Shown: positions 1 through 64,000 of the stretch, one piece after another | Layout: each line of letters begins with the position of its first letter | Numbering within the stretch: the first letter of the stretch is position 1 | Made by a program: the position numbers and the translations under genes | The notes under the pieces: generated by a model | The model's input: the letters and a program-made list of their open reading frames with translations, nothing else | Told to the model about the DNA's origin: nothing | Databases searched by the model: none | Source of the DNA: Paludibacteraceae bacterium | Lineage (GTDB): Bacteria; Bacteroidota; Bacteroidia; Bacteroidales; Paludibacteraceae | Length of the DNA: 64,000 bases | Reading direction: 5' to 3' | NCBI GenBank assembly: GCA_017439235.1 | Contig: JAFSJN010000013.1 | Coordinates: 1-64,000, forward strand

Positions 1-37
1 ACAGTTCAGTAGCGGGAGCATTATAAGTCTTTTTCAT
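1..37 (-). CDS. Short MKKTY-type peptide, N-terminus only (runs off the window)
   Basis: The first twelve codons of a minus-strand gene are visible and read MKKTYNAPATEL. An alternative in-frame ATG three codons upstream (position 46) would add MTI. The pattern M-K-K-x-Y-x-x-P resembles the complete small peptide at 1217-1372, and it likewise follows a gene for a secreted protein. Very short proteins starting this way are common in Bacteroidales and have no established function. The rest lies outside the window, so length and C-terminus are unknown. Confidence 0.55.
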   Translation of the reverse strand, partial: MKKTYNAPATEL

Positions 38-87
38 AATTGTCATAATTTTTAAGTTAGCGATATTCAATCTTAACGTGTCAATTA

Positions 88-1179
88 TCAATTGACTTTT
101 TGTCCCTGGAGGTTATAGATGTTGTCACCACGGCGGATGTATATTTTTCCATCCTCCATGAACTTCTCGGCCTTAACGGTAGCTTCCACCTCGCGCACGT
201 CGGTAGGCTGAGCAACGCGGATAGCGATGCGAGCAGGAGCACCGGCAGAGATTGCGATAGGCAGATAAGCCTTACCTGCGGGAATAGCTTCCGTACCTAC
301 GTATTGATAGAGGGCAGTAGTGCCGCCTACGTTACGGAGAGTATAGATAGCGTCAGTAATATCGGCAGGGTCGGTGGCGATAGTGCAACCTACGATCTGG
401 TTATCAGTGAGGGCGGGAGCCGAAGCGGCAGCAGAGAAGTAGTAGGTAGTATTAGCAGCACCATGAACGAATACGCCGGCGCCGGCAGGGATAGCAGTTA
501 CTTCAGTGAGGTCAACAACCATATTGTCGGGATCAGTAGTATTCAGCGCGCCTTTGTAGGCAGTGAGACCGGCAGGATAAGCCGGAGCCACGTCAGCCGT
601 ATAAGCGAACGAAGCCCATCCGTCTGCATTGGTAGTAACGGAAGTTACGAAAGCAGCAGGATTGTAGTTGAGGACGAAACGGTCAGCGATAACGCAGTTC
701 TCGCCTTCTACATAGTTAGCTTCGTTTTGGAGGGTGAAGCTATAACCATCAACACCGGTGATGGTGTTTAAGTTGATAGTTACAGGTGCTCCACCGCCAT
801 CAGGACGCAGGTCGGTAAGATAAACATCTTCTACGTGGCTGGCGCCGAACTCAACGAAGAACTCATAGTTCTGCTTAGCAGCAGCTTCGCGACTAGTAAC
901 AACTACTACAGGTACGTTGACAAATTCAGGAGCATACAAGGCCATGTAGTTGCCACCCTGATATTGTACGTACAAGCCGATATTGCTGGCATTACCCAAC
1001 TCAGCAGCGTACGATGCGCATGAAGCGGCGTTAAACGGACTATAGGAGTTGCCGGCAGCCATTTCGGCATAAACCTCTTTGGTATCGGTTTCCAAATAGA
1101 GCGTGAACTGTGAATTGATTGCAGCGAACATGCTAATGGTACTAACCAAAGCAAGTGCAAGAGCAAAAATCTTTTTCAT
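88..1179 (-). CDS. Secreted Bacteroidales protein with a GQ-x-V C-terminal tail
   Basis: This 363-residue protein starts with a clear signal peptide (MKKIFALALALVSTISMFAA), so it is exported. I recognise no enzyme motif. Residues about 180-260 contain a segment with TTNADGWASFAY, GLTAYKG, LTEVTAIPAGAGVFVHG, a style of beta-rich unit seen in many secreted Bacteroidales proteins, where a value is given as an 'AIPAG' turn. The last residues read GKIYIRR-x-x-x-IYNLQGQKVN and stop. They resemble two strands of the type A sorting tail of type IX secretion, but in reversed order. The gene lies 37 nt after the peptide gene at 1217-1372 and is followed by a second small peptide gene, so the four minus-strand genes here are probably one transcription unit. 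The function is unknown; a surface or adhesion role is a guess. Confidence 0.8.
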   Translation of the reverse strand: MKKIFALALALVSTISMFAAINSQFTLYLETDTKEVYAEMAAGNSYSPFNAASCASYAAELGNASNIGLYVQYQGGNYMALYAPEFVNVPVVVVTSREAAAKQNYEFFVEFGASHVEDVYLTDLRPDGGGAPVTINLNTITGVDGYSFTLQNEANYVEGENCVIADRFVLNYNPAAFVTSVTTNADGWASFAYTADVAPAYPAGLTAYKGALNTTDPDNMVVDLTEVTAIPAGAGVFVHGAANTTYYFSAAASAPALTDNQIVGCTIATDPADITDAIYTLRNVGGTTALYQYVGTEAIPAGKAYLPIAISAGAPARIAIRVAQPTDVREVEATVKAEKFMEDGKIYIRRGDNIYNLQGQKVN

Positions 1180-1216
1180 ATCAGTATTGTATTATGTAAA
1201 TACGTTAATAGGTTTA

Positions 1217-1372
1217 TTAGATGTATAACTTGCGTCCGGGAGCCATAACCGGATTATTCATGCCTTTATCATCAGGGGTCCCCTGGATATTACCGCTCGG
1301 AGAGCCGGTCATAAGCATAACTGCTCCTATTACGGGAGTAACATTAACAAGTGGTGTTTGATACATTTTCAT
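1217..1372 (-). CDS. 51-residue MK-Y-P peptide of unknown function
   Basis: The chosen start is the ATG at 1372, giving MKMYQTPLVNVTPVIGAVML and then an M-T-G-S-P-S-G segment and a polar tail ending RKLYI. A longer reading from 1435 adds 21 residues with no resemblance to the family, so it is rejected. It sits between two secreted-protein genes: 66 nt after the 1641-residue gene and 37 nt before the 363-residue gene. Bacteroidales genomes carry many short proteins with M-K-x-Y-x-x-P near the start, then hydrophobic residues and a G-S turn. None has a firmly assigned role that I know of. It could be a structural peptide, a RiPP-like precursor or a surface protein, and no modification enzyme is nearby. 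Confidence 0.6.
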   Translation of the reverse strand: MKMYQTPLVNVTPVIGAVMLMTGSPSGNIQGTPDDKGMNNPVMAPGRKLYI

Positions 1373-1438
1373 CTTTTCATTTTTAAGATTGTTCTCTGCT
1401 GCCCTCCGGCATTTACCGGAGAGCAACAGCAACAATGA

Positions 1439-4400
1439 TTATTTTACATTCTGTCCTTGTACAGTATACCACTTATTATCGCGCAAGATGTAGAGAGTAC
1501 CGTTCTTGAGCACTTTCTGCTGAACAGAAGCGGCGTTCTCGAGATCTTCGATGTTGGTAGTAACCTTATCGGCAGCTACGATTTGGAAGCGAGCGGGAAC
1601 GGTTGTGTTAGCCTCCTGCGAGAAGGTATAGGTAGCACCTTCTGTCATCTTGATGACCTGGCCGGTCAATACATCGCGGAGCGAATATTGTTCGCCGTTG
1701 AGGTTATCGAAGCCGAGTGTATATTCAGTCTCGTTGCCCGAACGGAAAGCGATAGTCATATTAACAATTTCGTCAGAAGCCACAGCGGCCATATCGCCGT
1801 TTTCGGTAGTTACATAGAGGTTGAGACCGTTGTTCATCCATTTGCTGGCATCTGCGCCGTTATCGAAGGCAGCAGAGTAAGCGTTATTGCGGATGAAGCT
1901 AACTTCGTCCTCTTGTTTCTGACCAGCTACATAAACGGTAAAGCGGTCTTCGTTAGCAGCTACGCGCTCAGGAGCGGGAGTAACAGGAACCAGATTATAT
2001 TTCGGGTTGCCCCAGATAGCCGTTGAATAGTCAACTGTTGTATTGCTCTGACCTTCAGCGAATGTATTCATCAAGAATGCCTGCATGGAGCGGATGTCGG
2101 TAATGAACTCATGACGAGCCTTACGAGTGCCATAGTATATAGTACCATAATTGGTCTCTGTTATAGCTTTGAAGGCATCAGCATAGTAGTCGTAAATCCA
2201 GATGGTCTTCTGCATATTCTCGCCGAAGCTTTGGAGGAATTTCTTGATGTCGATGTCGCCAGTATAACTATTACCGAAGAAACCGAAGCCGCTTTGTGCG
2301 AACTCGTAATTCTTATCTGCATTACCAACGATGTTACCTTCGAATACATAGGTTACACCAGCGTTCAACGAGTTGTTGGACAACTGATAACCCTTGAACG
2401 GCTTCATATCTTTGAATCGATCCAAACCTACCCAATCTTGCTGAGCATCGCTCCATCCATAGAGACCTTGCTGGAATGCACCACCGTCGTAAGTTACAAT
2501 ACCTGTAGTGCCGCCTTCGATAGAGAAAGTAGTCTCTTCGCCATCAATAGTCGGGATAGCGAAACGCTCCCAGAGATATTCATTAGCAGCAACTTGTTTA
2601 CATTTAGTAACGAGTTTGATGGTAGCCTTTGGCTGGGTGTTCTCTGTTACTTCCGGTTGGAGCAGGAACACACCTTGATCTTCCTCAGTAGCCTCGATAA
2701 CCAGTGCCTCTTCTTCGGTAGTAACTAAACCGGCAGAACCTACGGTTACAATAGCACCCGGTTCAACTACGAGTTGACCACCGTTAGCGATGTTCACACC
2801 ACCTTCACCTACGGTCAGGGTTGTACCAGTCTCAACCGTCAGCTTAGCATCATTCCCAATGAAAATCTGCTCTGCAACAGCGTCATTGATACCATTGTTC
2901 TTGTTGGCATCTCCACTAATCACAATTTCCTTTTCTGCAGGAATAGTTACAATTGTGGTAGCTACAGGAACTTCATCTGTATTGGTAGAGGCTTTATCTG
3001 CATCCCACGTAGAACTCTGCTGCCAAGGAATAGTAGTTGCGTTAGGATCAACGATTTGAACATCATCGCTCTCACTTACTACTTTCCAACGATATCCTGC
3101 TTCAAATTCATCTGCATCATCGCCTGCATTCTCAACTGCCACATAAACGTATCCTGCAGGAAGCGGACCAAAACCACCGTTCAAAGCAGCTGAATACCAA
3201 GCCGAAGTTTCAGCGACAGACATTGGGAAGAGAATTTCTTCAGCAGATGCTGTAGCTTGATCAACATACATCTTGTCTGTCAAGTAACAGCCTGCATAGA
3301 TATTTACTATACCGAAGGTTCTACCCTCATCCAGGTCACCAACGTGTGCGGCATAATTAGCACGCGGAGATTTCATCTTCGTGTTCTTAACCGAAACCAT
3401 CGAGTTAGTAGCAACTACAAGAGCACCATTAGCGTCTTCAAGATTCTCAGAATTCTCGGTAATGAGTTCACAACCATCGATATCCAGAACACCTTTCTCA
3501 TCTTTACAGATAACTGCGCCATGAACACCGGTAACAGTTGCGTTGATCAGCGACATCGTACCTGCGTTTGCGATAGCATAGCCGTAGTGGTGGTAACGCT
3601 CAACAAACGAGAGATACTCACCGGTTTCAATAGATGCGCTTGAACTATACTCACCACCCTTGATAGTTACATTACCTGCACAGTTATCTACAGCGTAGCA
3701 ACCAGCATCGAAGATAGCGTTTGTTAATTTAACTGTACCACCGTTGTTGCGTACGATATAGGAAGAAGATATCTGAATTTCAGTAACATCATTTGAATAA
3801 GTGATATTCTCTGCTTGCTGCTGAGTTGTCTTATAGGTACCATCGTTGATGCTCAGTTCACCACCTTCGTTTACATTGAAGCCGTTGCCCTTCTTCGAGA
3901 TAATCTTACTACCGCTATCAGTACCATCAATATTCAAAGTACCATTAACAATCAACTTATCTGCCGAACGACCGTTTACAGTCAATACGTGACCATTCAG
4001 GTCAAGATTACAAGTATATCCAGCATCTATGTAAAGCGGAGAGTTAACCGTCAAAGTGTAGTCTTTCAATAATTGGATATTAATGTTTGTACTCCAACCT
4101 TCGTGAATGAAATAATTGAGAATATCGCTCATCTTACGAACATAGGTGCTAGTTCCAATCAGTGCGATAGGATCAGCCTCGGTGATTTCCCACCAACCGC
4201 CATTATTATTCATTGTATAACCAGCTTCTGCAACCTCAACAACCATACCATTGCCCGGGCCAAAACTCGGGATATACACAACTGGTTTTTTACTAAAGCG
4301 CGCTGTTGATGTTCCCGGAATACTGAATGTTTCTGGGTTATTGGTTTGAGCAACAATAATCGAGTCTGTTCCAGTCGTTTCGTACGAACCGCTTGCAAAA

Positions 4401-6364
4401 ATTACTTGAACATACGGATCGTTGTTATTTGTCATAACTACGGATTTTACCGCTGTAACAGTGTTGTTCGACAAAGTAACAATTCCCGCATTGAATATCA
4501 TTGCAAATGCACTGCGATTAAAATAATTAGAATTTGCTTGAGAGTAATCTCCGGATACATTGATGTTACAATTAGAAATGCTCAAAGGTTTACTGATGTA
4601 TGATTCTGCATCTTCAGCCAGATCTTCGTATGATCCCCATCCTCCATCAATACGGATAGCTGTAGCAACCGAATTAATGGTTAAATTTTCAATTGTAGTA
4701 GTTGTTCCTCTGTATACCAAATAGATTGCTGCATATTCGGAAGATGTTTGGGAGGAGTTATTGATTGCTCCGCCTGTGAGAGATAATACATCAAAGGCAT
4801 AATTATGTCCTCTAATACCTCCGGCAGTAAAGTTAGCCAAACCACCATCCATATATAATTTAGCGGTGTTCGCTGCTGAAGTTATAGAAGAAGCATTCAA
4901 TACACCTCCATGGATATTCATCGTACCGGAGAGATTAACAGAATAAGTGCTATTTAAGGTACCGCTATTCAGCGTAAGTGTTTTTCCGGAAGCAATGTTA
5001 GCAGAATTAAGTGTTACATTTGCGCCATCTACCGTTATATTACCATTAGCATCAATTTTCTTGTATGTACCAGCGTTAAAATTAGCAGTCGAACCACTTA
5101 CTACATCAACCAAACCATAGAACGTTTGTCCTGCGTTGCTAAAAGTTACTTCTGCGTCAGCTGCAAGGGAAATCTTTCCTCTATAGTCACTCTGAGCGGA
5201 TACTTTAACAGCTTTATTAAGGTTGATTGCGCCACTCAAAGTGCAGTTTTCCAACAATCGCAAAGAGTCACCATCTGCTGTACGAGCATCATTGTATAAT
5301 GCCATAAAATCTGTACCGGTTAAACCGAATCCCTTAGTGACATTTACTAAGGTATAAGTATTAACAGTCCAAGTTCCATTACCATTATTAGTAGCATAGT
5401 ATTCGGCGGCCAGATAATCAGAAGGATCAAAATTCATTGTTCCACCCGTAATTTGTAAGGAGGCAGGAGTGTTACTTCCATTTGCAGGGGCATATATTCC
5501 GTTTGATATAGTTAACTTGGAATTACCGGAATATGTAACTATACCTGTATAATTAGAATTACTGCCCAAAGATAAGGTTCCACCATTAACATCTACGTTT
5601 CCTGAATAAGCAGAAGATAAAGATAATGTACCCGCACCTATAGACAACGATTCACTAACGATAGAACCTCCATTATAAAAGTAAATTGCACCTTTCCAAT
5701 CATTATCAACAATAATATCACCTGTGAGGTTTCCTGATATAGTTAAAGACGCATTATTGGCAAGAGTAATATCACCAGATACAGTAATGTTTTTAGGGAT
5801 TGTTATTCCACCTGTATACGTGTTTACATTAAAACCTGCTGAAATTTCATCTCCACTGGAAAAGCCTTCAATTTTTGCTCCACCATTCCACCACTTATTA
5901 CTAACTTCCGAAACTAATCCTATATTACCTGCCAAGCCATTAGTACCTTTCTTCAACGAAAGATTACTACCATTTGCTTTCAAAATAATATTGCCTCTAA
6001 AAGTGCCATTTTGAAGAACAATATTACTATTAGAAGCACTTGAACATCCTGTAACTTCAATATCCTTTTCCAATTCGAATCCACCCAGATCAAAGGTAAC
6101 ATAAATTTTATTGGAGCTACTTCCTGCTGCACTTAAATCTATGGCAATAGCATCACCTGTTGTTTCGTTTGAAGTTAATGTAACGGTGATGTTTGATCCA
6201 CTTTTAAGTTTTGCATTAGCATAGACATCACTGTTTGTCAGCGCAGCGTTTAAATTGGGATAATCAGACCCATCGGACGATCCAACGGAGTAAGAGAAGT
6301 CTGTACCCCACGCCATAACGCATGTACAAAGCGTCATTAGCGGAATTAGAAAAAATCTTTTCAT
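1439..6364 (-). CDS. Giant secreted beta-helix surface protein (1641 aa)
   Basis: A signal peptide (MKRFFLIPLMTLCTCVMAWG) shows export. Residues about 30-1000 are rich in short hydrophobic strands alternating with N, G, S and T turns (for example ISGNLTGDI, LTLNSGTLNS, VNGTLNIDG), the look of a right-handed parallel beta-helix like adhesins and pectate lyases. Residues about 1180-1260 contain VGEGGVNIANGGQLVVEPGA-type rungs. The last 300 residues look like globular sandwich domains. The protein ends with GTLYILR-x-x-x-WYTVQGQNVK, matching the tail of the protein at 88-1179. No catalytic motif is evident, so a surface adhesin or carbohydrate-interacting role is inferred. The N-terminal half of the gene is visibly richer in A and T than its C-terminal third, which could reflect repeat turnover or a mosaic origin. 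Confidence 0.8.
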   Translation of the reverse strand: MKRFFLIPLMTLCTCVMAWGTDFSYSVGSSDGSDYPNLNAALTNSDVYANAKLKSGSNITVTLTSNETTGDAIAIDLSAAGSSSNKIYVTFDLGGFELEKDIEVTGCSSASNSNIVLQNGTFRGNIILKANGSNLSLKKGTNGLAGNIGLVSEVSNKWWNGGAKIEGFSSGDEISAGFNVNTYTGGITIPKNITVSGDITLANNASLTISGNLTGDIIVDNDWKGAIYFYNGGSIVSESLSIGAGTLSLSSAYSGNVDVNGGTLSLGSNSNYTGIVTYSGNSKLTISNGIYAPANGSNTPASLQITGGTMNFDPSDYLAAEYYATNNGNGTWTVNTYTLVNVTKGFGLTGTDFMALYNDARTADGDSLRLLENCTLSGAINLNKAVKVSAQSDYRGKISLAADAEVTFSNAGQTFYGLVDVVSGSTANFNAGTYKKIDANGNITVDGANVTLNSANIASGKTLTLNSGTLNSTYSVNLSGTMNIHGGVLNASSITSAANTAKLYMDGGLANFTAGGIRGHNYAFDVLSLTGGAINNSSQTSSEYAAIYLVYRGTTTTIENLTINSVATAIRIDGGWGSYEDLAEDAESYISKPLSISNCNINVSGDYSQANSNYFNRSAFAMIFNAGIVTLSNNTVTAVKSVVMTNNNDPYVQVIFASGSYETTGTDSIIVAQTNNPETFSIPGTSTARFSKKPVVYIPSFGPGNGMVVEVAEAGYTMNNNGGWWEITEADPIALIGTSTYVRKMSDILNYFIHEGWSTNINIQLLKDYTLTVNSPLYIDAGYTCNLDLNGHVLTVNGRSADKLIVNGTLNIDGTDSGSKIISKKGNGFNVNEGGELSINDGTYKTTQQQAENITYSNDVTEIQISSSYIVRNNGGTVKLTNAIFDAGCYAVDNCAGNVTIKGGEYSSSASIETGEYLSFVERYHHYGYAIANAGTMSLINATVTGVHGAVICKDEKGVLDIDGCELITENSENLEDANGALVVATNSMVSVKNTKMKSPRANYAAHVGDLDEGRTFGIVNIYAGCYLTDKMYVDQATASAEEILFPMSVAETSAWYSAALNGGFGPLPAGYVYVAVENAGDDADEFEAGYRWKVVSESDDVQIVDPNATTIPWQQSSTWDADKASTNTDEVPVATTIVTIPAEKEIVISGDANKNNGINDAVAEQIFIGNDAKLTVETGTTLTVGEGGVNIANGGQLVVEPGAIVTVGSAGLVTTEEEALVIEATEEDQGVFLLQPEVTENTQPKATIKLVTKCKQVAANEYLWERFAIPTIDGEETTFSIEGGTTGIVTYDGGAFQQGLYGWSDAQQDWVGLDRFKDMKPFKGYQLSNNSLNAGVTYVFEGNIVGNADKNYEFAQSGFGFFGNSYTGDIDIKKFLQSFGENMQKTIWIYDYYADAFKAITETNYGTIYYGTRKARHEFITDIRSMQAFLMNTFAEGQSNTTVDYSTAIWGNPKYNLVPVTPAPERVAANEDRFTVYVAGQKQEDEVSFIRNNAYSAAFDNGADASKWMNNGLNLYVTTENGDMAAVASDEIVNMTIAFRSGNETEYTLGFDNLNGEQYSLRDVLTGQVIKMTEGATYTFSQEANTTVPARFQIVAADKVTTNIEDLENAASVQQKVLKNGTLYILRDNKWYTVQGQNVK

Positions 6365-6401
6365 AAATTTAAAAATTTAAATTTCTGGAGCTTCGGCGTC
6401 A

Positions 6402-6430
6402 TCGAGTCGGGTAAGCAAGCTTACACTCGA
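6402..6430 (-). promoter_or_regulatory. Long hairpin in the leader of the 1641-aa gene
   Basis: TCGAGT (6402-6407) pairs with ACTCGA (6425-6430), and GTAAGC (6411-6416) with GCTTAC (6419-6424). This leaves a CGG bulge and a two-base apex. The arms are exact and lie 38-66 nt upstream of the start codon, so the structure would be in the 5' leader. There is no U-run, so it is not a simple terminator. An mRNA-stability or protein-binding role is inferred. Confidence 0.5.
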
Positions 6431-6526
6431 TTAGCACGAACCTTCATCATTTTTTTGTTAATACTGTGAGCCTTGCGGCTCGGTTAATTATAAATTGGTT
6501 TTGTTGTTTTTATCTATGTATCTGGT

Positions 6527-6558
6527 CTACTGGTCTACTAGTCTACTGGTCTACTAGT
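6527..6558. repeat. 8-nt tandem repeat (two 16-nt copies)
   Basis: CTACTGGT and CTACTAGT alternate four times without error, giving two identical 16-nt units. The tract is intergenic. It differs from the heptamer tracts of this window in having a period of 8. Confidence 0.85.
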
Positions 6559-6582
6559 CATATAGGCGATCATAGACGACGA

Positions 6583-6633
6583 AAAAGCGGTAATCCGCTT
6601 TGAGTGTTTCCACTCTATTGGATTACCGCTTTT
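6583..6633 (-). terminator. Terminator of the ATPase gene
   Basis: A 14-bp perfect stem pairs 6583-6596 with 6620-6633 (AAAAGCGGTAATCC and its complement). Inside it GAGTG (6602-6606) can pair with CACTC (6611-6615). On the minus strand the stem ends in a T-run 27 nt after the ATPase stop codon. The A/T flanks make it usable in both directions. Confidence 0.75.
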
Positions 6634-6659
6634 GTAAAAATAGTTATATATTATGTTAC

Positions 6660-7847
6660 TTAATAGAGGAAGCCGAACAGCCAGAGAGGAATCTTGTTGC
6701 CAAACCCTACATCAATACCATCTGCAATAACATAGCTCTCCGGCATATTGGCAATCTGACCATAGCCTTTGGTCTTGCCACCAACTTCAAAGATATAGGT
6801 ATTATCAATCAACAAGTCGCCTTTGGCAGGCATAGCCAGTCTATGCGAGCATAGCATGTTGGACATAAATGTCTCGCGCAACGTACCTGTATCCGTGTTT
6901 GGCGATAAGGCATACATCAAGTTGGTATTGTCAAATAATATTTTTTCGGGTTTCTGCAGCCTCTTCATACCAGTGGGTTTCTGGTATAAACGTCTTATCA
7001 GTCCGGCTTTCTGGAGCAAATCCAGCATTTTATAGACACTATCTCTGGAGGCTCCTAATTTGGTTGCCAAATCAGACACATTCAGCGTAAAAGGATTCAA
7101 CTCGGCTAAGATACCCAATAACACTTTTGTCTTATATACCAACTCATAAGAGACTTTCTCTACTGCGGGTATCTCGACATTTATTATCCAATCCACCTCT
7201 TCTTCCAAACGCGCGGCAAAGCCATCGCCTTCTTCTTTGTAGAACGGGTAATAACCATGTTCCAGATATTGCTCAAAATACTTCTGTATCGGCAGTTGGT
7301 TTGTCAGATGCGCAGCTATCGTTTGATGGGTGGAAAGAATTTCATTGAATGGGATAGCGGGCAGTTGCGCCAGATGCTCAAACTCCAGATATTCTCTGAA
7401 ACTCATTCCCTGCATCGTGTAAACACGGCAACGGCGTGACAAATCTGCATCCGTTGAACTCAGTTGCAGCATGGAAGAGCCGGTGAGCACGATATGCAAT
7501 TTAGGGAAAGCATCATAGATCTCTTTAATCTGCCTGTCCCAGCCGACATATTTATGCACCTCATCCAAATACAAATGGGTTACGCCATGCGAAACAAGGA
7601 ACTCCGCCAAATCAACAAGCGTGTGGGTGGCAAACCAAGATGTATCTACTGAGGCATAAAAAGCTTTGGATGTATCCTCAAAAGTCCGTTTGATATGCTG
7701 CAAGAGCATGGTGGTCTTGCCTACACCTTTAGGACCTTTCAGTAAAATCAACCTGTTTCCCCAATTGATTTCCCGATAGATATACCTTGTAAAATCAAGG
7801 GTTGTATCATCCAATAATTGCTTGTACCGTTGGTTTAATCTTTGCAT
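6660..7847 (-). CDS. AAA ATPase with DUF4143-like C-terminal domain
   Basis: The 395-residue protein has a Walker A motif GPKGVGKTT at about residues 39-47, a Walker B segment HLYLDEVH at about 91-98, and a sensor-like VLTGSSML at about 119-126. The C-terminal half (from about 220) holds a winged-helix-like segment (DLATKLGASRDSVYKMLDLL) and the arrangement typical of the DUF4143 family. These orphan ATPases are abundant in Bacteroidetes and other gut bacteria, usually as single genes, and their physiological role is not settled. The gene stands alone with its own promoter (7943-7974) and terminator (6583-6633). A final LFGFLY tail follows a conserved region containing FEVGGKTKG, which resembles the nuclease-like fold noted in the family. 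I see no toxin or antitoxin partner. Confidence 0.85.
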   Translation of the reverse strand: MQRLNQRYKQLLDDTTLDFTRYIYREINWGNRLILLKGPKGVGKTTMLLQHIKRTFEDTSKAFYASVDTSWFATHTLVDLAEFLVSHGVTHLYLDEVHKYVGWDRQIKEIYDAFPKLHIVLTGSSMLQLSSTDADLSRRCRVYTMQGMSFREYLEFEHLAQLPAIPFNEILSTHQTIAAHLTNQLPIQKYFEQYLEHGYYPFYKEEGDGFAARLEEEVDWIINVEIPAVEKVSYELVYKTKVLLGILAELNPFTLNVSDLATKLGASRDSVYKMLDLLQKAGLIRRLYQKPTGMKRLQKPEKILFDNTNLMYALSPNTDTGTLRETFMSNMLCSHRLAMPAKGDLLIDNTYIFEVGGKTKGYGQIANMPESYVIADGIDVGFGNKIPLWLFGFLY

Positions 7848-7942
7848 AGATGTCGTTTACTTTAGTCAAAAATGAACTTATTTTGACGATTGCAAAAGAC
7901 AAATTAGTTTGTATTTTGTCTATTCAAAAAGTCAAATTCGAC

Positions 7943-7974
7943 GCAAAGGTACAACTTTTTTCTGATATACGCAA
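7943..7974 (-). promoter_or_regulatory. Promoter of the ATPase gene
   Basis: On the minus strand TACCTTTG (7944-7951) fits the Bacteroidetes -7 consensus TAnnTTTG. A TTG (7972-7974) lies 20 nt upstream as the -33 element. The start codon at 7847 is about 90 nt downstream. Confidence 0.65.
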
Positions 7975-8054
7975 GTTTTCGAGCAACTTTTTTACTTTTG
8001 TCGCTCATTTTTACGGTAATCCAATATGTCAAAGATCATAAACATATCAAAAAA

Positions 8055-8082
8055 GCGGGCACTTCAAGATCGAAGCACCCGC
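8055..8082 (-). terminator. Second terminator downstream of the candidate RNA
   Basis: GCGGGTGCTTC pairs with GAAGTGCCCGC across a GATCTT loop, using two G-U wobbles that exist only in the minus-strand transcript. Six Ts follow. The plus-strand transcript would have two mismatches in the stem, so the signal is directional. Confidence 0.75.
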
Positions 8083-8093
8083 AAACTATATGC

Positions 8094-8421
8094 AAAAATA
8101 AAAGCGGGACTGCAATCTTGCCGTTCCACTTACAGAGGCTCTGGTACTGCCTTTCGTTACAAACAGCAACACCGTAGCCCACGCCGTACGTATATATAAT
8201 ATGGTACACGCAGACGCGCGTACGCACTAAATACATACCATAGGCATCTTAGTGTCGCAATGTTTTGTAACTCTTTTGTGAAATTTACCAGATTTCTGTA
8301 AGTCAAAACAAAGCGCGTAAGACGCTATTTATCATGTCCTTGCACCCCACCCGCACTAATAGGACACTTCCCTGACGTGAGCTCAAAAAAAAGTAAATCT
8401 CACGTAGTACGGATAGAAATA
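8094..8421 (-). ncRNA. Candidate structured non-coding RNA, about 330 nt
   Basis: No plausible protein lies here, yet the minus strand is full of pairings. 5' to 3' they are: ACGTGAG/CTCACGT with a T-rich loop (8405-8373); TGTCCT/AGGACA (8364-8334); a short AGCG/CGCT hairpin; a long-range rod in which GTTACAAAAC (8271-8262) pairs with GTTTGTAAC (8164-8156) and GCGACAC with GTGTTGC just inside; AGGC/GCCT; and a terminator-like hairpin (8129-8104) followed by a T-rich run. A promoter-like TATCTTAG (8434-8427) with TTTG (8457-8454) 19 nt upstream would start transcription near 8421. I found no tmRNA, RNase P or SRP signature. 6S RNA or the Bacteroidales-1 motif are identities to test. Boundaries are inferred. 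Confidence 0.5.
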
Positions 8422-8426
8422 CGGCG

Positions 8427-8457
8427 CTAAGATACAACAAAAAATGATATACGCAAA
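8427..8457 (-). promoter_or_regulatory. Probable promoter of the candidate RNA
   Basis: TATCTTAG (8427-8434) matches TAnnTTTG at all but one position, and TTTG (8454-8457) sits 19 nt upstream. The surrounding sequence resembles that of the ATPase promoter, including a shared TGATATACGCAA-type stretch on the plus strand. Confidence 0.45.
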
Positions 8458-8756
8458 TATTTTCCGAAAAAAAATAAAAATTAGTACTGATGCGATAACT
8501 TTAAGAAAAAAACAGACAAAACACTTTTGAATGAATAAAAACTTTGTTTTTTGTGTCAATTACTGCTAAAAACTCCTTAAAAATATATTTTTAGATAGTT
8601 TTTACCACCAATTCCCCCAACTCTTCGAGTTAAATCATTCAAAAGACATAAACATAAAAAACATTTTTTTTTCAAATCGAAAAGTCTGAATATATTCATA
8701 GGTTGATGAATATAAACAATATACAGAGTAAGTTACTTAAGTTAACGCATCAGTAG
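8458..8756. other. AT-rich gene-free region
   Basis: About 300 bases of very A/T-rich sequence with no supported gene. Visible structure is a 14-nt palindrome AAAAATATATTTTT (8579-8592) and an inverted repeat TATATTCAT / ATGAATATA (8691-8699 and 8706-8714). I looked for DnaA boxes of the TTATCCACA type and saw none, so an origin is not claimed. Confidence 0.5.
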
Positions 8757-8798
8757 TAATTAAGAATTAAGAATTTCTAATCACTAATCACTAATCGA
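8757..8798. repeat. 7-nt-period tract at the recX 3' end
   Basis: Six consecutive heptamers: TAATTAA, GAATTAA, GAATTTC, TAATCAC, TAATCAC, TAATCGA. The stop codon of recX (8791-8793) lies inside the tract, so the last two codons and the stop come from repeat sequence. Confidence 0.85.
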
Positions 8799-9186
8799 GG
8801 TCGTCGCTTGTGAAGCCACGTGAGCGGGGATTCTTGGTTTGTCGGATAGCTTTCTCGAGGGCACGTTGGTACTCATTGGGGTCGATGGCATTAAGGGCAT
8901 CATCGATGACGGTCTCGGGCAGGTGTTTAGCCCGTAGGGCGGCAGCAATCTTGAGTTTACCCCACCCATTAAAACGCACCTTATCGCGTGCAAAAGCGGA
9001 GGCATAGCGTCTATCGTTGAGGTAGTCGTTCCGGTGCAAGAGGTCAATGACCTGCTGCGCCTGTTCGTCCGTTCCGCCCCAGAGACGCATCTTAAGGCGT
9101 ATATCGTCGGCACAGTATTCGGCACGTGCACAGAGTTGTTGCGCCTTAGCCGATAAGTCGCGCAGAGACAAAGCGGTCTTTTCCAT
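8791..9186 (-). CDS. recX: RecX family regulator of RecA
   Basis: At 131 residues this is the usual compact size of Bacteroidetes RecX. The pattern LSAKAQQLCARAEYCADDIR followed by a conserved K-x-R-L-W-G and then YLNDRRYASAFARDKVRFNGWG is the RecX three-helix signature. RecX binds RecA filaments and limits recombination and SOS activity. The chosen ATG lies inside the end of prmC, a 41-nt overlap in a different frame, which implies translational coupling. The C-terminus SDDLD ends in the heptamer tract at 8757-8798. Confidence 0.85.
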   Translation of the reverse strand: MEKTALSLRDLSAKAQQLCARAEYCADDIRLKMRLWGGTDEQAQQVIDLLHRNDYLNDRRYASAFARDKVRFNGWGKLKIAAALRAKHLPETVIDDALNAIDPNEYQRALEKAIRQTKNPRSRGFTSDDLD

Positions 9187-10123
9187 AGGAGTCGTGATAG
9201 AGTTGTATATCGTTATAGCCCAAGCCGTCCAACAGGTGGCAGACAGCAGGGCCGAAGGATTCGTTGATTTCGAAGAAGAGGAGGGATTCTCGATTAGTGA
9301 TTTTCGATTTTCTATTAGTGATTAGGAACTCGGCTATGCGGCGATAGAAGAGCAGCGGGTCGTTGTCGGGGACAAAGAGAGCAGTATGCGGTTCGTAGTC
9401 GAGGACGGAGGCCGACATATCCGCCGCCTCGCTATGACGGACGTAGGGAGGGTTGGAGACGACGAGGTCGTATTTAGGATTTAAGATTTCAGATTTAAGA
9501 TTTAAGATTTCAGATTTAGGATTTAAGATGTCAAATTTAGGATTGAGGATGTCGGCGGTGAAGAAGGTGATGTCGACGTTGTTGCGGCGGGCATTCTCGC
9601 GGGCGACGTCAAGTGCCGATTCAGAGATATCACAAGCGAAGACTTGCCATTCAGGATGCGCTTTCTTGAGCGCAATAGCGATGCAGCCGGAGCCGGTGCC
9701 GATGTCGAGGACGCGGATTTTAGATTTATGATTTAAGATTTTAGATTTATGATTTAAGATTTCAAATTTATGATTTAAGATTTCTTTTCCTGACGGAACG
9801 ATTACTTCAAATTTATGATTTAAGATTAGAGAGACTAATTCGGCGGTTTCGGGACGTGGAATAAGGGTGTCAGGAGTGACTTTTAGGTCGAGTCCATTCC
9901 ACAAAGTATGCTGAAAAATATACTGTATGGGCTCTTTTTTTGCAATTCTTTGTAAAATATTTTCGATATTCGGAATATTTTTTGTATCTTTGCCGCCCGT
10001 AAGGATTTGCGTGCGTGAAAGGCCTGTGGATTCTTCGATAATCCAGAAGGCCGTCTCGCGAGCCTCAGCCGGTGAGAGATAGGGTAAGAGGCGCTCGGTA
10101 AGATGGTGCAAAAAGTCTTTCAC
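9146..10123 (-). CDS. prmC: PrmC, release-factor glutamine methyltransferase, with three in-frame repeat insertions
   Basis: PrmC methylates the GGQ glutamine of peptide release factors using S-adenosylmethionine. The SAM motif VLDIGTGSG (about residue 139) and the substrate-binding NPPY (about residue 223) are intact, after an N-terminal helical domain. From the GTG start the protein has 325 residues, longer than the usual 275-290. The surplus sits in three places: repeated ILNHKSK units before the SAM motif, ILNPKSE-type units before VVSNPPY, and ITNRKSK units in the C-terminal lobe. All are translations of 7-nt-period DNA and fall between conserved motifs, so the enzyme is probably still active. 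The start is GTG at 10123, because the -7 box at 10127-10135 overlaps any longer reading; this makes the mRNA nearly leaderless. Confidence 0.9.
   Translation of the reverse strand: MKDFLHHLTERLLPYLSPAEARETAFWIIEESTGLSRTQILTGGKDTKNIPNIENILQRIAKKEPIQYIFQHTLWNGLDLKVTPDTLIPRPETAELVSLILNHKFEVIVPSGKEILNHKFEILNHKSKILNHKSKIRVLDIGTGSGCIAIALKKAHPEWQVFACDISESALDVARENARRNNVDITFFTADILNPKFDILNPKSEILNLKSEILNPKYDLVVSNPPYVRHSEAADMSASVLDYEPHTALFVPDNDPLLFYRRIAEFLITNRKSKITNRESLLFFEINESFGPAVCHLLDGLGYNDIQLYHDSYGKDRFVSARLIG
9285..9326 (-). repeat. Heptamer tract 1 inside prmC
   Basis: Plus-strand units GATTCTC, GATTAGT, GATTTTC, GATTTTC, TATTAGT, GATTAGG make six heptamers, or two 21-nt units. They are translated in frame as ITNRKSK and ITNRESL in the C-terminal lobe of PrmC. 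Confidence 0.85.
9471..9554 (-). repeat. Heptamer tract 2 inside prmC (four 21-nt units)
   Basis: Twelve heptamers in a row follow the order GATTTAG/GATTTAA, GATTTAA, GATTTCA (plus strand), so three heptamers form a 21-nt unit. The coding strand reads ILNPKFD, ILNPKSE, ILNLKSE, ILNPKYD, directly before the catalytic NPPY region. The third heptamer of each unit ends in CA or CG rather than AA, which avoids the TAA that a pure repeat would create. Confidence 0.9.
9716..9830 (-). repeat. Heptamer tract 3 inside prmC, with a unique core
   Basis: Ten heptamers (9716-9785: GATTTTA, GATTTAT, GATTTAA and variants), then a 24-nt non-repeat spacer (9786-9809), then three more heptamers (9810-9830). 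Translation gives repeated ILNHKSK and a FEVIVPSGKE insert before the SAM motif. Part of the spacer with its flank (9797-9816) is an exact reverse-complement copy of 29521-29540. Confidence 0.9.
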
Positions 10124-10126
10124 GGT

Positions 10127-10159
10127 GCAAAGGTACAAAATTATTTGCAGGCCTGCAAA
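10127..10159 (-). promoter_or_regulatory. prmC promoter, leaderless type
   Basis: TACCTTTG on the minus strand (10128-10135) is a perfect -7 element, and TTTG (10156-10159) is the -33 element at 20-nt spacing. Transcription would begin within a few bases of the GTG at 10123. Confidence 0.7.
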
Positions 10160-10160
10160 T
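10143..10160. promoter_or_regulatory. Perfect 18-bp palindrome between prmC and ribD
   Basis: ATTTGCAGGCCTGCAAAT equals its own reverse complement. It lies in the gap between the divergent prmC and ribD genes, and its right arm contains the -33 TTTG of the prmC promoter. The position and symmetry fit a binding site for a dimeric repressor. No candidate regulator is encoded nearby. Confidence 0.55.
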
Positions 10161-10163
10161 TTT

Positions 10164-10187
10164 TGATTTAAAATTTAAGATTTGACC
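10164..10187. repeat. Heptamer run supplying the ribD start codon
   Basis: TGATTTA, AAATTTA, AGATTTG style heptamers lie directly before ribD. The only usable start codon of ribD, TTG at 10182, is formed by this run, and an in-frame TAA (10176-10178) lies just upstream. Confidence 0.6.
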
Positions 10188-11246
10188 CGAGAGGAACGAT
10201 ATATAGCCCGTTGTGTAGAGTTAGCCCGTTTAGGGGAATACTACGTAGCACCCAATCCTATGGTGGGAGCGGTGCTGGTAGATGCATCAGGCAAAATCAT
10301 CGCTGAGGGTTGGCATCGTCATTATGGCGGTCCGCATGCAGAGGTGGAGTGTTTTAGGGAGTGGGAGATTAAAAATGAAGAATTAAAAATTAAGAATTAC
10401 GACCTCTCCGAATGTACGCTATATGTGAGTCTGGAGCCGTGCAGTCATTACGGTAAGACGCCGCCGTGTGCGGACATGATAATAGCTAAGGGTGTGAAGC
10501 GCGTAGTAGTGGGCATGGAGGACCCTAATCCGTTAGTGGCCGGTAAGGGTATAGCACGTATGCGTGAAGCGGGTATAGAGGTGACGGTAGGTGTAGGCGA
10601 GGCGATGTGTCGGGAAGTGAATAAGCGTTTTATCTGCCTGCACGAGAAACACCGCCCGTATGTGACGCTCAAGTGGGCGCAGACAAGGGACGGCTTCCTG
10701 GATAGGAAGCGGCAGGGTGAAGAGTCAAGAGAGAAGAGTGAAGAGCGGCATTTGAACGGAGCCTTGGCTATCTCCAATACGGTGACGAAGCAGGAGGTGC
10801 ATAAGTTGCGGGCGGAGAATATGGCTATCATGGTAGGTACGCGCACGGCGTTATTGGATAATCCGGGATTGAAGACAACTCATTGGCCGGGACGCAATCC
10901 CATACGGGTGCTGTTGGACCGCAAGGGTGTGGTGCCGCGCGAGAGCAAGCTCTTCTCGCCGGACGCAGAGACGATAGTGTATAGCGAGTGCACGGATTGG
11001 GAATATATCCTCAACGACTTGGCGCAGCGTGGCATACACTCGCTGTTAGTAGAAGGCGGTGCGCAGGTATTGCAGACGATATTAGACTCAGGCATCTACG
11101 ACGAGGTGCAGATAGAATACGGCGATGAGGCTTTAGGCACAGAAGGCGTTAAAGCGCCGGAGATAAACGAGACGAAGTATGAGAAAAACAACACTATATT
11201 TTTTGGCGGTCATCTGTTTAAGCGCTTGCAGTTCTTTCAGGCATAA
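10182..11246 (+). CDS. ribD: RibD, bifunctional riboflavin deaminase/reductase
   Basis: RibD performs the deaminase and reductase steps of riboflavin synthesis. The deaminase zinc site is visible as PHAEVEC and, after an unusual insert, SLEPCSH-x-x-KTPPC. The reductase half has VTLKWAQTRDGF, HKLRAENMAIMVGTRTALLDNP and LLVEGGAQVL. At 354 residues the length is normal apart from two low-complexity inserts: WEIKNEELKIKNY near residue 70 and EESREKSEER near residue 185. Both are encoded by heptamer repeats and both sit in surface loops. No ATG precedes the conserved PNPMVGAV region, so TTG at 10182 is the start. It heads a long plus-strand gene run and overlaps the next gene by 68 nt. Confidence 0.9.
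   Translation: MTREERYIARCVELARLGEYYVAPNPMVGAVLVDASGKIIAEGWHRHYGGPHAEVECFREWEIKNEELKIKNYDLSECTLYVSLEPCSHYGKTPPCADMIIAKGVKRVVVGMEDPNPLVAGKGIARMREAGIEVTVGVGEAMCREVNKRFICLHEKHRPYVTLKWAQTRDGFLDRKRQGEESREKSEERHLNGALAISNTVTKQEVHKLRAENMAIMVGTRTALLDNPGLKTTHWPGRNPIRVLLDRKGVVPRESKLFSPDAETIVYSECTDWEYILNDLAQRGIHSLLVEGGAQVLQTILDSGIYDEVQIEYGDEALGTEGVKAPEINETKYEKNNTIFFGGHLFKRLQFFQA
10365..10399 (+). repeat. Heptamer tract in the RibD deaminase domain
   Basis: Five heptamers: GAGATTA, AAAATGA, AGAATTA, AAAATTA, AGAATTA. They are translated in frame between the two zinc-binding motifs. Confidence 0.8.
10717..10744 (+). repeat. Heptamer tract in the RibD reductase domain
   Basis: Four heptamers: GTGAAGA, GTCAAGA, GAGAAGA, GTGAAGA. 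The unit sequence differs from the other ribD tract but keeps the 7-nt period. Confidence 0.8.
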
Positions 11247-12021
11247 GCAGCAAGCGGGTGTAGCCGCCGAGGTGGCAGGTCAGCGTTTGGAGTACCGCAT
11301 TATAGACGCGGTGACGGCCGATGCTACGGACGCGGAGGACAGTGCCCGTATAGCAGACCGTTATATCCGTCAATGGGCGACGGATATCTTGGTATACGAG
11401 AAAGCCAAAGACCGTGCCTCAGCCGACCTGGAGCGCTTGGTAGAAGACTACCGCCGTTCGCTATATGTGCATGAATATGAGCAGCGTTTAGTGGCTCACC
11501 GCAAACCCAAGCAGATACCGGACACGGCTGTAGAGCGTTTCTATGAGGACAACGCATCGCTGTTCGTGTTGCGCGAGACGATAGTAAAGGGAGCCTTGCT
11601 CATCGTGCCCAAAGCCGCGCCTCAGCAGGATAAGTTACGCGGATGGCTCGGTAAGATGACCGACGAGAACATAGAGAAGATAGAGAAATACGCCTATCAG
11701 TATGCCACAGGTTATGAGTTATTCCCGGATGAGTGGAAGACCGCCAATCAGTTGCAGATGTGGTTGCCTATGCAGCCGGAGGTGCTGCAGCAAAAGATTC
11801 GCAGCCACAGTATGATACAAGCCGAAGACTCGGCCTCGGTATACCTGTTGCAGGTGACGGACAAGAAGATGCGCGGCGAACAGATGCCGGTAGACTATGC
11901 CGCTCCGGAGATACGCCGATTATTAGAAGGATTACAACAAAAAGAATATTTACAGGAAGAGAGAGAGCGTCTGTACGAAGAAGCATTACTCTTTCACAAA
12001 CTGAAACTGTATGAAAAATAA
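11179..12021 (+). CDS. Periplasmic lipoprotein related to parvulin-type foldases
   Basis: A 280-residue protein whose signal peptide ends in the lipobox LSAC (Cys at about residue 17), so it should be a lipoprotein. The middle (about 110-160) contains IPDTAVERFYEDN and ETIVKGALLIVPK, resembling the region before a PpiC/SurA-type domain. The C-terminal part is helical with a charged end. No complete parvulin domain is clear, so chaperone activity is more likely than isomerase activity. It overlaps ribD by 68 nt and the following SurA-like gene by 11 nt. In Bacteroidetes such a lipoprotein commonly accompanies SurA-like foldases, consistent with outer-membrane protein biogenesis. Confidence 0.75.
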   Translation: MRKTTLYFLAVICLSACSSFRHKQQAGVAAEVAGQRLEYRIIDAVTADATDAEDSARIADRYIRQWATDILVYEKAKDRASADLERLVEDYRRSLYVHEYEQRLVAHRKPKQIPDTAVERFYEDNASLFVLRETIVKGALLIVPKAAPQQDKLRGWLGKMTDENIEKIEKYAYQYATGYELFPDEWKTANQLQMWLPMQPEVLQQKIRSHSMIQAEDSASVYLLQVTDKKMRGEQMPVDYAAPEIRRLLEGLQQKEYLQEERERLYEEALLFHKLKLYEK

Positions 12022-13363
12022 GACACTATTGACCATGCTGTTCATGGCACTCAGTGTGCCCATGGTAGCCGATAATATCATTGACGAGGTTATCTGGATA
12101 GTAGGTGACGAAGCCATCCTGCGCAGCGAGGTAGAAGAGGAGAAGTTGCGCGCGCAATATGAGGGTCAGGAGATGAAAGGTGATCCGTACTGCGTTATCC
12201 CCGAACAGATAGCCGTGCAAAAGTTGTTCCTCCACCAGGCGGAGTTAGACTCCGTCGAGGCTAACGAGTCGTCGGTGAGTCACCAGGTGGATATGCGAAT
12301 CAACTACTATATCTCGCAGATAGGTTCCAAGGAGAAGATGGAAGAGTATTTCCGCAAGCCTCAGACCGAGATACGCGAGGAGTTGATGACGACGGTGCGT
12401 AATCAGATGATCATCCAACAGATGCAGCAGAAGTTGACGTCGCATATCAAACCCACTCCGGCTGAGATACGCCGTTTCTACAACTCGCTGCCGGCCGACT
12501 CGATACCATTGATCCCGGCACAGGTAGAGGTGCAGATATTGAGTTTTGAACCGCAGGTGCCCAAAGAGGAGATAGAGCGTATCAAGTCGCGTCTGCGTGA
12601 GTTCACGGAGCGTGTGAATACGGGCAAGGCCGACTTCTCGATGCTTGCGCGTCTGTACTCGGAAGATACAGAGAGTGCGAAACGCGGCGGCGAGTTAGGT
12701 TTTGTGGGACGCGGACAGTTGGTGACGGAGTTTGCTGATGTGGCCTTCAACCTCAACGACCCCAAGAAAGTGAGTCGTATAGTAGAGTCGGAATACGGTT
12801 TCCACATCATCCAGTTGATTGAGAAAAAAGGTGAGCGTATCAACTGCCGTCACATATTGATGAAGCCGCGTGTATCGGCTACCGACAAAGTGCACTCGCT
12901 GGAGCGCTTGGACTCCATCATCAACGTGGTTCGCCGCGGCGATGCGACCTTTGAGCAGGCTGTGGCTTATTTCTCGCAAGATAAGTCGACGGCTATGAAT
13001 GCCGGTCTGATGACTAACTCGTCTACCGGTTCGAGTAAGTTTGAGTACCAAGACCTGCCTCCGGAGATAGCCAAACAGATTTACACGCTCAAAGAGGGCG
13101 ATATATCGCAGCCCTTTGTGATGATGGACCAAGCGAAGAATAAAGAGGTGTGCGCTGTCGTTAAGCTCAAGACCAAGAAAGAGGTGCACCGCGCGAACAT
13201 GGTAGACGACTACCAGACGATACGCTCCATGCTGGAGCAGAAACTGAGTGCGCAGTATATCTTAGACTGGATTAAGCGCAAGCAGAAAGAGACGTATATC
13301 TTTATTGACGAACACTGGCGCGGATGCGACTTTGAGTATCCCGGATGGATTCATGAGGAGTGA
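12011..13363 (+). CDS. SurA-like periplasmic peptidyl-prolyl isomerase
   Basis: The 450-residue protein has a signal peptide (MKNKTLLTMLFMALSVPMVA), an N-terminal SurA-like helical domain beginning at DEVIWIVGDEAILRSEV, and two parvulin domains at about 170-275 and 280-385. The first shows SEDTESAKRGGELGFVGRGQ and FHIIQLIEKKGE, and the second NCRHILMKPRVS with FSQDKSTAMNAG. SurA-type proteins escort unfolded outer-membrane proteins across the periplasm. The gene follows a related lipoprotein and precedes an OstA-like protein and an outer-membrane barrel, so the segment looks devoted to envelope assembly. Confidence 0.88.
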   Translation: MKNKTLLTMLFMALSVPMVADNIIDEVIWIVGDEAILRSEVEEEKLRAQYEGQEMKGDPYCVIPEQIAVQKLFLHQAELDSVEANESSVSHQVDMRINYYISQIGSKEKMEEYFRKPQTEIREELMTTVRNQMIIQQMQQKLTSHIKPTPAEIRRFYNSLPADSIPLIPAQVEVQILSFEPQVPKEEIERIKSRLREFTERVNTGKADFSMLARLYSEDTESAKRGGELGFVGRGQLVTEFADVAFNLNDPKKVSRIVESEYGFHIIQLIEKKGERINCRHILMKPRVSATDKVHSLERLDSIINVVRRGDATFEQAVAYFSQDKSTAMNAGLMTNSSTGSSKFEYQDLPPEIAKQIYTLKEGDISQPFVMMDQAKNKEVCAVVKLKTKKEVHRANMVDDYQTIRSMLEQKLSAQYILDWIKRKQKETYIFIDEHWRGCDFEYPGWIHEE

Positions 13364-13384
13364 ATGAGTGAATGAGTGAATGAA
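13357..13384 (+). repeat. 8-nt tandem repeat at the surA-like / OstA-like junction
   Basis: GAGTGAAT is repeated about three times. The tract contains the stop of the upstream gene and runs into the start codon of the next gene. Confidence 0.75.
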
Positions 13385-15029
13385 GACGATGAGACATATA
13401 TATTGGTTGATAGGCTGTATCGTACTGGCGACTGTACCTTGGGTTGCCACGGCGCAGACGATGGTGTACCTGGAGCACTCCGAGACGCTGAGTTTCGATT
13501 CGCGTAGGCATTTGGAGGCACAGCTGCTCAAGGGCAACGTGCGTTTCCGCCACGACGAGGCGGTGATGTATTGCGACTCGGCCTATTTCTACGAGAAGAC
13601 GAACTCGTTTGATGCCTTCGGTCATGTGCGCTTTGAGCAAGGCGACACGTTGCAGGGCTTTGGTGATGTCTTGTACTATGACGGTAATACTAAGTTGGCG
13701 CGTCTAAGGCATAACGTGCGCCTTATCCACCGCAACACCATCCTGACAACCGACAGCATGAACTACGACCGCGTGCTCGACTTGGCGTATTATATCCAAG
13801 ACGGCACTATCGTCGACAGCCTTAACTCGCTGCGTTCGGTATGGGGCGGCTACAGTCCGTCGACCAACGAGGCGCTCTTCCGCCATAAGGTACATCTGGA
13901 GAACGAGTCGTTCACCTTAGATGCCGACACGTTGATATACAACACCAAGACCAACGTGGCGCAGATAGTATGTCCCACCACTATCGTATACGCCGGCGAG
14001 ACGACGATTCTCAGTTCCAACGGTTGGTACAACACCGCCAGCGAGCAGTCGATGCTCCTGGACCGCAGTCAGATTATTCATGACGACGGTAAACAACTGA
14101 CGGGCGACACTATCTATTACGATAAGAAGATAGGTATAGGTAATGTATTCGGGCATATGGTAATGAAGGACACCGTACAGAAGATGACGCTCAAAGGTAA
14201 TTACGGCATCATGTACGAGAAAGAGAAAGGCGGCTTTGCTACGGACAGTGCGCAGGCTATCGACTGGTCGCAACCCGACTTCACGTATATCCACGCCGAC
14301 ACGCTGTTCACCGAAGAGGTGCCGTGCACGCCCGACTCGTTCTATACCGACACGACGTATCGCCGTATGCGCGCCTATCACAACGTGCGCGCCTATAATG
14401 TCGACTACCAGATAGTATGCGACTCGCTCACCTACAACGGCCGCGACTCGATGATGACGCTGCACCACGAGCCGGTATGCTGGAGTGCCGAGAACCAGAT
14501 TTCTGCCGACACGATACATATCTATTTGCATAACGGCAAACTCGACTACGCCCACGGCATAGGCAGCGCCTTAGGTATCAAACAGGAAGACTCGATATGT
14601 TACGACCAGTTATCGGGTAAGGAGATGAAAGCCTTTATTATCGACGGTCAGGTGAAGCGTGTAGAGGTGAGCGGCAATGCCGAGACGGTCTTCTTCCCGC
14701 GCGACGACGACAGCGTCTATGTGGGCGTGAATAAATCGCAGAGCAGTTACGTGACGATGTTCTTGGAGAATAACAAGATTCATCACGTGCTCTTCACCAC
14801 TATCACCAACGGCACCCTCTATCCCTTAGACCAGATAGAACGCAAAGATACCTACCTGTTAGGCTTCTTCTGGGCTCACCAGGAGCGTCCGCGTTCGCCG
14901 CAAGATATCTTCAACCGTCCCCGACGCACCGCTCGTCCGACACAGAAAGCTTTGTCGGCTACCGAAGATGAAGAGGATGAGGAAGACAACGATACCCATA
15001 AAAAGAAAAATAAAAAACGTAAGAAATGA
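13380..15029 (+). CDS. OstA/LptA-like lipopolysaccharide transport protein
   Basis: A 549-residue secreted protein (signal peptide ending WVATAQ). Repeating short beta units fill most of it, such as LSFDSRRHLEAQLLKGNVRF, MYCDSAYFYEKTNSFDAFG and DTLIYNTKTNVAQI, the jelly-roll slab pattern of OstA/LptA/LptD N-terminal domains. These proteins bridge the periplasm in lipopolysaccharide transport. Its length, several times that of LptA, is normal for the Bacteroidetes OstA-like family. The C-terminus is low-complexity, acidic then lysine-rich. The start is the ATG at 13380, overlapping the 8-nt repeat; ATG at 13389 is an alternative. It overlaps the next gene by 4 nt. Confidence 0.85.
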   Translation: MKTMRHIYWLIGCIVLATVPWVATAQTMVYLEHSETLSFDSRRHLEAQLLKGNVRFRHDEAVMYCDSAYFYEKTNSFDAFGHVRFEQGDTLQGFGDVLYYDGNTKLARLRHNVRLIHRNTILTTDSMNYDRVLDLAYYIQDGTIVDSLNSLRSVWGGYSPSTNEALFRHKVHLENESFTLDADTLIYNTKTNVAQIVCPTTIVYAGETTILSSNGWYNTASEQSMLLDRSQIIHDDGKQLTGDTIYYDKKIGIGNVFGHMVMKDTVQKMTLKGNYGIMYEKEKGGFATDSAQAIDWSQPDFTYIHADTLFTEEVPCTPDSFYTDTTYRRMRAYHNVRAYNVDYQIVCDSLTYNGRDSMMTLHHEPVCWSAENQISADTIHIYLHNGKLDYAHGIGSALGIKQEDSICYDQLSGKEMKAFIIDGQVKRVEVSGNAETVFFPRDDDSVYVGVNKSQSSYVTMFLENNKIHHVLFTTITNGTLYPLDQIERKDTYLLGFFWAHQERPRSPQDIFNRPRRTARPTQKALSATEDEEDEEDNDTHKKKNKKRKK

Positions 15030-15838
15030 AACGTATAGTATGTATAATGGCGGTCTGCATGGCCTTAGCGCCCCTCAGCCACGCCGAAGTGACCCACTCG
15101 TTAGGTGTGCAGTTCGGCTTCAACCAACAACTCTATCGCCTCAACACCCCTACCCCTCCGGACGAGGTAAAAGACTGGTCGACCTATAAGAACAGTAAGA
15201 CCAAATTAGGCAAGGACATCCTGAACGGATTGAAGTTGGGTCTGGTATACGACGTCACCTACGTCAAAGGCTTCGGTAACTTCTTCGCCTTTAACTATGT
15301 CTACGGCGTTCACGACTCCAAGTGGGCCGAGTTCCCGTACGATGAGCACGGTAATCCGACGGGAGGTTTTCCGTCCTTAGATGTCAAATCGCATGACGAG
15401 ATGCACACCTTGGAACTGAATATCGACTTCCAATACAAATTCGAGATTGCCAAACAGACCTGGCTCATCCTCTACACCGGTCCTACGGTTCAGTACCGCG
15501 TGCATCACTATGCGAAAGACTTCTTCCGCGGTCACCTCATGCACGACGACAAGTACCCCAACTTCCCGAATCTTATCTTCGGTTACTCGGATACCGAGGA
15601 TATGCATTATTTCCACGACGTGAATGTGCTGTGGGGCTTAGGCGCCGGCTTCCAATACAAGCGTTATTACCTGCGCGGCGGCTACGACTTCGGACTGATG
15701 AATCCCTACAAAGCCGACAACTTCGGCGAGATGGGGTATAAACTGGCTAACGGCAACCCGGACGACCGTCTGACACGCGGACGTATCGACCAATGGAATA
15801 TACGTATAGGAATTTATTTCTGGCAATCGGATAACTGA
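15026..15838 (+). CDS. Outer-membrane beta-barrel protein
   Basis: A 270-residue protein with a signal peptide (MKRIVCIMAVCMALAPLSHA) and alternating aromatic/polar strands (LGVQFGFNQQLYRL, NFFAFNYVYGVHDS, AGFQYKRYYLRGGYDFGLMN). It ends in a strand finishing IRIGIYFWQSDN. It fits the porin-like outer-membrane beta-barrel group (OMP_b-brl_2 type), of which PorT-like proteins are members; I cannot assign it to PorT. Its ATG overlaps the OstA-like stop, so the two are co-expressed. Confidence 0.75.
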   Translation: MKRIVCIMAVCMALAPLSHAEVTHSLGVQFGFNQQLYRLNTPTPPDEVKDWSTYKNSKTKLGKDILNGLKLGLVYDVTYVKGFGNFFAFNYVYGVHDSKWAEFPYDEHGNPTGGFPSLDVKSHDEMHTLELNIDFQYKFEIAKQTWLILYTGPTVQYRVHHYAKDFFRGHLMHDDKYPNFPNLIFGYSDTEDMHYFHDVNVLWGLGAGFQYKRYYLRGGYDFGLMNPYKADNFGEMGYKLANGNPDDRLTRGRIDQWNIRIGIYFWQSDN

Positions 15839-15852
15839 TTTACTGCTCCCTC

Positions 15853-17868
15853 ATGATTCCACGCGACACCATAGACCGCATCTTTTCCGCTGCCCGTATC
15901 GAAGAGGTAGTGAGTGACTACGTGTCGCTCAAGAAACGCGGTGCTAACCTTATCGGTCTCTGTCCCTTCCACGACGAGAAGACCGGTTCGTTTACCGTGT
16001 CGCCGTCGAAAGGTATCTATAAATGTTTCGGATGCGGCAAGGCCGGCAATGCCGTGGGTTTCATCATGGAGATAGAGCAATGCGGCTACATAGAAGCCCT
16101 GCGCATGCTCGCCAAACGCTATCATATAGAGATAGAAGAGCGCGAACTGACCCAGGAAGAACAGCAGCGCCAAGATGACCGCGAGTCAATGTTTGTGGTG
16201 AACGAATGGGCCAACGAGTGGTTCCAAAAACAGTTGTGGGACACCCGCGAGGGACAAGCCGTAGGACTGACTTACCTGCGCGAGAGAGGTTTGCAAGATG
16301 AGACCATTCATAAGTTTAAGATTGGCTACTCGCCGGACAAGAGCCTGCTGAGCAAAGAGGCCGTGCAACACGGTTTTGCAGAGAAATACCTGCTTAACGA
16401 TTCGCAGAATGCACCGTTTGTGGGCACCGGTGTGTGTCTCAAATCCGAAGACGGCCGTCTGTACGACCGCTTCCATTCGCGCGTCATCTTCCCCTTCTTC
16501 TCGCAATCGGGCAAGGTAGTGGGTTTTGCCGGACGACTGCTCAAGAAAAGTGACAAAGCCGGTAAGTATGTCAACTCGCCTACCTCGCCGCTGTTTGAGA
16601 AACATAACGAGTTGTTCGGCCTCTTCCAAGCCAAGCAGTCGATAGCCCGCCTCAATCATGCTTACCTGGTAGAAGGCCAGATGGACGTTATCTCGATGTA
16701 CCAGGCCGGCATCACCAATGTAGTAGCCAGCGGAGGCACTGCATTGACGACGCCCCAAATCAAACTCCTGCACCGTTTCACCAACAGCATTACAGTCCTC
16801 TACGACGGCGATGCGGCAGGTATTCACGCGGCGGTACGAGGTATAGATATGATTTTGGAAGAAGGCATCAACGTCAAAGTGCTGCTCCTGCCCGAAGGCG
16901 AAGACCCGGACTCGTATGCCCGCTCGCACAATGCCGACGACTTTATTGCCTATATAGAAGCCAACCAGACCGACTTCATTCGTTTCAAGGCCAAACTGCT
17001 GAGTGCCGAAGCCGGTTCGGACCCTATCAAACGCAGTGCGCTGATACGCTCGGTAGTCGATTCGATAGCCGTTATACCGGATGCTATTACGCGGCAAGTA
17101 TATATTAAAGACTGCGCTGACCTACTGAAGATGGACGAGCGGCTGCTACTCAGCGAAGTGAATAAGTCGCGCCGTCAACGTTATGCCGAGCCGCAAAAAG
17201 AAGGTGAGGCTGCGCCCAAAGAGGAGACACCGATTAACGAACCTGCACCCGCCCCTGTGGAGACCAAGCCCGCTCCTACTGCTACCCCTCGGCAGGCACA
17301 GTTTGCTACCAACTATAAGAACATTATCCGCCTCATCATTCGCTACGGCGAACGCGATTTATACGCCTACGAAGACGGTTCGGTAGTGACCGTTGGCGAA
17401 TATGTGATTTCCGACATGCGCAATGACGAGATAGTGCCCGATGAGCCTATCTACCAAAAGATTATTGACGAATATATGGCGCATTGCCATGAAGAGGGCT
17501 TTGTGGCAGAGCGATTCTTTGTGCAGCATCCAGATACGGAAATTAGCCGTCTGGCTGCCAATCTGGCTACGGATAAATACCAACTCAGTCGCATCTTCTC
17601 CAAACAGGCCATATCGGAGAATGTGGTTCAGGAAGTAAACCAGCAGACCGATGCAGACCGCTTGCCGGAGTTGACGCAGCGACTGCTATTGGAACTCAAA
17701 TATACGGTTGTCAACGAGCGCATCGCGTTACTGGAGAAGATGTTGGCAGACGCACAGACCGGAGGCGATTGGAATACCATTCGCGAACTGCTGCAACAAC
17801 AACCTATCCTCCACCAACTCCGCACCGAGATTTGTAAGGCGTTGGGCAATCGTGTAATAGTAGGCTGA
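15853..17868 (+). CDS. dnaG: DNA primase DnaG
   Basis: DnaG makes RNA primers for replication. The N-terminal zinc ribbon (CPFHDEKTGSFTVSPSKGIY then CFGCG, about residues 40-65) and the catalytic core (RVIFPF, VVGFAGR) are present, as is the TOPRIM acid motif VEGQMDVISMYQAG at about residue 272. The C-terminal 200 residues form the helicase-binding region after a proline-rich linker (about 455-480). Total length 671 is normal for Bacteroidetes. Its stop overlaps the ATG of the radical SAM gene. Confidence 0.95.
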   Translation: MIPRDTIDRIFSAARIEEVVSDYVSLKKRGANLIGLCPFHDEKTGSFTVSPSKGIYKCFGCGKAGNAVGFIMEIEQCGYIEALRMLAKRYHIEIEERELTQEEQQRQDDRESMFVVNEWANEWFQKQLWDTREGQAVGLTYLRERGLQDETIHKFKIGYSPDKSLLSKEAVQHGFAEKYLLNDSQNAPFVGTGVCLKSEDGRLYDRFHSRVIFPFFSQSGKVVGFAGRLLKKSDKAGKYVNSPTSPLFEKHNELFGLFQAKQSIARLNHAYLVEGQMDVISMYQAGITNVVASGGTALTTPQIKLLHRFTNSITVLYDGDAAGIHAAVRGIDMILEEGINVKVLLLPEGEDPDSYARSHNADDFIAYIEANQTDFIRFKAKLLSAEAGSDPIKRSALIRSVVDSIAVIPDAITRQVYIKDCADLLKMDERLLLSEVNKSRRQRYAEPQKEGEAAPKEETPINEPAPAPVETKPAPTATPRQAQFATNYKNIIRLIIRYGERDLYAYEDGSVVTVGEYVISDMRNDEIVPDEPIYQKIIDEYMAHCHEEGFVAERFFVQHPDTEISRLAANLATDKYQLSRIFSKQAISENVVQEVNQQTDADRLPELTQRLLLELKYTVVNERIALLEKMLADAQTGGDWNTIRELLQQQPILHQLRTEICKALGNRVIVG

Positions 17869-18635
17869 TGCTATTCGATACCATCATATATGGCCCTATT
17901 CATTCGCGCCGCTTGGGCGTGTCGCTCGGTGTCAACCTGTTGCCGACCGACCATAAGGTGTGCACCTTCGATTGCGTCTATTGCGAATGCGGCTGGAATA
18001 CGCCCGTCTCGCACCCTATACTCCCCACGCGCGAACAGGTAAAAGAGGCTTTGGAACAACAACTCGCTTCCTTCGCCGCCAATCAATCGCCCTTAGACGT
18101 CATCACTTTCTCGGGCAATGGCGAGCCGACCCTGCATCCCGATTTTGAGGATATCATAGCCGACACCTGCGCCTTGCGCGACCGCTATTATCCTCAGGCT
18201 AAAGTGTCCGTCTTGAGTAACTCCACGCAGATAGGACGCGAAGAGGTGCGCCGCGCACTCATGCTCTGCGACAACCGCATCCTCAAACTCGACTCGGCCA
18301 TTGACACCACGATGCGCCTTATCGACCGACCATCGAATAATGAACTGACGGTAGCCGCTATCGTTGAACGGCTGAAAGCCTTTGAGGGGCAGTTTACCCT
18401 GCAGACTTGTTTCCTGAGGGGCGACTATTACGGCACGCCCATCGACAACACCACGCCGGACGAGTTGCAAGCCTGGTACCGCGTAGTGGACACCCTCCGG
18501 CCGCAACAAATCATGATTTACGTCATCGATAGAGCGACACCGCTGAAGACTTTAGAGAAACTGTCCCGTCCGGAAATGGAGGCTATAGCGGCTCCGCTGA
18601 TTCAACAAGGGTATAACGTCCTTATCTCCGCCTAA
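17868..18635 (+). CDS. Radical SAM protein
   Basis: The 255-residue protein carries CTFDCVYC (Cys 32, 36, 39), the CxxxCxxC ligand set for the radical SAM [4Fe-4S] cluster. It also has the GNGEPTLHPDF glycine/glutamate motif near residue 85 and the opening IYGPIHSRRLGVSLGVNLLP, typical of a conserved single-domain radical SAM family in Bacteroidetes and Firmicutes. Its substrate is not established. It is joined by overlapping stop/start codons to dnaG and to the glycosyltransferase gene. Confidence 0.85.
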   Translation: MLFDTIIYGPIHSRRLGVSLGVNLLPTDHKVCTFDCVYCECGWNTPVSHPILPTREQVKEALEQQLASFAANQSPLDVITFSGNGEPTLHPDFEDIIADTCALRDRYYPQAKVSVLSNSTQIGREEVRRALMLCDNRILKLDSAIDTTMRLIDRPSNNELTVAAIVERLKAFEGQFTLQTCFLRGDYYGTPIDNTTPDELQAWYRVVDTLRPQQIMIYVIDRATPLKTLEKLSRPEMEAIAAPLIQQGYNVLISA

Positions 18636-19567
18636 TGAAGATCTTCGTTGCACCACTCAACTGGGGACTGGGACACGCTACGCGCTGCGTCCCGCTCATC
18701 CGACAATGGATAGCCGAAGGGCATCAGGTGGTCTTAGGTGGTGACGGCGAGAGTCTGCAAGTGCTGCAGCAGCATTTTCCCGATTTACCGGCTATTGCTC
18801 TCCCGCACCTGCAACTTAGGTATTCATCCGGACGCAGTCAGGTATTAGCTATCCTGCGTTCCCTGCCCCACCTCATCGCTGTATCGCGTGCGGAGCATAA
18901 GGCTTTGCAGCGCATCCTCGAGGAACAACACTTCGACCTTATCGTCTCCGACAACCGCTTTGGACTATATCTGAGTCGTCGCTCGCGCACTCGTCATCCT
19001 AATACGCGCTGCGTTTATATGACGCATCAACTGACGATATTGTTGCCGCGCGGTTGGCGTCGGTTGCAACCCTTGGTGCGACGTTTGCACGCCCACATCT
19101 ATGGCCATTATGATGAGGTTTGGATACCCGACTTTGCCGAGGCCACCCATAGTCTGGCCGGCATTATGAGTCATCCTTCCTCCTTCCGATACCTCGGTCC
19201 GCTCAGCCGCTTCGAGGCGTCTACATCTTACACCGTACACCCTACGCCTTACACTGTGGTCGCCCTCCTCTCCGGATTGGAGCCGCATAGGACGATGTTG
19301 GAGCAGGCAATTCGTGAGCGCTATCGGGGACAGGAGGAACAATTGCTTATTGCCCGCGGTAAATATCCCTCGCTCAGCGATGACGAGTTAGCCTCGGCTC
19401 TCCTGCAAGCCAAACACATTATCGCCCGCTCCGGCTACTCGACTATTATGGATTTACACGCCTTAGGATTGCTGCGCAAATGGCACGAAGGGCGCGTGAC
19501 GATAGAACTTATCCCCACTCCCGGCCAACCGGAACAGGAATATCTGGCTCAATACATTCGTCAATAG
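18635..19567 (+). CDS. Glycosyltransferase-like protein of the MurG/GT28 fold
   Basis: The 310-residue protein begins with FVAPLNWGLGHATRCVPLIR, a nucleotide-sugar glycosyltransferase start with the GLGHA-x-R motif, and ends with an IIARSGYSTIMDL acceptor/donor signature. It resembles the family annotated as Glyco_trans_1_3; donor and acceptor are unknown. Between the two lobes, STSYTVHPTPYTVVALLSG includes about 12 residues encoded by a heptamer repeat (19220-19254). Last gene of the plus-strand run that starts at ribD. Confidence 0.75.
   Translation: MKIFVAPLNWGLGHATRCVPLIRQWIAEGHQVVLGGDGESLQVLQQHFPDLPAIALPHLQLRYSSGRSQVLAILRSLPHLIAVSRAEHKALQRILEEQHFDLIVSDNRFGLYLSRRSRTRHPNTRCVYMTHQLTILLPRGWRRLQPLVRRLHAHIYGHYDEVWIPDFAEATHSLAGIMSHPSSFRYLGPLSRFEASTSYTVHPTPYTVVALLSGLEPHRTMLEQAIRERYRGQEEQLLIARGKYPSLSDDELASALLQAKHIIARSGYSTIMDLHALGLLRKWHEGRVTIELIPTPGQPEQEYLAQYIRQ
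19220..19254 (+). repeat. Heptamer tract in the glycosyltransferase linker
   Basis: TCTACAT, CTTACAC, CGTACAC, CCTACGC, CTTACAC: five units at exact 7-nt spacing, C/T-rich rather than A/T-rich, translated in frame between the protein's two lobes. Confidence 0.8.
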
Positions 19568-19603
19568 TGTGCGCGCGTGTGCGTACCTTAAATAAATAAA
19601 AAA

Positions 19604-19632
19604 AGAAAAGCGGCCTTGTGAGCCGCTTCTCT
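19604..19632 (-). terminator. Terminator of the GAPDH gene
   Basis: On the minus strand AGAGAAGCGGC pairs with GCCGCTTTTCT across a seven-base loop and is followed by a T-rich run. It lies 22 nt past the GAPDH stop, and may also stop plus-strand transcription from the glycosyltransferase. Confidence 0.75.
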
Positions 19633-19653
19633 TGTAATAGGTGGTATTCCCGA

Positions 19654-20721
19654 TTACTTGAGTTCTGCCAAGTATTTGATAGTGCGAACCATCTGGCTGG
19701 TGTAGCTGTTCTCGTTGTCGTACCAGCTAACAACCTGTACCTGATAGGTGTCGTCGTCAATCTTAGCCACCATGGTCTGAGTAGCATCGAAGAGCGAACC
19801 GTACTTCATACCGATAACATCGCTCGATACGATCTCGTCCTCAGTGTAACCGAAGCTCTCGGTACCTGCAGCCTTCATAGCAGCATTGATGCCCTCTTTG
19901 GTGATGTCTTTACCCTTAACAACGGCAACCAGGATAGTGGTCGAGCCGGTGGGAGTCGGAACGCGTTGTGCGCTACCGATGAGCTTACCGTTCAGTTCAG
20001 GAATTACCAAACCGATAGCCTTGGCAGCACCGGTGCTGTTGGGAACGATGTTCTGAGCACCTGCACGGCTACGACGGAGGTCACCCTTACGTTGCGGACC
20101 ATCGAGAATCATCTGGTCGCCGGTGTAAGCGTGGATAGTGCTCATAATACCGCTCTGGATAGGAGCATAAGCATTCAAAGCAGCTGCCATAGGTGCCAAG
20201 CAGTTGGTGGTGCAAGAAGCAGCGGAGATAACCTTATCAGCCGGAGTCAGAGTCTTGTGGTTAACGTTGTAAACGATGGTGGGCAGATCGTTGCCTGCGG
20301 GAGCAGAGATAACGACTTTCTTTGCGCCGGCCTGGATATGAGCCTCAGCTTTAGCCTTGCTGGTATAGAAACCGGTGCACTCCAAAACTACATCGATACC
20401 GAGTTTGCCCCAGGGCAGCTCAGCTGCGTTCGGCATAGCGTAGATAGTAATCTCCTTGCCGTCAACGATAATCGAACCCGGAACGAGAACGGTCTTGCCA
20501 TCCTCAGCGAGTTGAGCGTCTTTGTAAGCTACAGTGTGCTTGCCCTCACCGAACTTGCCTGCGAAACCACCTTGAGCGGTGTCGTATTTCAGAAGGTGAG
20601 CCAACATCTTCGGGCTGGTCAAGTCGTTGATTGCAACAACTTCGTAACCCTCAGCTTCAAACATCTGACGGAATGCCAGACGACCAATACGGCCAAAACC
20701 GTTAATTGCTACTTTTGTCAT
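19654..20721 (-). CDS. gap: Glyceraldehyde-3-phosphate dehydrogenase
   Basis: GAPDH oxidises glyceraldehyde-3-phosphate to 1,3-bisphosphoglycerate with NAD, in the cytoplasm. The NAD fold begins [15 protein letters not shown], the catalytic cysteine is in [12 protein letters not shown] (Cys170), and the C-terminus has [13 protein letters not shown]. At 355 residues it is somewhat longer than the 330-340 typical, with extra residues around GDDLP/APAGND-type loops. It has its own promoter (20796-20827) and terminator, so it is monocistronic, as expected of a highly expressed glycolytic gene. Confidence 0.95.
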
Positions 20722-20740
20722 AGTGATAAAAAATTTAGTT

Positions 20741-20780
20741 TATTATTGTTTGATATTGTTTGATGTCGTTTGAGGTTGTT
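20741..20780 (-). repeat. 10-nt-period run in the GAPDH leader
   Basis: Four roughly decamer units (plus strand TATTGTTTGA, TATTGTTTGA, TGTCGTTTGA, GGTTGTTTTT) fill the 5' leader between promoter and start codon. Confidence 0.6.
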
Positions 20781-20795
20781 TTTCAAACCGGACTG

Positions 20796-20827
20796 CAAAA
20801 TTACGCAAAATCCTGCATATACACAAA
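20796..20827 (-). promoter_or_regulatory. GAPDH promoter
   Basis: TAATTTTG (20796-20803, minus strand) and TTTG (20824-20827) are spaced by 20 nt. The bases after the -7 element (CAGTCCGGTTTGAAAA) closely match those after the promoter of the NifU-like gene at 23307-23337. Confidence 0.75.
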
Positions 20828-20864
20828 CTTTTCTACATTTTGATAACTCAAGTTATCATTTTTC

Positions 20865-21299
20865 CTACTTCCTGCCAAAATCGGCCGGTATCTCGCCCCA
20901 TAGCGACGTCTCCCACTTGCAGATAGGCGTCGTCCACGTATTGGCTTGCAACCACGCTTCGGCCTTGCGAACGGTCAGTAGCAGGTCTTGGTTCTGGGCG
21001 GTCCACTCCAACTTACTCTTGCATTTCCTCGCCCTCACCCACGCCAAAGCTGTTATGCTGTCGGTATAGAGTGTCCAGGGCAAGTGATGCTGCTTTAGGT
21101 AGGCCAGGCCCAGCACTAAGGCCAGGAACTCACCAATGTTATTGGTGCCCTGCACATACGGACCTCGACGGAACACTTCCGTGCCCGTATCCGCTATCAC
21201 GCCGCGAAACTCCATGATGCCCGGATTACCCGAGCACGCAGCATCCACAGCCAACGCCGGTAGTTTAGGCTGGATTATATTACTTCCTTGATTCAACAT
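20865..21299 (-). CDS. rnhA: Ribonuclease HI
   Basis: RNase HI cuts RNA in RNA-DNA hybrids. The start chosen is MLNQG at 21299, because the family pattern begins soon after with LAVDAACSGNPG; an in-frame extension to 21338 lacks family character. The catalytic acids are seen in VDAACSGN (Asp), NIGEFLAL (Glu) and LYTDS (Asp), and LEWTAQNQDLL follows. The 144-residue length is normal. It lies between tRNA-Arg and the GAPDH promoter on the same strand, and I see no strong terminator after it. Confidence 0.88.
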   Translation of the reverse strand: MLNQGSNIIQPKLPALAVDAACSGNPGIMEFRGVIADTGTEVFRRGPYVQGTNNIGEFLALVLGLAYLKQHHLPWTLYTDSITALAWVRARKCKSKLEWTAQNQDLLLTVRKAEAWLQANTWTTPICKWETSLWGEIPADFGRK

Positions 21300-21429
21300 G
21301 TATCTTCTCTTCTTGTCCCGCCAAGAAATAAAGCACATAGTGCTATTTCGCAGGCGGAGAGCGGGTTAACGGCGAAAACTCTTATGAGCGACGAGTCGCG
21401 AATCGTGTTGAGCCGTATAACACGCAAAG

Positions 21430-21501
21430 TAGTCCCACCGGGAATCGAACCCGGATCTAAGGTTTAGGAAACCCGTATTCTATCCATTGAACTATGGAAC
21501 C
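21430..21501 (-). tRNA. tRNA-Arg (anticodon CCU)
   Basis: The 72-nt sequence folds as a cloverleaf: acceptor GGTTCCA with TGGGACT, a short D-arm, anticodon stem with loop TTCCTAA, and T-arm CCGGG-TTCGATT-CCCGG. Anticodon CCT at 21466-21468 reads AGG. One stem pair (C27-T43) is mismatched. The CCA end is not encoded. It starts only three bases downstream of the terminator tract of the GGGtGRT gene. Confidence 0.92.
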
Positions 21502-21503
21502 CC

Positions 21504-21534
21504 AAAAAAGAGGACTGCCTATGCGGCAATCCTC
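21504..21534 (-). terminator. Terminator of the GGGtGRT gene
   Basis: GAGGATTGCC pairs with GGCAGTCCTC (21510-21534, one mismatch) on the minus strand and is followed by six Ts, 12 nt after the stop codon and directly before tRNA-Arg. Confidence 0.85.
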
Positions 21535-21545
21535 CTTTGGTCTAT

Positions 21546-22556
21546 TTACTTATTCAGCGCCAAAGCAACGTTTACAGCGCACGCTACGGTGCAACCTACC
21601 ATCGGGTTGTTACCGATGCCCAGGAAGCCCATCATCTCAACGTGTGCGGGAACGGAACTCGAACCTGCGAACTGAGCGTCGCTGTGCATACGGCCAAGCG
21701 TATCGGTCATACCATAAGATGCAGGTCCGGCTGCCATGTTATCGGGGTGCAGCGTACGACCTGTACCACCACCGGAAGCAACCGAGAAGTACGGTTTACC
21801 GGCCAGAATACGCTCTTTCTTATACGTACCTGCTACCGGGTGTTGGAAGCGGGTCGGGTTGGTCGAGTTACCGGTAATCGATACGTCAACATTCTCGTGC
21901 CACAGGATAGCTACGCCTTCGCGTACATCGTCAGCACCGTAGCAGTTCACCTTGGCGCGCGGACCATTGCTGTAAGCTTTCTTGCGAACAATTTTCAGTT
22001 CGCCCGTGAAGTAATCGAACTCAGTCTGTACATAGGTAAATCCGTTGATACGGCTGATGATCATAGCGGCATCTTTGCCCAGACCGTTCAAGATGCAGCG
22101 GAGCGGTTTCTGGCGCACCTTGTTGGCCATCTCGGCGATCTTAATAGCACCTTCGGCTGCAGCGAAACTCTCGTGGCCGGCCAGGAAAGCGAAGCACTCG
22201 GTCTCCTCGCGGAGCAGACGAGCAGCTAAGTTACCGTGACCCAGACCTACCTTACGGTCATCAGCTACAGAACCGGGGATACAGAAAGCCTGCAAACCGA
22301 TACCGATAGCCTCAGCAGCGTCAGCGGCATTCTTGCAACCTTTCTTAATAGCGATAGCGGAACCTACTACATAGGCCCACTTAGCGTTCTCAAAACAGAT
22401 ACGTTGGGTCTCCTCACAGGTCATATAAGGATCCAATCCATATTGTTCACAAATCTCATTAGCCTCTTCAATAGACTTGATGCCGTTGGCATTCAGAGCA
22501 GCGAGAATCTGTTTCTCGCGGCGGTCTTGCGACTCAAATTGAACGGGACGAATCAT
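21546..22556 (-). CDS. GGGtGRT family protein
   Basis: A 336-residue cytoplasmic protein containing the family's name-giving motif in SVASGGGTGRTLHPDN (about residue 265). It also has a conserved GLGHGNLAARLLREETECFA stretch (about 122-141) and CTVACAVNVALALNK at the end. This family is widely conserved in anaerobic Bacteroidetes and Clostridia. To my knowledge its biochemical role is undescribed, although a NifU-like scaffold protein is its usual neighbour. Here the neighbour is the gene just upstream. The ribosome-binding site AAGGAG overlaps that gene's stop codon, so translation is coupled. Several cysteines (for example CEQYG, CEETQRIC, CTVAC) could bind metal, but no standard cluster motif is complete. 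Confidence 0.85.
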   Translation of the reverse strand: MIRPVQFESQDRREKQILAALNANGIKSIEEANEICEQYGLDPYMTCEETQRICFENAKWAYVVGSAIAIKKGCKNAADAAEAIGIGLQAFCIPGSVADDRKVGLGHGNLAARLLREETECFAFLAGHESFAAAEGAIKIAEMANKVRQKPLRCILNGLGKDAAMIISRINGFTYVQTEFDYFTGELKIVRKKAYSNGPRAKVNCYGADDVREGVAILWHENVDVSITGNSTNPTRFQHPVAGTYKKERILAGKPYFSVASGGGTGRTLHPDNMAAGPASYGMTDTLGRMHSDAQFAGSSSVPAHVEMMGFLGIGNNPMVGCTVACAVNVALALNK

Positions 22557-22559
22557 AGC

Positions 22560-23261
22560 TTACTCCTTTCTTGGGTCAATAGATTTAACGGCACCCTGTT
22601 CTTTCGTTGTACGGCCATACGTACCGGTGACGCTCTTCAGGGCCTCATTGGCGTCAACACCTTTCTTAATAGCGTCCATGAACTTGCCCATGTGGACGTA
22701 TTCATATCCGCAGATCTCGTTGTCTTCATCCAAATACTCTTTGGTGATGTAGCCTTCGGTCAGTTGCAGATAACGCGGGCCTTTAGCCTTAGTCGAATAG
22801 AGCGTACCGCATTGGCTTACCAGTCCCTTACCCAGGTCTTCCAGACCGGCACCGATTGTTAGACCGCCTTCCGAGAACGCACTCTGCGTACGGCCATAAA
22901 CGATCTGCAGGAACAACTCGCGCATAGCCGTGTTGATGGCGTCGCATACGAGATCAGTGTTCAGGGCTTCGAGAATCGTCTTACCGGGCAGAATCTCTGC
23001 TGCCATAGCGGCACTGTGCGTCATACCCGAGCAACCGATAGTCTCTACTAGAGCCTCTTCGATGATGCCGTCCTTAACATTCAAACTCAGTTTGCACGCA
23101 CCCTGCTGAGGAGCGCACCAACCTATTCCGTGGGTCATACCCGAGATATCCGAGATCTCTTTGGCTTTCACCCACTTTCCCTCTTCGGGGATGGGAGCCG
23201 GTCCGTGATGAGGACCTTTGGCTACCTGGCACATGTTCTGTACCTCTTTGCTGTAAATCAT
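22560..23261 (-). CDS. NifU-like iron-sulfur scaffold protein, GGGtGRT partner
   Basis: The 233-residue protein resembles the N-terminal scaffold domain of NifU/IscU in the segment KLSLNVKDGIIEEALVETIG followed by CSGMTHSAAMAAEILPGK, where a cysteine follows a beta hairpin. Further cysteines occur in GWCAPQQGAC and SQCGTL. Such domains hold nascent Fe-S clusters. It is longer than IscU (about 130 residues) and begins with MCQVAKGPHHGPAPIPEEGKW-like sequence that is peculiar to this partner family. It is the first gene of a two-gene operon with the GGGtGRT protein, with promoter at 23307-23337. A role in cluster supply for the GGGtGRT protein is inferred. Confidence 0.8.
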   Translation of the reverse strand: MIYSKEVQNMCQVAKGPHHGPAPIPEEGKWVKAKEISDISGMTHGIGWCAPQQGACKLSLNVKDGIIEEALVETIGCSGMTHSAAMAAEILPGKTILEALNTDLVCDAINTAMRELFLQIVYGRTQSAFSEGGLTIGAGLEDLGKGLVSQCGTLYSTKAKGPRYLQLTEGYITKEYLDEDNEICGYEYVHMGKFMDAIKKGVDANEALKSVTGTYGRTTKEQGAVKSIDPRKE

Positions 23262-23306
23262 GTGTTAAAGGTATTGTTTGTTAATTGTTGTTTTCAAAAC
23301 CGGCTA

Positions 23307-23337
23307 CAAAATTACAAATAATTTTGGATATACGCAA
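23307..23337 (-). promoter_or_regulatory. Promoter of the NifU-like/GGGtGRT operon
   Basis: TAATTTTG (23307-23314) with TTG (23335-23337) at 20-nt spacing on the minus strand. The transcribed bases GTAGCCGGTTTTGAAAACAA resemble the GAPDH leader start. Confidence 0.7.
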
Positions 23338-23384
23338 GCAAGCGCGCATTTTTCGTAAAAAAAACTGATTTTTGCGCGCTGGAA

Positions 23385-23416
23385 TTTGCAAATTCGGAGA
23401 ATTTGTATTATCTTTG
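23385..23416 (+). promoter_or_regulatory. Promoter of the 109-aa gene
   Basis: TTTG (23385-23388), a 20-nt spacer, then TATCTTTG (23409-23416): a perfect Bacteroidetes promoter pointing away from the NifU-like operon. It leaves a leader of about 135 nt before the start at 23558. The leader is rich in GAGA/GGAA runs, and I see no known riboswitch in it. Confidence 0.75.
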
Positions 23417-23557
23417 TATTCGAATTCATATTCCTCTTATTTGACTCACATATATAGCCAAATCAGACTAACGAGACACAATCGAGAGAGAATCGGAACG
23501 AGACTGGAAAGGGACTCATACCGGGGCGACACATGGTTAACTTAAACTACCAACTTT

Positions 23558-23887
23558 ATGGCAAAAGCTACATTAAACAAGAAATTCAAAGACTATACGG
23601 GCGCAATGCCGCCTAACGGCCATCGTTTCTATCTCAGTAACCGTTTTGGCGAGACCGTCATCTCCCATTGTCCCGAACATCGTGCCCCGGATTCCGTGAC
23701 GGAAGCTCAACGTCAAGCCTTCCAACTCATCAAACAAGCGTCTGCTTTAGCCGATGCCGATCTATGTGATCCCGTCAAACACGACGAATGGCTCCATAAA
23801 TGGCACGAATCTCTCGCTATCCATGGCGCTAAGCACTACAAAACCCTTCGAGGCTTCGTCATCGCCGCCTACCGCCAACAACTATAA
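23558..23887 (+). CDS. Small conserved hypothetical protein (109 aa)
   Basis: A basic, soluble protein beginning MAKATLNKKFKDYTGAMPPN and containing YLSNRFGETVISHCPEH, then a helical second half ending FVIAAYRQQL. It has no signal peptide or membrane segment. Short Bacteroidales proteins with a similar 'gets a strand, then FGETV/KTV' opening are common, but I cannot name a function. A clear promoter precedes it, supporting a real gene. Its last codons overlap the convergent 51-residue gene by 6 nt. Confidence 0.7.
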   Translation: MAKATLNKKFKDYTGAMPPNGHRFYLSNRFGETVISHCPEHRAPDSVTEAQRQAFQLIKQASALADADLCDPVKHDEWLHKWHESLAIHGAKHYKTLRGFVIAAYRQQL

Positions 23888-24037
23888 TGCCTGTGCCATT
23901 TGATGAATTTGTTCAAAATAAGCAGCATGAGCGCGGTCATGGCGTTCTTTCGCTTCAACTGCAACTTCGTGCATCAGTTGAGCCAATTGTTCTTCGGTCG
24001 GCTCCTGGTCAATGTTTATGAAACGATAATCATTCAT
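23882..24037 (-). CDS. Small helical protein (51 aa)
   Basis: Reads MNDYRFINIDQEPTEEQLAQ followed by a strongly helical, charged segment (LMHEVAVEAKERHDRAHAAY) and ends HQMAQAL. Small Bacteroidales proteins of the form 'M-x-x-Y-x-F-x-x-I-D-x-E-P-T-E-E-x-L' followed by 'LM-x-E-V-x-x-E-x-K' are familiar to me, without known function. It is too short for usual gene finders. The helical content suggests a protein-interaction role. Convergent with the 109-aa gene, overlapping by 6 nt. Confidence 0.65.
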   Translation of the reverse strand: MNDYRFINIDQEPTEEQLAQLMHEVAVEAKERHDRAHAAYFEQIHQMAQAL

Positions 24038-24057
24038 AGTTCTCAAACCTTTCGTTA

Positions 24058-24642
24058 TTATTCTCTAAGGTCGTTAATATAGGCGCCGGAGGGGGAAAGG
24101 GTGAAGTCCGGGGCGGCGTCTGTATAGCGGGCATTGAGCAATTTGAGTAAGGTCGTCTGGTTCGGTTCCTTCATCTCCAACGACACCGGCAGCGGTTCGG
24201 CTCCAGCCTTGATGCGCAACGTGAGGCGCGTGAAGGGCAGTTTGGTGGCCTCCTTCGGTGTAAAGACAGCCAATATATCCGAACCTTCTTCTGCCGGATT
24301 AACCGCACGTTCGTTCACCTCGCATAACTCTTCTATCCGCTGCGCCAACAACAGGGGATTAGCTTCCACCAGTTCCTCTTCGGTAGGCGTAGAGAGCGTC
24401 ACTTCGTCCACATCCTCGTCGTATACATACAACGTCGCACCGTCATAAGCGGCCTGCGTGCCCATCATGGAGAAGCGGAACTGCCGTCCCTGCATCGTCA
24501 CCGTACCCGGATAAGTAGCGCCGGGCGATTGGGCATTATTAGTCGAGACGGTCACGGTAAAGTCCGCTACCATCACTTTCTGCTCCAACGCGGAGAAGAG
24601 AGCACTCAAAGCCGTTAAGATGAGGAATAGGTGTGTCATCAT
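24058..24642 (-). CDS. LolA-like outer-membrane lipoprotein carrier
   Basis: A 194-residue exported protein (hydrophobic N-terminus MMTHLFLILTALSALFSAL) with the beta-rich LolA pattern: VADFTVTVSTNN, GTVTMQGRQFRFSMMGTQAA, YDGATLYVYDEDVDEVTLS, and an end with FTLSPSGAYINDLRE. LolA carries lipoproteins across the periplasm. It overlaps the ftsK stop by 4 nt; an FtsK-then-LolA arrangement is common in Bacteroidetes and other Gram-negatives, which supports the call. Confidence 0.8.
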   Translation of the reverse strand: MMTHLFLILTALSALFSALEQKVMVADFTVTVSTNNAQSPGATYPGTVTMQGRQFRFSMMGTQAAYDGATLYVYDEDVDEVTLSTPTEEELVEANPLLLAQRIEELCEVNERAVNPAEEGSDILAVFTPKEATKLPFTRLTLRIKAGAEPLPVSLEMKEPNQTTLLKLLNARYTDAAPDFTLSPSGAYINDLRE

Positions 24643-27122
24643 TTTACGCCTAATTCGGCTAATAGTTTATCCAATTGATCCATATCGGTAATCAGCACGT
24701 CGCGTCCCTTGGGACCTTTATTCGGACCAACGACACCTGCTGCCTCTAACTGGTCAGACAGTTTACCGGCGCGGTTGTATCCAATCTCAAAAGCACGCTG
24801 CAGACGCGACGTCGAGCCTTCCTGTTTAGCCACTACGTACCGCGCCACATCAGCAAACATAGGATCCAGACGTTTCATATCTACGCTACCCGGAGCCAAA
24901 GCATCGCCTTCGGCGCCTTCAGGCACATACTCCGGCAACTGATACGGCTCGGTATAGCATTGCTGCTTAGCGATGTGACCGACTATCTCGTCTACCTCAG
25001 GCGTATCGACAAACGCGCATTGCACACGGGTGATGGACGCATTACCGGCATAGAGCGAGTCACCGCGACCAATCAGTTGTTCCGCACCCTTGGCATCCAA
25101 TACCGTACGCGAGTCAATAACGGATTGCGTGCGTAGCGCTATACGCGTAGGTATATTGGCCTTGATAACACCTGTAACAATATTGACGGACGGACGCTGC
25201 GTAGCCAAGATCATGTGCATACCTACCGCACGCGCTTTTTGGGTGATACGTGCAATAGGCGTCTCCACCTGTTTACCGGCCTGCATGATAAAGTCACCGT
25301 ACTCATCGATGATGATGACAATATAGGGCAGATAACGGTGATGCAGCGTATCGGCTACCACCTTATTCGGATTCAGACGACGATGGATAAACTTATCGTT
25401 GTAGTCCTCCAGATTACGCACGCCGGCATCCATCAACAGCTTATAGCGGTTCTCCATCTCAATAACCAGCGAGTTGAGCGTATTGATGACGCGGTCGCAA
25501 TCGGTGATAACCACCTGCTCGGGATCGGCATCCGGCATAGCAGCCAAATAATGCTTCAACAGCGGCTTATACGGAGCAAACTCAACCATCTTGGGATCTA
25601 CCATGACGAGCTTCAACTCTGCTGGGTGTTTCTTATATAGCAGCGAGGTAATAATAGCATTGATAGCCACCGACTTACCTGTTCCCGTAGCACCGGCCAC
25701 CAACAGGTGCGGCGTCTTAGCCAAATCGAACATAAATACCTCGTTGGTAATCGTTCGTCCATAGGCTATCGGTAGGCGCATCTTTTGCTCTTCCTGGAAG
25801 CGTTTGGAAGCTATTACCGAGTGCATCGATACCGTTTGCGGGTTCTCGTTCGGCACCTCGATACCTACCGTTCCTTTACCGGGCATAGGAGCGATAATAC
25901 GGATACCCGTCGCCGAGAGCGAGAGCATGATATCCGACTCCAGATTCTGTATCTTAGAAATACGCGTCCCGGCCTTCGGTACTACCTCATACAGGGTCAC
26001 CGTCGGACCTACTGTTGCGCGAATAGATTCTATCTCTACGTCGTAGTTACGCAGCGTGGTCACGATACGGTTGGCATTGGCCTGCTGCTCCTCTTGGTTG
26101 ATAACCGGCGATGTCTCATTATCGTACACTTTAAGCAACGATAAGGGCGGGAAACGGAAGTGCTCCAAGTCCTTGCACGGGTCATACGGCTCTAACTGCT
26201 CCGAGAGCTCCACATCCTGCGTATCTTCTATATCCAAACCGACATCCTCGCCCTCCGGCTCAGAGTCCTTGGTCTTCGGTTCATCTTCCGGTTGTTCTTC
26301 GACAGCAGGCTCTTCCGGAATCTGCTCAATAGTCACCTCCAGATCGCCATTCTCACTCGGTTCATTCTCTTCCTCTACCGGTACGTCCAGCGTCACTTGA
26401 ATATCCGGCGTCTCGTCCGTCACGATATCGTCCATCACCTCTTCTGCCGGCTTCTGGCGCGTGATGCGTGCCCATAGCCACTCCCACCAACTCTGTGTAC
26501 GCGGCAGGAAATGACGGTCGGCCACAATGAGGAAGATAATCATCGTCACTAAGATGATAATCATCGATCCCAAGGGCTGCACATAACTATTCATCCAGGT
26601 CGCTAACCACTGGCCGTGAGCACCTCCCAAACGGAAGAATCCGTGTTCACCCGACATCAGGTGTATAAAGCCCAAAGTAACGGAAGACCACACCAGGCAG
26701 AAAGCGGTACAAAAGAACAGTTTCCACTCCTGCAACGCCATCACCCGCAGCAACCGTAAAGCATACACTACCAGCAACATGACGAACAATATAGACGAGA
26801 TACCGAACGTACCGTCTATCAACCAACGCGACAGGCGTGCGCCGGGCAAACCCAACGCATTATGCACCTCGCCACGACGAGCTATCCGCTCCGCCATGGG
26901 CAGGTCTAAAACCGATGAATCGGCAGCACCGGTAATCAGAAAACTTATGTACGCCACCAGCATAAAAACAGCCAAAGTTAACATCAAAATAGCGATGATG
27001 GCACGAGTGCGATTATCGGCAAAGAAATCACGCACACGCTCCATCAACGGAAGCTTCTCCGGAGTCTGCGAAGTGGGCGTGGTATATTCCAGCGTCGGGA
27101 TACGATTGGATTTACGAGGCAT
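24639..27122 (-). CDS. ftsK: FtsK/SpoIIIE DNA translocase
   Basis: FtsK couples chromosome segregation to septation. The 827-residue protein has about four membrane segments in the first 210 residues (for example RAIIAILMLTLAVFMLVAYI and SMIIILVTMIIFLIVA), then an acidic linker rich in E, D and P (about 225-320). The motor follows, with Walker A GATGTGKSV near residue 477 and Walker B IVIIIDEYGDF near 598. Last comes the DNA-binding gamma winged helix (LQRAFEIGYNRAGKLSDQLE, near 770). The gene is translationally coupled to the LolA-like gene. Confidence 0.95.
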   Translation of the reverse strand: MPRKSNRIPTLEYTTPTSQTPEKLPLMERVRDFFADNRTRAIIAILMLTLAVFMLVAYISFLITGAADSSVLDLPMAERIARRGEVHNALGLPGARLSRWLIDGTFGISSILFVMLLVVYALRLLRVMALQEWKLFFCTAFCLVWSSVTLGFIHLMSGEHGFFRLGGAHGQWLATWMNSYVQPLGSMIIILVTMIIFLIVADRHFLPRTQSWWEWLWARITRQKPAEEVMDDIVTDETPDIQVTLDVPVEEENEPSENGDLEVTIEQIPEEPAVEEQPEDEPKTKDSEPEGEDVGLDIEDTQDVELSEQLEPYDPCKDLEHFRFPPLSLLKVYDNETSPVINQEEQQANANRIVTTLRNYDVEIESIRATVGPTVTLYEVVPKAGTRISKIQNLESDIMLSLSATGIRIIAPMPGKGTVGIEVPNENPQTVSMHSVIASKRFQEEQKMRLPIAYGRTITNEVFMFDLAKTPHLLVAGATGTGKSVAINAIITSLLYKKHPAELKLVMVDPKMVEFAPYKPLLKHYLAAMPDADPEQVVITDCDRVINTLNSLVIEMENRYKLLMDAGVRNLEDYNDKFIHRRLNPNKVVADTLHHRYLPYIVIIIDEYGDFIMQAGKQVETPIARITQKARAVGMHMILATQRPSVNIVTGVIKANIPTRIALRTQSVIDSRTVLDAKGAEQLIGRGDSLYAGNASITRVQCAFVDTPEVDEIVGHIAKQQCYTEPYQLPEYVPEGAEGDALAPGSVDMKRLDPMFADVARYVVAKQEGSTSRLQRAFEIGYNRAGKLSDQLEAAGVVGPNKGPKGRDVLITDMDQLDKLLAELGVK

Positions 27123-27151
27123 AATTAGTCAATATACATAAAATTAGCATG

Positions 27152-27159
27152 CAAAGGTA
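27152..27159 (-). promoter_or_regulatory. -7 element upstream of ftsK
   Basis: TACCTTTG on the minus strand, about 30 nt before the ftsK start. I did not find a good TTTG at the expected distance. Confidence 0.5.
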
Positions 27160-27251
27160 CAAAAATTATTTGAAAAGATAAAATTCATATCCTAAAAATT
27201 CACCATTTTGACTAAAAAATTTATTTTTTTTAATAAAATGTACGCGCGCAC

Positions 27252-27282
27252 TTGCGAATATGAAAAACTTTTTGTACCTTTG
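27252..27282 (+). promoter_or_regulatory. Promoter of the rseC-rnf operon
   Basis: TTG (27252-27254), 20-nt spacer, TACCTTTG (27275-27282). The rseC ATG is at 27300, so the leader is only about 10-15 nt. The -7 elements of this promoter and of ftsK face outward in a shared AT-rich gap. Confidence 0.75.
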
Positions 27283-27299
27283 CACGCTAATTTGTTGTC

Positions 27300-27716
27300 A
27301 TGGACGAACTGATTCAACATACGGGAGTAGTACTGAGCGTGAACGGACAGACCGCTCGTGTGCAGATAATGCAGACCAGCGCATGCTCGGCATGTAAGGC
27401 TCAGAGTATGTGTATGTCGTCCGAGAGTAAGCAAAAACAGCTGGACGCCATCATCATCGACGGTCCCGTAAAGGCGGGCGACCAAGTGGAGGTAGAAGTG
27501 CGCGAACGTATGGCTTGGAAAGCCGTAGTAATAGCCTATCTGCTTCCATTTTTTGTGATGTTGGGCGTGATGGCTGCCCTGGACTATGCTACTGACTGGG
27601 GCGAGGCTTGGGTCGGCACGCTGTCGCTCAGCGGCATCGTGGTGTACTACCTCATCCTCAGCTGCTTCAAGCATCGCTTGCAGAAACAGTTTACCTTTAC
27701 GGCACGAAAAATATAA
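27300..27716 (+). CDS. rseC: RseC-like membrane protein of the Rnf operon
   Basis: A 138-residue protein with an N-terminal cysteine cluster (CSACKAQSMC, about residues 31-40) on a small beta domain, followed by two membrane helices (AVVIAYLLPFFVMLGVMAAL and LSLSGIVVYYLILSCF). RseC family proteins accompany Rnf/Rsx complexes and are implicated in reducing SoxR or in sigma-E control in Enterobacteria. In Bacteroidetes the gene regularly opens the rnf operon, as here; its exact role there is unproven. Confidence 0.85.
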   Translation: MDELIQHTGVVLSVNGQTARVQIMQTSACSACKAQSMCMSSESKQKQLDAIIIDGPVKAGDQVEVEVRERMAWKAVVIAYLLPFFVMLGVMAALDYATDWGEAWVGTLSLSGIVVYYLILSCFKHRLQKQFTFTARKI

Positions 27717-27737
27717 TTATTCAAAATAACAAACAAC

Positions 27738-28160
27738 ATGAATTGGTACTTAATTCTTATTTCAATGGGAGTGCTTGGCGTGATAGCCTTCTTAGCAGCG
27801 TGTCTGCTGTATGTTGTCAGCCTGTTCTTCAAGGTAGAAGAAGATCCTCGCATTGATTTGGTTACTGCCGTGTTACCCGGCGCCAACTGCGGCGGATGCG
27901 GATTTGCGGGGTGCCGCAACTTTGCAGAAGCGTGTGTTAAGGCCGGCAAGACGGACGGTTTGGCTTGTCCTGTAGGTGGAGATCCCACGATGGACGAAGT
28001 AAGAAAGATTCTGACTCCTGCGGCTGCCGAAGAGGATGCACCCGCAGCTGAGGGCGGTGAGAAGAAAGGATTCGATCCTGCAATTGCCGCTAAGATTAAA
28101 GCTCTGGCTACTCCCAGAGCCACGTTCCCCAATAACATCACAATGGCGCAAAGGAGGTAG
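27738..28160 (+). CDS. rnfB: RnfB, truncated: iron-sulfur domain only, ferredoxin domain absent
   Basis: RnfB is the electron-input subunit of the Rnf ferredoxin:NAD oxidoreductase. The membrane anchor (residues 1-32) and the 4Fe-4S cluster region GANCGGCGFAGC (Cys 51, 54, 59, with Cys 77 following) are intact. The protein then ends after an alanine/glutamate linker with ATFPNNITMAQRR, at 140 residues. Bacteroidetes RnfB is normally about twice as long, with a C-terminal domain of several CxxCxxCxxxCP ferredoxin motifs. None of those motifs appears in any frame before rnfC, which starts 5 nt later behind a strong AAGGAGG. Either a real deletion or an assembly deletion is possible. The final 14 residues look like out-of-frame or remnant sequence. 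Confidence 0.8.
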   Translation: MNWYLILISMGVLGVIAFLAACLLYVVSLFFKVEEDPRIDLVTAVLPGANCGGCGFAGCRNFAEACVKAGKTDGLACPVGGDPTMDEVRKILTPAAAEEDAPAAEGGEKKGFDPAIAAKIKALATPRATFPNNITMAQRR

Positions 28161-28164
28161 AAGT

Positions 28165-29520
28165 ATGAAGACATTTAACATAGGCGGAGTTCATCCGCAT
28201 GACAACAAACAATTCTCCGCTCATCAGCCCATCACTGAATGCCCGCTGCCCAAGCAGGCTATCATCCCGTTGGTGCAACATATCGGTGCACCGGCGCAGG
28301 CTGTTGTAGAAGTAGGAGCTAAAGTAAAAGTAGGTGAACTGCTGGCTAAGGCCGGTGGATTCGTCAGCGCAAATATCTGCTCCCCCGTGAGCGGTACCGT
28401 AGCTAAGATTGGCGATTGGACCGACGCATGGGGCGCTCCCGGACAGGCCATCTTCATCGATGTAGAAGGTGACGAATGGTTGCCCGAGATTGACCGCACC
28501 CCCACATTGATGCGTTCGTGCGCACTCGAACCCAAGGTTATCATCGATAAGATAGCCGCAGCCGGTATCGTCGGCCTGGGTGGAGCATGCTTCCCCACTC
28601 ACGTCAAACTGTTGCCGCCTCCGGGTAAGAAAGCCGAAGTGCTCATCGTTAACGGTGTAGAATGCGAACCGTACCTGACCTGCGACCATCAACTCATGCT
28701 GGAGCACGGTGAGGAGATAATCGTCGGTATCGAGATTCTCAAACGCGCCTTAGGGGTAGAACGTGCTATCATCGGCATCGAGAACAATAAGAAAGACGCT
28801 ATCGCCCACATGACCAAGTTGGCGCAAAACAAACTTGGTATTCAGGTGATGCCGCTCAAACTCAAATACCCGCAAGGCGGTGAGAAACAACTCATCGACG
28901 CTTGTATCGGTCGTCAGGTGCCCAGCGGTGCACTGCCTATCGAAGTAGGTGCCGTAGTGGACAATGTGGCAACAATCTACGCCGTATACGAAGCAGTACA
29001 AAAGAATAAACCGCTCATCAGTCGTGTAATGACCGTCACCGGTAAGCACGTAGCTAAACCCGGAAACTACTCCGTTCGTTTTGGTACGCCTATTGAGGAG
29101 GTTATCGCTCTTGCCGGTGGTGTTCCTGCCGGCACAGGTAAGGTTATCGGCGGCGGTCCCATGATGGGTCGCGCGATGGATCATATCGAAGGCATGCCCG
29201 CCAATAAACGTCTCAGCGGTCTGCTCTTCTTGCCGAAAGAAGAATGTATCCGTCCGGAAGAAGACCCGTGTATCCGTTGCAGCAAGTGCGTACAAGCTTG
29301 CCCGATGGGTCTGGAACCCTATCTGCTGCAGAGATTGAGCCAACTGGAGATGTGGGAAGAGTGTGAGAAACACGACGTCATGGACTGCATCGATTGCGGT
29401 TGCTGCGTATTCACCTGTCCCTCGCATCGTCGTCTGCTCGACGGTATCCGTCCTGCTAAAGCGAAAGTAGGAGCTATCCTCCGCGAACGTGCCGCTGCCA
29501 AAGCAGCTGAGAAAAAATAA
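28165..29520 (+). CDS. rnfC: RnfC, NADH-side subunit
   Basis: RnfC binds NADH and FMN and hands electrons between NAD and the Fe-S chain. The start at 28165 (MKTFNIGGVHPHDNKQFSA) follows AAGGAGG and matches the family opening. Nucleotide/flavin segments GLGGACFPTHVKL and LIVNGVECEPYLTCD are present, and near the C-terminus two ferredoxin motifs, CIRCSKCVQACP and CIDCGCCVFTCP. Length 451 is normal. A longer in-frame reading would extend back through the rnfB end and is rejected. Confidence 0.93.
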   Translation: MKTFNIGGVHPHDNKQFSAHQPITECPLPKQAIIPLVQHIGAPAQAVVEVGAKVKVGELLAKAGGFVSANICSPVSGTVAKIGDWTDAWGAPGQAIFIDVEGDEWLPEIDRTPTLMRSCALEPKVIIDKIAAAGIVGLGGACFPTHVKLLPPPGKKAEVLIVNGVECEPYLTCDHQLMLEHGEEIIVGIEILKRALGVERAIIGIENNKKDAIAHMTKLAQNKLGIQVMPLKLKYPQGGEKQLIDACIGRQVPSGALPIEVGAVVDNVATIYAVYEAVQKNKPLISRVMTVTGKHVAKPGNYSVRFGTPIEEVIALAGGVPAGTGKVIGGGPMMGRAMDHIEGMPANKRLSGLLFLPKEECIRPEEDPCIRCSKCVQACPMGLEPYLLQRLSQLEMWEECEKHDVMDCIDCGCCVFTCPSHRRLLDGIRPAKAKVGAILRERAAAKAAEKK

Positions 29521-29582
29521 ATAAATTTGAAGTAATCGTTTTAGGTTACTAAATAAGAAATCATAAATCAAAAATCATAAAT
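29521..29582 (+). repeat. Core plus heptamers between rnfC and rnfD
   Basis: Directly after the rnfC stop comes ATAAATTTGAAGTAATCGTT (29521-29540), an exact match to the reverse complement of 9797-9816 in prmC. After a short variable stretch, five heptamers follow (29548-29582: ACTAAAT, AAGAAAT, CATAAAT, CAAAAAT, CATAAAT), ending at the rnfD ATG. Confidence 0.9.
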
Positions 29583-30617
29583 ATGAAGAATTTCATAGTT
29601 GCTCCGGCTCCACACGCCCACAGTGGTGATTCTGTGCGCCGGAATATGCTTTTGGTCATTCTCGCGCTGCTGCCTGCTTATGTGGTATCGGTGATGGAAT
29701 TCGGCTGGGGCGCTCTGATTACGGCAGCTATAGCGGTTGTAGCCTGTGTGCTGACCGAATGGCTCATCAGCCGTTTCCTGCTCAAAGAGCAAAAACAAAC
29801 GATAGGCGACCTCTCGGCCGTACTTACCGGTCTGCTGTTGGCCTTCAACCTGCCGTCGAGTCTCGATTGGTGGATCGTACTTATCGGTGCGGTAGTAGCG
29901 ATAGGTGTAGGTAAAATGACCTTTGGCGGTCTGGGACAAAACCCCTTCAACCCCGCTCTGGTAGGTCGTGTATTCCTGCTTATCTCCTTCCCGGCTCAAA
30001 TGACCACTTGGCCTGTAGCCAAAGGCTTTGCTACCGCTTATGTAGACGCCGAAACAGGTGCTACCCCGCTCTATTATCTCAAACACATCGTTAAAACCGG
30101 TGACGGTAGCGTCATCGACCAACTCGTGCCGCTGAAGAATGCGTTGTTGGGTGCTATGGGTGGTTCGCTCGGTGAGGTGTGCGCTTTGGCTCTCATCATC
30201 GGCGGTCTGTTCCTTATCTGCACGAAGGTTATCACATGGCACATCCCCGTCAGCATTATCGCTACCGTAGCGTTGTTTGCTGCTTGTACAGGTTGGGTTG
30301 GCGCGCTGCCCGAAGGAATGTCCACCTGCAGTTATGTAGCTTACGAACTGTTGACCGGTGGTCTGATGCTCGGTGCGTTCTTTATGGCTACCGACTATGT
30401 GACCAGTCCCATGAGCGCTTGCGGTAAGATACTCTTCGGTATAGGTATCGGTTTTATCATGATGGTTATCCGTACCTGGGGAGCTTATCCCGAAGGTATG
30501 TCGTTCGCCATCTTGATTATGAACGCTTGCGTTCCGTTGTTGAACAAGATTCGTCCGATGCGTTTCGGCGAAAAGAAAAATAAAGTTAATCGCGCCCTTG
30601 CGGCAGAGAAAAAATAA
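29583..30617 (+). CDS. rnfD: RnfD, membrane flavoprotein subunit
   Basis: A 344-residue polytopic membrane protein with the family segments FGGLGQNPFNPALVGRV and ATDYVTSPMS. The covalent FMN site is visible as ETGATPL, with Thr161 the expected flavin-linked residue. RnfD carries FMN through a phosphoester link and forms part of the membrane electron path. Its start follows the heptamer tract rather than a Shine-Dalgarno sequence. Confidence 0.93.
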   Translation: MKNFIVAPAPHAHSGDSVRRNMLLVILALLPAYVVSVMEFGWGALITAAIAVVACVLTEWLISRFLLKEQKQTIGDLSAVLTGLLLAFNLPSSLDWWIVLIGAVVAIGVGKMTFGGLGQNPFNPALVGRVFLLISFPAQMTTWPVAKGFATAYVDAETGATPLYYLKHIVKTGDGSVIDQLVPLKNALLGAMGGSLGEVCALALIIGGLFLICTKVITWHIPVSIIATVALFAACTGWVGALPEGMSTCSYVAYELLTGGLMLGAFFMATDYVTSPMSACGKILFGIGIGFIMMVIRTWGAYPEGMSFAILIMNACVPLLNKIRPMRFGEKKNKVNRALAAEKK

Positions 30618-30629
30618 GGAGGAACAGCT

Positions 30630-31241
30630 ATGAAGAAATTAGAAAGTACCTTCCTCAACATGGTTTTGAGCCTCGTTATCATCTCGGTGGTAGCAGCAGG
30701 CGCTTTAGCCGGAGTCTATCTGCTGACTAAAGCCAACATCGAGGCTCAGAAGAAAGCCAAACAAGAGGCCGCTAAGATGGCCGTTATAGCCGGTCACGAA
30801 GACGGCACTGCTGTAGAGGCTGTCGTAGACGGTTTCGGCGGTCAGTTCCGTATAATGGTTGGTTTTGATGCCGAAGGCAATATCCTCGGTTACGAGGTTC
30901 TGGAGCACCAAGAGACTCCGGGTCTGGGTTCACACATGACCCATTGGTTCAAGAACGCCGACAAACCCAATCAGAATATTATCGGTCGTAAAGCCGGAAG
31001 TCTGACGGTATCGAAAGACGGCGGTGATGTAGACGCTATCACAGCTGCTACCATCTCCAGCCGCGCCTTCCTGAAGGCTATCAACCAAGCCTATGCCGAT
31101 TTCCACGGCGTAGAAGCACATACCGGTGCCAGCCAACTGAATAAAGAGGAGGCTGAAGAAGATGTTATAATCATTGAAGCATACGGCGAAGCAGATCGTA
31201 CGAATGCAATGAGTAAAGAAACGGAGGTAAATCATGAGTAA
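30630..31241 (+). CDS. rnfG: RnfG, covalent-flavin subunit
   Basis: A single N-terminal membrane helix (LNMVLSLVIISVVAAGALAG) anchors a periplasmic FMN domain with GLGSHMTHWFKN and the flavin-attachment region DAITAATISS (Thr141). The usual motif has a Gly where this protein has Ala (TAAT instead of SGAT), a mild departure. The C-terminus after residue 165 is an acidic extension. A strong AAGGAGG lies at 30616-30622. The stop overlaps the rnfE start by 8 nt. Confidence 0.92.
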   Translation: MKKLESTFLNMVLSLVIISVVAAGALAGVYLLTKANIEAQKKAKQEAAKMAVIAGHEDGTAVEAVVDGFGGQFRIMVGFDAEGNILGYEVLEHQETPGLGSHMTHWFKNADKPNQNIIGRKAGSLTVSKDGGDVDAITAATISSRAFLKAINQAYADFHGVEAHTGASQLNKEEAEEDVIIIEAYGEADRTNAMSKETEVNHE

Positions 31242-31821
31242 CGGATTAAAAACACTGATGAACGGTATTCTCAAGGAGAATCCGACATTCGTCCTCGTAC
31301 TGGGTATGTGCCCGACGTTGGCCACGACCACCAGCGCCATCAACGGCATGTCGATGGGCTTGGCAACGATGTTTGTGCTGATATGCTCCAATGTCGTTAT
31401 CTCGCTCCTAAAGAACCTCATCCCCGATAAGGTACGTATCCCGGCCTTCATCGTGGTGATTGCTACCTTCGTGACGCTCGTGCAACTGTTGATGCAAGCT
31501 TACCTACCGGCTATCTACGACGTGTTGGGATTGTTTATCCCGCTGATTGTAGTTAACTGTATCGTGCTCGGTCGTGCCGAAGCGTTTGCAGCGAAGAACA
31601 GCGTAGGCCTCAGCGCTCTCGACGGCATCGGTATGGGTCTTGGTTTCACCCTCGCCCTCACCCTCCTCGGCGCAGTACGTGAGTTGTTAGGCACAGGTTC
31701 ATGCTTTGGCTTACCGGTCTTCCCGGAAAACTACGGAGCACTCGTCTTCGTCCTCGCCCCGGGTGCCTTCATCGCCCTCGCTTACTTGATGGTTATTATC
31801 AACAAGTTGCAGAAAAAATAA
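31234..31821 (+). CDS. rnfE: RnfE, membrane subunit
   Basis: A 195-residue, six-helix membrane protein related to RnfA, with ENPTFVLVLGMCPTLATTT near the start and LIVVNCIVLGRAEAFA in the middle, where the cysteines are conserved in the RnfA/RnfE/Nqr pair. It forms with RnfA the membrane core that holds an Fe-S centre. The ribosome-binding site GGAGG is at 31223-31227. Confidence 0.93.
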   Translation: MSNGLKTLMNGILKENPTFVLVLGMCPTLATTTSAINGMSMGLATMFVLICSNVVISLLKNLIPDKVRIPAFIVVIATFVTLVQLLMQAYLPAIYDVLGLFIPLIVVNCIVLGRAEAFAAKNSVGLSALDGIGMGLGFTLALTLLGAVRELLGTGSCFGLPVFPENYGALVFVLAPGAFIALAYLMVIINKLQKK

Positions 31822-31851
31822 ATCATAAATCATAAATTTGAAATTTGAAAT
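31817..31851 (+). repeat. Heptamer tract between rnfE and rnfA
   Basis: AATAAAT, CATAAAT, CATAAAT, TTGAAAT, TTGAAAT: five heptamers that include the rnfE stop and end 3 nt before the rnfA ATG. CATAAAT is also the unit in the rnfC-rnfD gap. Confidence 0.85.
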
Positions 31852-31854
31852 ATT

Positions 31855-32448
31855 ATGGTATATTTTCTGATATTTATCTCTGCGATATTTGTTAATAATA
31901 TCGTATTGAGTCAGTTCTTGGGTATCTGCCCGTTCTTAGGAGTAAGTAAGAAAATCGACACCGCTATGGGTATGAGTGCAGCCGTTATCTTCGTGCTCAC
32001 TCTGGCAACCGTTGTTACCTATCTGCTGCAGATGTTGCTGATTAAATGGGGACTGGAATTCCTCCAGACTATCCTCTTCATCCTCATCATCGCTGCCCTC
32101 GTGCAGATGATTGAGATTATCCTCAAGAAGATAAGTCCGGCACTGTATCAGGCTCTGGGCGTCTTCCTGCCGCTAATCACCACCAACTGCTGTATCCTCG
32201 GTGTTGCTATTCTGGTAGCTAATGGCACAGAGAAACTGCCTATGGGTGCAGAACACGGCATGCTGACCGGTACGCTGTTTGCTTTTGCCACGGCTGTAGG
32301 TTTCGGTTTGGCACTGGTGCTGTTTGCCGGAATTCGTGAACAACTGAGTATGAACAAAGTGCCCGAAGCAATGAAGGGTACACCTATCGCCTTGTTGACA
32401 GCCGGTCTGCTGGCAATGGCATTTATGGGCTTTAGCGGAGTAGTATAA
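31855..32448 (+). CDS. rnfA: RnfA, membrane subunit
   Basis: A 197-residue six-helix protein with the RnfA start FISAIFVNNIVLSQFLGICP and the matching LITTNCCILGVAI, whose cysteines lie opposite those of RnfE. It completes the rnf operon. The stop overlaps the start of the TolC-family gene, so transcription likely continues into the efflux genes. Confidence 0.93.
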   Translation: MVYFLIFISAIFVNNIVLSQFLGICPFLGVSKKIDTAMGMSAAVIFVLTLATVVTYLLQMLLIKWGLEFLQTILFILIIAALVQMIEIILKKISPALYQALGVFLPLITTNCCILGVAILVANGTEKLPMGAEHGMLTGTLFAFATAVGFGLALVLFAGIREQLSMNKVPEAMKGTPIALLTAGLLAMAFMGFSGVV

Positions 32449-33854
32449 TGAATAGCAAGAGTTTTGGGCTGATAATAGCCTTATGCTTGCCTATAATGGT
32501 GTGGGGACAGCGCAAACTGACCCTGAACGACTGTAGGGGTATGGCCTTGCAGGACAATACGCAACAGCGCATTGACCAGGAGAATGCCGAGGCCGCCAAG
32601 TACGTTCGTCAGGGAGCGTTTGCACGCTTCTTCCCGCAGTTTAGTGCTAACGGTGCGTACATGTACAACACCGAGAATGCACACCTGATTCCCAAGACGC
32701 TCGACTTAGGTTCATTAGGAACCATCAGCGGCAGCGGATTGGGCAATTGGGAACCTATCACCACGATCGGGCAAGGCATCAACGAGGGTATAGGGTCTAT
32801 CTACCAAGACCTGTACCGCCGTCTGACACTCGACTTCCAGCACGTCTTTGTAGCACAAGTGGGAGTAGTACAACCCATCTATGTAGGTGGTAAGCTCATC
32901 CAATTCTATCGCCTGACCAAGTATGCCGAGCAGTTGCAGAAGGTCAAAGCCGGCAAGAACAGAGGTGACCTGATAGTAGGTGTAGAAGAAGCCTATTGGC
33001 GCGTTATCTCGGTGAACGAGAAACGCAAATTGGCAGAGCAGTACTATAACTTGCTTAACACCCTGCTAACCGATGTAGAGTCGGCTGTAGCCGAAGGTGT
33101 CGCCACTAAGGCTGACGTACTGAAGGTGCGCGTCAAACTCAACGAGGCTGAGACCTCACGCAGCAAGGCTACCGACGGACTTAAGTTGTCCAAGATGGCG
33201 TTGTGCCAATTGATTGGTCTTCCTCTGGAAGAAGATATCGTATTAGACGATAGCGGATTGGATAATGTAGTATTAGAGAACGATTCGGTAGACATAGACC
33301 AAGCTGTTGCCCGTCGCGAGGAGATGCAGATGTTGGAGGCCGCCCACAAGATGGCACGCGTAGGTGTGCACCTGGCGGGAAGTATGTTGCAACCCAATAT
33401 CATTGCCTCGGCTAACTATATCGCTACCAATCCCAACCTCATTGACGGCTTCAAGAACGATATGCGGGGATTCTTCTCGGTAGGCGTAGTAGTCAATGTG
33501 CCTATCGCGCATGCCGGCGACATCCTCAACTACAAAGCCGCCAAACACAAGGCTAAGACGATAGAGTTGAAGATGCAAGAGGCACGCGAGAAGATTGAGT
33601 TGCAAGCCACGCAGTCGAAGCATAAAGTAGTAGAAGCCAACCTGGACCTCATTCGTGCCAACAACAATATCAAGCACGCAGACGAGAACCTGCGTTATGC
33701 CAAAGAAGGGTACGAAGAGGGCGTGATTACCGCTACCGAACTGATGGCCGCTCAGACGGCTTGGATGTCGGCTCGGTCGCAGAAGATAGACGCTGCTATT
33801 GCCTTGCGTATGGCAGAACTGACCTACAAACAACATACCGGACAATTGCAATAA
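32448..33854 (+). CDS. TolC-family outer-membrane efflux protein
   Basis: The 468-residue protein has a signal peptide (MNSKSFGLIIALCLPIMVWG) and the long amphipathic helices of TolC channels, for example IGVEEAYWRVISVNEKRKLA and ENLRYAKEGYEEGVITATEL, in two halves. It would form the outer-membrane duct of a tripartite pump with the adaptor and permeases that follow. Its start codon overlaps the rnfA stop. Confidence 0.88.
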   Translation: MNSKSFGLIIALCLPIMVWGQRKLTLNDCRGMALQDNTQQRIDQENAEAAKYVRQGAFARFFPQFSANGAYMYNTENAHLIPKTLDLGSLGTISGSGLGNWEPITTIGQGINEGIGSIYQDLYRRLTLDFQHVFVAQVGVVQPIYVGGKLIQFYRLTKYAEQLQKVKAGKNRGDLIVGVEEAYWRVISVNEKRKLAEQYYNLLNTLLTDVESAVAEGVATKADVLKVRVKLNEAETSRSKATDGLKLSKMALCQLIGLPLEEDIVLDDSGLDNVVLENDSVDIDQAVARREEMQMLEAAHKMARVGVHLAGSMLQPNIIASANYIATNPNLIDGFKNDMRGFFSVGVVVNVPIAHAGDILNYKAAKHKAKTIELKMQEAREKIELQATQSKHKVVEANLDLIRANNNIKHADENLRYAKEGYEEGVITATELMAAQTAWMSARSQKIDAAIALRMAELTYKQHTGQLQ

Positions 33855-33888
33855 GCCGGACTTAATGATGGAATAGACAACTAAAGAT

Positions 33889-34902
33889 ATGGAAACAGAA
33901 AAGAAACAAGTTCAGATGGAGACGCCACAAGGCAACCTGATATTAGGTCTGGTTATCCTTTTCTCCGTAGTAGTTATTGTAGCTCTAATCGGTATATTGG
34001 CAGTGCGTCCCGATCCTATTGATATTATCGGCGAAGCCGAGGCTGCCGAGTATCGCGTCAGCGGTAAGGTGCCCGGTCGTGTCGAGATGTACCTGGCTGA
34101 AGAAGGTGACCAAGTGCGCAAAGGTGATACATTGGTTATCATTGACAGTCCGGAAGTAGAGGCTAAGATGCGCCAGGCTCGTGCTGCCCGTGCAGCTGCC
34201 GAAGCACAGAACCAGAAAGCCATTCACGGTGCCCGCGAAGAACAGATTCAGGGTGCGTATGAGTTGTGGCAGAAGGCTCAAGCCGGTGAAGAGGTGTATC
34301 GCAAATCGTTTGAGCGTGTGAAACGCCTGCACGAGAAAGGTGTAGTCAGCACGCAGAAATACGATGAGACAGAGGCACAATATAAGGTAGCTGTAGCCAA
34401 CTGCAAGGCTGCTAAGTCGCAATATGACATGGCCGTCAAGGGTGCGCAAGAAGAAGATAAAGCTGCTGCTAAGGCTTTGGTAGACCGTGTAGACGGCGTT
34501 ATCGAAGAGGTGAACATCGCTAAGGCTGAGCGTTATCTGCTCTCGCCGGTAGACGGTGAGGTAGCCGACTGCTTCCCAAAGCCGGGTGAGTTGGTGGGTC
34601 AAGGTTCGCCGGTGATGTCTATCGTGGATATGACGGATATGTGGTTCCACTTCGCTATCCGCGAGGATATGCTTCGCGATATCACCCTCAACTCCGAGTT
34701 CGATATCCGCATCCCGGCATTAGGTAACGGCACATGGCGCGTCAAGGTGACCTATATTAAGGTGATGGCCAGTTATGCTACCTGGCGTTCGACGCAGACC
34801 AACGGCGGCTATGATGTTAAGACTTTTGATGTCAAAGCTCGTCCATTAGGCGGTATACCTACCGGATTGCGTCCGGGTATGACGGCTATTGTAGTTCGCT
34901 AA
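33889..34902 (+). CDS. HlyD/EmrA-type membrane fusion adaptor
   Basis: A 337-residue periplasmic adaptor with one N-terminal membrane helix (LILGLVILFSVVVIVALIGI), a biotinyl-lipoyl-like segment VSGKVPGRVEMYLAEEGDQV, a long coiled coil (about 85-200) and the closing half YLLSPVDGEVADCFPKPGE. It links an inner-membrane pump to a TolC channel; substrate unknown. Confidence 0.87.
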   Translation: METEKKQVQMETPQGNLILGLVILFSVVVIVALIGILAVRPDPIDIIGEAEAAEYRVSGKVPGRVEMYLAEEGDQVRKGDTLVIIDSPEVEAKMRQARAARAAAEAQNQKAIHGAREEQIQGAYELWQKAQAGEEVYRKSFERVKRLHEKGVVSTQKYDETEAQYKVAVANCKAAKSQYDMAVKGAQEEDKAAAKALVDRVDGVIEEVNIAKAERYLLSPVDGEVADCFPKPGELVGQGSPVMSIVDMTDMWFHFAIREDMLRDITLNSEFDIRIPALGNGTWRVKVTYIKVMASYATWRSTQTNGGYDVKTFDVKARPLGGIPTGLRPGMTAIVVR

Positions 34903-34915
34903 TCATCCTTATTAT

Positions 34916-36100
34916 ATGCTTAGCGGGAAAGAGATTTGGGCGGCTTTTGGCCGTGTGATTAGACGTGAGATGCGCTTGATGTTCCATCAGCCCATCTACT
35001 TCTACTCCACCCTTATTGTGATGATGGTCTGCACCATCTTTTTCCTCACGCTCCTGCACCGCGGTCAGCCGGAACGCATGCCTGTCGCCGTAGTGGACAT
35101 GGACTGCTCGACTATCTCGCGGCGTATCGTACACGAACTCAATGCCACCCAGTCGGTTGTTGTTGCTTATCGCTGTGCCGACTTTGCCGAAGCGCGCAGG
35201 ATGATGCAGCGCGGCGATGTATATGCTATCCTGGTCATCCCGGAGAACTTGTACAACGACATGCTGTCGTTCAAGCGTCCTACGTTGACCTTCTATATCA
35301 ACGCCACCTACACGATGGGTGCAACGGTAGCGTATAAGCAACTGATGATGTTCGGCAACTTAGCGAGCGGTGCCTTCCAACGCGAGGTGTTGCGTAAGAA
35401 AGGTCTGCCGGATAGTCTTATCATGCAACGTATCCAGCCTATTGTCATCGATGGGCATATGCTCTCCAATCCGTCCAGCAACTATTCGGTCTATCTGAGC
35501 AGCGTCCTGTTGCCCGGTATATTGGGATTGATAGTGCTGGTGATTACGGTGTTCAGTATAGGTATGGAATTGAAGTGGAAGACGTCCCGCAACCTACTGG
35601 CCGAAGCCCGCGGTTCGATGGTGATAGCTATGGTGGGGAAGATGGTGCCGCATATCATGGTATACACTACGATGGGTATCTCGCTCAACATCCTGCTCTT
35701 CCGCATCATGGGCTTCCCGATGAACGGTTCGTTAGTATGGCTATGCGTAGGTATGTTCCTGTATATATTAGCCGTACAGTCGATAGGGGTAACCATAGTA
35801 GGTCTGCTGCCCGTCTTGCGTGATGCCCTCAGTATCAGTGCATTGTACGGCATGCTGTCCTTCTCGCTCTCGGGCTTCACCTTCCCTGTGGAAGGCATGC
35901 CGGGTCCTATACAGGTATTCTCATGGTGCTTCCCCTTGCGGCATTATTTCCGATTGTACGTGAGTGAAGCCCTTATGGGCAATCCTACGGTAGACTCGAT
36001 GGTGTTTATCGGTTGTCAACTGCTGTTTATCCTGCCACAGTACCTGGTGCACAAGCGTCTGAAGAATGCATTTATTTACCAAAACTATCCGCTCAAGTAA
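34916..36100 (+). CDS. ABC-2 type permease (first of pair)
   Basis: The 394-residue protein has one N-terminal membrane helix (residues about 29-47), a large extracytoplasmic domain starting VAVVDMDCSTISRRIVHELN, and a C-terminal membrane block of about five helices (GLIVLVITVFSIGMEL onward). This is the ABC2_membrane_3 layout of drug and heme-type exporters such as YhhJ. No ABC ATPase gene accompanies it in this run. Confidence 0.85.
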   Translation: MLSGKEIWAAFGRVIRREMRLMFHQPIYFYSTLIVMMVCTIFFLTLLHRGQPERMPVAVVDMDCSTISRRIVHELNATQSVVVAYRCADFAEARRMMQRGDVYAILVIPENLYNDMLSFKRPTLTFYINATYTMGATVAYKQLMMFGNLASGAFQREVLRKKGLPDSLIMQRIQPIVIDGHMLSNPSSNYSVYLSSVLLPGILGLIVLVITVFSIGMELKWKTSRNLLAEARGSMVIAMVGKMVPHIMVYTTMGISLNILLFRIMGFPMNGSLVWLCVGMFLYILAVQSIGVTIVGLLPVLRDALSISALYGMLSFSLSGFTFPVEGMPGPIQVFSWCFPLRHYFRLYVSEALMGNPTVDSMVFIGCQLLFILPQYLVHKRLKNAFIYQNYPLK

Positions 36101-36101
36101 G

Positions 36102-37469
36102 ATGAAGACACGCTTTACATCCAAACTCATCCTCCGTATCTCGGATACGTGGATGGTCTTTACGGAAGAGTTGCGTCGCATCTTCCATGATCCGGGCGTC
36201 TTGGTATTGTTCTTCCTGGCGCCTATAGCGTATCCCATACTGTACAACTATATCTACATTGAGAATGTCATCCGTGATGTTCCTGTAGCGGTAGTGGATA
36301 TGGATTGTTCGCCTGAGAGCCGGTTGTATATCCATCAATGGGACGCCACGCCGGAAGTGAAGGTTGCCTATTCGTGCACCTCAATGGAGGAGGCAGAGCA
36401 CCTGCTGACTAAAGGCAAGGTACACGGTATATTATATTTCCCGGAGGACTTCAACGACTGTCTGCATTCGGGTCTTAAGTCGGCTCACCTGTCGCTGTAC
36501 TGCGATATGTCCAGTTTCCTGTACATGAAGAATGTGTACATGAGTGCCAATCAGGTGATGCTGGATAAGATGTATCAGATACAGGTTGACCGCTACCGGG
36601 CAATGAATATGGACGAGAACCTCAGTTGGGCTATCGTGCAAGCGGTGCCGTATGAGGAGAACACGCCTTACAACCCGACCAACGGCTACGGAGCGTTCCT
36701 TGTCCCGGCGGTGCTGATGCTGATTATCCACCAGACCTTGATTTTCGGTATCTCTATGTTGTCGGGTACGGCGGTACAGGAGAACCGTGAGGTTTTCTTC
36801 CTGCCGGGTCGCCGACGCAGATACAGTGTCTTCCGTATCCTATTAGGGCGCGGTGCGGCGTATTTCACGCTTTATATGGCTATCTGTATGTATGTGCTTG
36901 TATTGGTGCCGCATATGTTCGGTTTGCCGCATGTAGGCAGTATATGGGATATTATCCGCTTTATCGTGCCGTACCTGTTGGCGACTATCTACTTCGGTAT
37001 GATGATAGCCTCGGTATATAAGCAACGTGAGACGGGAATGATGACCTTGTTGCCTACGTCACTGATATTTTTGTTCATCAGCGGTGTGAGTTGGCCTACC
37101 GTGAGTGTTCCGCGTGTATGGCGGTATTTGGGTGACCTGTTCCCCTATACGTGGGGCGTACACGGTTTTCTGAATATCAATACGGCGGGTGCGACCTTGT
37201 ATACCACTATCCGCGAATATATCGCCTTGTGGCTCTTAGCGGCGTTCTATTTCGGCTTGTGCTGCCTTATCTATATGGTGCGCAGTCGCCGTCATGAGAA
37301 GCGTTTGGAGGAGGGCTTAGACCAACATATCACTCACGAGCAAAAGATGCGTGAGTTGCAAGACCTCGTTCACGAGACGGAGGACAAAATGACGCGTGAA
37401 ATGGAGCGTCACCTGAATAGTCTGTGGAGTCGTACCAAGCACGCTATCACGCGTGCTCCGGAAGACTAA
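36102..37469 (+). CDS. ABC-2 type permease (second of pair) with C-terminal coiled coil
   Basis: Start MKTRFTSK at 36102 is preferred over an upstream in-frame ATG that lies within the previous gene. The fold matches the first permease: VAVVDMDCSPESRLYIHQWD after the first helix, then about five membrane helices. It differs in a charged C-terminal tail of about 60 residues (MRELQDLVHETEDKMTREME) that looks like a cytoplasmic coiled coil. The stop abuts the convergent stop of the DHH gene with no gap. Confidence 0.85.
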   Translation: MKTRFTSKLILRISDTWMVFTEELRRIFHDPGVLVLFFLAPIAYPILYNYIYIENVIRDVPVAVVDMDCSPESRLYIHQWDATPEVKVAYSCTSMEEAEHLLTKGKVHGILYFPEDFNDCLHSGLKSAHLSLYCDMSSFLYMKNVYMSANQVMLDKMYQIQVDRYRAMNMDENLSWAIVQAVPYEENTPYNPTNGYGAFLVPAVLMLIIHQTLIFGISMLSGTAVQENREVFFLPGRRRRYSVFRILLGRGAAYFTLYMAICMYVLVLVPHMFGLPHVGSIWDIIRFIVPYLLATIYFGMMIASVYKQRETGMMTLLPTSLIFLFISGVSWPTVSVPRVWRYLGDLFPYTWGVHGFLNINTAGATLYTTIREYIALWLLAAFYFGLCCLIYMVRSRRHEKRLEEGLDQHITHEQKMRELQDLVHETEDKMTREMERHLNSLWSRTKHAITRAPED

Positions 37470-38552
37470 TCAATCCTTCTGTAAATACTGCGGATACGCC
37501 CGCAAGAATTGTTCTACGGCCTTGGCAACAGGGCCGTAGAATTCTCCACCTGCAGCATTCTTATGCCCGCCTCCGAAGAAGATATCGTGGGCCAAGATAT
37601 TGACGGGTCTGTCGCCCTGAGAGCGGAGACTGATCTTGACTTTTATCTTCTCTCCGGCAGCACGTTCCAGTTCGTGCGGCAGCACTTTATCTTCGCGCAT
37701 GAAGCAGGAATAGTAGACATCTTTTATCTGCAGGGGCATATTAACTATACCTTCGGCATCGCCGGCATGGAAATTGTATCTATATAGTTCTTTGCGGGTG
37801 AGGTAGATGAGTGCCAGGTGGTATTCGGGGAAGAGTTGCATCTTGCGGTTGAGGCAATAGCCGACGAGTCGCATACGGTCGGCGGACCACATATTGAAGA
37901 CGCGGTTGTAGACCTCGTCTTTGTCGACCCCGGCAGCGACGAGTTGGCCGATTATCTCGTACATCTCGGGACGATTGGAGTTGAAGGAGAAATTGCCGGT
38001 ATCGGTCATCATGCCGGCGTAGATGCAGGTAGCGGCATCGCGTAATCGAGAATCGCTCATCCCTAATCGGAAAATCCGATACACGATCTCGCTGGCGCTG
38101 GGACTGACGGAGTCGATGACCTCGGCATAGGGTCGTGCTGCGCGCACCTCGCTCATAGCCTCGTCGCATACGATGTGGTGGTCGATGACGGCTAAGGGGA
38201 GCGTCGGGCAGGTGTTCAGTTTATCTTGTATCTGTAGGCCTAAGGCGCCTATACGTTTGAGTTCGTGGAAGTCGGTGCAGACAATCATATCTGCAGCCTG
38301 TATAGCGGCATCGGCTTGCGATGTGTGTTGGTCGTAGATGAGTATATCCTGTGCACCAGGCATCCAGGCCAGGAAGTCGGGGAAGCCATTGGGAACGATA
38401 ACGGTACAATCGGCTTGTACGCTATGTTTAACGCCCAATGCGGAGCCTAAGGCATCGCCGTCGGGCGACATATGAGTCACCACTACCATATGCTGCGCCT
38501 GTGCGCACATCTGCCGTATCTGTTCGGCTCCGTTATATTCGTTTGTTTTCAT
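37470..38552 (-). CDS. nrnA: DHH-family phosphoesterase (NrnA-like oligoribonuclease)
   Basis: NrnA-type enzymes degrade short RNAs and pAp in the cytoplasm. Metal ligands are visible in THMSPDGDALGS (about residues 24-35), in VCTDFHE and in AVIDHH (the DHH triad), and the DHHA1 domain ends with FFGGGHKNAAGG. The start is the ATG at 38552, giving 360 residues; the longer reading upstream crosses the promoter at 38573-38604 and is rejected. Confidence 0.88.
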   Translation of the reverse strand: MKTNEYNGAEQIRQMCAQAQHMVVVTHMSPDGDALGSALGVKHSVQADCTVIVPNGFPDFLAWMPGAQDILIYDQHTSQADAAIQAADMIVCTDFHELKRIGALGLQIQDKLNTCPTLPLAVIDHHIVCDEAMSEVRAARPYAEVIDSVSPSASEIVYRIFRLGMSDSRLRDAATCIYAGMMTDTGNFSFNSNRPEMYEIIGQLVAAGVDKDEVYNRVFNMWSADRMRLVGYCLNRKMQLFPEYHLALIYLTRKELYRYNFHAGDAEGIVNMPLQIKDVYYSCFMREDKVLPHELERAAGEKIKVKISLRSQGDRPVNILAHDIFFGGGHKNAAGGEFYGPVAKAVEQFLRAYPQYLQKD

Positions 38553-38572
38553 GCTGTTAGATAATTGGAGTG

Positions 38573-38604
38573 CAAAATTACAACAAAAATTGCACATATG
38601 CAAA
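38573..38604 (-). promoter_or_regulatory. Promoter of the DHH phosphoesterase gene
   Basis: TAATTTTG (38573-38580) and TTTG (38601-38604), 20-nt spacing, on the minus strand. The start codon lies about 20 nt downstream of the -7 element. Confidence 0.75.
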
Positions 38605-38639
38605 TATTTGAATGATAAATTAAAAATCGAGAAATTCAA

Positions 38640-38769
38640 AATCACGGGATATATACAGAGTATATATAGGGTATAGTATGATACGATGCTCCCTCGTGGT
38701 AGTTCGGGAGTGTGGTGGATTTGATTGCCTCCAGGACAACAAATCTGCATAAAAGGTGCAGTTTTTTTT
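38640..38769 (+). other. Possible interspersed element or small RNA ending in a terminator
   Basis: This gap holds an A/T stretch, then CTCCC/GGGAG and, at 38745-38761, CTGCAT paired with GTGCAG followed by eight Ts, a complete intrinsic terminator on the plus strand. No gene lies upstream of it on that strand. A 24-codon frame (38678-38752) and a 12-codon frame with two Trp codons (38686-38724) occur, but neither has a ribosome-binding site. The GGATTTGATTGCCTCCAG-type stretch reminds me of a sequence scattered through Bacteroidales intergenic regions. Confidence 0.4.
38745..38769 (+). terminator. Intrinsic terminator upstream of potA
   Basis: Six-base-pair stem (CTGCAT/GTGCAG, one G-T), five-base loop and eight Ts. 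Its T-run merges with the -33 element of the potA promoter. Confidence 0.65.
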
Positions 38770-38798
38770 GTATATGTCGTTTTTTTTTTGTAATTTTG
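38767..38798 (+). promoter_or_regulatory. potABCD promoter
   Basis: TTTG (38767-38770), 20-nt T-rich spacer, TAATTTTG (38791-38798). The potA ATG follows at 38832. Confidence 0.78.
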
Positions 38799-38831
38799 CA
38801 CGCAAAATGAGATAATAGGCGTAAAAAGGAA

Positions 38832-40322
38832 ATGGGTAAATCGGATTATATCATAGAAGTGAACCACGTATCGAAGCAGTTTGAGGATGGGAAATATGCC
38901 TTAAACGACGTGAGTTTGCAAGTACGCAAGGGCGAGTTTGTGACGATATTAGGTCCTTCGGGCTGCGGTAAGACAACGCTGTTGCGTTGCATAGCGGGTT
39001 TTCAGGTAGCGTCAGAAGGCGATATACTGCTTAACGGCGAGGATGTAACGGAGACGCCGCCTAACGAGCGTCCGGTGAACACGGTATTCCAGAAATACGC
39101 CCTCTTCCCCCACCTGAACGTATACGAGAACGTAGCCTTCGGTCTGAAGCTCAAGAAAGTGCCGTCGCAGGAGATAGAACGTCGCGTACGTAAGGCGCTG
39201 AAGATGGTGAGTATGTCGGACTACGAATACCGCGACGTTAACAGTCTGAGTGGCGGTCAGCAGCAGCGTGTAGCCATAGCGCGCGCCATCATCAACGAGC
39301 CGGAAGTGCTATTATTGGATGAGCCGTTAGCGGCCTTAGACCGTAAGATGCGCGCAGACATGCAGATAGAGTTGCGTGAGATGCACCAGAAACTCGGTAT
39401 CACCTTTATCTACGTCACCCACGACCAGGAAGAGGCGTTGACGCTGAGCGACCGCGTAGTAGTGATGCGTGAAGGTAAGATACAGCAGATAGGTGCTCCG
39501 ACAGATATATACAACGAGCCGTGTAACTGTTTCGTAGCGGACTTCATCGGCGAGAGTAATATATTAGACGCCGTGATGATTAAAGACCGCTTGGTGCACT
39601 TCTGCGACCAGGACTTTGAATGCGTCGATGCCGGCTTCGGCGAGAAAGCGGAAGTGGACGTAGTGATCCGTCCCGAAGACCTATATATTTGGGAAGTGCC
39701 GGCCGACTTAGAGAAAGGCACCAAGACATTAGGTGAGATAGCTCAGATGCAAGCGGACTACGACCCGGAAGACCGTGTACCGAAAGGTAAGTTCACGCGT
39801 CTATATGGCGAAGTGCGCACCTGTATCTTCAAAGGCGTGCACTACGAGATGACCGTGATGACGGACAACGGTTACGAGCTGATGGTACAGGACTATCACC
39901 AGTTCTTACCGGGCACACAGGTCGGGATGATTGTCAAGCCGGAAGATATACAAGTGATGCGTAAGGAGCGTCTGTGCAACACGTTCGATGGCAAGGTGCT
40001 GAAAGATAACCAGGTAGAGTTCTTAGGCGCCACATGGGATCTGAGCGACCGCGTAGCCGAGCGTTTCGAGCCGGGCGACGAGGTAGAGGTAGAAGTGGAC
40101 TTCAACCACGTGAACCTGCAGGACGATGAAGACGAAGGCACGCTGCAAGGCGAGGTGTACTTTATCCTATATAAAGGCGACCACTACCACCTACAGGTGC
40201 GTACGGACGACGGTGACGACCTGTTTGTAGACACCAACGATATATGGGACGACGGCGACCGCGTAGGTATAAAGATTGCGCCGAGTTGGATTAGGTTATA
40301 TAAGAAGGAAGTGAAGAGCTGA
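38832..40322 (+). CDS. potA: PotA, spermidine/putrescine ABC transporter ATPase
   Basis: The ATPase domain shows Walker [12 protein letters not shown] (about residues 39-49), signature [14 protein letters not shown] and Walker [13 protein letters not shown]. It powers polyamine uptake through PotB/PotC. At 496 residues it is over 100 longer than the E. coli protein; the surplus is a C-terminal beta region with two TOBE-like repeats ([20 protein letters not shown] and [19 protein letters not shown]). Its last codons and stop lie in a heptamer tract. Confidence 0.92.
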
Positions 40323-40345
40323 GAGCTAAGAGTTAAGAGTGATGA
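40311..40345 (+). repeat. Heptamer tract across the potA stop and potB start
   Basis: GTGAAGA, GCTGAGA, GCTAAGA, GTTAAGA, GTGATGA: five units at exact 7-nt spacing. The second supplies the potA stop TGA and the last supplies the potB GTG/ATG. Confidence 0.85.
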
Positions 40346-41121
40346 GAATTACGCAAAATAGACGGAGTTGGGCATGGCCGTATGTGCTGTTCATGGTACT
40401 GTTAGTAGTGTTGCCGCTGCTGCTCATCGGTTACTATGCCTTTACAGACCCGCAAGGCGGCTTCACGCTCCGCAACTTCCTACAGTTCTTCCATAAGCAG
40501 GAAGCTATCAATACGTTTATCTACTCGTTAGCGATAGCGTTGATAACGACGATAATATGTTTGCTGTTGGGTTATCCGGCCGCCTATATCATGGCAATGC
40601 GTTCGTTCCGCACGCCTGCCGTGATGGCTATATTGTTTATCCTGCCGATGTGGATTAACTTCCTGTTGCGCACTATCGCTACCGTCGAGCTCTTCCATAT
40701 GTTCGGCTTACCCTTAGGCGAAGGAGCGTTGCTGTTCGGTATGGTATACGACTTCCTGCCGTTCATGATTTATCCCATCTACAATACGTTGCAGAAGATG
40801 GACTTGAGTCTTATCGAAGCTGCCAAGGACTTAGGAGCCCGCCCCAAAGAGGTGTTCACCAAAGTCATCCTGCCGTTGTCGGTGCCGGGTATCTACTCGG
40901 GTATTGTAATGGTGTTTATGCCTACGGTGAGCACGTTTGCTATCTCCGAGTTGCTGACGCATAATAAGATAACGCTCTTCGGTAGTCTTATCCAACGCAG
41001 CTTCGGCGAAGGCGGTATAGCGATGTGGAACTACGGTGCAGCCCTGTCGCTGATTATGCTAATTATTATCGGAATGACCTCATTCTTTGGCAATAATGAC
41101 ACAGAAGATATCAATAGATAA
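40339..41121 (+). CDS. potB: PotB, polyamine ABC transporter permease
   Basis: A 260-residue six-helix permease of the binding-protein-dependent type. The cytoplasmic EAA loop reads EAAKDLGARPKEVFTKVILP. The start is GTG at 40339 or ATG at 40342, both inside the heptamer tract. The potC start lies within its 3' end. Confidence 0.9.
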   Translation: MMRITQNRRSWAWPYVLFMVLLVVLPLLLIGYYAFTDPQGGFTLRNFLQFFHKQEAINTFIYSLAIALITTIICLLLGYPAAYIMAMRSFRTPAVMAILFILPMWINFLLRTIATVELFHMFGLPLGEGALLFGMVYDFLPFMIYPIYNTLQKMDLSLIEAAKDLGARPKEVFTKVILPLSVPGIYSGIVMVFMPTVSTFAISELLTHNKITLFGSLIQRSFGEGGIAMWNYGAALSLIMLIIIGMTSFFGNNDTEDINR

Positions 41122-41941
41122 ACGCAACCTATGGGAACGCATAGCGGGTCAGGGATACCTCTGGCTTATCCTGTTTGTGCTATATGCACCTATACTGCTC
41201 ATCATCGTCTTCTCGCTGACGAAGAGTAAGGTATTCGGCAACTGGACAGGTTTCACTTTTGACCTGTACCGCAACCTGTTTACCGGTTACGACATGACGG
41301 CTCAGGTACGCGTAGACCCTAACCTCTACCGCGCCATGCTGTACACGGTTATCATAGCCGTTGTGGCAGCTATTATCTCTACCCTCCTGGGCACAGTAGC
41401 CGCCATCGGCATCTTCCACATGCGGCAGCGTCATCGCAAAGCCGTCATGTTCATGAACTCGATACCGATGATCAATCCCGACATCATCACCGGTATATCG
41501 CTCTTCCTGCTGTTCGTATTCATCGGTATCAACCGCGGTCTTGGCACTGTTATCACGGCGCATGTGGTGTTCTGTACGCCGTATGTCATCCTGAGCGTGA
41601 TGCCTCGATTGACGAAGATGAATCCCAACATCTACGAAGCGGCGCTCGACTTAGGGGCAACGCCTGCACAGGCACTGCGTAAGGTGCTTATTCCCGAACT
41701 ATGGCCGGGTATGATAAGCGGTTTTATCCTCTCGCTCACGCTGAGTATCGACGACTTCGGTGTGACGTTCTTCACCAAAGGAAGTAACGGATTGGAGACC
41801 TTGTCGACGTTTATCTACGCCGATGCCCGCAAAGGCGGACTGACGCCGGAGTTGAGACCGTTGTTCTCGCTTATCTTCCTAACTATCCTGGTGCTACTAA
41901 TCATATCTAATATACGAACCAATAAACAAGTAAAGAAATGA
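41096..41941 (+). CDS. potC: PotC, polyamine ABC transporter permease
   Basis: The partner permease, about 281 residues, with EAALDLGATPAQALRKVLIP as its EAA loop and six predicted helices. Of two in-frame ATGs (41087 and 41096), the second (MTQKISIDKRN) gives the normal N-terminus. It overlaps potB by 26 nt and potD by 4 nt, so the operon is tightly coupled. Confidence 0.9.
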   Translation: MTQKISIDKRNLWERIAGQGYLWLILFVLYAPILLIIVFSLTKSKVFGNWTGFTFDLYRNLFTGYDMTAQVRVDPNLYRAMLYTVIIAVVAAIISTLLGTVAAIGIFHMRQRHRKAVMFMNSIPMINPDIITGISLFLLFVFIGINRGLGTVITAHVVFCTPYVILSVMPRLTKMNPNIYEAALDLGATPAQALRKVLIPELWPGMISGFILSLTLSIDDFGVTFFTKGSNGLETLSTFIYADARKGGLTPELRPLFSLIFLTILVLLIISNIRTNKQVKK

Positions 41942-43257
41942 AAAAACTTCTCCTTAGCCTGTGTGCTGTACTGATGGCAGCCACTTCCGTGAATGCACTT
42001 GACCGCGCCCACACCCTGAAAGTGTACAACTGGGCGGACTACATCGACATGCAAAATGTACTGGACAAATTCCCCGAGTGGTACAAAGAGCAGACCGGTG
42101 AAGAGGTACAGGTCATCTATCAGACCTTCGACATCAACGAGAGCATGCTCACACAGATAGAGGTGGGTCACGAAGACTACGATGTAGTATGTCCCTCGGA
42201 GTATATCATCGAACGTATGTTGCGTCAAGACCTGCTGTTGCCCATCAATAAGGACTTCGGCACGACGCAAGACTTCACCCATTTAGTAGCTCCCTTTGCT
42301 CAGGAGAAATTCCAACAGATGGCTCCCGAAGGCAGCGACATACAGGTGAGCGACTACACGGTAGGTTATATGTGGGGTACCACCGGTTGGCTTTACAATC
42401 CCGAATGGGTAGACGCCGCCGACCTGAAGTCGTGGAGCGCTATCCTCAATCCTAAGTTCGCCGGACGTATCTTTATGAAAGATGCCTATCGCGATGTCTA
42501 TTCCGTACTCGTACTCTATGCTTACAAAGACGAGATAGCCCGCGGCGAAGTCACCCGCGACGAGTTGGTAGCTCATGTTACTCCCGAACGTATCCGCCGC
42601 GTAGAGAAAATACTGCTGGAGGCCAAGCCCAACATAGCAGGATGGGAAGTGGACTTCGGTAAAGAGGAGATGACCAAGGGTCACACCTGGATGAACCTAA
42701 GTTGGTCGGGCGATGCCCAATGGGCTATCGACGAGGCTGCCGAGATAGGCGTAACGCTCGAATATATCGTTCCTGAAGAGGGTTCCAATGTATGGTTTGA
42801 CGGTTGGGTTATCCCCAAGTACGCCAAGAACGTAAAAGCTGCCAGCTATTTCATCAACTACCTCTGTATGCCGGAGAATGCTATCCTCAACATGGAGGAG
42901 ATTGGCTACGTGAGCGTTATCGCTTCTCCCGAGATATTAGCATGGGCTAACGATGCCGAGATAGACGAAGTAGCCGACTTGAGTTATTTCTTCGGCGAGA
43001 ACGCCACCCGCATCCACGCCAATCAGGTGTTCTATCCAGACAAATCGGTCATCGAGCGCTGCGCCCTCATGCACGACTGCGCCGACAAGACCGAAGACAT
43101 GCTGAGCATGTGGAACCGCGTCAAGGGAGACAACCTCAACACCACCATGGTAGTCATCATCATCGCTATCCTGGCAGCTGTTATCGCCTTTGCGGTAATC
43201 ACCGTATTTACCAAGCGTCGTCAACGCCAGATGCAGAGCCGACGCCGCAAAAAATAA
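41938..43257 (+). CDS. potD: PotD-like polyamine-binding protein with C-terminal membrane anchor
   Basis: A signal peptide (MKKLLLSLCAVLMAATSVNA) precedes the solute-binding fold (LKVYNWADYIDMQNVLDKFP, EDYDVVCPSEYIIERML, GYMWGTTGWLYNPEWVD). PotD captures spermidine or putrescine in the periplasm. The oddity is at the end: after about residue 395 come TTMVVIIIAILAAVIAFAVI and a basic tail KRRQRQMQSRRRKK. This predicts a membrane helix with its end in the cytoplasm, so the protein should be tethered to the inner membrane at its C-terminus rather than free or lipidated. Confidence 0.9.
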   Translation: MKKLLLSLCAVLMAATSVNALDRAHTLKVYNWADYIDMQNVLDKFPEWYKEQTGEEVQVIYQTFDINESMLTQIEVGHEDYDVVCPSEYIIERMLRQDLLLPINKDFGTTQDFTHLVAPFAQEKFQQMAPEGSDIQVSDYTVGYMWGTTGWLYNPEWVDAADLKSWSAILNPKFAGRIFMKDAYRDVYSVLVLYAYKDEIARGEVTRDELVAHVTPERIRRVEKILLEAKPNIAGWEVDFGKEEMTKGHTWMNLSWSGDAQWAIDEAAEIGVTLEYIVPEEGSNVWFDGWVIPKYAKNVKAASYFINYLCMPENAILNMEEIGYVSVIASPEILAWANDAEIDEVADLSYFFGENATRIHANQVFYPDKSVIERCALMHDCADKTEDMLSMWNRVKGDNLNTTMVVIIIAILAAVIAFAVITVFTKRRQRQMQSRRRKK

Positions 43258-43266
43258 GACTACACT

Positions 43267-46197
43267 ATGACACAACGCTTTGTAACCGCCCTCTTATTGT
43301 CATTAACCATCCTGATGCCCGTACAGGCTAATCAGGTAGAGGACGCGTTCCTTGAGGTGAAGCAGAGCTTCATCCATCGCGACAAAAACGCACAAAACGA
43401 ACTCAAACAGTACATCCGCGACTATCCGTACACCACCTACATGAGCGAGACGCAAATGATGATAGGTGTACTGCAGGTAGAGAAAGAGAAGTACAAACAC
43501 GCCTTACGCACCTTCCAAAAAGTAGAATGGAAGCAACTGGAGCGCGGTCAGCAGCCCATGTTCTTCTTCTACCGCGGCTATGCCTTCCTCAAGCAAGGTA
43601 AGTTTGCCGAGGCGGCCTCGTGCTTCAAGACCCTGCGCGACAGTCAGAGTCCCTATACCCTGCAGGGCAAGTATTACTATGCCTACAGTTGGTATGTACA
43701 GGGCGAGTATGACAAGGCTTTGCCCGACTTCTTAGAGTTGGAGCATACAGCCCAATACAAGAGCGTTGTGCCCTACTATATCATCCAGATCTACTATGCC
43801 CGTCGTCAGTTTGACGAGGTCTACTCGCGTGCTGAGCACCTGCTCACCTCCGCCCCCGACAACGACAACAACGGCGAGATACATCGTATCTTAGGTGAGA
43901 TTCACTATAGCGAAGGCCGTTACAGCGAGGCTATCGACCACCTCAAACAGTACGAGCAGTCGTTCACCAAGCAACAACGCGACATAGTACGTGCCGACAT
44001 CTACCTGCTCGGTATGGCCGACTACCTGACCGGCGACTACAACGAGGCTATCACCTATCTCAAACGCGTCAAGGAAGAAAAAGATACCCTGACCGAGAGT
44101 ACATTCCTCCATTTAGGACACTCCTACGTCAAGACCGACAACATAGAAAAAGCCAAGCTTAACTACCAGGCTGCTATGCGCATGGGATTGAACGACCGCA
44201 CCCGCGAGGAGGCTATGTACAACTACGCCCTATGCACCTATCAGACCGGTACGGCCTTAGGCGAGAGTATACATGCATTCAACGACTTCCTGCAGGCCTA
44301 TCCCAATACCGCCCATGCGGAACAGGTATACCGTTTGATGGCGACTATGTATATGTCGTCCAAGAACTATGCTGCCGCCTTAGAGGCTATCGAACGTATC
44401 AAGAATCCCAATAGCGATCTTATCAAGACCAAGCAATACCTGCGTTACCAGATGGGCGCTGATGCCTTTGTACAAGGTAAAATGCAGGAAACCGTTAAAT
44501 GGATGAGCGAAGTTATCAATAACGAGCCGGGCACTTCGGCCTACAAGACCGACGCGTATTACTACCGTGCTGAAGCGCGTTACCGTCTCAAAGACTACGA
44601 AGGCTCGTACGGCGACACCCAACTGTACCTGCATCAACCTGATGCCGCATCTTCCGCCAATCGCTCGGCAGCTAATTACCTATTGGGATATACGTTGTTC
44701 AACTTAGGACAATATCCTGAGGCCGAAGATGTACTGCGCACCTTCTGCTCCACAACCGACCAACCGAACCTCTACAGCGATGCTATGAACCGCATCGGTG
44801 ACTGCTGCTTCAATGCCCGCGCCTTTGCAGATGCCGAGAAAGCGTATAAAGAGGTGATAGACCAAGGTAAGACAGGTGTCGACTACGCCCTCTTCCAATA
44901 CGGTTATGTCATGGGCCTCACACGCCGTTATGAGGCTAAGGCTGAGATGATGGAGCAATTGGTCAACCGCTTCCCCAAGTCGGACTACGCCGATGATGCC
45001 TTATATGAGCGCGCACGAGCCTGCTTACAAGACGAACGCAACGAAGACGCCATAGCCGCCTATAGTCAACTAACCTCGCACTATCCCAATAGCCCCTTTG
45101 CCCGTAAGGCCGCCCTTGAGAAAGCTATGATCTATCGCAACCTGCGTCAGTACGACGAGGCCTTAGCCGCTTACCGTCTGACGATAGAGACCTATCCGGG
45201 CAGCGAAGAAGCATATGCCGCCCTTGACGGAATGGAGCAGATATATGTCGAGACCAACCAAATCAACGAGTATATACGTTATACTAAGCAGTTGGGCAAA
45301 ATCAATATGGCTGTCTCCAGTCAGGAAGACTCGCTTGTCTACACCGCTGCCGAGTTGCAGTATATGTTAGGCAACTACGCCCAAGCCGCAGCCGGTTTGC
45401 AGACTTATATGACGCAGTACTGTCCGGGAGGACGTTACTGCACGATGGCCGCCTACTATGCTGCCGACAGTCACTACCGCCTCAACAACCGCGAGGAGGC
45501 CTTAGCCCTCTACCTGCCGTTAAGCGAGAGTGAGACAAATCCCTATATCGAAGAGTGCTGCACCCGCGCTGCCGAGTTGGCTTACGATAAGAAAGACTAT
45601 TCGGTAGCCCGCACCTGCTTCCAACGTCTGCGCCTATTAGCCACCAACAACCAGACAGCCTTGACCGCCTCGTTAGGTGAGTTACGCTGCGCGTATTTCT
45701 TAGGTGACAACGAGGCTGTAGTAGAAGTAGCGACGAACCTGTTGGGCGAAGAGCACACTACCGAGGCCGTGCGCCAAGAGGCACTGTACAACCGCGCCAA
45801 GGTATACTTTGCTTCCGGTAAGTACGGACTGGCCGTAGTAGATCTGACGCCGCTGGCTAAAGATGTACGCATTGTGACCGGAGCCGAAGCCAAGTACCTG
45901 TTGGCCGAGTCGTACTACCACCTGAATGCTTTAGACGATGCCGAACAGGAGATTATGTCGTTTGCCGGCATGAAGACGCAACATCAGTATTGGCTGGCTA
46001 AGAGTCTGATTCTGCTGTCCGACATCAACATGCAACGCGGCGAGACCTTCCAGGCTAAACAATACCTCCTCTCGCTGCAAACCAACTACAAGGGCAACGA
46101 TGACATTCGACAAATTGTCAGTGAGCGCCTGCGCCAGATAGAAGATGCCGAACGTCCTGTTGAGAACGAAGAAAATGATGACAATGATGAAGAATAA
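43267..46197 (+). CDS. Large periplasmic TPR protein (976 aa)
   Basis: Signal peptide (MTQRFVTALLLSLTILMPVQA) followed by some twenty-five tetratricopeptide-like helical repeats, for example GYAFLKQGKFAEAASCFKTL, KPDFLELEH-type pairs and YAALDGMEQIYVETNQINEY. The protein ends in an acidic run. TPR arrays bind other proteins. Directly downstream is an outer-membrane barrel whose start overlaps this gene by 11 nt, so the pair probably works together in the envelope. I cannot name the pathway. Confidence 0.8.
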   Translation: MTQRFVTALLLSLTILMPVQANQVEDAFLEVKQSFIHRDKNAQNELKQYIRDYPYTTYMSETQMMIGVLQVEKEKYKHALRTFQKVEWKQLERGQQPMFFFYRGYAFLKQGKFAEAASCFKTLRDSQSPYTLQGKYYYAYSWYVQGEYDKALPDFLELEHTAQYKSVVPYYIIQIYYARRQFDEVYSRAEHLLTSAPDNDNNGEIHRILGEIHYSEGRYSEAIDHLKQYEQSFTKQQRDIVRADIYLLGMADYLTGDYNEAITYLKRVKEEKDTLTESTFLHLGHSYVKTDNIEKAKLNYQAAMRMGLNDRTREEAMYNYALCTYQTGTALGESIHAFNDFLQAYPNTAHAEQVYRLMATMYMSSKNYAAALEAIERIKNPNSDLIKTKQYLRYQMGADAFVQGKMQETVKWMSEVINNEPGTSAYKTDAYYYRAEARYRLKDYEGSYGDTQLYLHQPDAASSANRSAANYLLGYTLFNLGQYPEAEDVLRTFCSTTDQPNLYSDAMNRIGDCCFNARAFADAEKAYKEVIDQGKTGVDYALFQYGYVMGLTRRYEAKAEMMEQLVNRFPKSDYADDALYERARACLQDERNEDAIAAYSQLTSHYPNSPFARKAALEKAMIYRNLRQYDEALAAYRLTIETYPGSEEAYAALDGMEQIYVETNQINEYIRYTKQLGKINMAVSSQEDSLVYTAAELQYMLGNYAQAAAGLQTYMTQYCPGGRYCTMAAYYAADSHYRLNNREEALALYLPLSESETNPYIEECCTRAAELAYDKKDYSVARTCFQRLRLLATNNQTALTASLGELRCAYFLGDNEAVVEVATNLLGEEHTTEAVRQEALYNRAKVYFASGKYGLAVVDLTPLAKDVRIVTGAEAKYLLAESYYHLNALDDAEQEIMSFAGMKTQHQYWLAKSLILLSDINMQRGETFQAKQYLLSLQTNYKGNDDIRQIVSERLRQIEDAERPVENEENDDNDEE

Positions 46198-47923
46198 TTG
46201 GATATATACCGTTGCCTGCACCTTCATAGCAGTCAACCTATTCGCCCAGACGCAAGATACTATCTCGCGCAGCGTAACTGTTGAACGTGAGTTCCAGCCC
46301 GTCATCAGTAGTGCGGGTAAGATGAGCGTCAAGCCTCAACGTATCGAAGAACAGCAGCCGCAAGCTTCCGTTGAGTACTCGGACTACAGCCGCGCTCTCA
46401 AGGCCGACTTCAATGTCAGTCCTCTGCGTTCGTCCTCTATACGTTTCAATCAACCCAATCAAGGCGGAGGTCATTTGAAAGCAGGCGTGGGACATAAGAA
46501 CACCCTCTTGGACTTCGGCTATGCTATCTTCCGCAACGGCAAGCGTCCAGACGGCCATACGGAGCGTTCGGCACGAGGCATAGACCTGAATATTTGGGCT
46601 AAACATGATGCCGAGTGGGGTCGCAGCACGTGGGAGACCAGTACGATAGGGATGGACTTTATGAAACGCTTCTCGGAGTACGATGTCTATTTCGACATCA
46701 ACGGCGGTAATCTTTTCTACACCCGTTACGGACGTTACTACGACGGCGACGGTAAGTTGAGTATCAAATCGTACGGCGACCTCAAGAAAGATGACAAACA
46801 GTCGATTTGGGATGTGCACACCAATGTAGGTATGCGCTCCAAGAAAAATGCAGATATTACCTGGTGGGCCGAGACCGGCTACAATGCGTACGTCATGGAG
46901 CGTAACGCTACTGAGCATAAGATACGCACCCAAGGTAATGTAGAGTGGAACGGAGAATCGCACCACGCAGGAGCGACACTGACAGTACAGAATGCGTTCT
47001 ATACCATCGCTGACGAGGCTTTGATACCAAAGAGCAAGACCAATCCAAAGCATAATATACGCCTCAATCCCTACTATCGCTACGAGAACACCTCTGTTCG
47101 CGTGCGCGTGGGAGCGAATATCGACATAAATGTAGGTGAAGGTAAGTTCATGTCGGGCAACGGTAATCTCAGTTTTGCCCCCTCGCCGGATATCGATGTA
47201 GAATACCGTATTATCCCCTCTTGGCTGGCTTTGTACGGCGGTGCTAAAGGGCAGTTTGATGACGGCCTCATGCGCGGCTATGTGAACATGAATCCCTACC
47301 TCGTGCTGGCCGAAGGAATCACCTCGGAACATGTATGTGCCTATACGCCGGTGAATGCCTACTTGGGATTGAAGATTAAGCCTATCGACAATATGCTCAT
47401 TGATGTGCATGCCCGTTATGCCTATTTGATGAATAATGCGGTCTTCTATGCCGACCAGACGATGCCAGACCCGCGCTTCTTCTATAGCGATTGGCAGCGC
47501 TGGACGGTAGGAGCCGAATTGACATGGCATTACCAGGATATCGTACACATCTTGGCCGACGGACACTATTATCACTGGACGATGGAGGACATCAACACGC
47601 TGGGCGAAAATGTAGCTTATACCCGCACCAACTACGACCGCCCCATGTGGGATGCCAACCTGCGCGTAGATTGCCATATCGACAGTAAATGGTCGCTTTA
47701 CCTGCACAGCTATTTCGCAGGATCACGCAAGGCACTGACCTCTACCGGCAACGAGAACCTCAAATGCACCGTTGACATCAATATCGGTGCCCGCTACGAG
47801 TTCAATAAATGGCTGGCCGGATGGGTTGAGTTGGACAATATTATTCACCGTCATAACGACATCTACTATCATTATCAGAGTCAAGGTATTCACGGCTTGA
47901 TAGGTATCAGTTGGAAGTTTTGA
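46187..47923 (+). CDS. Outer-membrane beta-barrel protein, TPR partner
   Basis: The start MKNNWIYTVACTFIAVNLFA at 46187 gives a signal peptide. ATGs slightly upstream are possible, but that at 46145 lies well within the TPR gene. After SVTVEREFQPVISSAGKMSV the roughly 578-residue protein is built of amphipathic strands with aromatic girdles (GHKNTLLDFGYAIF, YYRYENTSVRVRVGANIDI, LTWHYQDIVHILADGHYYHW) and ends GLIGISWKF, a typical C-terminal barrel strand. It looks like a TonB-receptor-sized barrel without an obvious plug. Function unknown; the partnership with the TPR protein is inferred. Confidence 0.72.
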   Translation: MKNNWIYTVACTFIAVNLFAQTQDTISRSVTVEREFQPVISSAGKMSVKPQRIEEQQPQASVEYSDYSRALKADFNVSPLRSSSIRFNQPNQGGGHLKAGVGHKNTLLDFGYAIFRNGKRPDGHTERSARGIDLNIWAKHDAEWGRSTWETSTIGMDFMKRFSEYDVYFDINGGNLFYTRYGRYYDGDGKLSIKSYGDLKKDDKQSIWDVHTNVGMRSKKNADITWWAETGYNAYVMERNATEHKIRTQGNVEWNGESHHAGATLTVQNAFYTIADEALIPKSKTNPKHNIRLNPYYRYENTSVRVRVGANIDINVGEGKFMSGNGNLSFAPSPDIDVEYRIIPSWLALYGGAKGQFDDGLMRGYVNMNPYLVLAEGITSEHVCAYTPVNAYLGLKIKPIDNMLIDVHARYAYLMNNAVFYADQTMPDPRFFYSDWQRWTVGAELTWHYQDIVHILADGHYYHWTMEDINTLGENVAYTRTNYDRPMWDANLRVDCHIDSKWSLYLHSYFAGSRKALTSTGNENLKCTVDINIGARYEFNKWLAGWVELDNIIHRHNDIYYHYQSQGIHGLIGISWKF

Positions 47924-48534
47924 TGAGAAAGGCATTCATAGCATATCTGCAAAATAAGTGGAACATTGTTCTATTGGTGTTGGGTCTGATAGCCCTGACA
48001 CTCTTTTGCGCCCTATTCTTCAAACCTGTTCTTATCTCCGATTGGATAAGCACCTACCAGACCTGGCTCATGTGGGCGGAGATGGGATTGCTGCTGCTCA
48101 TCATATTAGTGATGATACACATCAATTCCCAGTTGCAGACGCTGTTGGAGAAGAAAAACGAACCGGAAGAGGCGCCCGTAAGCGAGGAACTGACGATGTT
48201 TAACTTCTACGACGAACGCGGCGACCTTAAGTTATCCGCCAAGCCAGAGACGGTCTACTACCTGGAGGCCGCCGACAACTACGTGCAGATACATTATATG
48301 AATGCCGGTAAGATGCAGTCGTTATTGATTCGCAACTCACTCAAAAATATAGAATGGCGTTTTCGCAATACACGTCTTATCCGTTGCCATCGTTCGTTTA
48401 TCATCAACTTGGAGCGCGTACGCCTGATGCGCCGCGTGGAAGGAGAGATAGTCCTGGACTTTGGTGAAGAGAAGATGCCCGTCATTCCCGTAAGTAAGAT
48501 TTACGGAACCAGTGTCATTAAGCATTTTACATAA
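47923..48534 (+). CDS. Membrane-anchored LytTR DNA-binding protein
   Basis: The start MRKAFIAYLQNKW at 47923 overlaps the barrel gene's stop. Two membrane helices (about residues 16-35 and 44-65) precede a LytTR domain with VYYLEAADNYVQIHYMNAGK, LIRNSLKNIEWRF and LIRCHRSFIINLERV, the standard LytTR strand-helix pattern. There is no receiver domain, so it is not a two-component regulator. Such membrane LytTR proteins may sense an envelope signal directly. Targets are unknown; the upstream TPR/barrel pair is a natural candidate because they appear co-transcribed. Confidence 0.83.
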   Translation: MRKAFIAYLQNKWNIVLLVLGLIALTLFCALFFKPVLISDWISTYQTWLMWAEMGLLLLIILVMIHINSQLQTLLEKKNEPEEAPVSEELTMFNFYDERGDLKLSAKPETVYYLEAADNYVQIHYMNAGKMQSLLIRNSLKNIEWRFRNTRLIRCHRSFIINLERVRLMRRVEGEIVLDFGEEKMPVIPVSKIYGTSVIKHFT

Positions 48535-48535
48535 T

Positions 48536-49192
48536 ATGAAAGTCATCAACCTATCCGAGCAGAACAGCGTGCTCAACCATTATCTCCGCGAGATTCGCGA
48601 TGTGAACATCCAAAAAGACAGTCTGCGTTTTCGTCACAACATCGAGCGTATCGGTGAAGTGATGGCTATCGAATTGAGTAAGACGCTCCACTACGAGCAG
48701 ACCAACGTACAGACACCGCTGGGTGTAGCACAAGTCAACATTGCGTCCGATTCCCTCGTATTGGCAACTATCCTGCGCGCCGGACTGCCGCTGTATACCG
48801 GTATGCTGCGCGTCTTTGACCATGCGGAGAATGCCTTCCTCAGTGCCTACCGTCGAGTGAATGACAAAGGCGAACTGGAGATTGTAGCAGAGTATGTAGC
48901 TGCTCCATCTATCGAGGGCAAGACGCTTATCATCGCTGACCCGATGCTGGCGACCGGTCTGTCGATGGATGCTTCCTATCTGTCACTGCTCAAACACGGT
49001 CGTCCCAGTCATGTGCATATATGCTGCACAATAGCTACGCCGCAAGCTATTGACTATCTGCGTGAGGCTACGCACGATGCGGACGATATTACCCTTTGGT
49101 GCGCCGCTATCGATCCCATCCTCAACGAGCATAAATATATCGTTCCCGGCTTGGGTGATGCAGGCGATCTGAGTTTTGGTGCTAAACTCTAA
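48536..49192 (+). CDS. upp: Uracil phosphoribosyltransferase
   Basis: Upp converts uracil and PRPP to UMP. The start MKVINLSEQNSVLNHYLREI at 48536 matches the family. The PRPP-binding region appears as LIIADPMLATGLSMDASYL, and the end is the typical YIVPGLGDAGDLSFG. Length 218 is slightly above the usual 208. It lies 1 nt after the LytTR gene. Confidence 0.92.
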   Translation: MKVINLSEQNSVLNHYLREIRDVNIQKDSLRFRHNIERIGEVMAIELSKTLHYEQTNVQTPLGVAQVNIASDSLVLATILRAGLPLYTGMLRVFDHAENAFLSAYRRVNDKGELEIVAEYVAAPSIEGKTLIIADPMLATGLSMDASYLSLLKHGRPSHVHICCTIATPQAIDYLREATHDADDITLWCAAIDPILNEHKYIVPGLGDAGDLSFGAKL

Positions 49193-49195
49193 CGT

Positions 49196-49567
49196 ATGCC
49201 CCGCGCCCCGTATATCCCCACTATCCTTGTGGCGGCAGGCATCCTATATGCCAGCCTGCTGACACAGCCATTAGCACCGCTGCCGCATATACGCTTTGCC
49301 GATAAATGGGGACATATGTTGGCTTACACATGCTTATCCGCCATCTTTCTATGGGATTTGACGCGCGCCCACGCGCCGCGTGTGCGTAAATATATATTGG
49401 TTGTAGTGCTACCTATCCTATATGGAGGATTGATAGAGATTCTCCAGGAGTACTTTTTTCCTCCACGTGCCGGTGAGTGGCTCGACTGGTTAGCAGACAT
49501 CCTCGGCACCGTCATCGGTATAGGTCTTATGTTCCCCATCCTACGCTTCACCTATCGTCATGATTGA
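49196..49567 (+). CDS. VanZ-like membrane protein
   Basis: A 123-residue protein with four membrane segments and the VanZ-like pattern: FADKWGHMLAYTCLSAIFLW near residue 32, then GGLIEILQEYFFPPRAGEWL and DWLADILGTVIGIGLM. The family is named for teicoplanin-resistance VanZ, but most members have no proven role. It overlaps dprA by 8 nt. Confidence 0.82.
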   Translation: MPRAPYIPTILVAAGILYASLLTQPLAPLPHIRFADKWGHMLAYTCLSAIFLWDLTRAHAPRVRKYILVVVLPILYGGLIEILQEYFFPPRAGEWLDWLADILGTVIGIGLMFPILRFTYRHD

Positions 49568-50639
49568 TCAAGAACGTCTATATCGTATCGCCCTGTCCAT
49601 GCTGTTTCGCAATCGACTCCGGCATCAGCGGGAACTCATCACTGCATACGGCAGTGCCGAATCTGTATGGGGACATATTGATGAGCCACAGCAGCAGGAA
49701 ATGCTGGATCAGGCTCGGCGCGAAGCGGAGTTTATAGAGCAGCATCATATAGGTGTTCTCCTCCCCGAAGACGCCGAATACCCTTATCGTCTCAAACAAT
49801 GCCCTGATGCGCCGACCGTCCTATATACCAAAGGACACGTAGAAGCCAATCTGGGTAAGTATATCTCTATCGTGGGTACACGCAACGCGTCGGAACGAGG
49901 CAAAGAACTCACCCGTCGTCTGGTATTGGATATCGCTGATATGCTACAGGATGTCACTATCGTCAGTGGGTTAGCCTACGGCATAGACGTGGCCGCTCAT
50001 CGTGCAGCCTTAGAAGCCGGTATTCCAACACTTATTATCCCGGCACACGGTTTGGACCGTATCTATCCGGCGCTGCATCGTCCCGTAGCAGTAGAAGCTT
50101 TGACGCGCGGCGGCATCATCACCGAATATCCGAGCGGCACAGAACCTCTGGCTCCGCATTTTGTGGCGCGTAATCGTATAGTAGCCGGATTGGCAGATGC
50201 GGTGGTAGTAGTGGAATCGCGTGCCCGCGGCGGTAGTCTGATTACCGCTCGCATGGCTAATGACTATAGTCGTGATGTCTTCACCTTCCCCGGTCGGCCG
50301 AGTGACGAGTTGGCACACGGATGCAATATCCTTATTCGTGACCAAAAAGCCGCCCTCATTGAGAATGCTGACGACCTGGTTCAAGCTATGCAGTGGGAAT
50401 CGGCCGCTCGTCAACCGGTACAAACAGCTATGAACGAGATGTTCGCCGACCTCGATGACACCCAGAAACAACTGCTCAACCGCCTGCGTCAAGAACCGGA
50501 CGGACTGCATATCAACCTGCTGGTAATGGAGAGCGGATTAGACTATTCGGCCGTCTCCTCCGCCTTGATGATGATGGAGATTAACGGCATAGTAAAAGGG
50601 CTGCCGGGAGGTATATACAAGATTATTGAAGCTTATTGA
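49560..50639 (+). CDS. dprA: DprA/Smf DNA-processing protein
   Basis: DprA loads RecA on incoming single-stranded DNA during transformation. The Rossmann-like core shows YISIVGTRNASERG (about residue 101), IVSGLAYGIDVAAHRAALEA, IIPAHGLDRIYPA and LADAVVVVESRARGGSLITA. The C-terminal winged helix (about 295-359) ends GLPGGIYKIIEAY. Length 359 is normal. Its 3' end overlaps the convergent rodA by 17 nt. Confidence 0.93.
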   Translation: MIDQERLYRIALSMLFRNRLRHQRELITAYGSAESVWGHIDEPQQQEMLDQARREAEFIEQHHIGVLLPEDAEYPYRLKQCPDAPTVLYTKGHVEANLGKYISIVGTRNASERGKELTRRLVLDIADMLQDVTIVSGLAYGIDVAAHRAALEAGIPTLIIPAHGLDRIYPALHRPVAVEALTRGGIITEYPSGTEPLAPHFVARNRIVAGLADAVVVVESRARGGSLITARMANDYSRDVFTFPGRPSDELAHGCNILIRDQKAALIENADDLVQAMQWESAARQPVQTAMNEMFADLDDTQKQLLNRLRQEPDGLHINLLVMESGLDYSAVSSALMMMEINGIVKGLPGGIYKIIEAY

Positions 50640-51768
50640 TGCGCGAAGCATCCATGCGCAGTAAGATAAAGAGCAGCAGCGTAAATCCCCACAACGACGA
50701 TCCGCCATAACTAAACATCGGTAAGGGAATACCGATGACCGGCAGTAAGCCTAACACCATTCCAATATTTATCGTCAGGTGTACCAAGAAGATAGAGGCT
50801 ACGCAATAAGCATATATATGACTGAACGTGTCCCGCTGTCGTTCGGCAATCTTGATGAGCCGCAAGATAAACCACAGGTACACTAACAATACCCCTATCG
50901 AGCCTAAGAATCCCCACTCTTCGCCTACTGTACAGAAGATAAAGTCGGTATCCTGCTCCGGTACGAACTTGAGTTTTGTCTGCGTACCCATCAGATATCC
51001 TTTGCCACTCCAGCCACCCGATCCGATAGCAATAAGCGATTGATTGACATTATAGCCTGCTCCCGTCGGATCATCTTTCATGCCCAACAACACCTCTATA
51101 CGCGTCAGTTGGTGAGGTTGCAGTACCTTATTGAGTACCGATTCGGGAATAAGATTCAACTTCATCACCAGCACAAAGGTCAGTATAACCAATACTCCCG
51201 AGCCCATAATCTTACCGGTCATACCCTGACGATAGAAAGGCAAGAGGAAGGCCAGGAACACTAAGGCAGAACCTGTCTCGCGCTGCAGGAACATGATGAT
51301 GACCATAGGCAGCAACACCATAGTGCACGGGATAATCCAATCTTTCCATGAACGGATAGTAAACCCGTATCGCCCCATATATTTAGCGACCGCAATAGCG
51401 GTAAAGCACTTGGCTAACTCGGCTGGTTGCAGGCTGACAGGGCCAAAGGATATCCACGATAGCGAGCCTTTGATATCGTGCGCCAACAGGGGTGTTATCA
51501 ATAGTAACAATATCGTCGCTCCGTATAACCAATAGCCCAATATATCGTACGTGCGCTCATCGATAAGCAAGATACAGAAGCCCAACACCAACGCACCCAT
51601 CAACCATACAAATTGCTTACCCGCACGGTTGGAGAACGAGAAGATGCTGCTCTGTTCAAAGGTATACCCTGCTCCGTAGATATTCAACCATCCGAAGATA
51701 GCCAAACATAAGAAGAGGGCGATAACCGTCCAGTCTACTCCTGCCCATATATTGTTGCGTCTGTTCAT
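50623..51768 (-). CDS. rodA: RodA, SEDS peptidoglycan polymerase
   Basis: RodA polymerises lipid II with PBP2 during cell elongation. The start MNRRNNIWAGVDW at 51768 overlaps the mrdA stop (ATGA). The 381-residue protein has about ten membrane helices and the SEDS landmarks SWISFGPVSLQPAELAKCFT, FLQRETGSALVFLAFL, FVPEQDTDFIFCTVGEEWGF and, near the end, GIPLPMFSYGGSSLW. Confidence 0.94.
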   Translation of the reverse strand: MNRRNNIWAGVDWTVIALFLCLAIFGWLNIYGAGYTFEQSSIFSFSNRAGKQFVWLMGALVLGFCILLIDERTYDILGYWLYGATILLLLITPLLAHDIKGSLSWISFGPVSLQPAELAKCFTAIAVAKYMGRYGFTIRSWKDWIIPCTMVLLPMVIIMFLQRETGSALVFLAFLLPFYRQGMTGKIMGSGVLVILTFVLVMKLNLIPESVLNKVLQPHQLTRIEVLLGMKDDPTGAGYNVNQSLIAIGSGGWSGKGYLMGTQTKLKFVPEQDTDFIFCTVGEEWGFLGSIGVLLVYLWFILRLIKIAERQRDTFSHIYAYCVASIFLVHLTINIGMVLGLLPVIGIPLPMFSYGGSSLWGFTLLLFILLRMDASRINKLQ

Positions 51769-53558
51769 TCCTGTGTCTTCAATTCTGGCCAATGCTGCTG
51801 CAGGTACTGCCTCATCATCTTAGTAGCGATAGGACAAGCCCACGTAGCACCGAATCCCACATTTTCCACCACTACCGCCACCGCTATCTTCGGGTCATCC
51901 TGCGGAGCGAAACCGATAAAGATAGCGTGATCCTTGCCGTGCGGATTCTGTACCGTACCCGTCTTACCGCACATACGCCATTCGGGCGAGTTGTGCCAGC
52001 GTCCCGTACCGTTGGTCATCACGCGAAGCATGCCCGCCTTGACCAAATCGAAATACGAGGGCTGAATACCTGTCTCATGGCGATCCCACGACGAATCGTT
52101 ATGCAACAGATGGGGAGAGATATAGTACCCGCCGTTGGCGATACAAGCCGCCTGGTTAGCCAATTGCAAGGGGGTCACCAATATCTCGCCTTGCCCTATA
52201 CTGAGCGAACGGATAGTGATAGCTTTCCATCCTTTCTTGCCGTATAAGCGATCAAAAAGTTTAGTGGACGGTACGCTACCGCTCACTTGGTCAGGGATAT
52301 CCGAGTCGGTGAATTTCTGTCCCAAGCCAAAACGCAAGATATCGTTACGCCATAGTTCGTACCGATGGCGGAAAAGTATATTGTCTGTACCGTAACCGTC
52401 TTTCTGCAACATGTCGCGGAAGGCACACCAGAAATAGGGATTGCAACTCTGCTCTATAGCCGAGAGCAAGTCGACCGGCGAACCATGGTTGTGGGTGCAC
52501 TTGATAGGCATTGATGCCGGACCGGCACACGGATATTCGGTGCGGGGCGTTATACCGCCTTCTTGCAGGCACACTAAGGTCTGCAGTAGTTTGAAGGTCG
52601 ACCCTGGAGGATACTGCGCTTGTACGGCACGATTCATCAATGGTTTATGTTCATCGTTAAGCAGGGCATTGTAATTCTTGCTACGTTGCCTTCCTACCAA
52701 TGTCTTTGGATCCCATGCCGGTTGACTGACTAAGGCCAAGACTTCACCGGTCGCAGGCTCTATGGCTACCGCACTGCCTATATGCTCACTTAACAGTTGT
52801 TCTGCCAACTGTTGCAAGCAAATATCTACACTCAGGTGCAAGTCAGTACCCGCTACCGGGGTGCGGTCCAATTCGCCATCATGGTACGAGCCGCGTATAC
52901 GACCGCGTGAGTCACGCATCAGCACCTCTACACCTTTCTGACCACGCAAGAGCTGTTCATACTGTCTCTCTATGCCGTCACGTCCCGAATAATCTCCCTG
53001 CTGATAGTAACTGTCGCGATCCAGATCACGCTGATTGACCTCGCCTACGCTACCCAGCAGATGCGCCGCAGCGTTGTAGGTATAATCGCGCAGGGTACGC
53101 TGACGAATCGTCACACCCGGGAATTGGAACAAACGCTCTTGCAATAGCGATACATTTTCTTTCTGCAATTGCCCCATAAACACCTGAGGCGTATAAGGCG
53201 AATAACCGCGGTTGCGACGTTTATCGCGTATCTGCGTTATACGCTCCACAAATTGCACGCTGTCGATATGCAAAGCGTGACAGAAAGCCAGGGTATCAAA
53301 ACTTGCCCCCATCTCCTTCACCACCAGCAACACCTCATAGATAGGTTGATTGAAGACCAGCAGCGAGTCATTACGATCGTATATCAGGCCACGTGAAGGA
53401 TAGACCACCTGACGTACAAGGGCATTACTGTCGGCCTTGGCACTCTTGGTATTATCCACCACCTGCAGGATAAATAAACGCACCACATATACCAACACCA
53501 CCAGTATGGCTATGCCGGCAATGACATATCTGCGCTTGTAATACCTGTCGTTAATCAT
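51765..53558 (-). CDS. mrdA: Penicillin-binding protein 2
   Basis: PBP2 is the cross-linking transpeptidase of elongation and RodA's partner. After one N-terminal helix and the dimerisation domain, the transpeptidase motifs are QYPPGSTFKLL (SxxK serine near residue 319), SAIEQSCNPYFW (SxN) and MCGKTGTVQNPHG (KTG near 532). Length 597 is usual. It is contiguous with mreD. Confidence 0.95.
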   Translation of the reverse strand: MINDRYYKRRYVIAGIAILVVLVYVVRLFILQVVDNTKSAKADSNALVRQVVYPSRGLIYDRNDSLLVFNQPIYEVLLVVKEMGASFDTLAFCHALHIDSVQFVERITQIRDKRRNRGYSPYTPQVFMGQLQKENVSLLQERLFQFPGVTIRQRTLRDYTYNAAAHLLGSVGEVNQRDLDRDSYYQQGDYSGRDGIERQYEQLLRGQKGVEVLMRDSRGRIRGSYHDGELDRTPVAGTDLHLSVDICLQQLAEQLLSEHIGSAVAIEPATGEVLALVSQPAWDPKTLVGRQRSKNYNALLNDEHKPLMNRAVQAQYPPGSTFKLLQTLVCLQEGGITPRTEYPCAGPASMPIKCTHNHGSPVDLLSAIEQSCNPYFWCAFRDMLQKDGYGTDNILFRHRYELWRNDILRFGLGQKFTDSDIPDQVSGSVPSTKLFDRLYGKKGWKAITIRSLSIGQGEILVTPLQLANQAACIANGGYYISPHLLHNDSSWDRHETGIQPSYFDLVKAGMLRVMTNGTGRWHNSPEWRMCGKTGTVQNPHGKDHAIFIGFAPQDDPKIAVAVVVENVGFGATWACPIATKMMRQYLQQHWPELKTQE

Positions 53559-54050
53559 TTATTTAGTACGGTCAAAGAGAAGAACCAACACCATCGTCAG
53601 TATACTGCTCAACAATATACTCAACACCTGCCAACCGAACATATGCAGATTCCACGCCTCCAATACTACCACCATCGCATGGTGCAGCGGTATCAAGATG
53701 GCGCACAAGACCACAAACGGTTGCAGACCTATCGTATAGGAGCGAATCTCTGTATCAATACGTTCGACCTCCTGTACCAGGCGTCGTAACAGCAACGGCC
53801 GCAGATAGGCTATAGCCACACAAGCCGACATATGTACCCCGGGACTGCTGCAGGCAATATCCATTATCACACCTGTAAAGGCCCCTATCAGCATCTCCGT
53901 CCAACGAGGCAACGAGGCAGGCAGGAACAATAGAAATAGGATATAGATATACGGATGAGCAATGCCCAACCAATGCAGGTTATTGAATAGCAAGACCTGC
54001 AACAGTATCACCCACACAAAACGTAAACTATGTCGTACTATATTGTTCAT
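53559..54050 (-). CDS. mreD: MreD, rod-shape membrane protein
   Basis: A 163-residue protein with five or so membrane helices (for example LLFNNLHWLGIAHPYIYILF and MLIGAFTGVIMDIACSSPGV). Sequence conservation in MreD is weak, so position carries much of the call: it sits between mreC and mrdA, overlapping the former by 4 nt and touching the latter. Confidence 0.88.
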   Translation of the reverse strand: MNNIVRHSLRFVWVILLQVLLFNNLHWLGIAHPYIYILFLLFLPASLPRWTEMLIGAFTGVIMDIACSSPGVHMSACVAIAYLRPLLLRRLVQEVERIDTEIRSYTIGLQPFVVLCAILIPLHHAMVVVLEAWNLHMFGWQVLSILLSSILTMVLVLLFDRTK

Positions 54051-54877
54051 CGTTGCTGAATAGATTGCATCTCGTCTGCCATAGGATTGGCCAACACCTG
54101 TACATAACGTAGCCGTTTGAAGTCGGTTGTCAGACGCATACGGATACGGTAGTAATCATCGCCCTCATCCAAGTCGGCACGCTCTATCACACCTATCATC
54201 AATCCCTCCGGGAAAGTTGCTGTCAGTCCGCTGGTGATAACACTATCACCCGGCATCACCTCGATATGTCGGCCTATCTCCGTCAGCTGTGCATGACGCG
54301 AGTCAACACCCGACCAGCGTGTAAAACCTATATAACCGTTCTTGGCGATACGCGATGACAGGTGTGTACCTATATGTATTACGGGCACTACCAATGAAAA
54401 ATGTTCATTCACACTGCTGACTATACCTACAACACTGTTGCCTTCTATTACACCTTGTCCTACCTCAATATGGTCTCTGAGTCCCTTATTGAGCGTCAGA
54501 TAGTTGCGTTCGTTGCCCGTAGCGATATCGATTACCTTAGCCGGAATCATTTGGTATCCCAGATGGGCATACTGATACCCCGCTGCCGCGGAATCTGTTT
54601 CTGTCTGCCCTTCCAACAGGTTCGTCAATCGCTCCACCTCGGCCTGCAAACGGCACACCTCGTCATTGAGCTGCATATTGTCGCTTCGCAAACCGAAATA
54701 TTGTGCCATATAATCCGCTCCGCCATTCACTCCGGCCGATACACTATTGGCGGCCGTCATCATCGTACTGCGGGGATAAGCCTGGCGGGTAATAATAAGC
54801 AGGAAAGCCACTACCTCCAAAACGATAAATAGGAGGAAGTGGCTGTTCCGTACTATGAACTGCACCAGGTTGCGCAT
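54047..54877 (-). CDS. mreC: MreC, rod-shape scaffold protein
   Basis: A 276-residue periplasmic scaffold: N-terminal helix (FLLFIVLEVVAFLLIITRQA), coiled coil (about 60-95, NDEVCRLQAEVERLTNLLEG), then beta domains with KGLRDHIEVGQGVIEGNSVV and MPGDSVITSGLTATFPEGL. It bridges MreB and PBP2/RodA. Confidence 0.93.
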   Translation of the reverse strand: MRNLVQFIVRNSHFLLFIVLEVVAFLLIITRQAYPRSTMMTAANSVSAGVNGGADYMAQYFGLRSDNMQLNDEVCRLQAEVERLTNLLEGQTETDSAAAGYQYAHLGYQMIPAKVIDIATGNERNYLTLNKGLRDHIEVGQGVIEGNSVVGIVSSVNEHFSLVVPVIHIGTHLSSRIAKNGYIGFTRWSGVDSRHAQLTEIGRHIEVMPGDSVITSGLTATFPEGLMIGVIERADLDEGDDYYRIRMRLTTDFKRLRYVQVLANPMADEMQSIQQR

Positions 54878-54886
54878 AGCCTACGG

Positions 54887-55906
54887 TTAACGAATCAGAA
54901 AACCGAAGTTCTGCGTATTCTTCAGCGCAATACCTGTTCCGCGCGCTACGGCGTGCAAAGGATCATCCGCTACGTGGAAAGGAATAGTGATACGGTTGGT
55001 CAGACGTTCGGCCAGACCGTGCAACAAGGCACCGCCACCCGTCAACCATATTCCGCGGTTCACCACATCGGCATACAACTCCGAAGGCGTAGCCTCCAAA
55101 GCCTGCAGGATAGCGTTCTCTATCTTAGCTATCGATTTCTCTAAGCAATGGGCAATCTCCTGATACGATACAGGCACCTGCATCGGCAGAGCCGTTACCT
55201 TATTCGGGCCTATCACGATATAGTCGTCCAGCGGCTCCTTCAACTCCGGCAACGCACTACCAACAGCAATCTTAATACGCTCCGCCGTAGGCTCGTCAAT
55301 ACGGATATTGTGCATGCGTCCCATATATTCCACGATGTCGGCATTGAAATCATCACCGGCAATCTTAATACTCTTATTGGTCACAATACCGCCCAACGAG
55401 ATAACGGCAATCTCCGTTGTACCGCCACCTATATCTACCACCATACATCCTTCGGGACTCTCCACATCTATTCCCATACCTATAGCAGCAGCCATAGGCT
55501 CGTAGATCATATAGATATCTCTACCTCCGGCATGCTCCGAGCTGTCGCGCACCGCACGTATCTCCACTTCCGTACTACCCGAAGGAATACATACCACCAT
55601 ACGAATACTCGGCGTAAACAGACGCGACTGCTTAGGAATCATCTTAATCATACCGCGAATCATCATCTCGCAAGCGTAGAAGTCGGCAATCACACCGTCA
55701 CGCAACGGACGCACCGTACGAATAAACGTTCCGCCCTTACCTATCATCTGCTGCGCACGACGACCGACAGCCATCATCTTATTATCCGCTGCACTTATAG
55801 CCACTACAGACGGCTCGTCTACTACCACCTCATCATCGGCGATAATAATCGTGTTCGCCGTGCCTAAGTCAATAGCAATACCTTGTGTAAAAGAAAAAAG
55901 TCCCAT
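54887..55906 (-). CDS. mreB: MreB, actin-like rod-shape protein
   Basis: The actin fold phosphate motifs are DLGTANTII (residues about 13-21) and MVVDIGGGTTEIAVISLGGI (about 157-176), and the adenosine motif is GIWLTGGGALLHGL near residue 290. MreB filaments direct cell-wall synthesis in the elongating cell. First gene of the mreBCD-mrdA-rodA operon; its presence indicates a rod or ovoid cell. Confidence 0.96.
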   Translation of the reverse strand: MGLFSFTQGIAIDLGTANTIIIADDEVVVDEPSVVAISAADNKMMAVGRRAQQMIGKGGTFIRTVRPLRDGVIADFYACEMMIRGMIKMIPKQSRLFTPSIRMVVCIPSGSTEVEIRAVRDSSEHAGGRDIYMIYEPMAAAIGMGIDVESPEGCMVVDIGGGTTEIAVISLGGIVTNKSIKIAGDDFNADIVEYMGRMHNIRIDEPTAERIKIAVGSALPELKEPLDDYIVIGPNKVTALPMQVPVSYQEIAHCLEKSIAKIENAILQALEATPSELYADVVNRGIWLTGGGALLHGLAERLTNRITIPFHVADDPLHAVARGTGIALKNTQNFGFLIR

Positions 55907-55926
55907 ATACGTTCTAAATTAGGCCA

Positions 55927-55958
55927 CAAAGGTACACTTTTTTTTGCATTTATGCAAA
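55927..55958 (-). promoter_or_regulatory. Promoter of the mreB operon
   Basis: TACCTTTG (55927-55934) and TTTG (55955-55958) with a 20-nt spacer on the minus strand. The mreB ATG is 21 nt past the -7 element. Confidence 0.78.
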
Positions 55959-55984
55959 TTTTTAAGAAATTAATACATAAAAAT

Positions 55985-56015
55985 TTTGTCAAGTCATGAA
56001 AAAACAGTAACTTTG
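55985..56015 (+). promoter_or_regulatory. Promoter of the CBM26-type lipoprotein gene
   Basis: TTTG (55985-55988), a 19-nt spacer and TAACTTTG (56008-56015), diverging from the mreB promoter. The start codon lies at 56068. Confidence 0.72.
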
Positions 56016-56067
56016 TACCCGAATAGCAAACATACTGCGATTGATAACCCTTAAAATACCTGCTCAT

Positions 56068-57213
56068 ATGAAACACATTTCTTCCCTTTTGCTTACCTTA
56101 ACCGCCGCCTTGATGACGACTATTCTGTTGCCTTCGTGCGGAGGTACCGGCGCCAATAAGAACGATGCGCCTATCGCCTTACCCGAAATAGCCGCACCGG
56201 CCAAGGGTTCGGTTACATTAGCCGTTCACACCCCTGCGGGTACCTGCAACGGTATATATGCCGTGGGTACGATGAATGCCTACGATGCCGCTAATCTTGA
56301 TTATACTTTTGCTCCCTTAGCCGGACAAAAAGACTGGTACACACTAACCCTGCCCTATGCGCCGGACTTATCCGTTAAGGTATTGGCTATTCCGGAGGAG
56401 AAGAGCGAAGCCGGTTGGTCGTATCAATGGGCTCCTCGCGGCTCAGCAACCGATCCTATGTTCCCCAACGTAGTGCTGCTGCAAGGTCCTGCTCACCTGC
56501 TATACGAGAATGGCAATCAACCTAAGTTGGACAGTATAGCTGATGGCGCTGTAGTATGGGTCAATATTAAGGCGTGGGCCGTAACTCCCTGCGACGAAGC
56601 CGTAGTAGCTACTGCCGTATGGATCAAGCACCCCTGGAACGGAGATAACTGGACGTGGGTCGAGATGGAGCCTGTCAGCGAAGGAATATTTGAATACCGC
56701 GGTGTATGGGGTGCTGCCGGTGCCAACCTCTCGTCCGATGGTTTGGACGGCGGTGTATGGTATCCCTATCCGTCAATAGAAGGTGAGGAACTGCCCGCTA
56801 TTGGCGATACGGTTCTCTTCACCTTCGTATCCACGCACGGTGCACAGGGAACACTCAGTATTCGTTTGCTCGCTCATAGCGAGAACCGCACAATGCCTTA
56901 TCCATATGGCGAAAAGAAACAACGCGGACCAATTATTGTACGCGTACGTCCTAAGACCTGGACGCATGTGAATATGTATGCTTGGACTCCGGAAGGTAAG
57001 ATGCTTACCGAGTCATGGCCTGGCACAGCAATGAAGCCGGATCCTGTCACCCGAGGCGTATACATGTACACCTTCCCGGCGGATGTGAAGAGTGTGAATG
57101 TAGTCTTCAATAACTTTGATGCCGAAGGAGGCAGTCAGACTTCTGATATCCAAGAATTAGCCGGCAACTGCACCTTCATCATCGAAGATGACTGCACCTG
57201 GCACGTTCAATAA
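56068..57213 (+). CDS. Lipoprotein with a CBM26-type starch-binding domain
   Basis: The start MKHISSLLLTLTAALMTTIL at 56068 leads to the lipobox LLPSCGG, so the 381-residue protein is lipid-anchored. The C-terminal 90 residues read THVNMYAWTPEGKMLTESWP, then GTAM, YMYTFPADVKSVNVVFNNFD and QTSDIQEL. This matches the pattern of starch-binding module family 26 (aromatic platform, WPG, VFNN, QTSDI). The N-terminal part (GIYAVGTMNAYDAANLDYTF) and the middle region are beta-rich and resemble the stacked domains of SusE/SusF-like glycan-binding lipoproteins. A surface starch-binding role is inferred. No SusC/SusD pair is nearby, and the gene has its own promoter. It converges on the pectate lyase gene with a 7-nt overlap. 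Confidence 0.75.
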   Translation: MKHISSLLLTLTAALMTTILLPSCGGTGANKNDAPIALPEIAAPAKGSVTLAVHTPAGTCNGIYAVGTMNAYDAANLDYTFAPLAGQKDWYTLTLPYAPDLSVKVLAIPEEKSEAGWSYQWAPRGSATDPMFPNVVLLQGPAHLLYENGNQPKLDSIADGAVVWVNIKAWAVTPCDEAVVATAVWIKHPWNGDNWTWVEMEPVSEGIFEYRGVWGAAGANLSSDGLDGGVWYPYPSIEGEELPAIGDTVLFTFVSTHGAQGTLSIRLLAHSENRTMPYPYGEKKQRGPIIVRVRPKTWTHVNMYAWTPEGKMLTESWPGTAMKPDPVTRGVYMYTFPADVKSVNVVFNNFDAEGGSQTSDIQELAGNCTFIIEDDCTWHVQ

Positions 57214-58841
57214 TACTTCTTACCGTCACGAATGACAATACCTTTGTACTCGGCGCCTACGGGCTGGCCGAGTACATTGTATCTTTGGCTGCGTATATCG
57301 GCTTTTACTTCCTCTAAGGCATCCTCTACCGGCTGCCATCCGTCATCCATCGGTGTGCGCATGAGCATGAGTCCGTTCAAATACTCCTCCAGCATCGTAT
57401 ACCCCGATGCGGCTATCGTATTTTGGTCCGGCACATCAGGATTCAGACCGTGTGCCGTCTCCCACTCGTCGGGCATACCGTCGCCATCGGTATCCTCTGC
57501 GGCGGTTACTTCGGGATAAGCATAAAAACCTTCTGCATCGGTCTCTACATCGATGACACCTTTTCTCCGACTCTTACTGCCCGTAAAGGTATAACTTGTC
57601 ATCCGGGTATCGTTGACCAAGCGTTTCTCCACATGGTCACGCGGAAAAGCTCCTGCTGTATCTAAGACGGTCTGCAGGGCCTCTTCGGCAGTCTGATAGG
57701 GTTGCGCAGCATAAGCCAGTGACGCCCAATCGTAGCGTCCGTACACCGAGTCGGCAGTCCAGCGATACCAGGGCGTAGCGGTACGAATAACCGTATCCAC
57801 CAACAGTTGGTCTACGGTATAAGTCTTCTCACTCTTGAATCCCGACTTATTATCCTGCGTCAGGGCATCCTTGCCGTCCATAACATTGCCGCTCAGATGC
57901 CATTTTGACGGTCCCCACGAAGTAGCATTCTTGCGCGCATAACTCGACATAACGAAGAGCAGGGTGCTATTGGTCGTATTGGGCCCCATACGGTAGTAAT
58001 TATTCAGCATATTGCATTCGTGGACCGAATTGAGGCCGTTGTATTCTCCTTGGGCCAAGTTAGCAGTATTCTCGCCTCCGTAGCATCCATTCGACCCGCC
58101 ACCGTAGTTGTAGACAACGTTATTGATATAGTCGATATAGGTGACATAATCATTGCTCTGCGAGCCGTTGAATCGACACGAGCGCTGGTTGTTATGCACC
58201 AACAGGTTATGATGGAACGAAGCCGGAGAACCGCCCCATTGACTGCCATATCCGCGGGCGCCCTTGGGGTGTCCGGCGTTGTACAAGCCCTCGTGAACGA
58301 TGCAATATTGTACGGTAATAAAATGGCTGTCGTAAGAATTCATATTCTCCTCAATAGACCATCCGAAATCGCAGTGGTCAAAGATATAGTACATACAGTT
58401 CTCGGCTCCTACAGCATTTTGCGTCAATGTATCTCCTTGGGTGCTCAACTGTCCTATGCGGAAGCGGAGATTGCGGACAATAAAGTTCTCGCTGCCGCCG
58501 AAGTTGACTTTATGGTGCGTGATGACTATTCCCAGTCCGGGCGCTGACTGTCCGGCTATCGTGTAGTTCTTACGATTGATGCGCAGCATACTCTCCAGAC
58601 GTATCTCTCCGCTTACAGCAAAGAGCACCGTCAACGGATCGTTCGGATACTGCTGTAAGGCCCATCGCAGCGACCCCTCACCGTTGTCGTTCAGATTGGT
58701 TACATAGACCACCTTGCCTCCTCGTCCGCCCGAGGTATACTTACCGAAACCCTCAGCGCCGGGGAAAGCCGGCAACGAGAAATCCTGTGCACTTGCTACC
58801 AACGTCAGCACGCAGCAGCACAACCATAACAGATGTCTCAT
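57207..58841 (-). CDS. Secreted pectate lyase-like polysaccharide lyase
   Basis: A 544-residue exported protein (signal peptide MRHLLWLCCCVLTLVASAQD). FPGAEGFGKYTSGGRGGKVV and TNLNDNGEGSLRWALQQYPN open the parallel beta-helix typical of family-1-like pectate lyases, and GLGIVITHHKVNFGGSENFI continues it. Near residue 455 DTDGDGMPDEWETAHGLNPD is a calcium-binding thrombospondin-type-3-like loop. The tail ends YNVLGQPV, then GIVIRDGKKYY, the ordinary order of a Bacteroidales sorting-type tail. It cleaves or binds pectic polymers by inference. The ATG overlaps the HMA stop, tying it to a metal-uptake operon. Confidence 0.82.
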   Translation of the reverse strand: MRHLLWLCCCVLTLVASAQDFSLPAFPGAEGFGKYTSGGRGGKVVYVTNLNDNGEGSLRWALQQYPNDPLTVLFAVSGEIRLESMLRINRKNYTIAGQSAPGLGIVITHHKVNFGGSENFIVRNLRFRIGQLSTQGDTLTQNAVGAENCMYYIFDHCDFGWSIEENMNSYDSHFITVQYCIVHEGLYNAGHPKGARGYGSQWGGSPASFHHNLLVHNNQRSCRFNGSQSNDYVTYIDYINNVVYNYGGGSNGCYGGENTANLAQGEYNGLNSVHECNMLNNYYRMGPNTTNSTLLFVMSSYARKNATSWGPSKWHLSGNVMDGKDALTQDNKSGFKSEKTYTVDQLLVDTVIRTATPWYRWTADSVYGRYDWASLAYAAQPYQTAEEALQTVLDTAGAFPRDHVEKRLVNDTRMTSYTFTGSKSRRKGVIDVETDAEGFYAYPEVTAAEDTDGDGMPDEWETAHGLNPDVPDQNTIAASGYTMLEEYLNGLMLMRTPMDDGWQPVEDALEEVKADIRSQRYNVLGQPVGAEYKGIVIRDGKKYY

Positions 58842-59143
58842 AATCGTAATTCTTCTTTGGTTAAATAAGCCGGTTTACCGATGGCCTTAAAGGCCTTCTG
58901 CAGGGTCGGCACATCGGTTTTATTAGCATCATAGGTTACCTCGACCGTCTTCTTGTTTAGGTCACATTTCAGGTCCTTAACGCCTTTCTCAAAGGCTATG
59001 GTCTTATATATCTTATCGATGCACCCTTGGCAGTGGATATTAACATAAAAGACCACGGTCTGCTTATTGGCTTTAGCCGCAGCCTCGTCCACTACAGTGA
59101 ACAGCAGCATCATGGCTGCCAACCATATGATTAGTCGTCGCAT
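58838..59143 (-). CDS. Exported heavy-metal-associated (HMA) domain protein
   Basis: A 101-residue protein with a signal peptide (MRRLIIWLAAMMLLFTVV...AAA) and one HMA domain: VVFYVNIHCQGCIDKIYKTI, with Cys38 and Cys41 as the CxxC metal pair. HMA domains carry copper or similar soft metals. It is 3 nt downstream of the TonB receptor gene, a pairing known in Bacteroidetes, and suggests the receptor imports a metal complex. Confidence 0.85.
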   Translation of the reverse strand: MRRLIIWLAAMMLLFTVVDEAAAKANKQTVVFYVNIHCQGCIDKIYKTIAFEKGVKDLKCDLNKKTVEVTYDANKTDVPTLQKAFKAIGKPAYLTKEELRL

Positions 59144-59146
59144 CGT

Positions 59147-61474
59147 TTAGTTCTCCTTTCTATCTAATGCCCATCGCATACCAACATATAGCATCCATCC
59201 GGTGGTGGGGCCCCACACGGTAGACGCATCAAACTCCGGTGTGTCGGTGCGGATGATTCCTTGTGCATCTCTATCGCCCAAGATAGGATCCGCTTGAGTA
59301 TAATTGGTCATATTCTCTGCTCCCACATAGATTGACACATTGTGCTTGAAATACTTCGTCACCTGTGCCATCAATTGGGGATACCAGGGGTAGCGACTCT
59401 TTGGCAGTCCGTCAGGCAAACGACCGGGACCGTTGAATTGTGCCGTGACATCGAATTGCCAGGTCTTGAGGGGCGTGACATAACTGGTAGTTATCACACC
59501 CTTGAAGCGATTGGTCAGCACTTTGCGGCGCAAGTCATAATCGCCTTTGGCGCTATTCCACGTTGTCTGCCGCACATCGGTATAACGGAAGGCGGCCGTC
59601 ATCGTCCAGCCGCGCAGTATCTCTATCGTAGCCTCTATCTGGGCATTATGACTGAACGACTGCGCACCGCTCACATCACTCAGGTTGTAGAACACTACTC
59701 CGTAGCGACTGCTATCCATATCGGCTACTACGCAATCTAGGAAGCGCGTATAGTAATACTCGGCCGACAGTTGCATATTTCTATTGCCTAAGGGGATATC
59801 AAACGTCAATGTCAAGCCGGTATTGACAGCCCGTTCCTGTTTCACCTTACCATAGTTCCATACACGGTTGGACGGCATAAACTGCGCATTATCGGCTATG
59901 AGGTTCGGAGTGCGGTACCCCAATCCGGCCGAGGCACGTATCGTCCACCAGGGGAAGGGAGCATAGCGCACATTCATACGGGGCGTGCAGAACCATCCGT
60001 AACGCGATGACCAGTCGCCTCTGACGCCTGCTACTAAGGAGAACTCGTCCCCTATCTTGTAGGTATATTCGGCAAACACACCGGGTGTTACTTCCTGTCG
60101 TCCCAAGTCGGCACGCGGTGCGGCAAGTCCGCCAATGCTATCCGCGGTCTCATCATAACGGTCATAGTTGACGCTCACGCCTGCCGTCAAAGAATGTGTA
60201 TTCTCTTTGCCGCCCAATATGGGTTGTCCGTCCCAGTGGTTCTCGAACATAGCATTGAGGTAGGCATTCGTTTGTGCAGCATTCCACTGACGCGGACCAT
60301 ATTTATTCTGCTGCTTATGGTACGAAGCTGAGGTGATGATACCTATCGACATACCTGTCTCTTCATCTAAGATGATGCCGTTCTTCATAAACCCTTCTAT
60401 GCGGTCGGTATGCAGGTCTATCAGGTACGGAGGATTAGGGAATACTACCTTATGTTTCTTCCAAGCGCGATCTTTGCGCTGTCCTCCCCAGTGGTCATCA
60501 TGCAGACCACGCACCAGGAATTGGAAGGTATACTCGTCGTTCTTGTAATACCAGCGATTAAGGATATTCAGTTGCTGGTTCATCGGACGGTCCAAGAAGC
60601 CGTCTTTATTCGCATCCATGCCAAGTCGGTCAATCTGGTAGTGCGCCATGACGCCGGTAGATAGTGTGCCCAACATCGGGTCATTGGGAATAGGTATATC
60701 CCATCCGCCCGTCATATTCACTTCGGCACGCAGGTCAGTGTTGAGCATGGCATTCAGTTCGATAGGGTTCTGCAGTTGCGGTTTGAGGTATTCCACATTG
60801 ATTTGGCCGGCGATAGCCTCATAGCCATTGCGAACCGACGAGGTTCCTTTGCTGACCTGTATCGATTCCATCCACGGTCCCGGGATATAACTCATCCCAT
60901 ACGATTGCGCCAAACCGCGTACAGCAGGGCAGTTCTCACCTAACAGTTGCACATAGGTGCCGCTTAGTCCCAATAATCGTATCTGTTTGGCACCCGTAGC
61001 CGCATCGGCGTAGGATACGTCTACAGAGGCATTGGTTTCGAACGACTCACTAAGGTTGCAGCACGCAGCACGACACAGTTCTTCGCGACCTATGGTCTGC
61101 ACATCAAAGGCAGAGAAACGGGAGCGCATCACTGACAACTTGCGTTCGGTAATCGTCACCTCGTCCAGCACCTCGTCCGATACCATCACTATCTTAATCA
61201 GACTACGGTCTTTGATAACCGTTGTATCGTTGCGGTAGCCCAAATAGGAACATATCAGCACCTTAGTCTGACGTATAGGTTCGATTTCAAAAAATCCCTC
61301 AGCATCGGTAGCTGTACCCACTGTAGTACCTTTCCACCACACATTGGCTCCCGCCAAGGGTTCGCCCTTGTCGTCCAATACGATACCTTGTAAGTGCGCC
61401 CATATAGGTAGCACCATCATCCCAAATACTATAGCTAAGATAATCTTTTTCACAACCTCTAAACTCTCAACCAT
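59147..61474 (-). CDS. TonB-dependent outer-membrane receptor
   Basis: The 775-residue protein starts near a heptamer tract; the hydrophobic signal is KKIILAIVFGMMVLPIWA. Next are a carboxypeptidase-regulatory-like domain (QGIVLDDKGEPLAGANVWWK), the plug (SESFETNASVDVSYADAATG, GLSGTYVQLLGENCPAVRGL) and a 22-strand-type barrel ending LYVGMRWALD. With feoAB upstream and an HMA protein downstream, uptake of a metal or metal complex is likely. The residues MVESLEVV before the signal come from the heptamer repeat; a GTG at codon 8 is an alternative start. Confidence 0.87.
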   Translation of the reverse strand: MVESLEVVKKIILAIVFGMMVLPIWAHLQGIVLDDKGEPLAGANVWWKGTTVGTATDAEGFFEIEPIRQTKVLICSYLGYRNDTTVIKDRSLIKIVMVSDEVLDEVTITERKLSVMRSRFSAFDVQTIGREELCRAACCNLSESFETNASVDVSYADAATGAKQIRLLGLSGTYVQLLGENCPAVRGLAQSYGMSYIPGPWMESIQVSKGTSSVRNGYEAIAGQINVEYLKPQLQNPIELNAMLNTDLRAEVNMTGGWDIPIPNDPMLGTLSTGVMAHYQIDRLGMDANKDGFLDRPMNQQLNILNRWYYKNDEYTFQFLVRGLHDDHWGGQRKDRAWKKHKVVFPNPPYLIDLHTDRIEGFMKNGIILDEETGMSIGIITSASYHKQQNKYGPRQWNAAQTNAYLNAMFENHWDGQPILGGKENTHSLTAGVSVNYDRYDETADSIGGLAAPRADLGRQEVTPGVFAEYTYKIGDEFSLVAGVRGDWSSRYGWFCTPRMNVRYAPFPWWTIRASAGLGYRTPNLIADNAQFMPSNRVWNYGKVKQERAVNTGLTLTFDIPLGNRNMQLSAEYYYTRFLDCVVADMDSSRYGVVFYNLSDVSGAQSFSHNAQIEATIEILRGWTMTAAFRYTDVRQTTWNSAKGDYDLRRKVLTNRFKGVITTSYVTPLKTWQFDVTAQFNGPGRLPDGLPKSRYPWYPQLMAQVTKYFKHNVSIYVGAENMTNYTQADPILGDRDAQGIIRTDTPEFDASTVWGPTTGWMLYVGMRWALDRKEN

Positions 61475-61485
61475 AAACTCTAATC
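61458..61485 (-). repeat. Heptamer tract at the start of the TonB receptor gene
   Basis: Plus-strand units TCTAAAC, TCTCAAC, CATAAAC, TCTAATC, with weaker flanking units on either side. It includes both the stop of the small Cys-rich gene (61480-61482) and the ATG of the receptor (61474-61472). Confidence 0.8.
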
Positions 61486-61632
61486 TTTTACCTTCTTACA
61501 TTCTTCTCTGAGCGGACATTCCGTGCACCCCTGAGCACACTCGTCCGGCTTACGCCATCGGCGCACGATGAGCACGATAATCGCTATTGCGGTCAGTGCG
61601 AGCACACCATATACCATCACCTCCTGCATCAT
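61480..61632 (-). CDS. FeoB-associated Cys-rich membrane protein
   Basis: The start MMQEVMVYGVLALTAIAIIV at 61632 overlaps the feoAB stop by 4 nt, and an upstream in-frame reading lies within feoB and is rejected. The 50-residue protein is one membrane helix followed by CAQGCTECPLREEC. This matches the FeoB-associated Cys-rich family, found next to feoB and thought to help ferrous iron uptake. Confidence 0.85.
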   Translation of the reverse strand: MMQEVMVYGVLALTAIAIIVLIVRRWRKPDECAQGCTECPLREECKKVKD

Positions 61633-63938
61633 CCTATCAGTCTGCCCACCTGGTACACTATTACCGCCAGTACCCATGCTACAGTCGTACTATAGAGAGC
61701 CGAGAAGACAGCCCAGCGGCGTCCACCTTCTTTAGCTATCGCCACGATAGTAGCCATACAAGGGAAATACAACATCAGGAACACCATCATCGCCAAGGCT
61801 GCAGCAGCATCCATCTGACTGGTGGTTAAATCGCCACCATAGAAAATCTGCATGGACGATATAATCAACTCCTTAGCGGCACAGCCGGTGAGGAGGGATA
61901 TACCTTCCTGCCAATGCAAGCCCATGGGCGTCACTGCAGGTTCGATAATCTTGCCGGCCTGACCGATATACGACTGTTCAAGCTGTTCGACCTGTGTCAA
62001 ATCCTCGTGGTGCGGGAAATAGCCCAACGCCCAGACGGCTATACTGGCCAGCAGGATGATGGTGCCTATCTGCTTGAGATAAACTTTCGATTTATCCCAC
62101 AGATGCACAGCCACATTTCTGGCACTGGGCAGCCGATAGGGAGGCAACTCCATGACGAACTGATCACTCGCATCGCGGAACACCAGTCGGTTCAGCACCA
62201 GCGAGGTCACAATAGCTACCAATCCGCCCAATAGGTATATAGCCAGCAGTATCAAAGCCTGATAGTTATCGAAGAACGCGTCCACCAGCATGATATATAC
62301 CGCCAACCTATTGGCACACGATACAAAGGGGACCGTCAGCATCGTGACTATCCTATCTTTGGGATTCTCCAGTGTGCGTGTAGCCATTACGGCAGGTACA
62401 CTGCAACCGAAACCGATAATAAAGGGAATGAACGATTTGCCGTGCAAGCCTATGCGGTGCATCATCTTATCCATGATAAAGGCTGCACGCGCCATATAGC
62501 CGGTGTCTTCCAAGATAGAGATGAACAAGAATAGTATCAATATATTGGGTAGGAACACCAATACGCCGCCTACGCCGGCTATCAGGCCATTGGTTATCAG
62601 GTCACGCAACATACCCGCGTCCATCACCGTCGGCACCCATGCGTTTAAAGCATCTATTCCCGCTTGCATCCATCCTTGTATGACGCCGCCCAAGCGGAAG
62701 GTCGTTTCAAACATCACCCACATAAAGAGAAGGAGGATAGGTATACCGAGCCATCTATTCGTCAGTAGCGTATCTACCGCATTGGTCATACGCCACTGTT
62801 GCTGGGCCTCGGCGCGTTCGAGTGTCTCACTCAAGGCGCCGCGTATAAAGCCGTATTTGAGTCCGGACAGTACACCGGCTATATCGTCTTTGTATTCGTG
62901 TTCGATACGTTCGCGGCAACGCGCGGCACAAGCTTCTATCTCTTCTATATTGGGCAGCGAAGCCAACTCCTGTTGGGCGCGGTGGTCATTCTCCAGCAGT
63001 CGCAAGGCCATATAACGTCCCGGATAGTCGGCGTGCATATCGGTGTGGGCATAGATGAGGGTTTTGATTTCATCAATGCACTCTTCTACGTTACGGCCAT
63101 AGTTGATGTGGATATGTTTGGTTTTCTCTTGCCCCTCGTATACGGCTACCACCTGTTCCAGCACCTCGTCGGAACCTCTTCCCGTGCGGGCAACCATAGG
63201 CACGATGGGAAAACCTAACATCTCGCTCAGAGCTGCTATATCCAATTTATCTCCGCTGCGTTCCAACTCGTCGTACATATTCAATCCCATCACCATACTG
63301 GGATTGCGGTCGATAAGTTGGGTAGTCAAGAACAGGTTACGCTCCAGATTACCGGCATCGACGATATTGAGTACTACATCGGGGTGACGATTACTCAGGA
63401 AGTCGCGCACATACAACTCTTCGGGCGAGAACTCCGCCAGCGAATAGGTGCCCGGCAGGTCGACCATGTGTATGGTATAGCCACGGAAGGGGAAGGTAGC
63501 AGCTTTGGCATCAACGGTTACGCCGGAGTAGTTGCCGACTTTCTCTCGTAGGCCCGTCACCATATTGAAGAACGATGTCTTGCCGCAGTTAGGATTGCCC
63601 ACTAAGGCTACGGTTATCTCGTGACTGCGTTCCTCTACCTCCTGCCGCACATGTTCTTCGATAGTGCCGTGAAAGGTATTGTCCGGGTGCGCTTGTTCGT
63701 CCAGCGATATTACTTCTATATGTTGCGCCTCACTGCGGCGGAGGGAGACGTGACTGCCCATTATCTCATATTCCACCGGGTCCAGGAGCGGGGCGTTCTT
63801 CACTACCCTCACCTCTTCCCCGCGCACGAAACCTAACTCCAGCACGCGATGTTGGAATCCGCCGTGACCGTGAACCTTCAGTACTACCGCCCGTTCGCCG
63901 GTCTTCAAATCCGATAATGTCAGTATCCCTTCGTCCAT
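61629..63938 (-). CDS. feoB: FeoA-FeoB fusion, ferrous iron transporter
   Basis: Residues 1-80 form a FeoA SH3-like domain (LTLSDLKTGERAVVLKVHGH, VLELGFVRGEEVRVVKNAPL). The G-domain then has G1 GNPNCGKTS near residue 113, YSGVTVDAK (G2) and VDLPGTYSL (G3). The membrane domain shows IPFIIGFGCSVPAVMATRTL and the late GCAAKELIISSMQIFYGGD. FeoB imports Fe(II) using the GTPase domain as a switch. FeoA fused to FeoB at 769 residues is a known Bacteroidetes arrangement. The gene leads feoAB, small Cys-rich protein, TonB receptor, HMA and lyase genes. Confidence 0.94.
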   Translation of the reverse strand: MDEGILTLSDLKTGERAVVLKVHGHGGFQHRVLELGFVRGEEVRVVKNAPLLDPVEYEIMGSHVSLRRSEAQHIEVISLDEQAHPDNTFHGTIEEHVRQEVEERSHEITVALVGNPNCGKTSFFNMVTGLREKVGNYSGVTVDAKAATFPFRGYTIHMVDLPGTYSLAEFSPEELYVRDFLSNRHPDVVLNIVDAGNLERNLFLTTQLIDRNPSMVMGLNMYDELERSGDKLDIAALSEMLGFPIVPMVARTGRGSDEVLEQVVAVYEGQEKTKHIHINYGRNVEECIDEIKTLIYAHTDMHADYPGRYMALRLLENDHRAQQELASLPNIEEIEACAARCRERIEHEYKDDIAGVLSGLKYGFIRGALSETLERAEAQQQWRMTNAVDTLLTNRWLGIPILLLFMWVMFETTFRLGGVIQGWMQAGIDALNAWVPTVMDAGMLRDLITNGLIAGVGGVLVFLPNILILFLFISILEDTGYMARAAFIMDKMMHRIGLHGKSFIPFIIGFGCSVPAVMATRTLENPKDRIVTMLTVPFVSCANRLAVYIMLVDAFFDNYQALILLAIYLLGGLVAIVTSLVLNRLVFRDASDQFVMELPPYRLPSARNVAVHLWDKSKVYLKQIGTIILLASIAVWALGYFPHHEDLTQVEQLEQSYIGQAGKIIEPAVTPMGLHWQEGISLLTGCAAKELIISSMQIFYGGDLTTSQMDAAAALAMMVFLMLYFPCMATIVAIAKEGGRRWAVFSALYSTTVAWVLAVIVYQVGRLIG

Positions 63939-63939
63939 C

Positions 63940-64000
63940 TTATAGTTGACGCATGTTATGCTTCTCTATTACGGTGCCGTTCTTGAGCACTACTACGCCC
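63940..64000 (-). CDS. C-terminus of an unidentified protein (partial)
   Basis: A minus-strand reading frame enters from the right edge and ends GVVVLKNGTVIEKHNMRQL, with a TAA at 63940-63942, one base before the feoAB ATG. The GVVVLKNG-x-x-I-x-K-x-N pattern looks like the closing strand of a thioredoxin-fold or similar domain, but 19 residues are too few to name it. Tight spacing suggests co-transcription with feoAB. Confidence 0.5.
   Translation of the reverse strand, partial: GVVVLKNGTVIEKHNMRQL

Follow-up and report, generated by a model that had tools for sequence, protein, structure and literature searches.

The window analysed here, the first 64,000 nucleotides of contig JAFSJN010000013.1 from a Paludibacteraceae bacterium (assembly GCA_017439235.1), carries recX, the release-factor methyltransferase gene prmC (hemK) and ribD, and tandem tracts with a seven-nucleotide period lie in and around these genes as well as farther along (Table 1). 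Twelve such tracts had been listed in a first-pass annotation. A third-order Markov model of the window, from which 1 Mb of sequence was simulated, served as background for scoring all of them at the listed coordinates. Ten of the twelve are beyond chance, as no equally good stretch occurred in the simulated sequence, whereas 10164-10187 and 61458-61485, each taken alone, lie within chance. The stretch 9716-9830 consists of two tracts, split by non-repeating sequence at about 9784-9809. In prmC, heptamer tracts occupy three spots, corresponding to the linker, the loop before NPPY and the loop after RRIA.

Table 1. Genes and heptamer tracts of the window, with the basis of each assignment.
Feature	Position	Strand	Basis
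Heptamer tract, AATTAAG then CTAATCA, recX 3' end	8757-8798		TRF; lag-7 27/35, none in simulation; recX ORF ends at 8791
recX	8791-9186	-	Pfam RecX_HTH2 above cut-off; RecX_HTH1 below its cut-off
prmC/hemK, release-factor methyltransferase gene	9146-10138	-	Pfam PrmC_N and MTS; aligned with relatives
Heptamer tract, GATTAGT/GATTTTC type, prmC post-RRIA loop	9285-9326		lag-7 23/35, none in simulation; loop placed by alignment
Heptamer tract, 84 nt, ATTTAAG type, prmC pre-NPPY loop	9471-9554		TRF; alignment; none in simulation
Heptamer tract, prmC linker (N-terminal to methyltransferase domain)	9716-9783		TRF; alignment; none in simulation
Short resumption of the 9716-9783 heptamers past the non-repeating stretch	9810-9830		sequence; scored jointly with 9716-9783
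Weak heptamer-like stretch, prmC-ribD gap; within chance alone	10164-10187		11/17 at lag 7, about 51 expected per 64 kb
ribD	10182-11246	+	Pfam RibD_C and dCMP_cyt_deam_1
In-frame heptamer tract in ribD, AATTAAA/AATTAAG	10365-10399		21/28, none in simulation; frame open
In-frame heptamer tract in ribD, GTGAAGA	10717-10744		17/21, none in simulation; frame open
Heptamer tract, CTTACAC type, within ORF 18635-19567 (+)	19220-19254		20/28, none in simulation
Heptamer tract at ORF junction (one ends at 29520, next starts at 29583)	29548-29582		22/28, none in simulation
Heptamer tract spanning stop (31821) to next start (31855)	31817-31851		24/28, none in simulation
Heptamer tract spanning stop (40322) to next start (40339)	40311-40345		21/28, none in simulation
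Degenerate heptamer stretch, 5' end of ORF 59147-61474 (-); within chance alone	61458-61485		14/21, about 4.5 expected per 64 kb

With at least 17 of 21 positions matching, the window contains seven tracts at lag 7 and zero to two at every lag between 2 and 20 not divisible by seven; 20 simulations of the window gave a mean of 0.0 tracts at lag 7. For the source genome, 33 lag-7 tracts were counted in 316,871 sampled bases (0 to 4 at other lags from 3 to 13) and 75 in 715,064 bases, or 48% of the 1,485,886-base assembly, against eight at lag 8, seven at lag 11, five at lag 12, four at lag 9, two at lag 6, one at lag 10 and none at lags 5 and 13. A sample of the clade (1,071,866 bases) yielded 156 arrays of period 7, followed by periods 11 (27), 8 (24), 9 (10), 6 (4) and 10 (2), with at most four each for periods 12 and 13 and none for periods 3 and 4; one simulation of this sample produced a single period-7 array. 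The lag comparison proposed in the first-pass annotation therefore places lag 7 far above simulation and above all lags that are not multiples of seven. The constant period claimed there proves dominant but not strict, since 8-nt and 11-nt arrays are also present. As periods 6 and 9 would be better tolerated by coding sequence and are rare, selection on the reading frame is not what picks the period.

Unit sequences are diverse, with 90 heptamers among 196 tracts. The source genome has 29 heptamers in its 75 tracts, in keeping with the locus-specific sequence originally described, but the AAAAATT class alone makes up 21 of them. Units with both G and C on the same strand are avoided (34 of 85 heptamers; null mean 47.4, sd 3.7). 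A single skeleton common to all units was considered and rejected, the similarity being weak (4.88 bits, compared with 4.50 in letter-shuffled heptamers; sd 0.11, maximum 4.69). Likewise rejected was a coding-specific 21-nt super-period suggested by the prmC tracts of the window; it is not general, because lag-21 identity is equal inside ORFs (0.716, 13 tracts) and outside them (0.717, 24 tracts).

The tracts lie mostly where sequence is tolerated. Going by mechanical ORF calls, 29 of 145 tracts (20.0%) are located at junctions of a stop and a start, compared with 1.4% of random positions, and 47 (32.4%) inside ORFs, compared with 84.6%; another, equally mechanical set of ORF calls over-calls coding sequence (92%). 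Other sites comprise further intergenic DNA and a few protein loops. Sampled density ranges from 0 to 40 tracts per 100 kb across the genomes of the genus. Single tracts give no sign of conserved function.

To follow one gene across relatives, PrmC sequences were aligned in 58 rows from 103 ORFs, excluding three identical rows and rows below 200 bits (among them the split ORFs of L093 and L094) and still including two more distant rows, L087 and L092. Tallied without L053 and L071, which duplicate L138 and L130, arrays are present in the linker of 18 of the 58 rows, with 15 different units, and in the pre-NPPY loop of nine rows, with nine units. On the tree, this corresponds to at least 12 gains or losses for the linker and at least eight for the pre-NPPY loop. 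The content of a single site is thus replaced rapidly. One PrmC loop contains, depending on the related species, no tract, a 7-nt, 8-nt or 11-nt tract, or palindrome-like sequence. Some unit changes in the linker, on the other hand, have the appearance of a single ancestral tract drifting (AATTACC, AATTATC, AAATATC and AAATTGG in related rows). An insertion in L070 brings in 30 nt that do not resemble the tract-free sequence of its sister. Palindrome-like sequences were also seen to occupy some of the same PrmC loops as heptamer tracts. Rickettsia palindromic elements are small and tolerated inside protein-coding genes, as are the tracts described here, but they are palindromic and not tandem heptamers.

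Length differences, both among paralogues and among close species, can amount to whole units. In the source genome, an intergenic tract with three paralogous copies is 41 nt long in one and 48 nt in the other two, and the lengths of a second tract are 70 nt apart between paralogues. In prmC, one 7-nt unit separates L070 from L093 and 21 nt separate L064 from L077; at another site, L064 and L094 are one unit apart. Among 11 aligned pairs of close species, three lack any lag-7 tract and three of the other eight show a clean whole-unit gap; for the most part, tract differences consist of replacement by unrelated sequence. The tracts are not fixed, whereas fixed tracts shared across distant relatives would, by the first-pass annotation, have spoken against its idea: even species with about 95% identity at the locus have different tracts. 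Indels outside tracts in the 11 species pairs show no 7-nt peak, with three of size 7, 12 of size 6, four of size 8 and eight of size 9. Copying in 7-nt steps, as first suggested, thus fits the differences of exactly 7, 21 and 70 nt, but a general step of this kind is not seen outside tracts.

Sharing of sequence between loci was compared within and between genomes. The same heptamer is common to 36 of 742 within-genome tract pairs and to 133 of 11,039 between-genome pairs, that is about four times as often within genomes. Among tract pairs of the same class, imperfect 20-mers without flank homology are shared by 84 of 330 within genomes and by 20 of 372 between genomes; almost all of the within-genome pairs (322 of the 330) come from the source genome, and 74 of the 84 sharing pairs belong to one AT-rich class. 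For the AAAAATT class alone, the figures are 74 of 277 within and 8 of 219 between genomes; for the other classes, 10 of 53 and 12 of 153. The source genome has 128 sharing pairs, and shuffling of unit order brings this down to 20.9 on average (maximum 40), a result that overstates copying because such shuffling also breaks runs that slippage alone would make. Three copies of TTTCACC are found in four of five related genomes, with 7 to 32 overlapping matches each, and the reversed control has none in all five. The string ACCATTTACCATTTACC, found in the L070 prmC, matches the L070 genome exactly only once, at the prmC position; it occurs at three other places in the sister genome. The reversed control of this search spells the same repeat and is therefore uninformative. 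Since multi-unit strings recur at unlinked loci of one genome, sequences spread too, as seen mainly for one unit class. The initial view that this is not the spread of one sequence alone holds for the many heptamers, but needs amending for those heptamers and multi-unit strings that recur at unlinked sites (AAAAATT in the source genome, TTTCACC in relatives).

In the cyanobacterial STRR, which are repeats of filamentous cyanobacteria, a single genome contains various tandem heptamers at scattered sites; the source genome likewise has dispersed different heptamers (29 in 75 tracts), but it belongs to the Bacteroidales. The repeat type is already known as heptanucleotide simple-sequence repeats and is abundant in one clade of this order. 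According to the available sections of PMC4679880 and PMC4692102, Mrazek and co-workers (2007) described long simple sequence repeats (LSSR) with units of 5-11 nt, heptanucleotides being the commonest, and had already proposed polymerase slippage. The clade tracts are similarly tandem units of 5-11 nt beyond chance, seven being the favoured length, and they gain or lose copies as whole units (differences of 7 and 70 nt among paralogues; clean gaps in three of eight tract-bearing species pairs). As listed in the same sections of PMC4679880, the ten genomes richest in 5-11-nt repeats are those of Burkholderia, cyanobacteria, actinobacteria and Xanthomonas; here, by contrast, the host is a Bacteroidales clade, and the loops of one conserved enzyme are repeatedly occupied by different units.

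The first-pass annotation knew of no counterpart described in Bacteroidales. However, the available text of PMC4679880 reports TAACTGA direct repeats from Beggiatoaceae, cyanobacteria and five Bacteroidetes including Paludibacter propionicigenes. These are heptamer arrays often near start codons, from the same phylum and probably of the same family, but they have one fixed sequence, whereas none of the 196 tracts belongs to the TAACTGA class. GGGAATC repeats of Xanthomonas and GGGGAYT repeats of Nostoc share period 7, many dispersed sites and a length varying between relatives; they are described as G-rich and quadruplex-forming in the accessible part of PMC4692102, while 0 of 196 tracts here are of the GGGGATT or GGGAATC class. 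In the Nostoc tRNA-Leu intron, heptanucleotide repeats of P6b form a paired RNA stem (PMC3488679, as far as available). Such degenerate tandem heptamers, with copy number varying among close relatives, resemble the present tracts, which differ in lying at junctions and in protein-coding loops. The available portion of PMC4060949 has nothing on heptamers.

A phylum-wide search at period 7, for three copies of GATTNNN followed by GATT, matched 82 of 247 genomes, very unevenly; GATT itself is not special, since the reversed motif likewise matches in many genomes. Overlapping matches numbered 75 in 1.5 Mb for the source genome, 159 in 2.6 Mb for G176 and 149 in 5.5 Mb for G246. Since the richness of the source genome is matched by some members of the phylum outside its clade, heptamer arrays are not confined to that clade. 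In 26 outside stretches, chosen partly for having matches, there were three lag-7 tracts in 320,000 bases from the same class and none in 200,000 bases mostly from other classes, counts that understate the richest outsiders because the match-rich G108, G182, G095, G176 and G220 stretches are absent.

We favour, with a probability of roughly 0.55, the explanation that these are heptanucleotide simple-sequence repeats lengthening in 7-nt steps and copied between tolerated sites. Arrays would grow by strand slippage in replication or repair, and new sites could be reached by template switching over short homologies or by ectopic conversion, in both cases from the pool of repeats within the genome, with selection presumably purging all but harmless arrivals. 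The 7-nt period itself may stem from replication or repair machinery working on existing arrays, as coding constraint would favour 6 or 9. A bolder variant is that the replication or repair machinery of this lineage inherently copies in steps of 7 nt (less often 8) and so produces tandem arrays of many sequences, which would form a pool that is written again and again into the same tolerated sites and would remodel protein loops from species to species. It is unlikely, given that indels outside tracts have no 7-nt peak; if it were true, the step would be expected to depend on a particular variant of an enzyme.

Purely local slippage, whereby each tract is born at its site from a chance duplication and extended with a polymerase-set 7-nt step without copying between loci, is a possible if doubtful alternative. 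It would account for the 90 heptamers in 196 tracts, for different units in the same PrmC loop of different species and for the clean 7-, 21- and 70-nt differences. It does not predict that the same heptamer should be about four times commoner in within-genome pairs, nor that multi-unit strings should be shared more within genomes even with class held fixed, although this sharing comes mostly from one class of one genome. The L070 insertion of 30 nt, unlike the tract-free sister sequence, also argues against local birth, as does the size spectrum of indels outside tracts, which has no 7-nt peak although seed duplications would be expected to appear there. Those shared multi-unit strings are equally unexpected if 7-bp (or 8-bp, 11-bp) target duplications from repeated insertion and exit of a mobile element seeded the repeat copies. 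Such footprints would explain why the period is constant while the sequence is specific to each locus, and why there are several discrete periods, and small palindromic modules do occur between heptamer arrays and in the same PrmC loops; yet reading of some loci by eye brought up no element flanked by matching 7-bp duplications, and we regard this origin as highly improbable.

The strong enrichment of tracts at stop and start junctions and at starts could instead be adaptive, the arrays acting as upstream elements, translation enhancers, stop signals or phase switches. Translational regulation was proposed by MacGregor for TAACTGA repeats near start codons (PMC4679880, in the sections available), and in one MAG, L093, prmC has one unit fewer and its reading frame is shifted, possibly by assembly error; in phase-variable contingency loci, changes in unit number turn a gene on and off within a population. 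However, close species conserve neither unit sequence nor even tract presence, the tracts in enzyme loops fit tolerance better, and purifying selection against coding insertions would also give junction enrichment, making a selected function improbable. Loss of mismatch repair followed by a burst of repeat instability has very little to recommend it: a MutS1 match is absent in the tract-bearing G000 (the source genome) and G018, which are 77% and 54% complete, but 59 of 61 genomes of the genus have MutS1 matches (55 above cut-off), including the tract-rich G007 and G015, so that this cause was rejected at genus level, and arrays of periods 3 and 4 are not raised. Copying of lengthening repeats between tolerated sites remains our preferred reading.

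As presented in the available sections of PMC4679880 and PMC4692102, the question why medium-unit bacterial repeats favour seven nucleotides was raised in 2007, with an answer in the form of hypothesis only. In the present clade of gut bacteria this preference becomes testable, as the clade gives many comparable events from which step size, arrival route and rate are measurable. PrmC illustrates one route by which short repeat arrays turn into new peptide segments of a conserved enzyme, and its tract-bearing loops may mislead gene calling and alignment of MAGs.

The heptamer tracts of the window were detected with TRF and a lag scan, and each of the twelve proposed by the first-pass annotation was scored singly against a Markov-3 model. 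Ten had no equal in 1 Mb of simulated sequence, while those at 10164-10187 and 61458-61485 are individually not beyond chance. With at least 17 of 21 positions matching, the window holds 7 tracts at lag 7 and 0-2 at lags 2-20 excluding multiples of 7. In its genome (G000; assembly of 1,485,886 bases, 77% complete), 316,871 bases contained 33 tracts at lag 7 and 0-4 at the remaining lags from 3 to 13; 715,064 bases contained 75 at lag 7 against 2, 8, 4 and 1 at lags 6, 8, 9 and 10, bearing out the expected excess, and 7 and 5 at lags 11 and 12.

A count by period of arrays with roughly three units or more, over 1,071,866 bases from the clade, gave 156 at 7, 27 at 11, 24 at 8, 10 at 9, 4 each at 6 and 12, 2 at 10 and 1 at 13. 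One Markov-3 simulation yielded a single array at period 7 and none at 6 or 8-13. Period 7 is thus dominant but not, as had been proposed, strictly constant, since periods 11, 8 and 9 exist. Units of 6 or 9 nt, which preserve the reading frame, are nevertheless rare, so the period is not chosen by selection on coding sequence. Period 8, the third commonest after 7 and 11, shares sites with period 7 in the linker of the release-factor methyltransferase PrmC; the window also carries 8-nt tandem arrays at 6522-6559 (CTGGTCTA) and 13358-13383 (GAGTGAAT). The 11-nt arrays are treated as a neighbouring phenomenon, because 17 of 31 lie clear of ORFs and those of one species belong to a dispersed module. 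In this module a GTCATAG...GAAT leader precedes several ACCCCCTAATC-type units of 11 nt, and these are followed by a slightly varied CCCCCTTTTGAGAGGAAA, directly after which heptamer arrays often stand. The 11-nt arrays of other species have other units; the skeleton CACNNNCTWAT fits 7 of 34. Short palindromes (CTCGCCGGCACATCGGCGAG; CCCCCTTCAGGGGG type) adjoin or separate heptamer arrays and also occur within PrmC loops, where they resemble palindromic elements inserted in coding genes.

With the window's PrmC as query, 73 loci were found in named genomes. Paludibacteraceae appears in the titles of 19 of the 41 closest loci and Bacteroidales, Bacteroidia or Candidatus Colicola in the others; guts of horse, pig, deer or ruminant are the source of many. 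Judged by these relatives, G000 is probably a Paludibacteraceae MAG. The 41 loci hold 72 lag-7 tracts in 342,429 bases (at least one in 27), and the 32 more distant loci 5 in 261,674 bases. The 430,255 bases sampled across 24 genomes in the genus of G000 have 49 (14 genomes with at least one), and the 248,618 bases from 16 other families of the order have 4. Sampled stretches, in which several motif-dense genomes are absent, gave 3 for other orders within the class (320,000 bases) and none for other classes (200,000 bases). Across sampled stretches of the genus, density lies between 0 and 40 tracts per 100 kb, with none in the 10-28 kb sampled from each of 5 of 25 genomes. Heptamer arrays occur outside the clade too and are not private to it, because a single-motif search matched 82 of the 247 genomes searched in the phylum, a few of which equal G000 in density by that motif. 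Heptanucleotides are already known as the favoured medium-size repeat, dispersed in cyanobacteria, Xanthomonas, Beggiatoaceae and a few Bacteroidetes (PMC4679880, PMC4692102, PMC3488679); the last group (PMC4679880) includes Paludibacter, against the remark that no described Bacteroidales counterpart was known. A search with most subscription journals beyond reach found no account of the repeats in this clade, nor of PrmC loops being invaded repeatedly.

Units differ between loci, as first described: when rotation and strand are disregarded, 196 tracts comprise 90 heptamers, with only a weak common skeleton. The vocabulary of each genome is limited, same-heptamer pairs numbering 36 of 742 within genomes versus 133 of 11,039 between them; 200 label shufflings gave a within-genome mean of 10.9 and maximum of 24. 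Of the same-class pairs within genomes, 84 of 330 have imperfect multi-unit 20-mers in common without flank homology, compared with 20 of 372 pairs drawn from different genomes; the within-genome figure rests mainly on G000 (322 of 330 pairs) and the AAAAATT class (74/277 within versus 8/219 between; all other classes, 10/53 versus 12/153). TTTCACC x3 has 29, 11, 32 and 7 overlapping matches in four of five related genomes and none in the fifth; its reversed control has none in all five. The variety of heptamers agrees with the view that no one sequence alone has spread, but multi-unit strings do recur between loci, mainly in the AAAAATT class of G000.

Tracts avoid coding sequence save tolerant loops, as seen when 145 tracts of the genus were compared with random positions (Table). 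In the window, the tracts at 29548, 31817 and 40311 are of the stop/start junction type, three loops of prmC bear tracts, and ribD contains two in frame. PrmC loops were tallied over 58 aligned rows; the 18 linker arrays have period 7 in 14, 8 in two and 11 in two. A PrmC tree was built without array-bearing columns; it is a weak tree, with 11 of its 55 inner branches starred. On it the linker requires no fewer than 12 changes of presence or absence and 17 of unit state, and the NPPY loop at least 8 and 9, respectively. Lag-7 tracts lie inside the PrmC ORF in 26 of 61 closer rows (three row pairs identical) and in none of 42 more distant rows, including L088 and L090, titled Paludibacteraceae. 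G000 also has three near-identical heptamer tracts between two apparent divergent promoters, whose motif we take to be of Bacteroidetes type. On its contigs C2, C3 and C4 (L010-L012), tracts lie between the members of a paralogous short gene pair, presumably HU-like and 'smalltalk'; in the copies on C14 and C16, sequence past the first gene is unrelated.

Sites and coordinates of tracts, modules and length changes (L, locus; rc, reverse complement)
Feature	Location	Occurrence	Detail
Dispersed module	L249 480-760; L250 560-760; L255 450-800; L253; L064 2700-2900 (reverse strand)
Short palindromes	L252, L253, L255, L258; L094 about 4330-4356
Heptamer tracts between apparent promoters	L218 about 4850-5025; L006 9158-9335 (rc); L015 10504-10683 (rc)
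Whole-unit gap, L064/L094	one tract		7 nt
Whole-unit gap, L070/L093	prmC		7 nt
Whole-unit gap, L064/L077	prmC		21 nt
PrmC arrays	linker before methyltransferase domain	18/58 rows	15 different units
PrmC arrays	loop before NPPY	9/58 rows	9 units
PrmC arrays	loop after RRIA	5/58 rows	5 units
PrmC arrays	N terminus	4/58 rows	3 units
Genus tracts	stop+start junctions	29/145	20.0% (random 1.4%)
Genus tracts	starts	16/145	11.0% (random 1.9%)
Genus tracts	stops	14/145	9.7% (random 2.0%)
Genus tracts	other intergenic DNA	39/145	26.9% (random 10.0%)
Genus tracts	inside ORFs	47/145	32.4% (random 84.6%)

Tracts differ in length by whole units. In G000 an intergenic tract has three paralogous copies, of 48, 48 and 41 nt; a second tract differs by 70 nt between two of these copies, and the flanks are 90-97% identical. 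Eleven close species pairs were aligned, three without any lag-7 tract; clean whole-unit gaps occur in 3 of the 8 others. The prmC frame is broken by a 7-nt change at a tract in L093 (about 4240) and lost at the second tract in L094 (about 4540), assembly error being possible in both. Turnover is fast and tracts are not fixed, most remaining differences between close species being replacements: one prmC linker site has CAATTCT units in L064, palindrome-like sequence in L094 and an 8-nt array in L077.

The proposed copying in 7-nt steps agrees with the differences of 7, 21 and 70 nt, but indels outside tracts in the same alignments have no 7-nt peak (12, 3, 4 and 8 of sizes 6, 7, 8 and 9); the step is therefore assigned, as far as present data reach, to existing arrays. 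Nor is arrival itself a 7n event, because the NPPY-loop tract of L070 adds 30 nt relative to its sister. An intrinsic 7-nt copying step in the lineage's replication or repair machinery appears improbable. An idea of Mrazek, cited in PMC4679880 and PMC4692102, relates the preferred 7 to the length of DNA that the polymerase holds. Mismatch-repair loss was rejected as the cause in the genus, because 59 of its 61 genomes have MutS1 matches, 55 of them above the cut-off; the sole two lacking a MutS1-family match are G000 (77% complete) and the 54% complete G018.

Purely local slippage, with no copying between loci, is a less probable alternative to copying between sites: the string inserted in the L070 prmC is not exactly repeated elsewhere in that genome, which counts against copying, whereas copying is suggested by the recurrence of multi-unit strings. 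The indel tally and class-wise 20-mer sharing made this reading slightly more probable than before and the intrinsic step slightly less so, and lowered from 0.60 to about 0.55 the probability we give to heptanucleotide repeats that grow in 7-nt steps and are copied between tolerated sites. Such repeats would grow by slippage and may reach new sites by template switching or ectopic conversion, and purifying selection would set the positions at which they are found.
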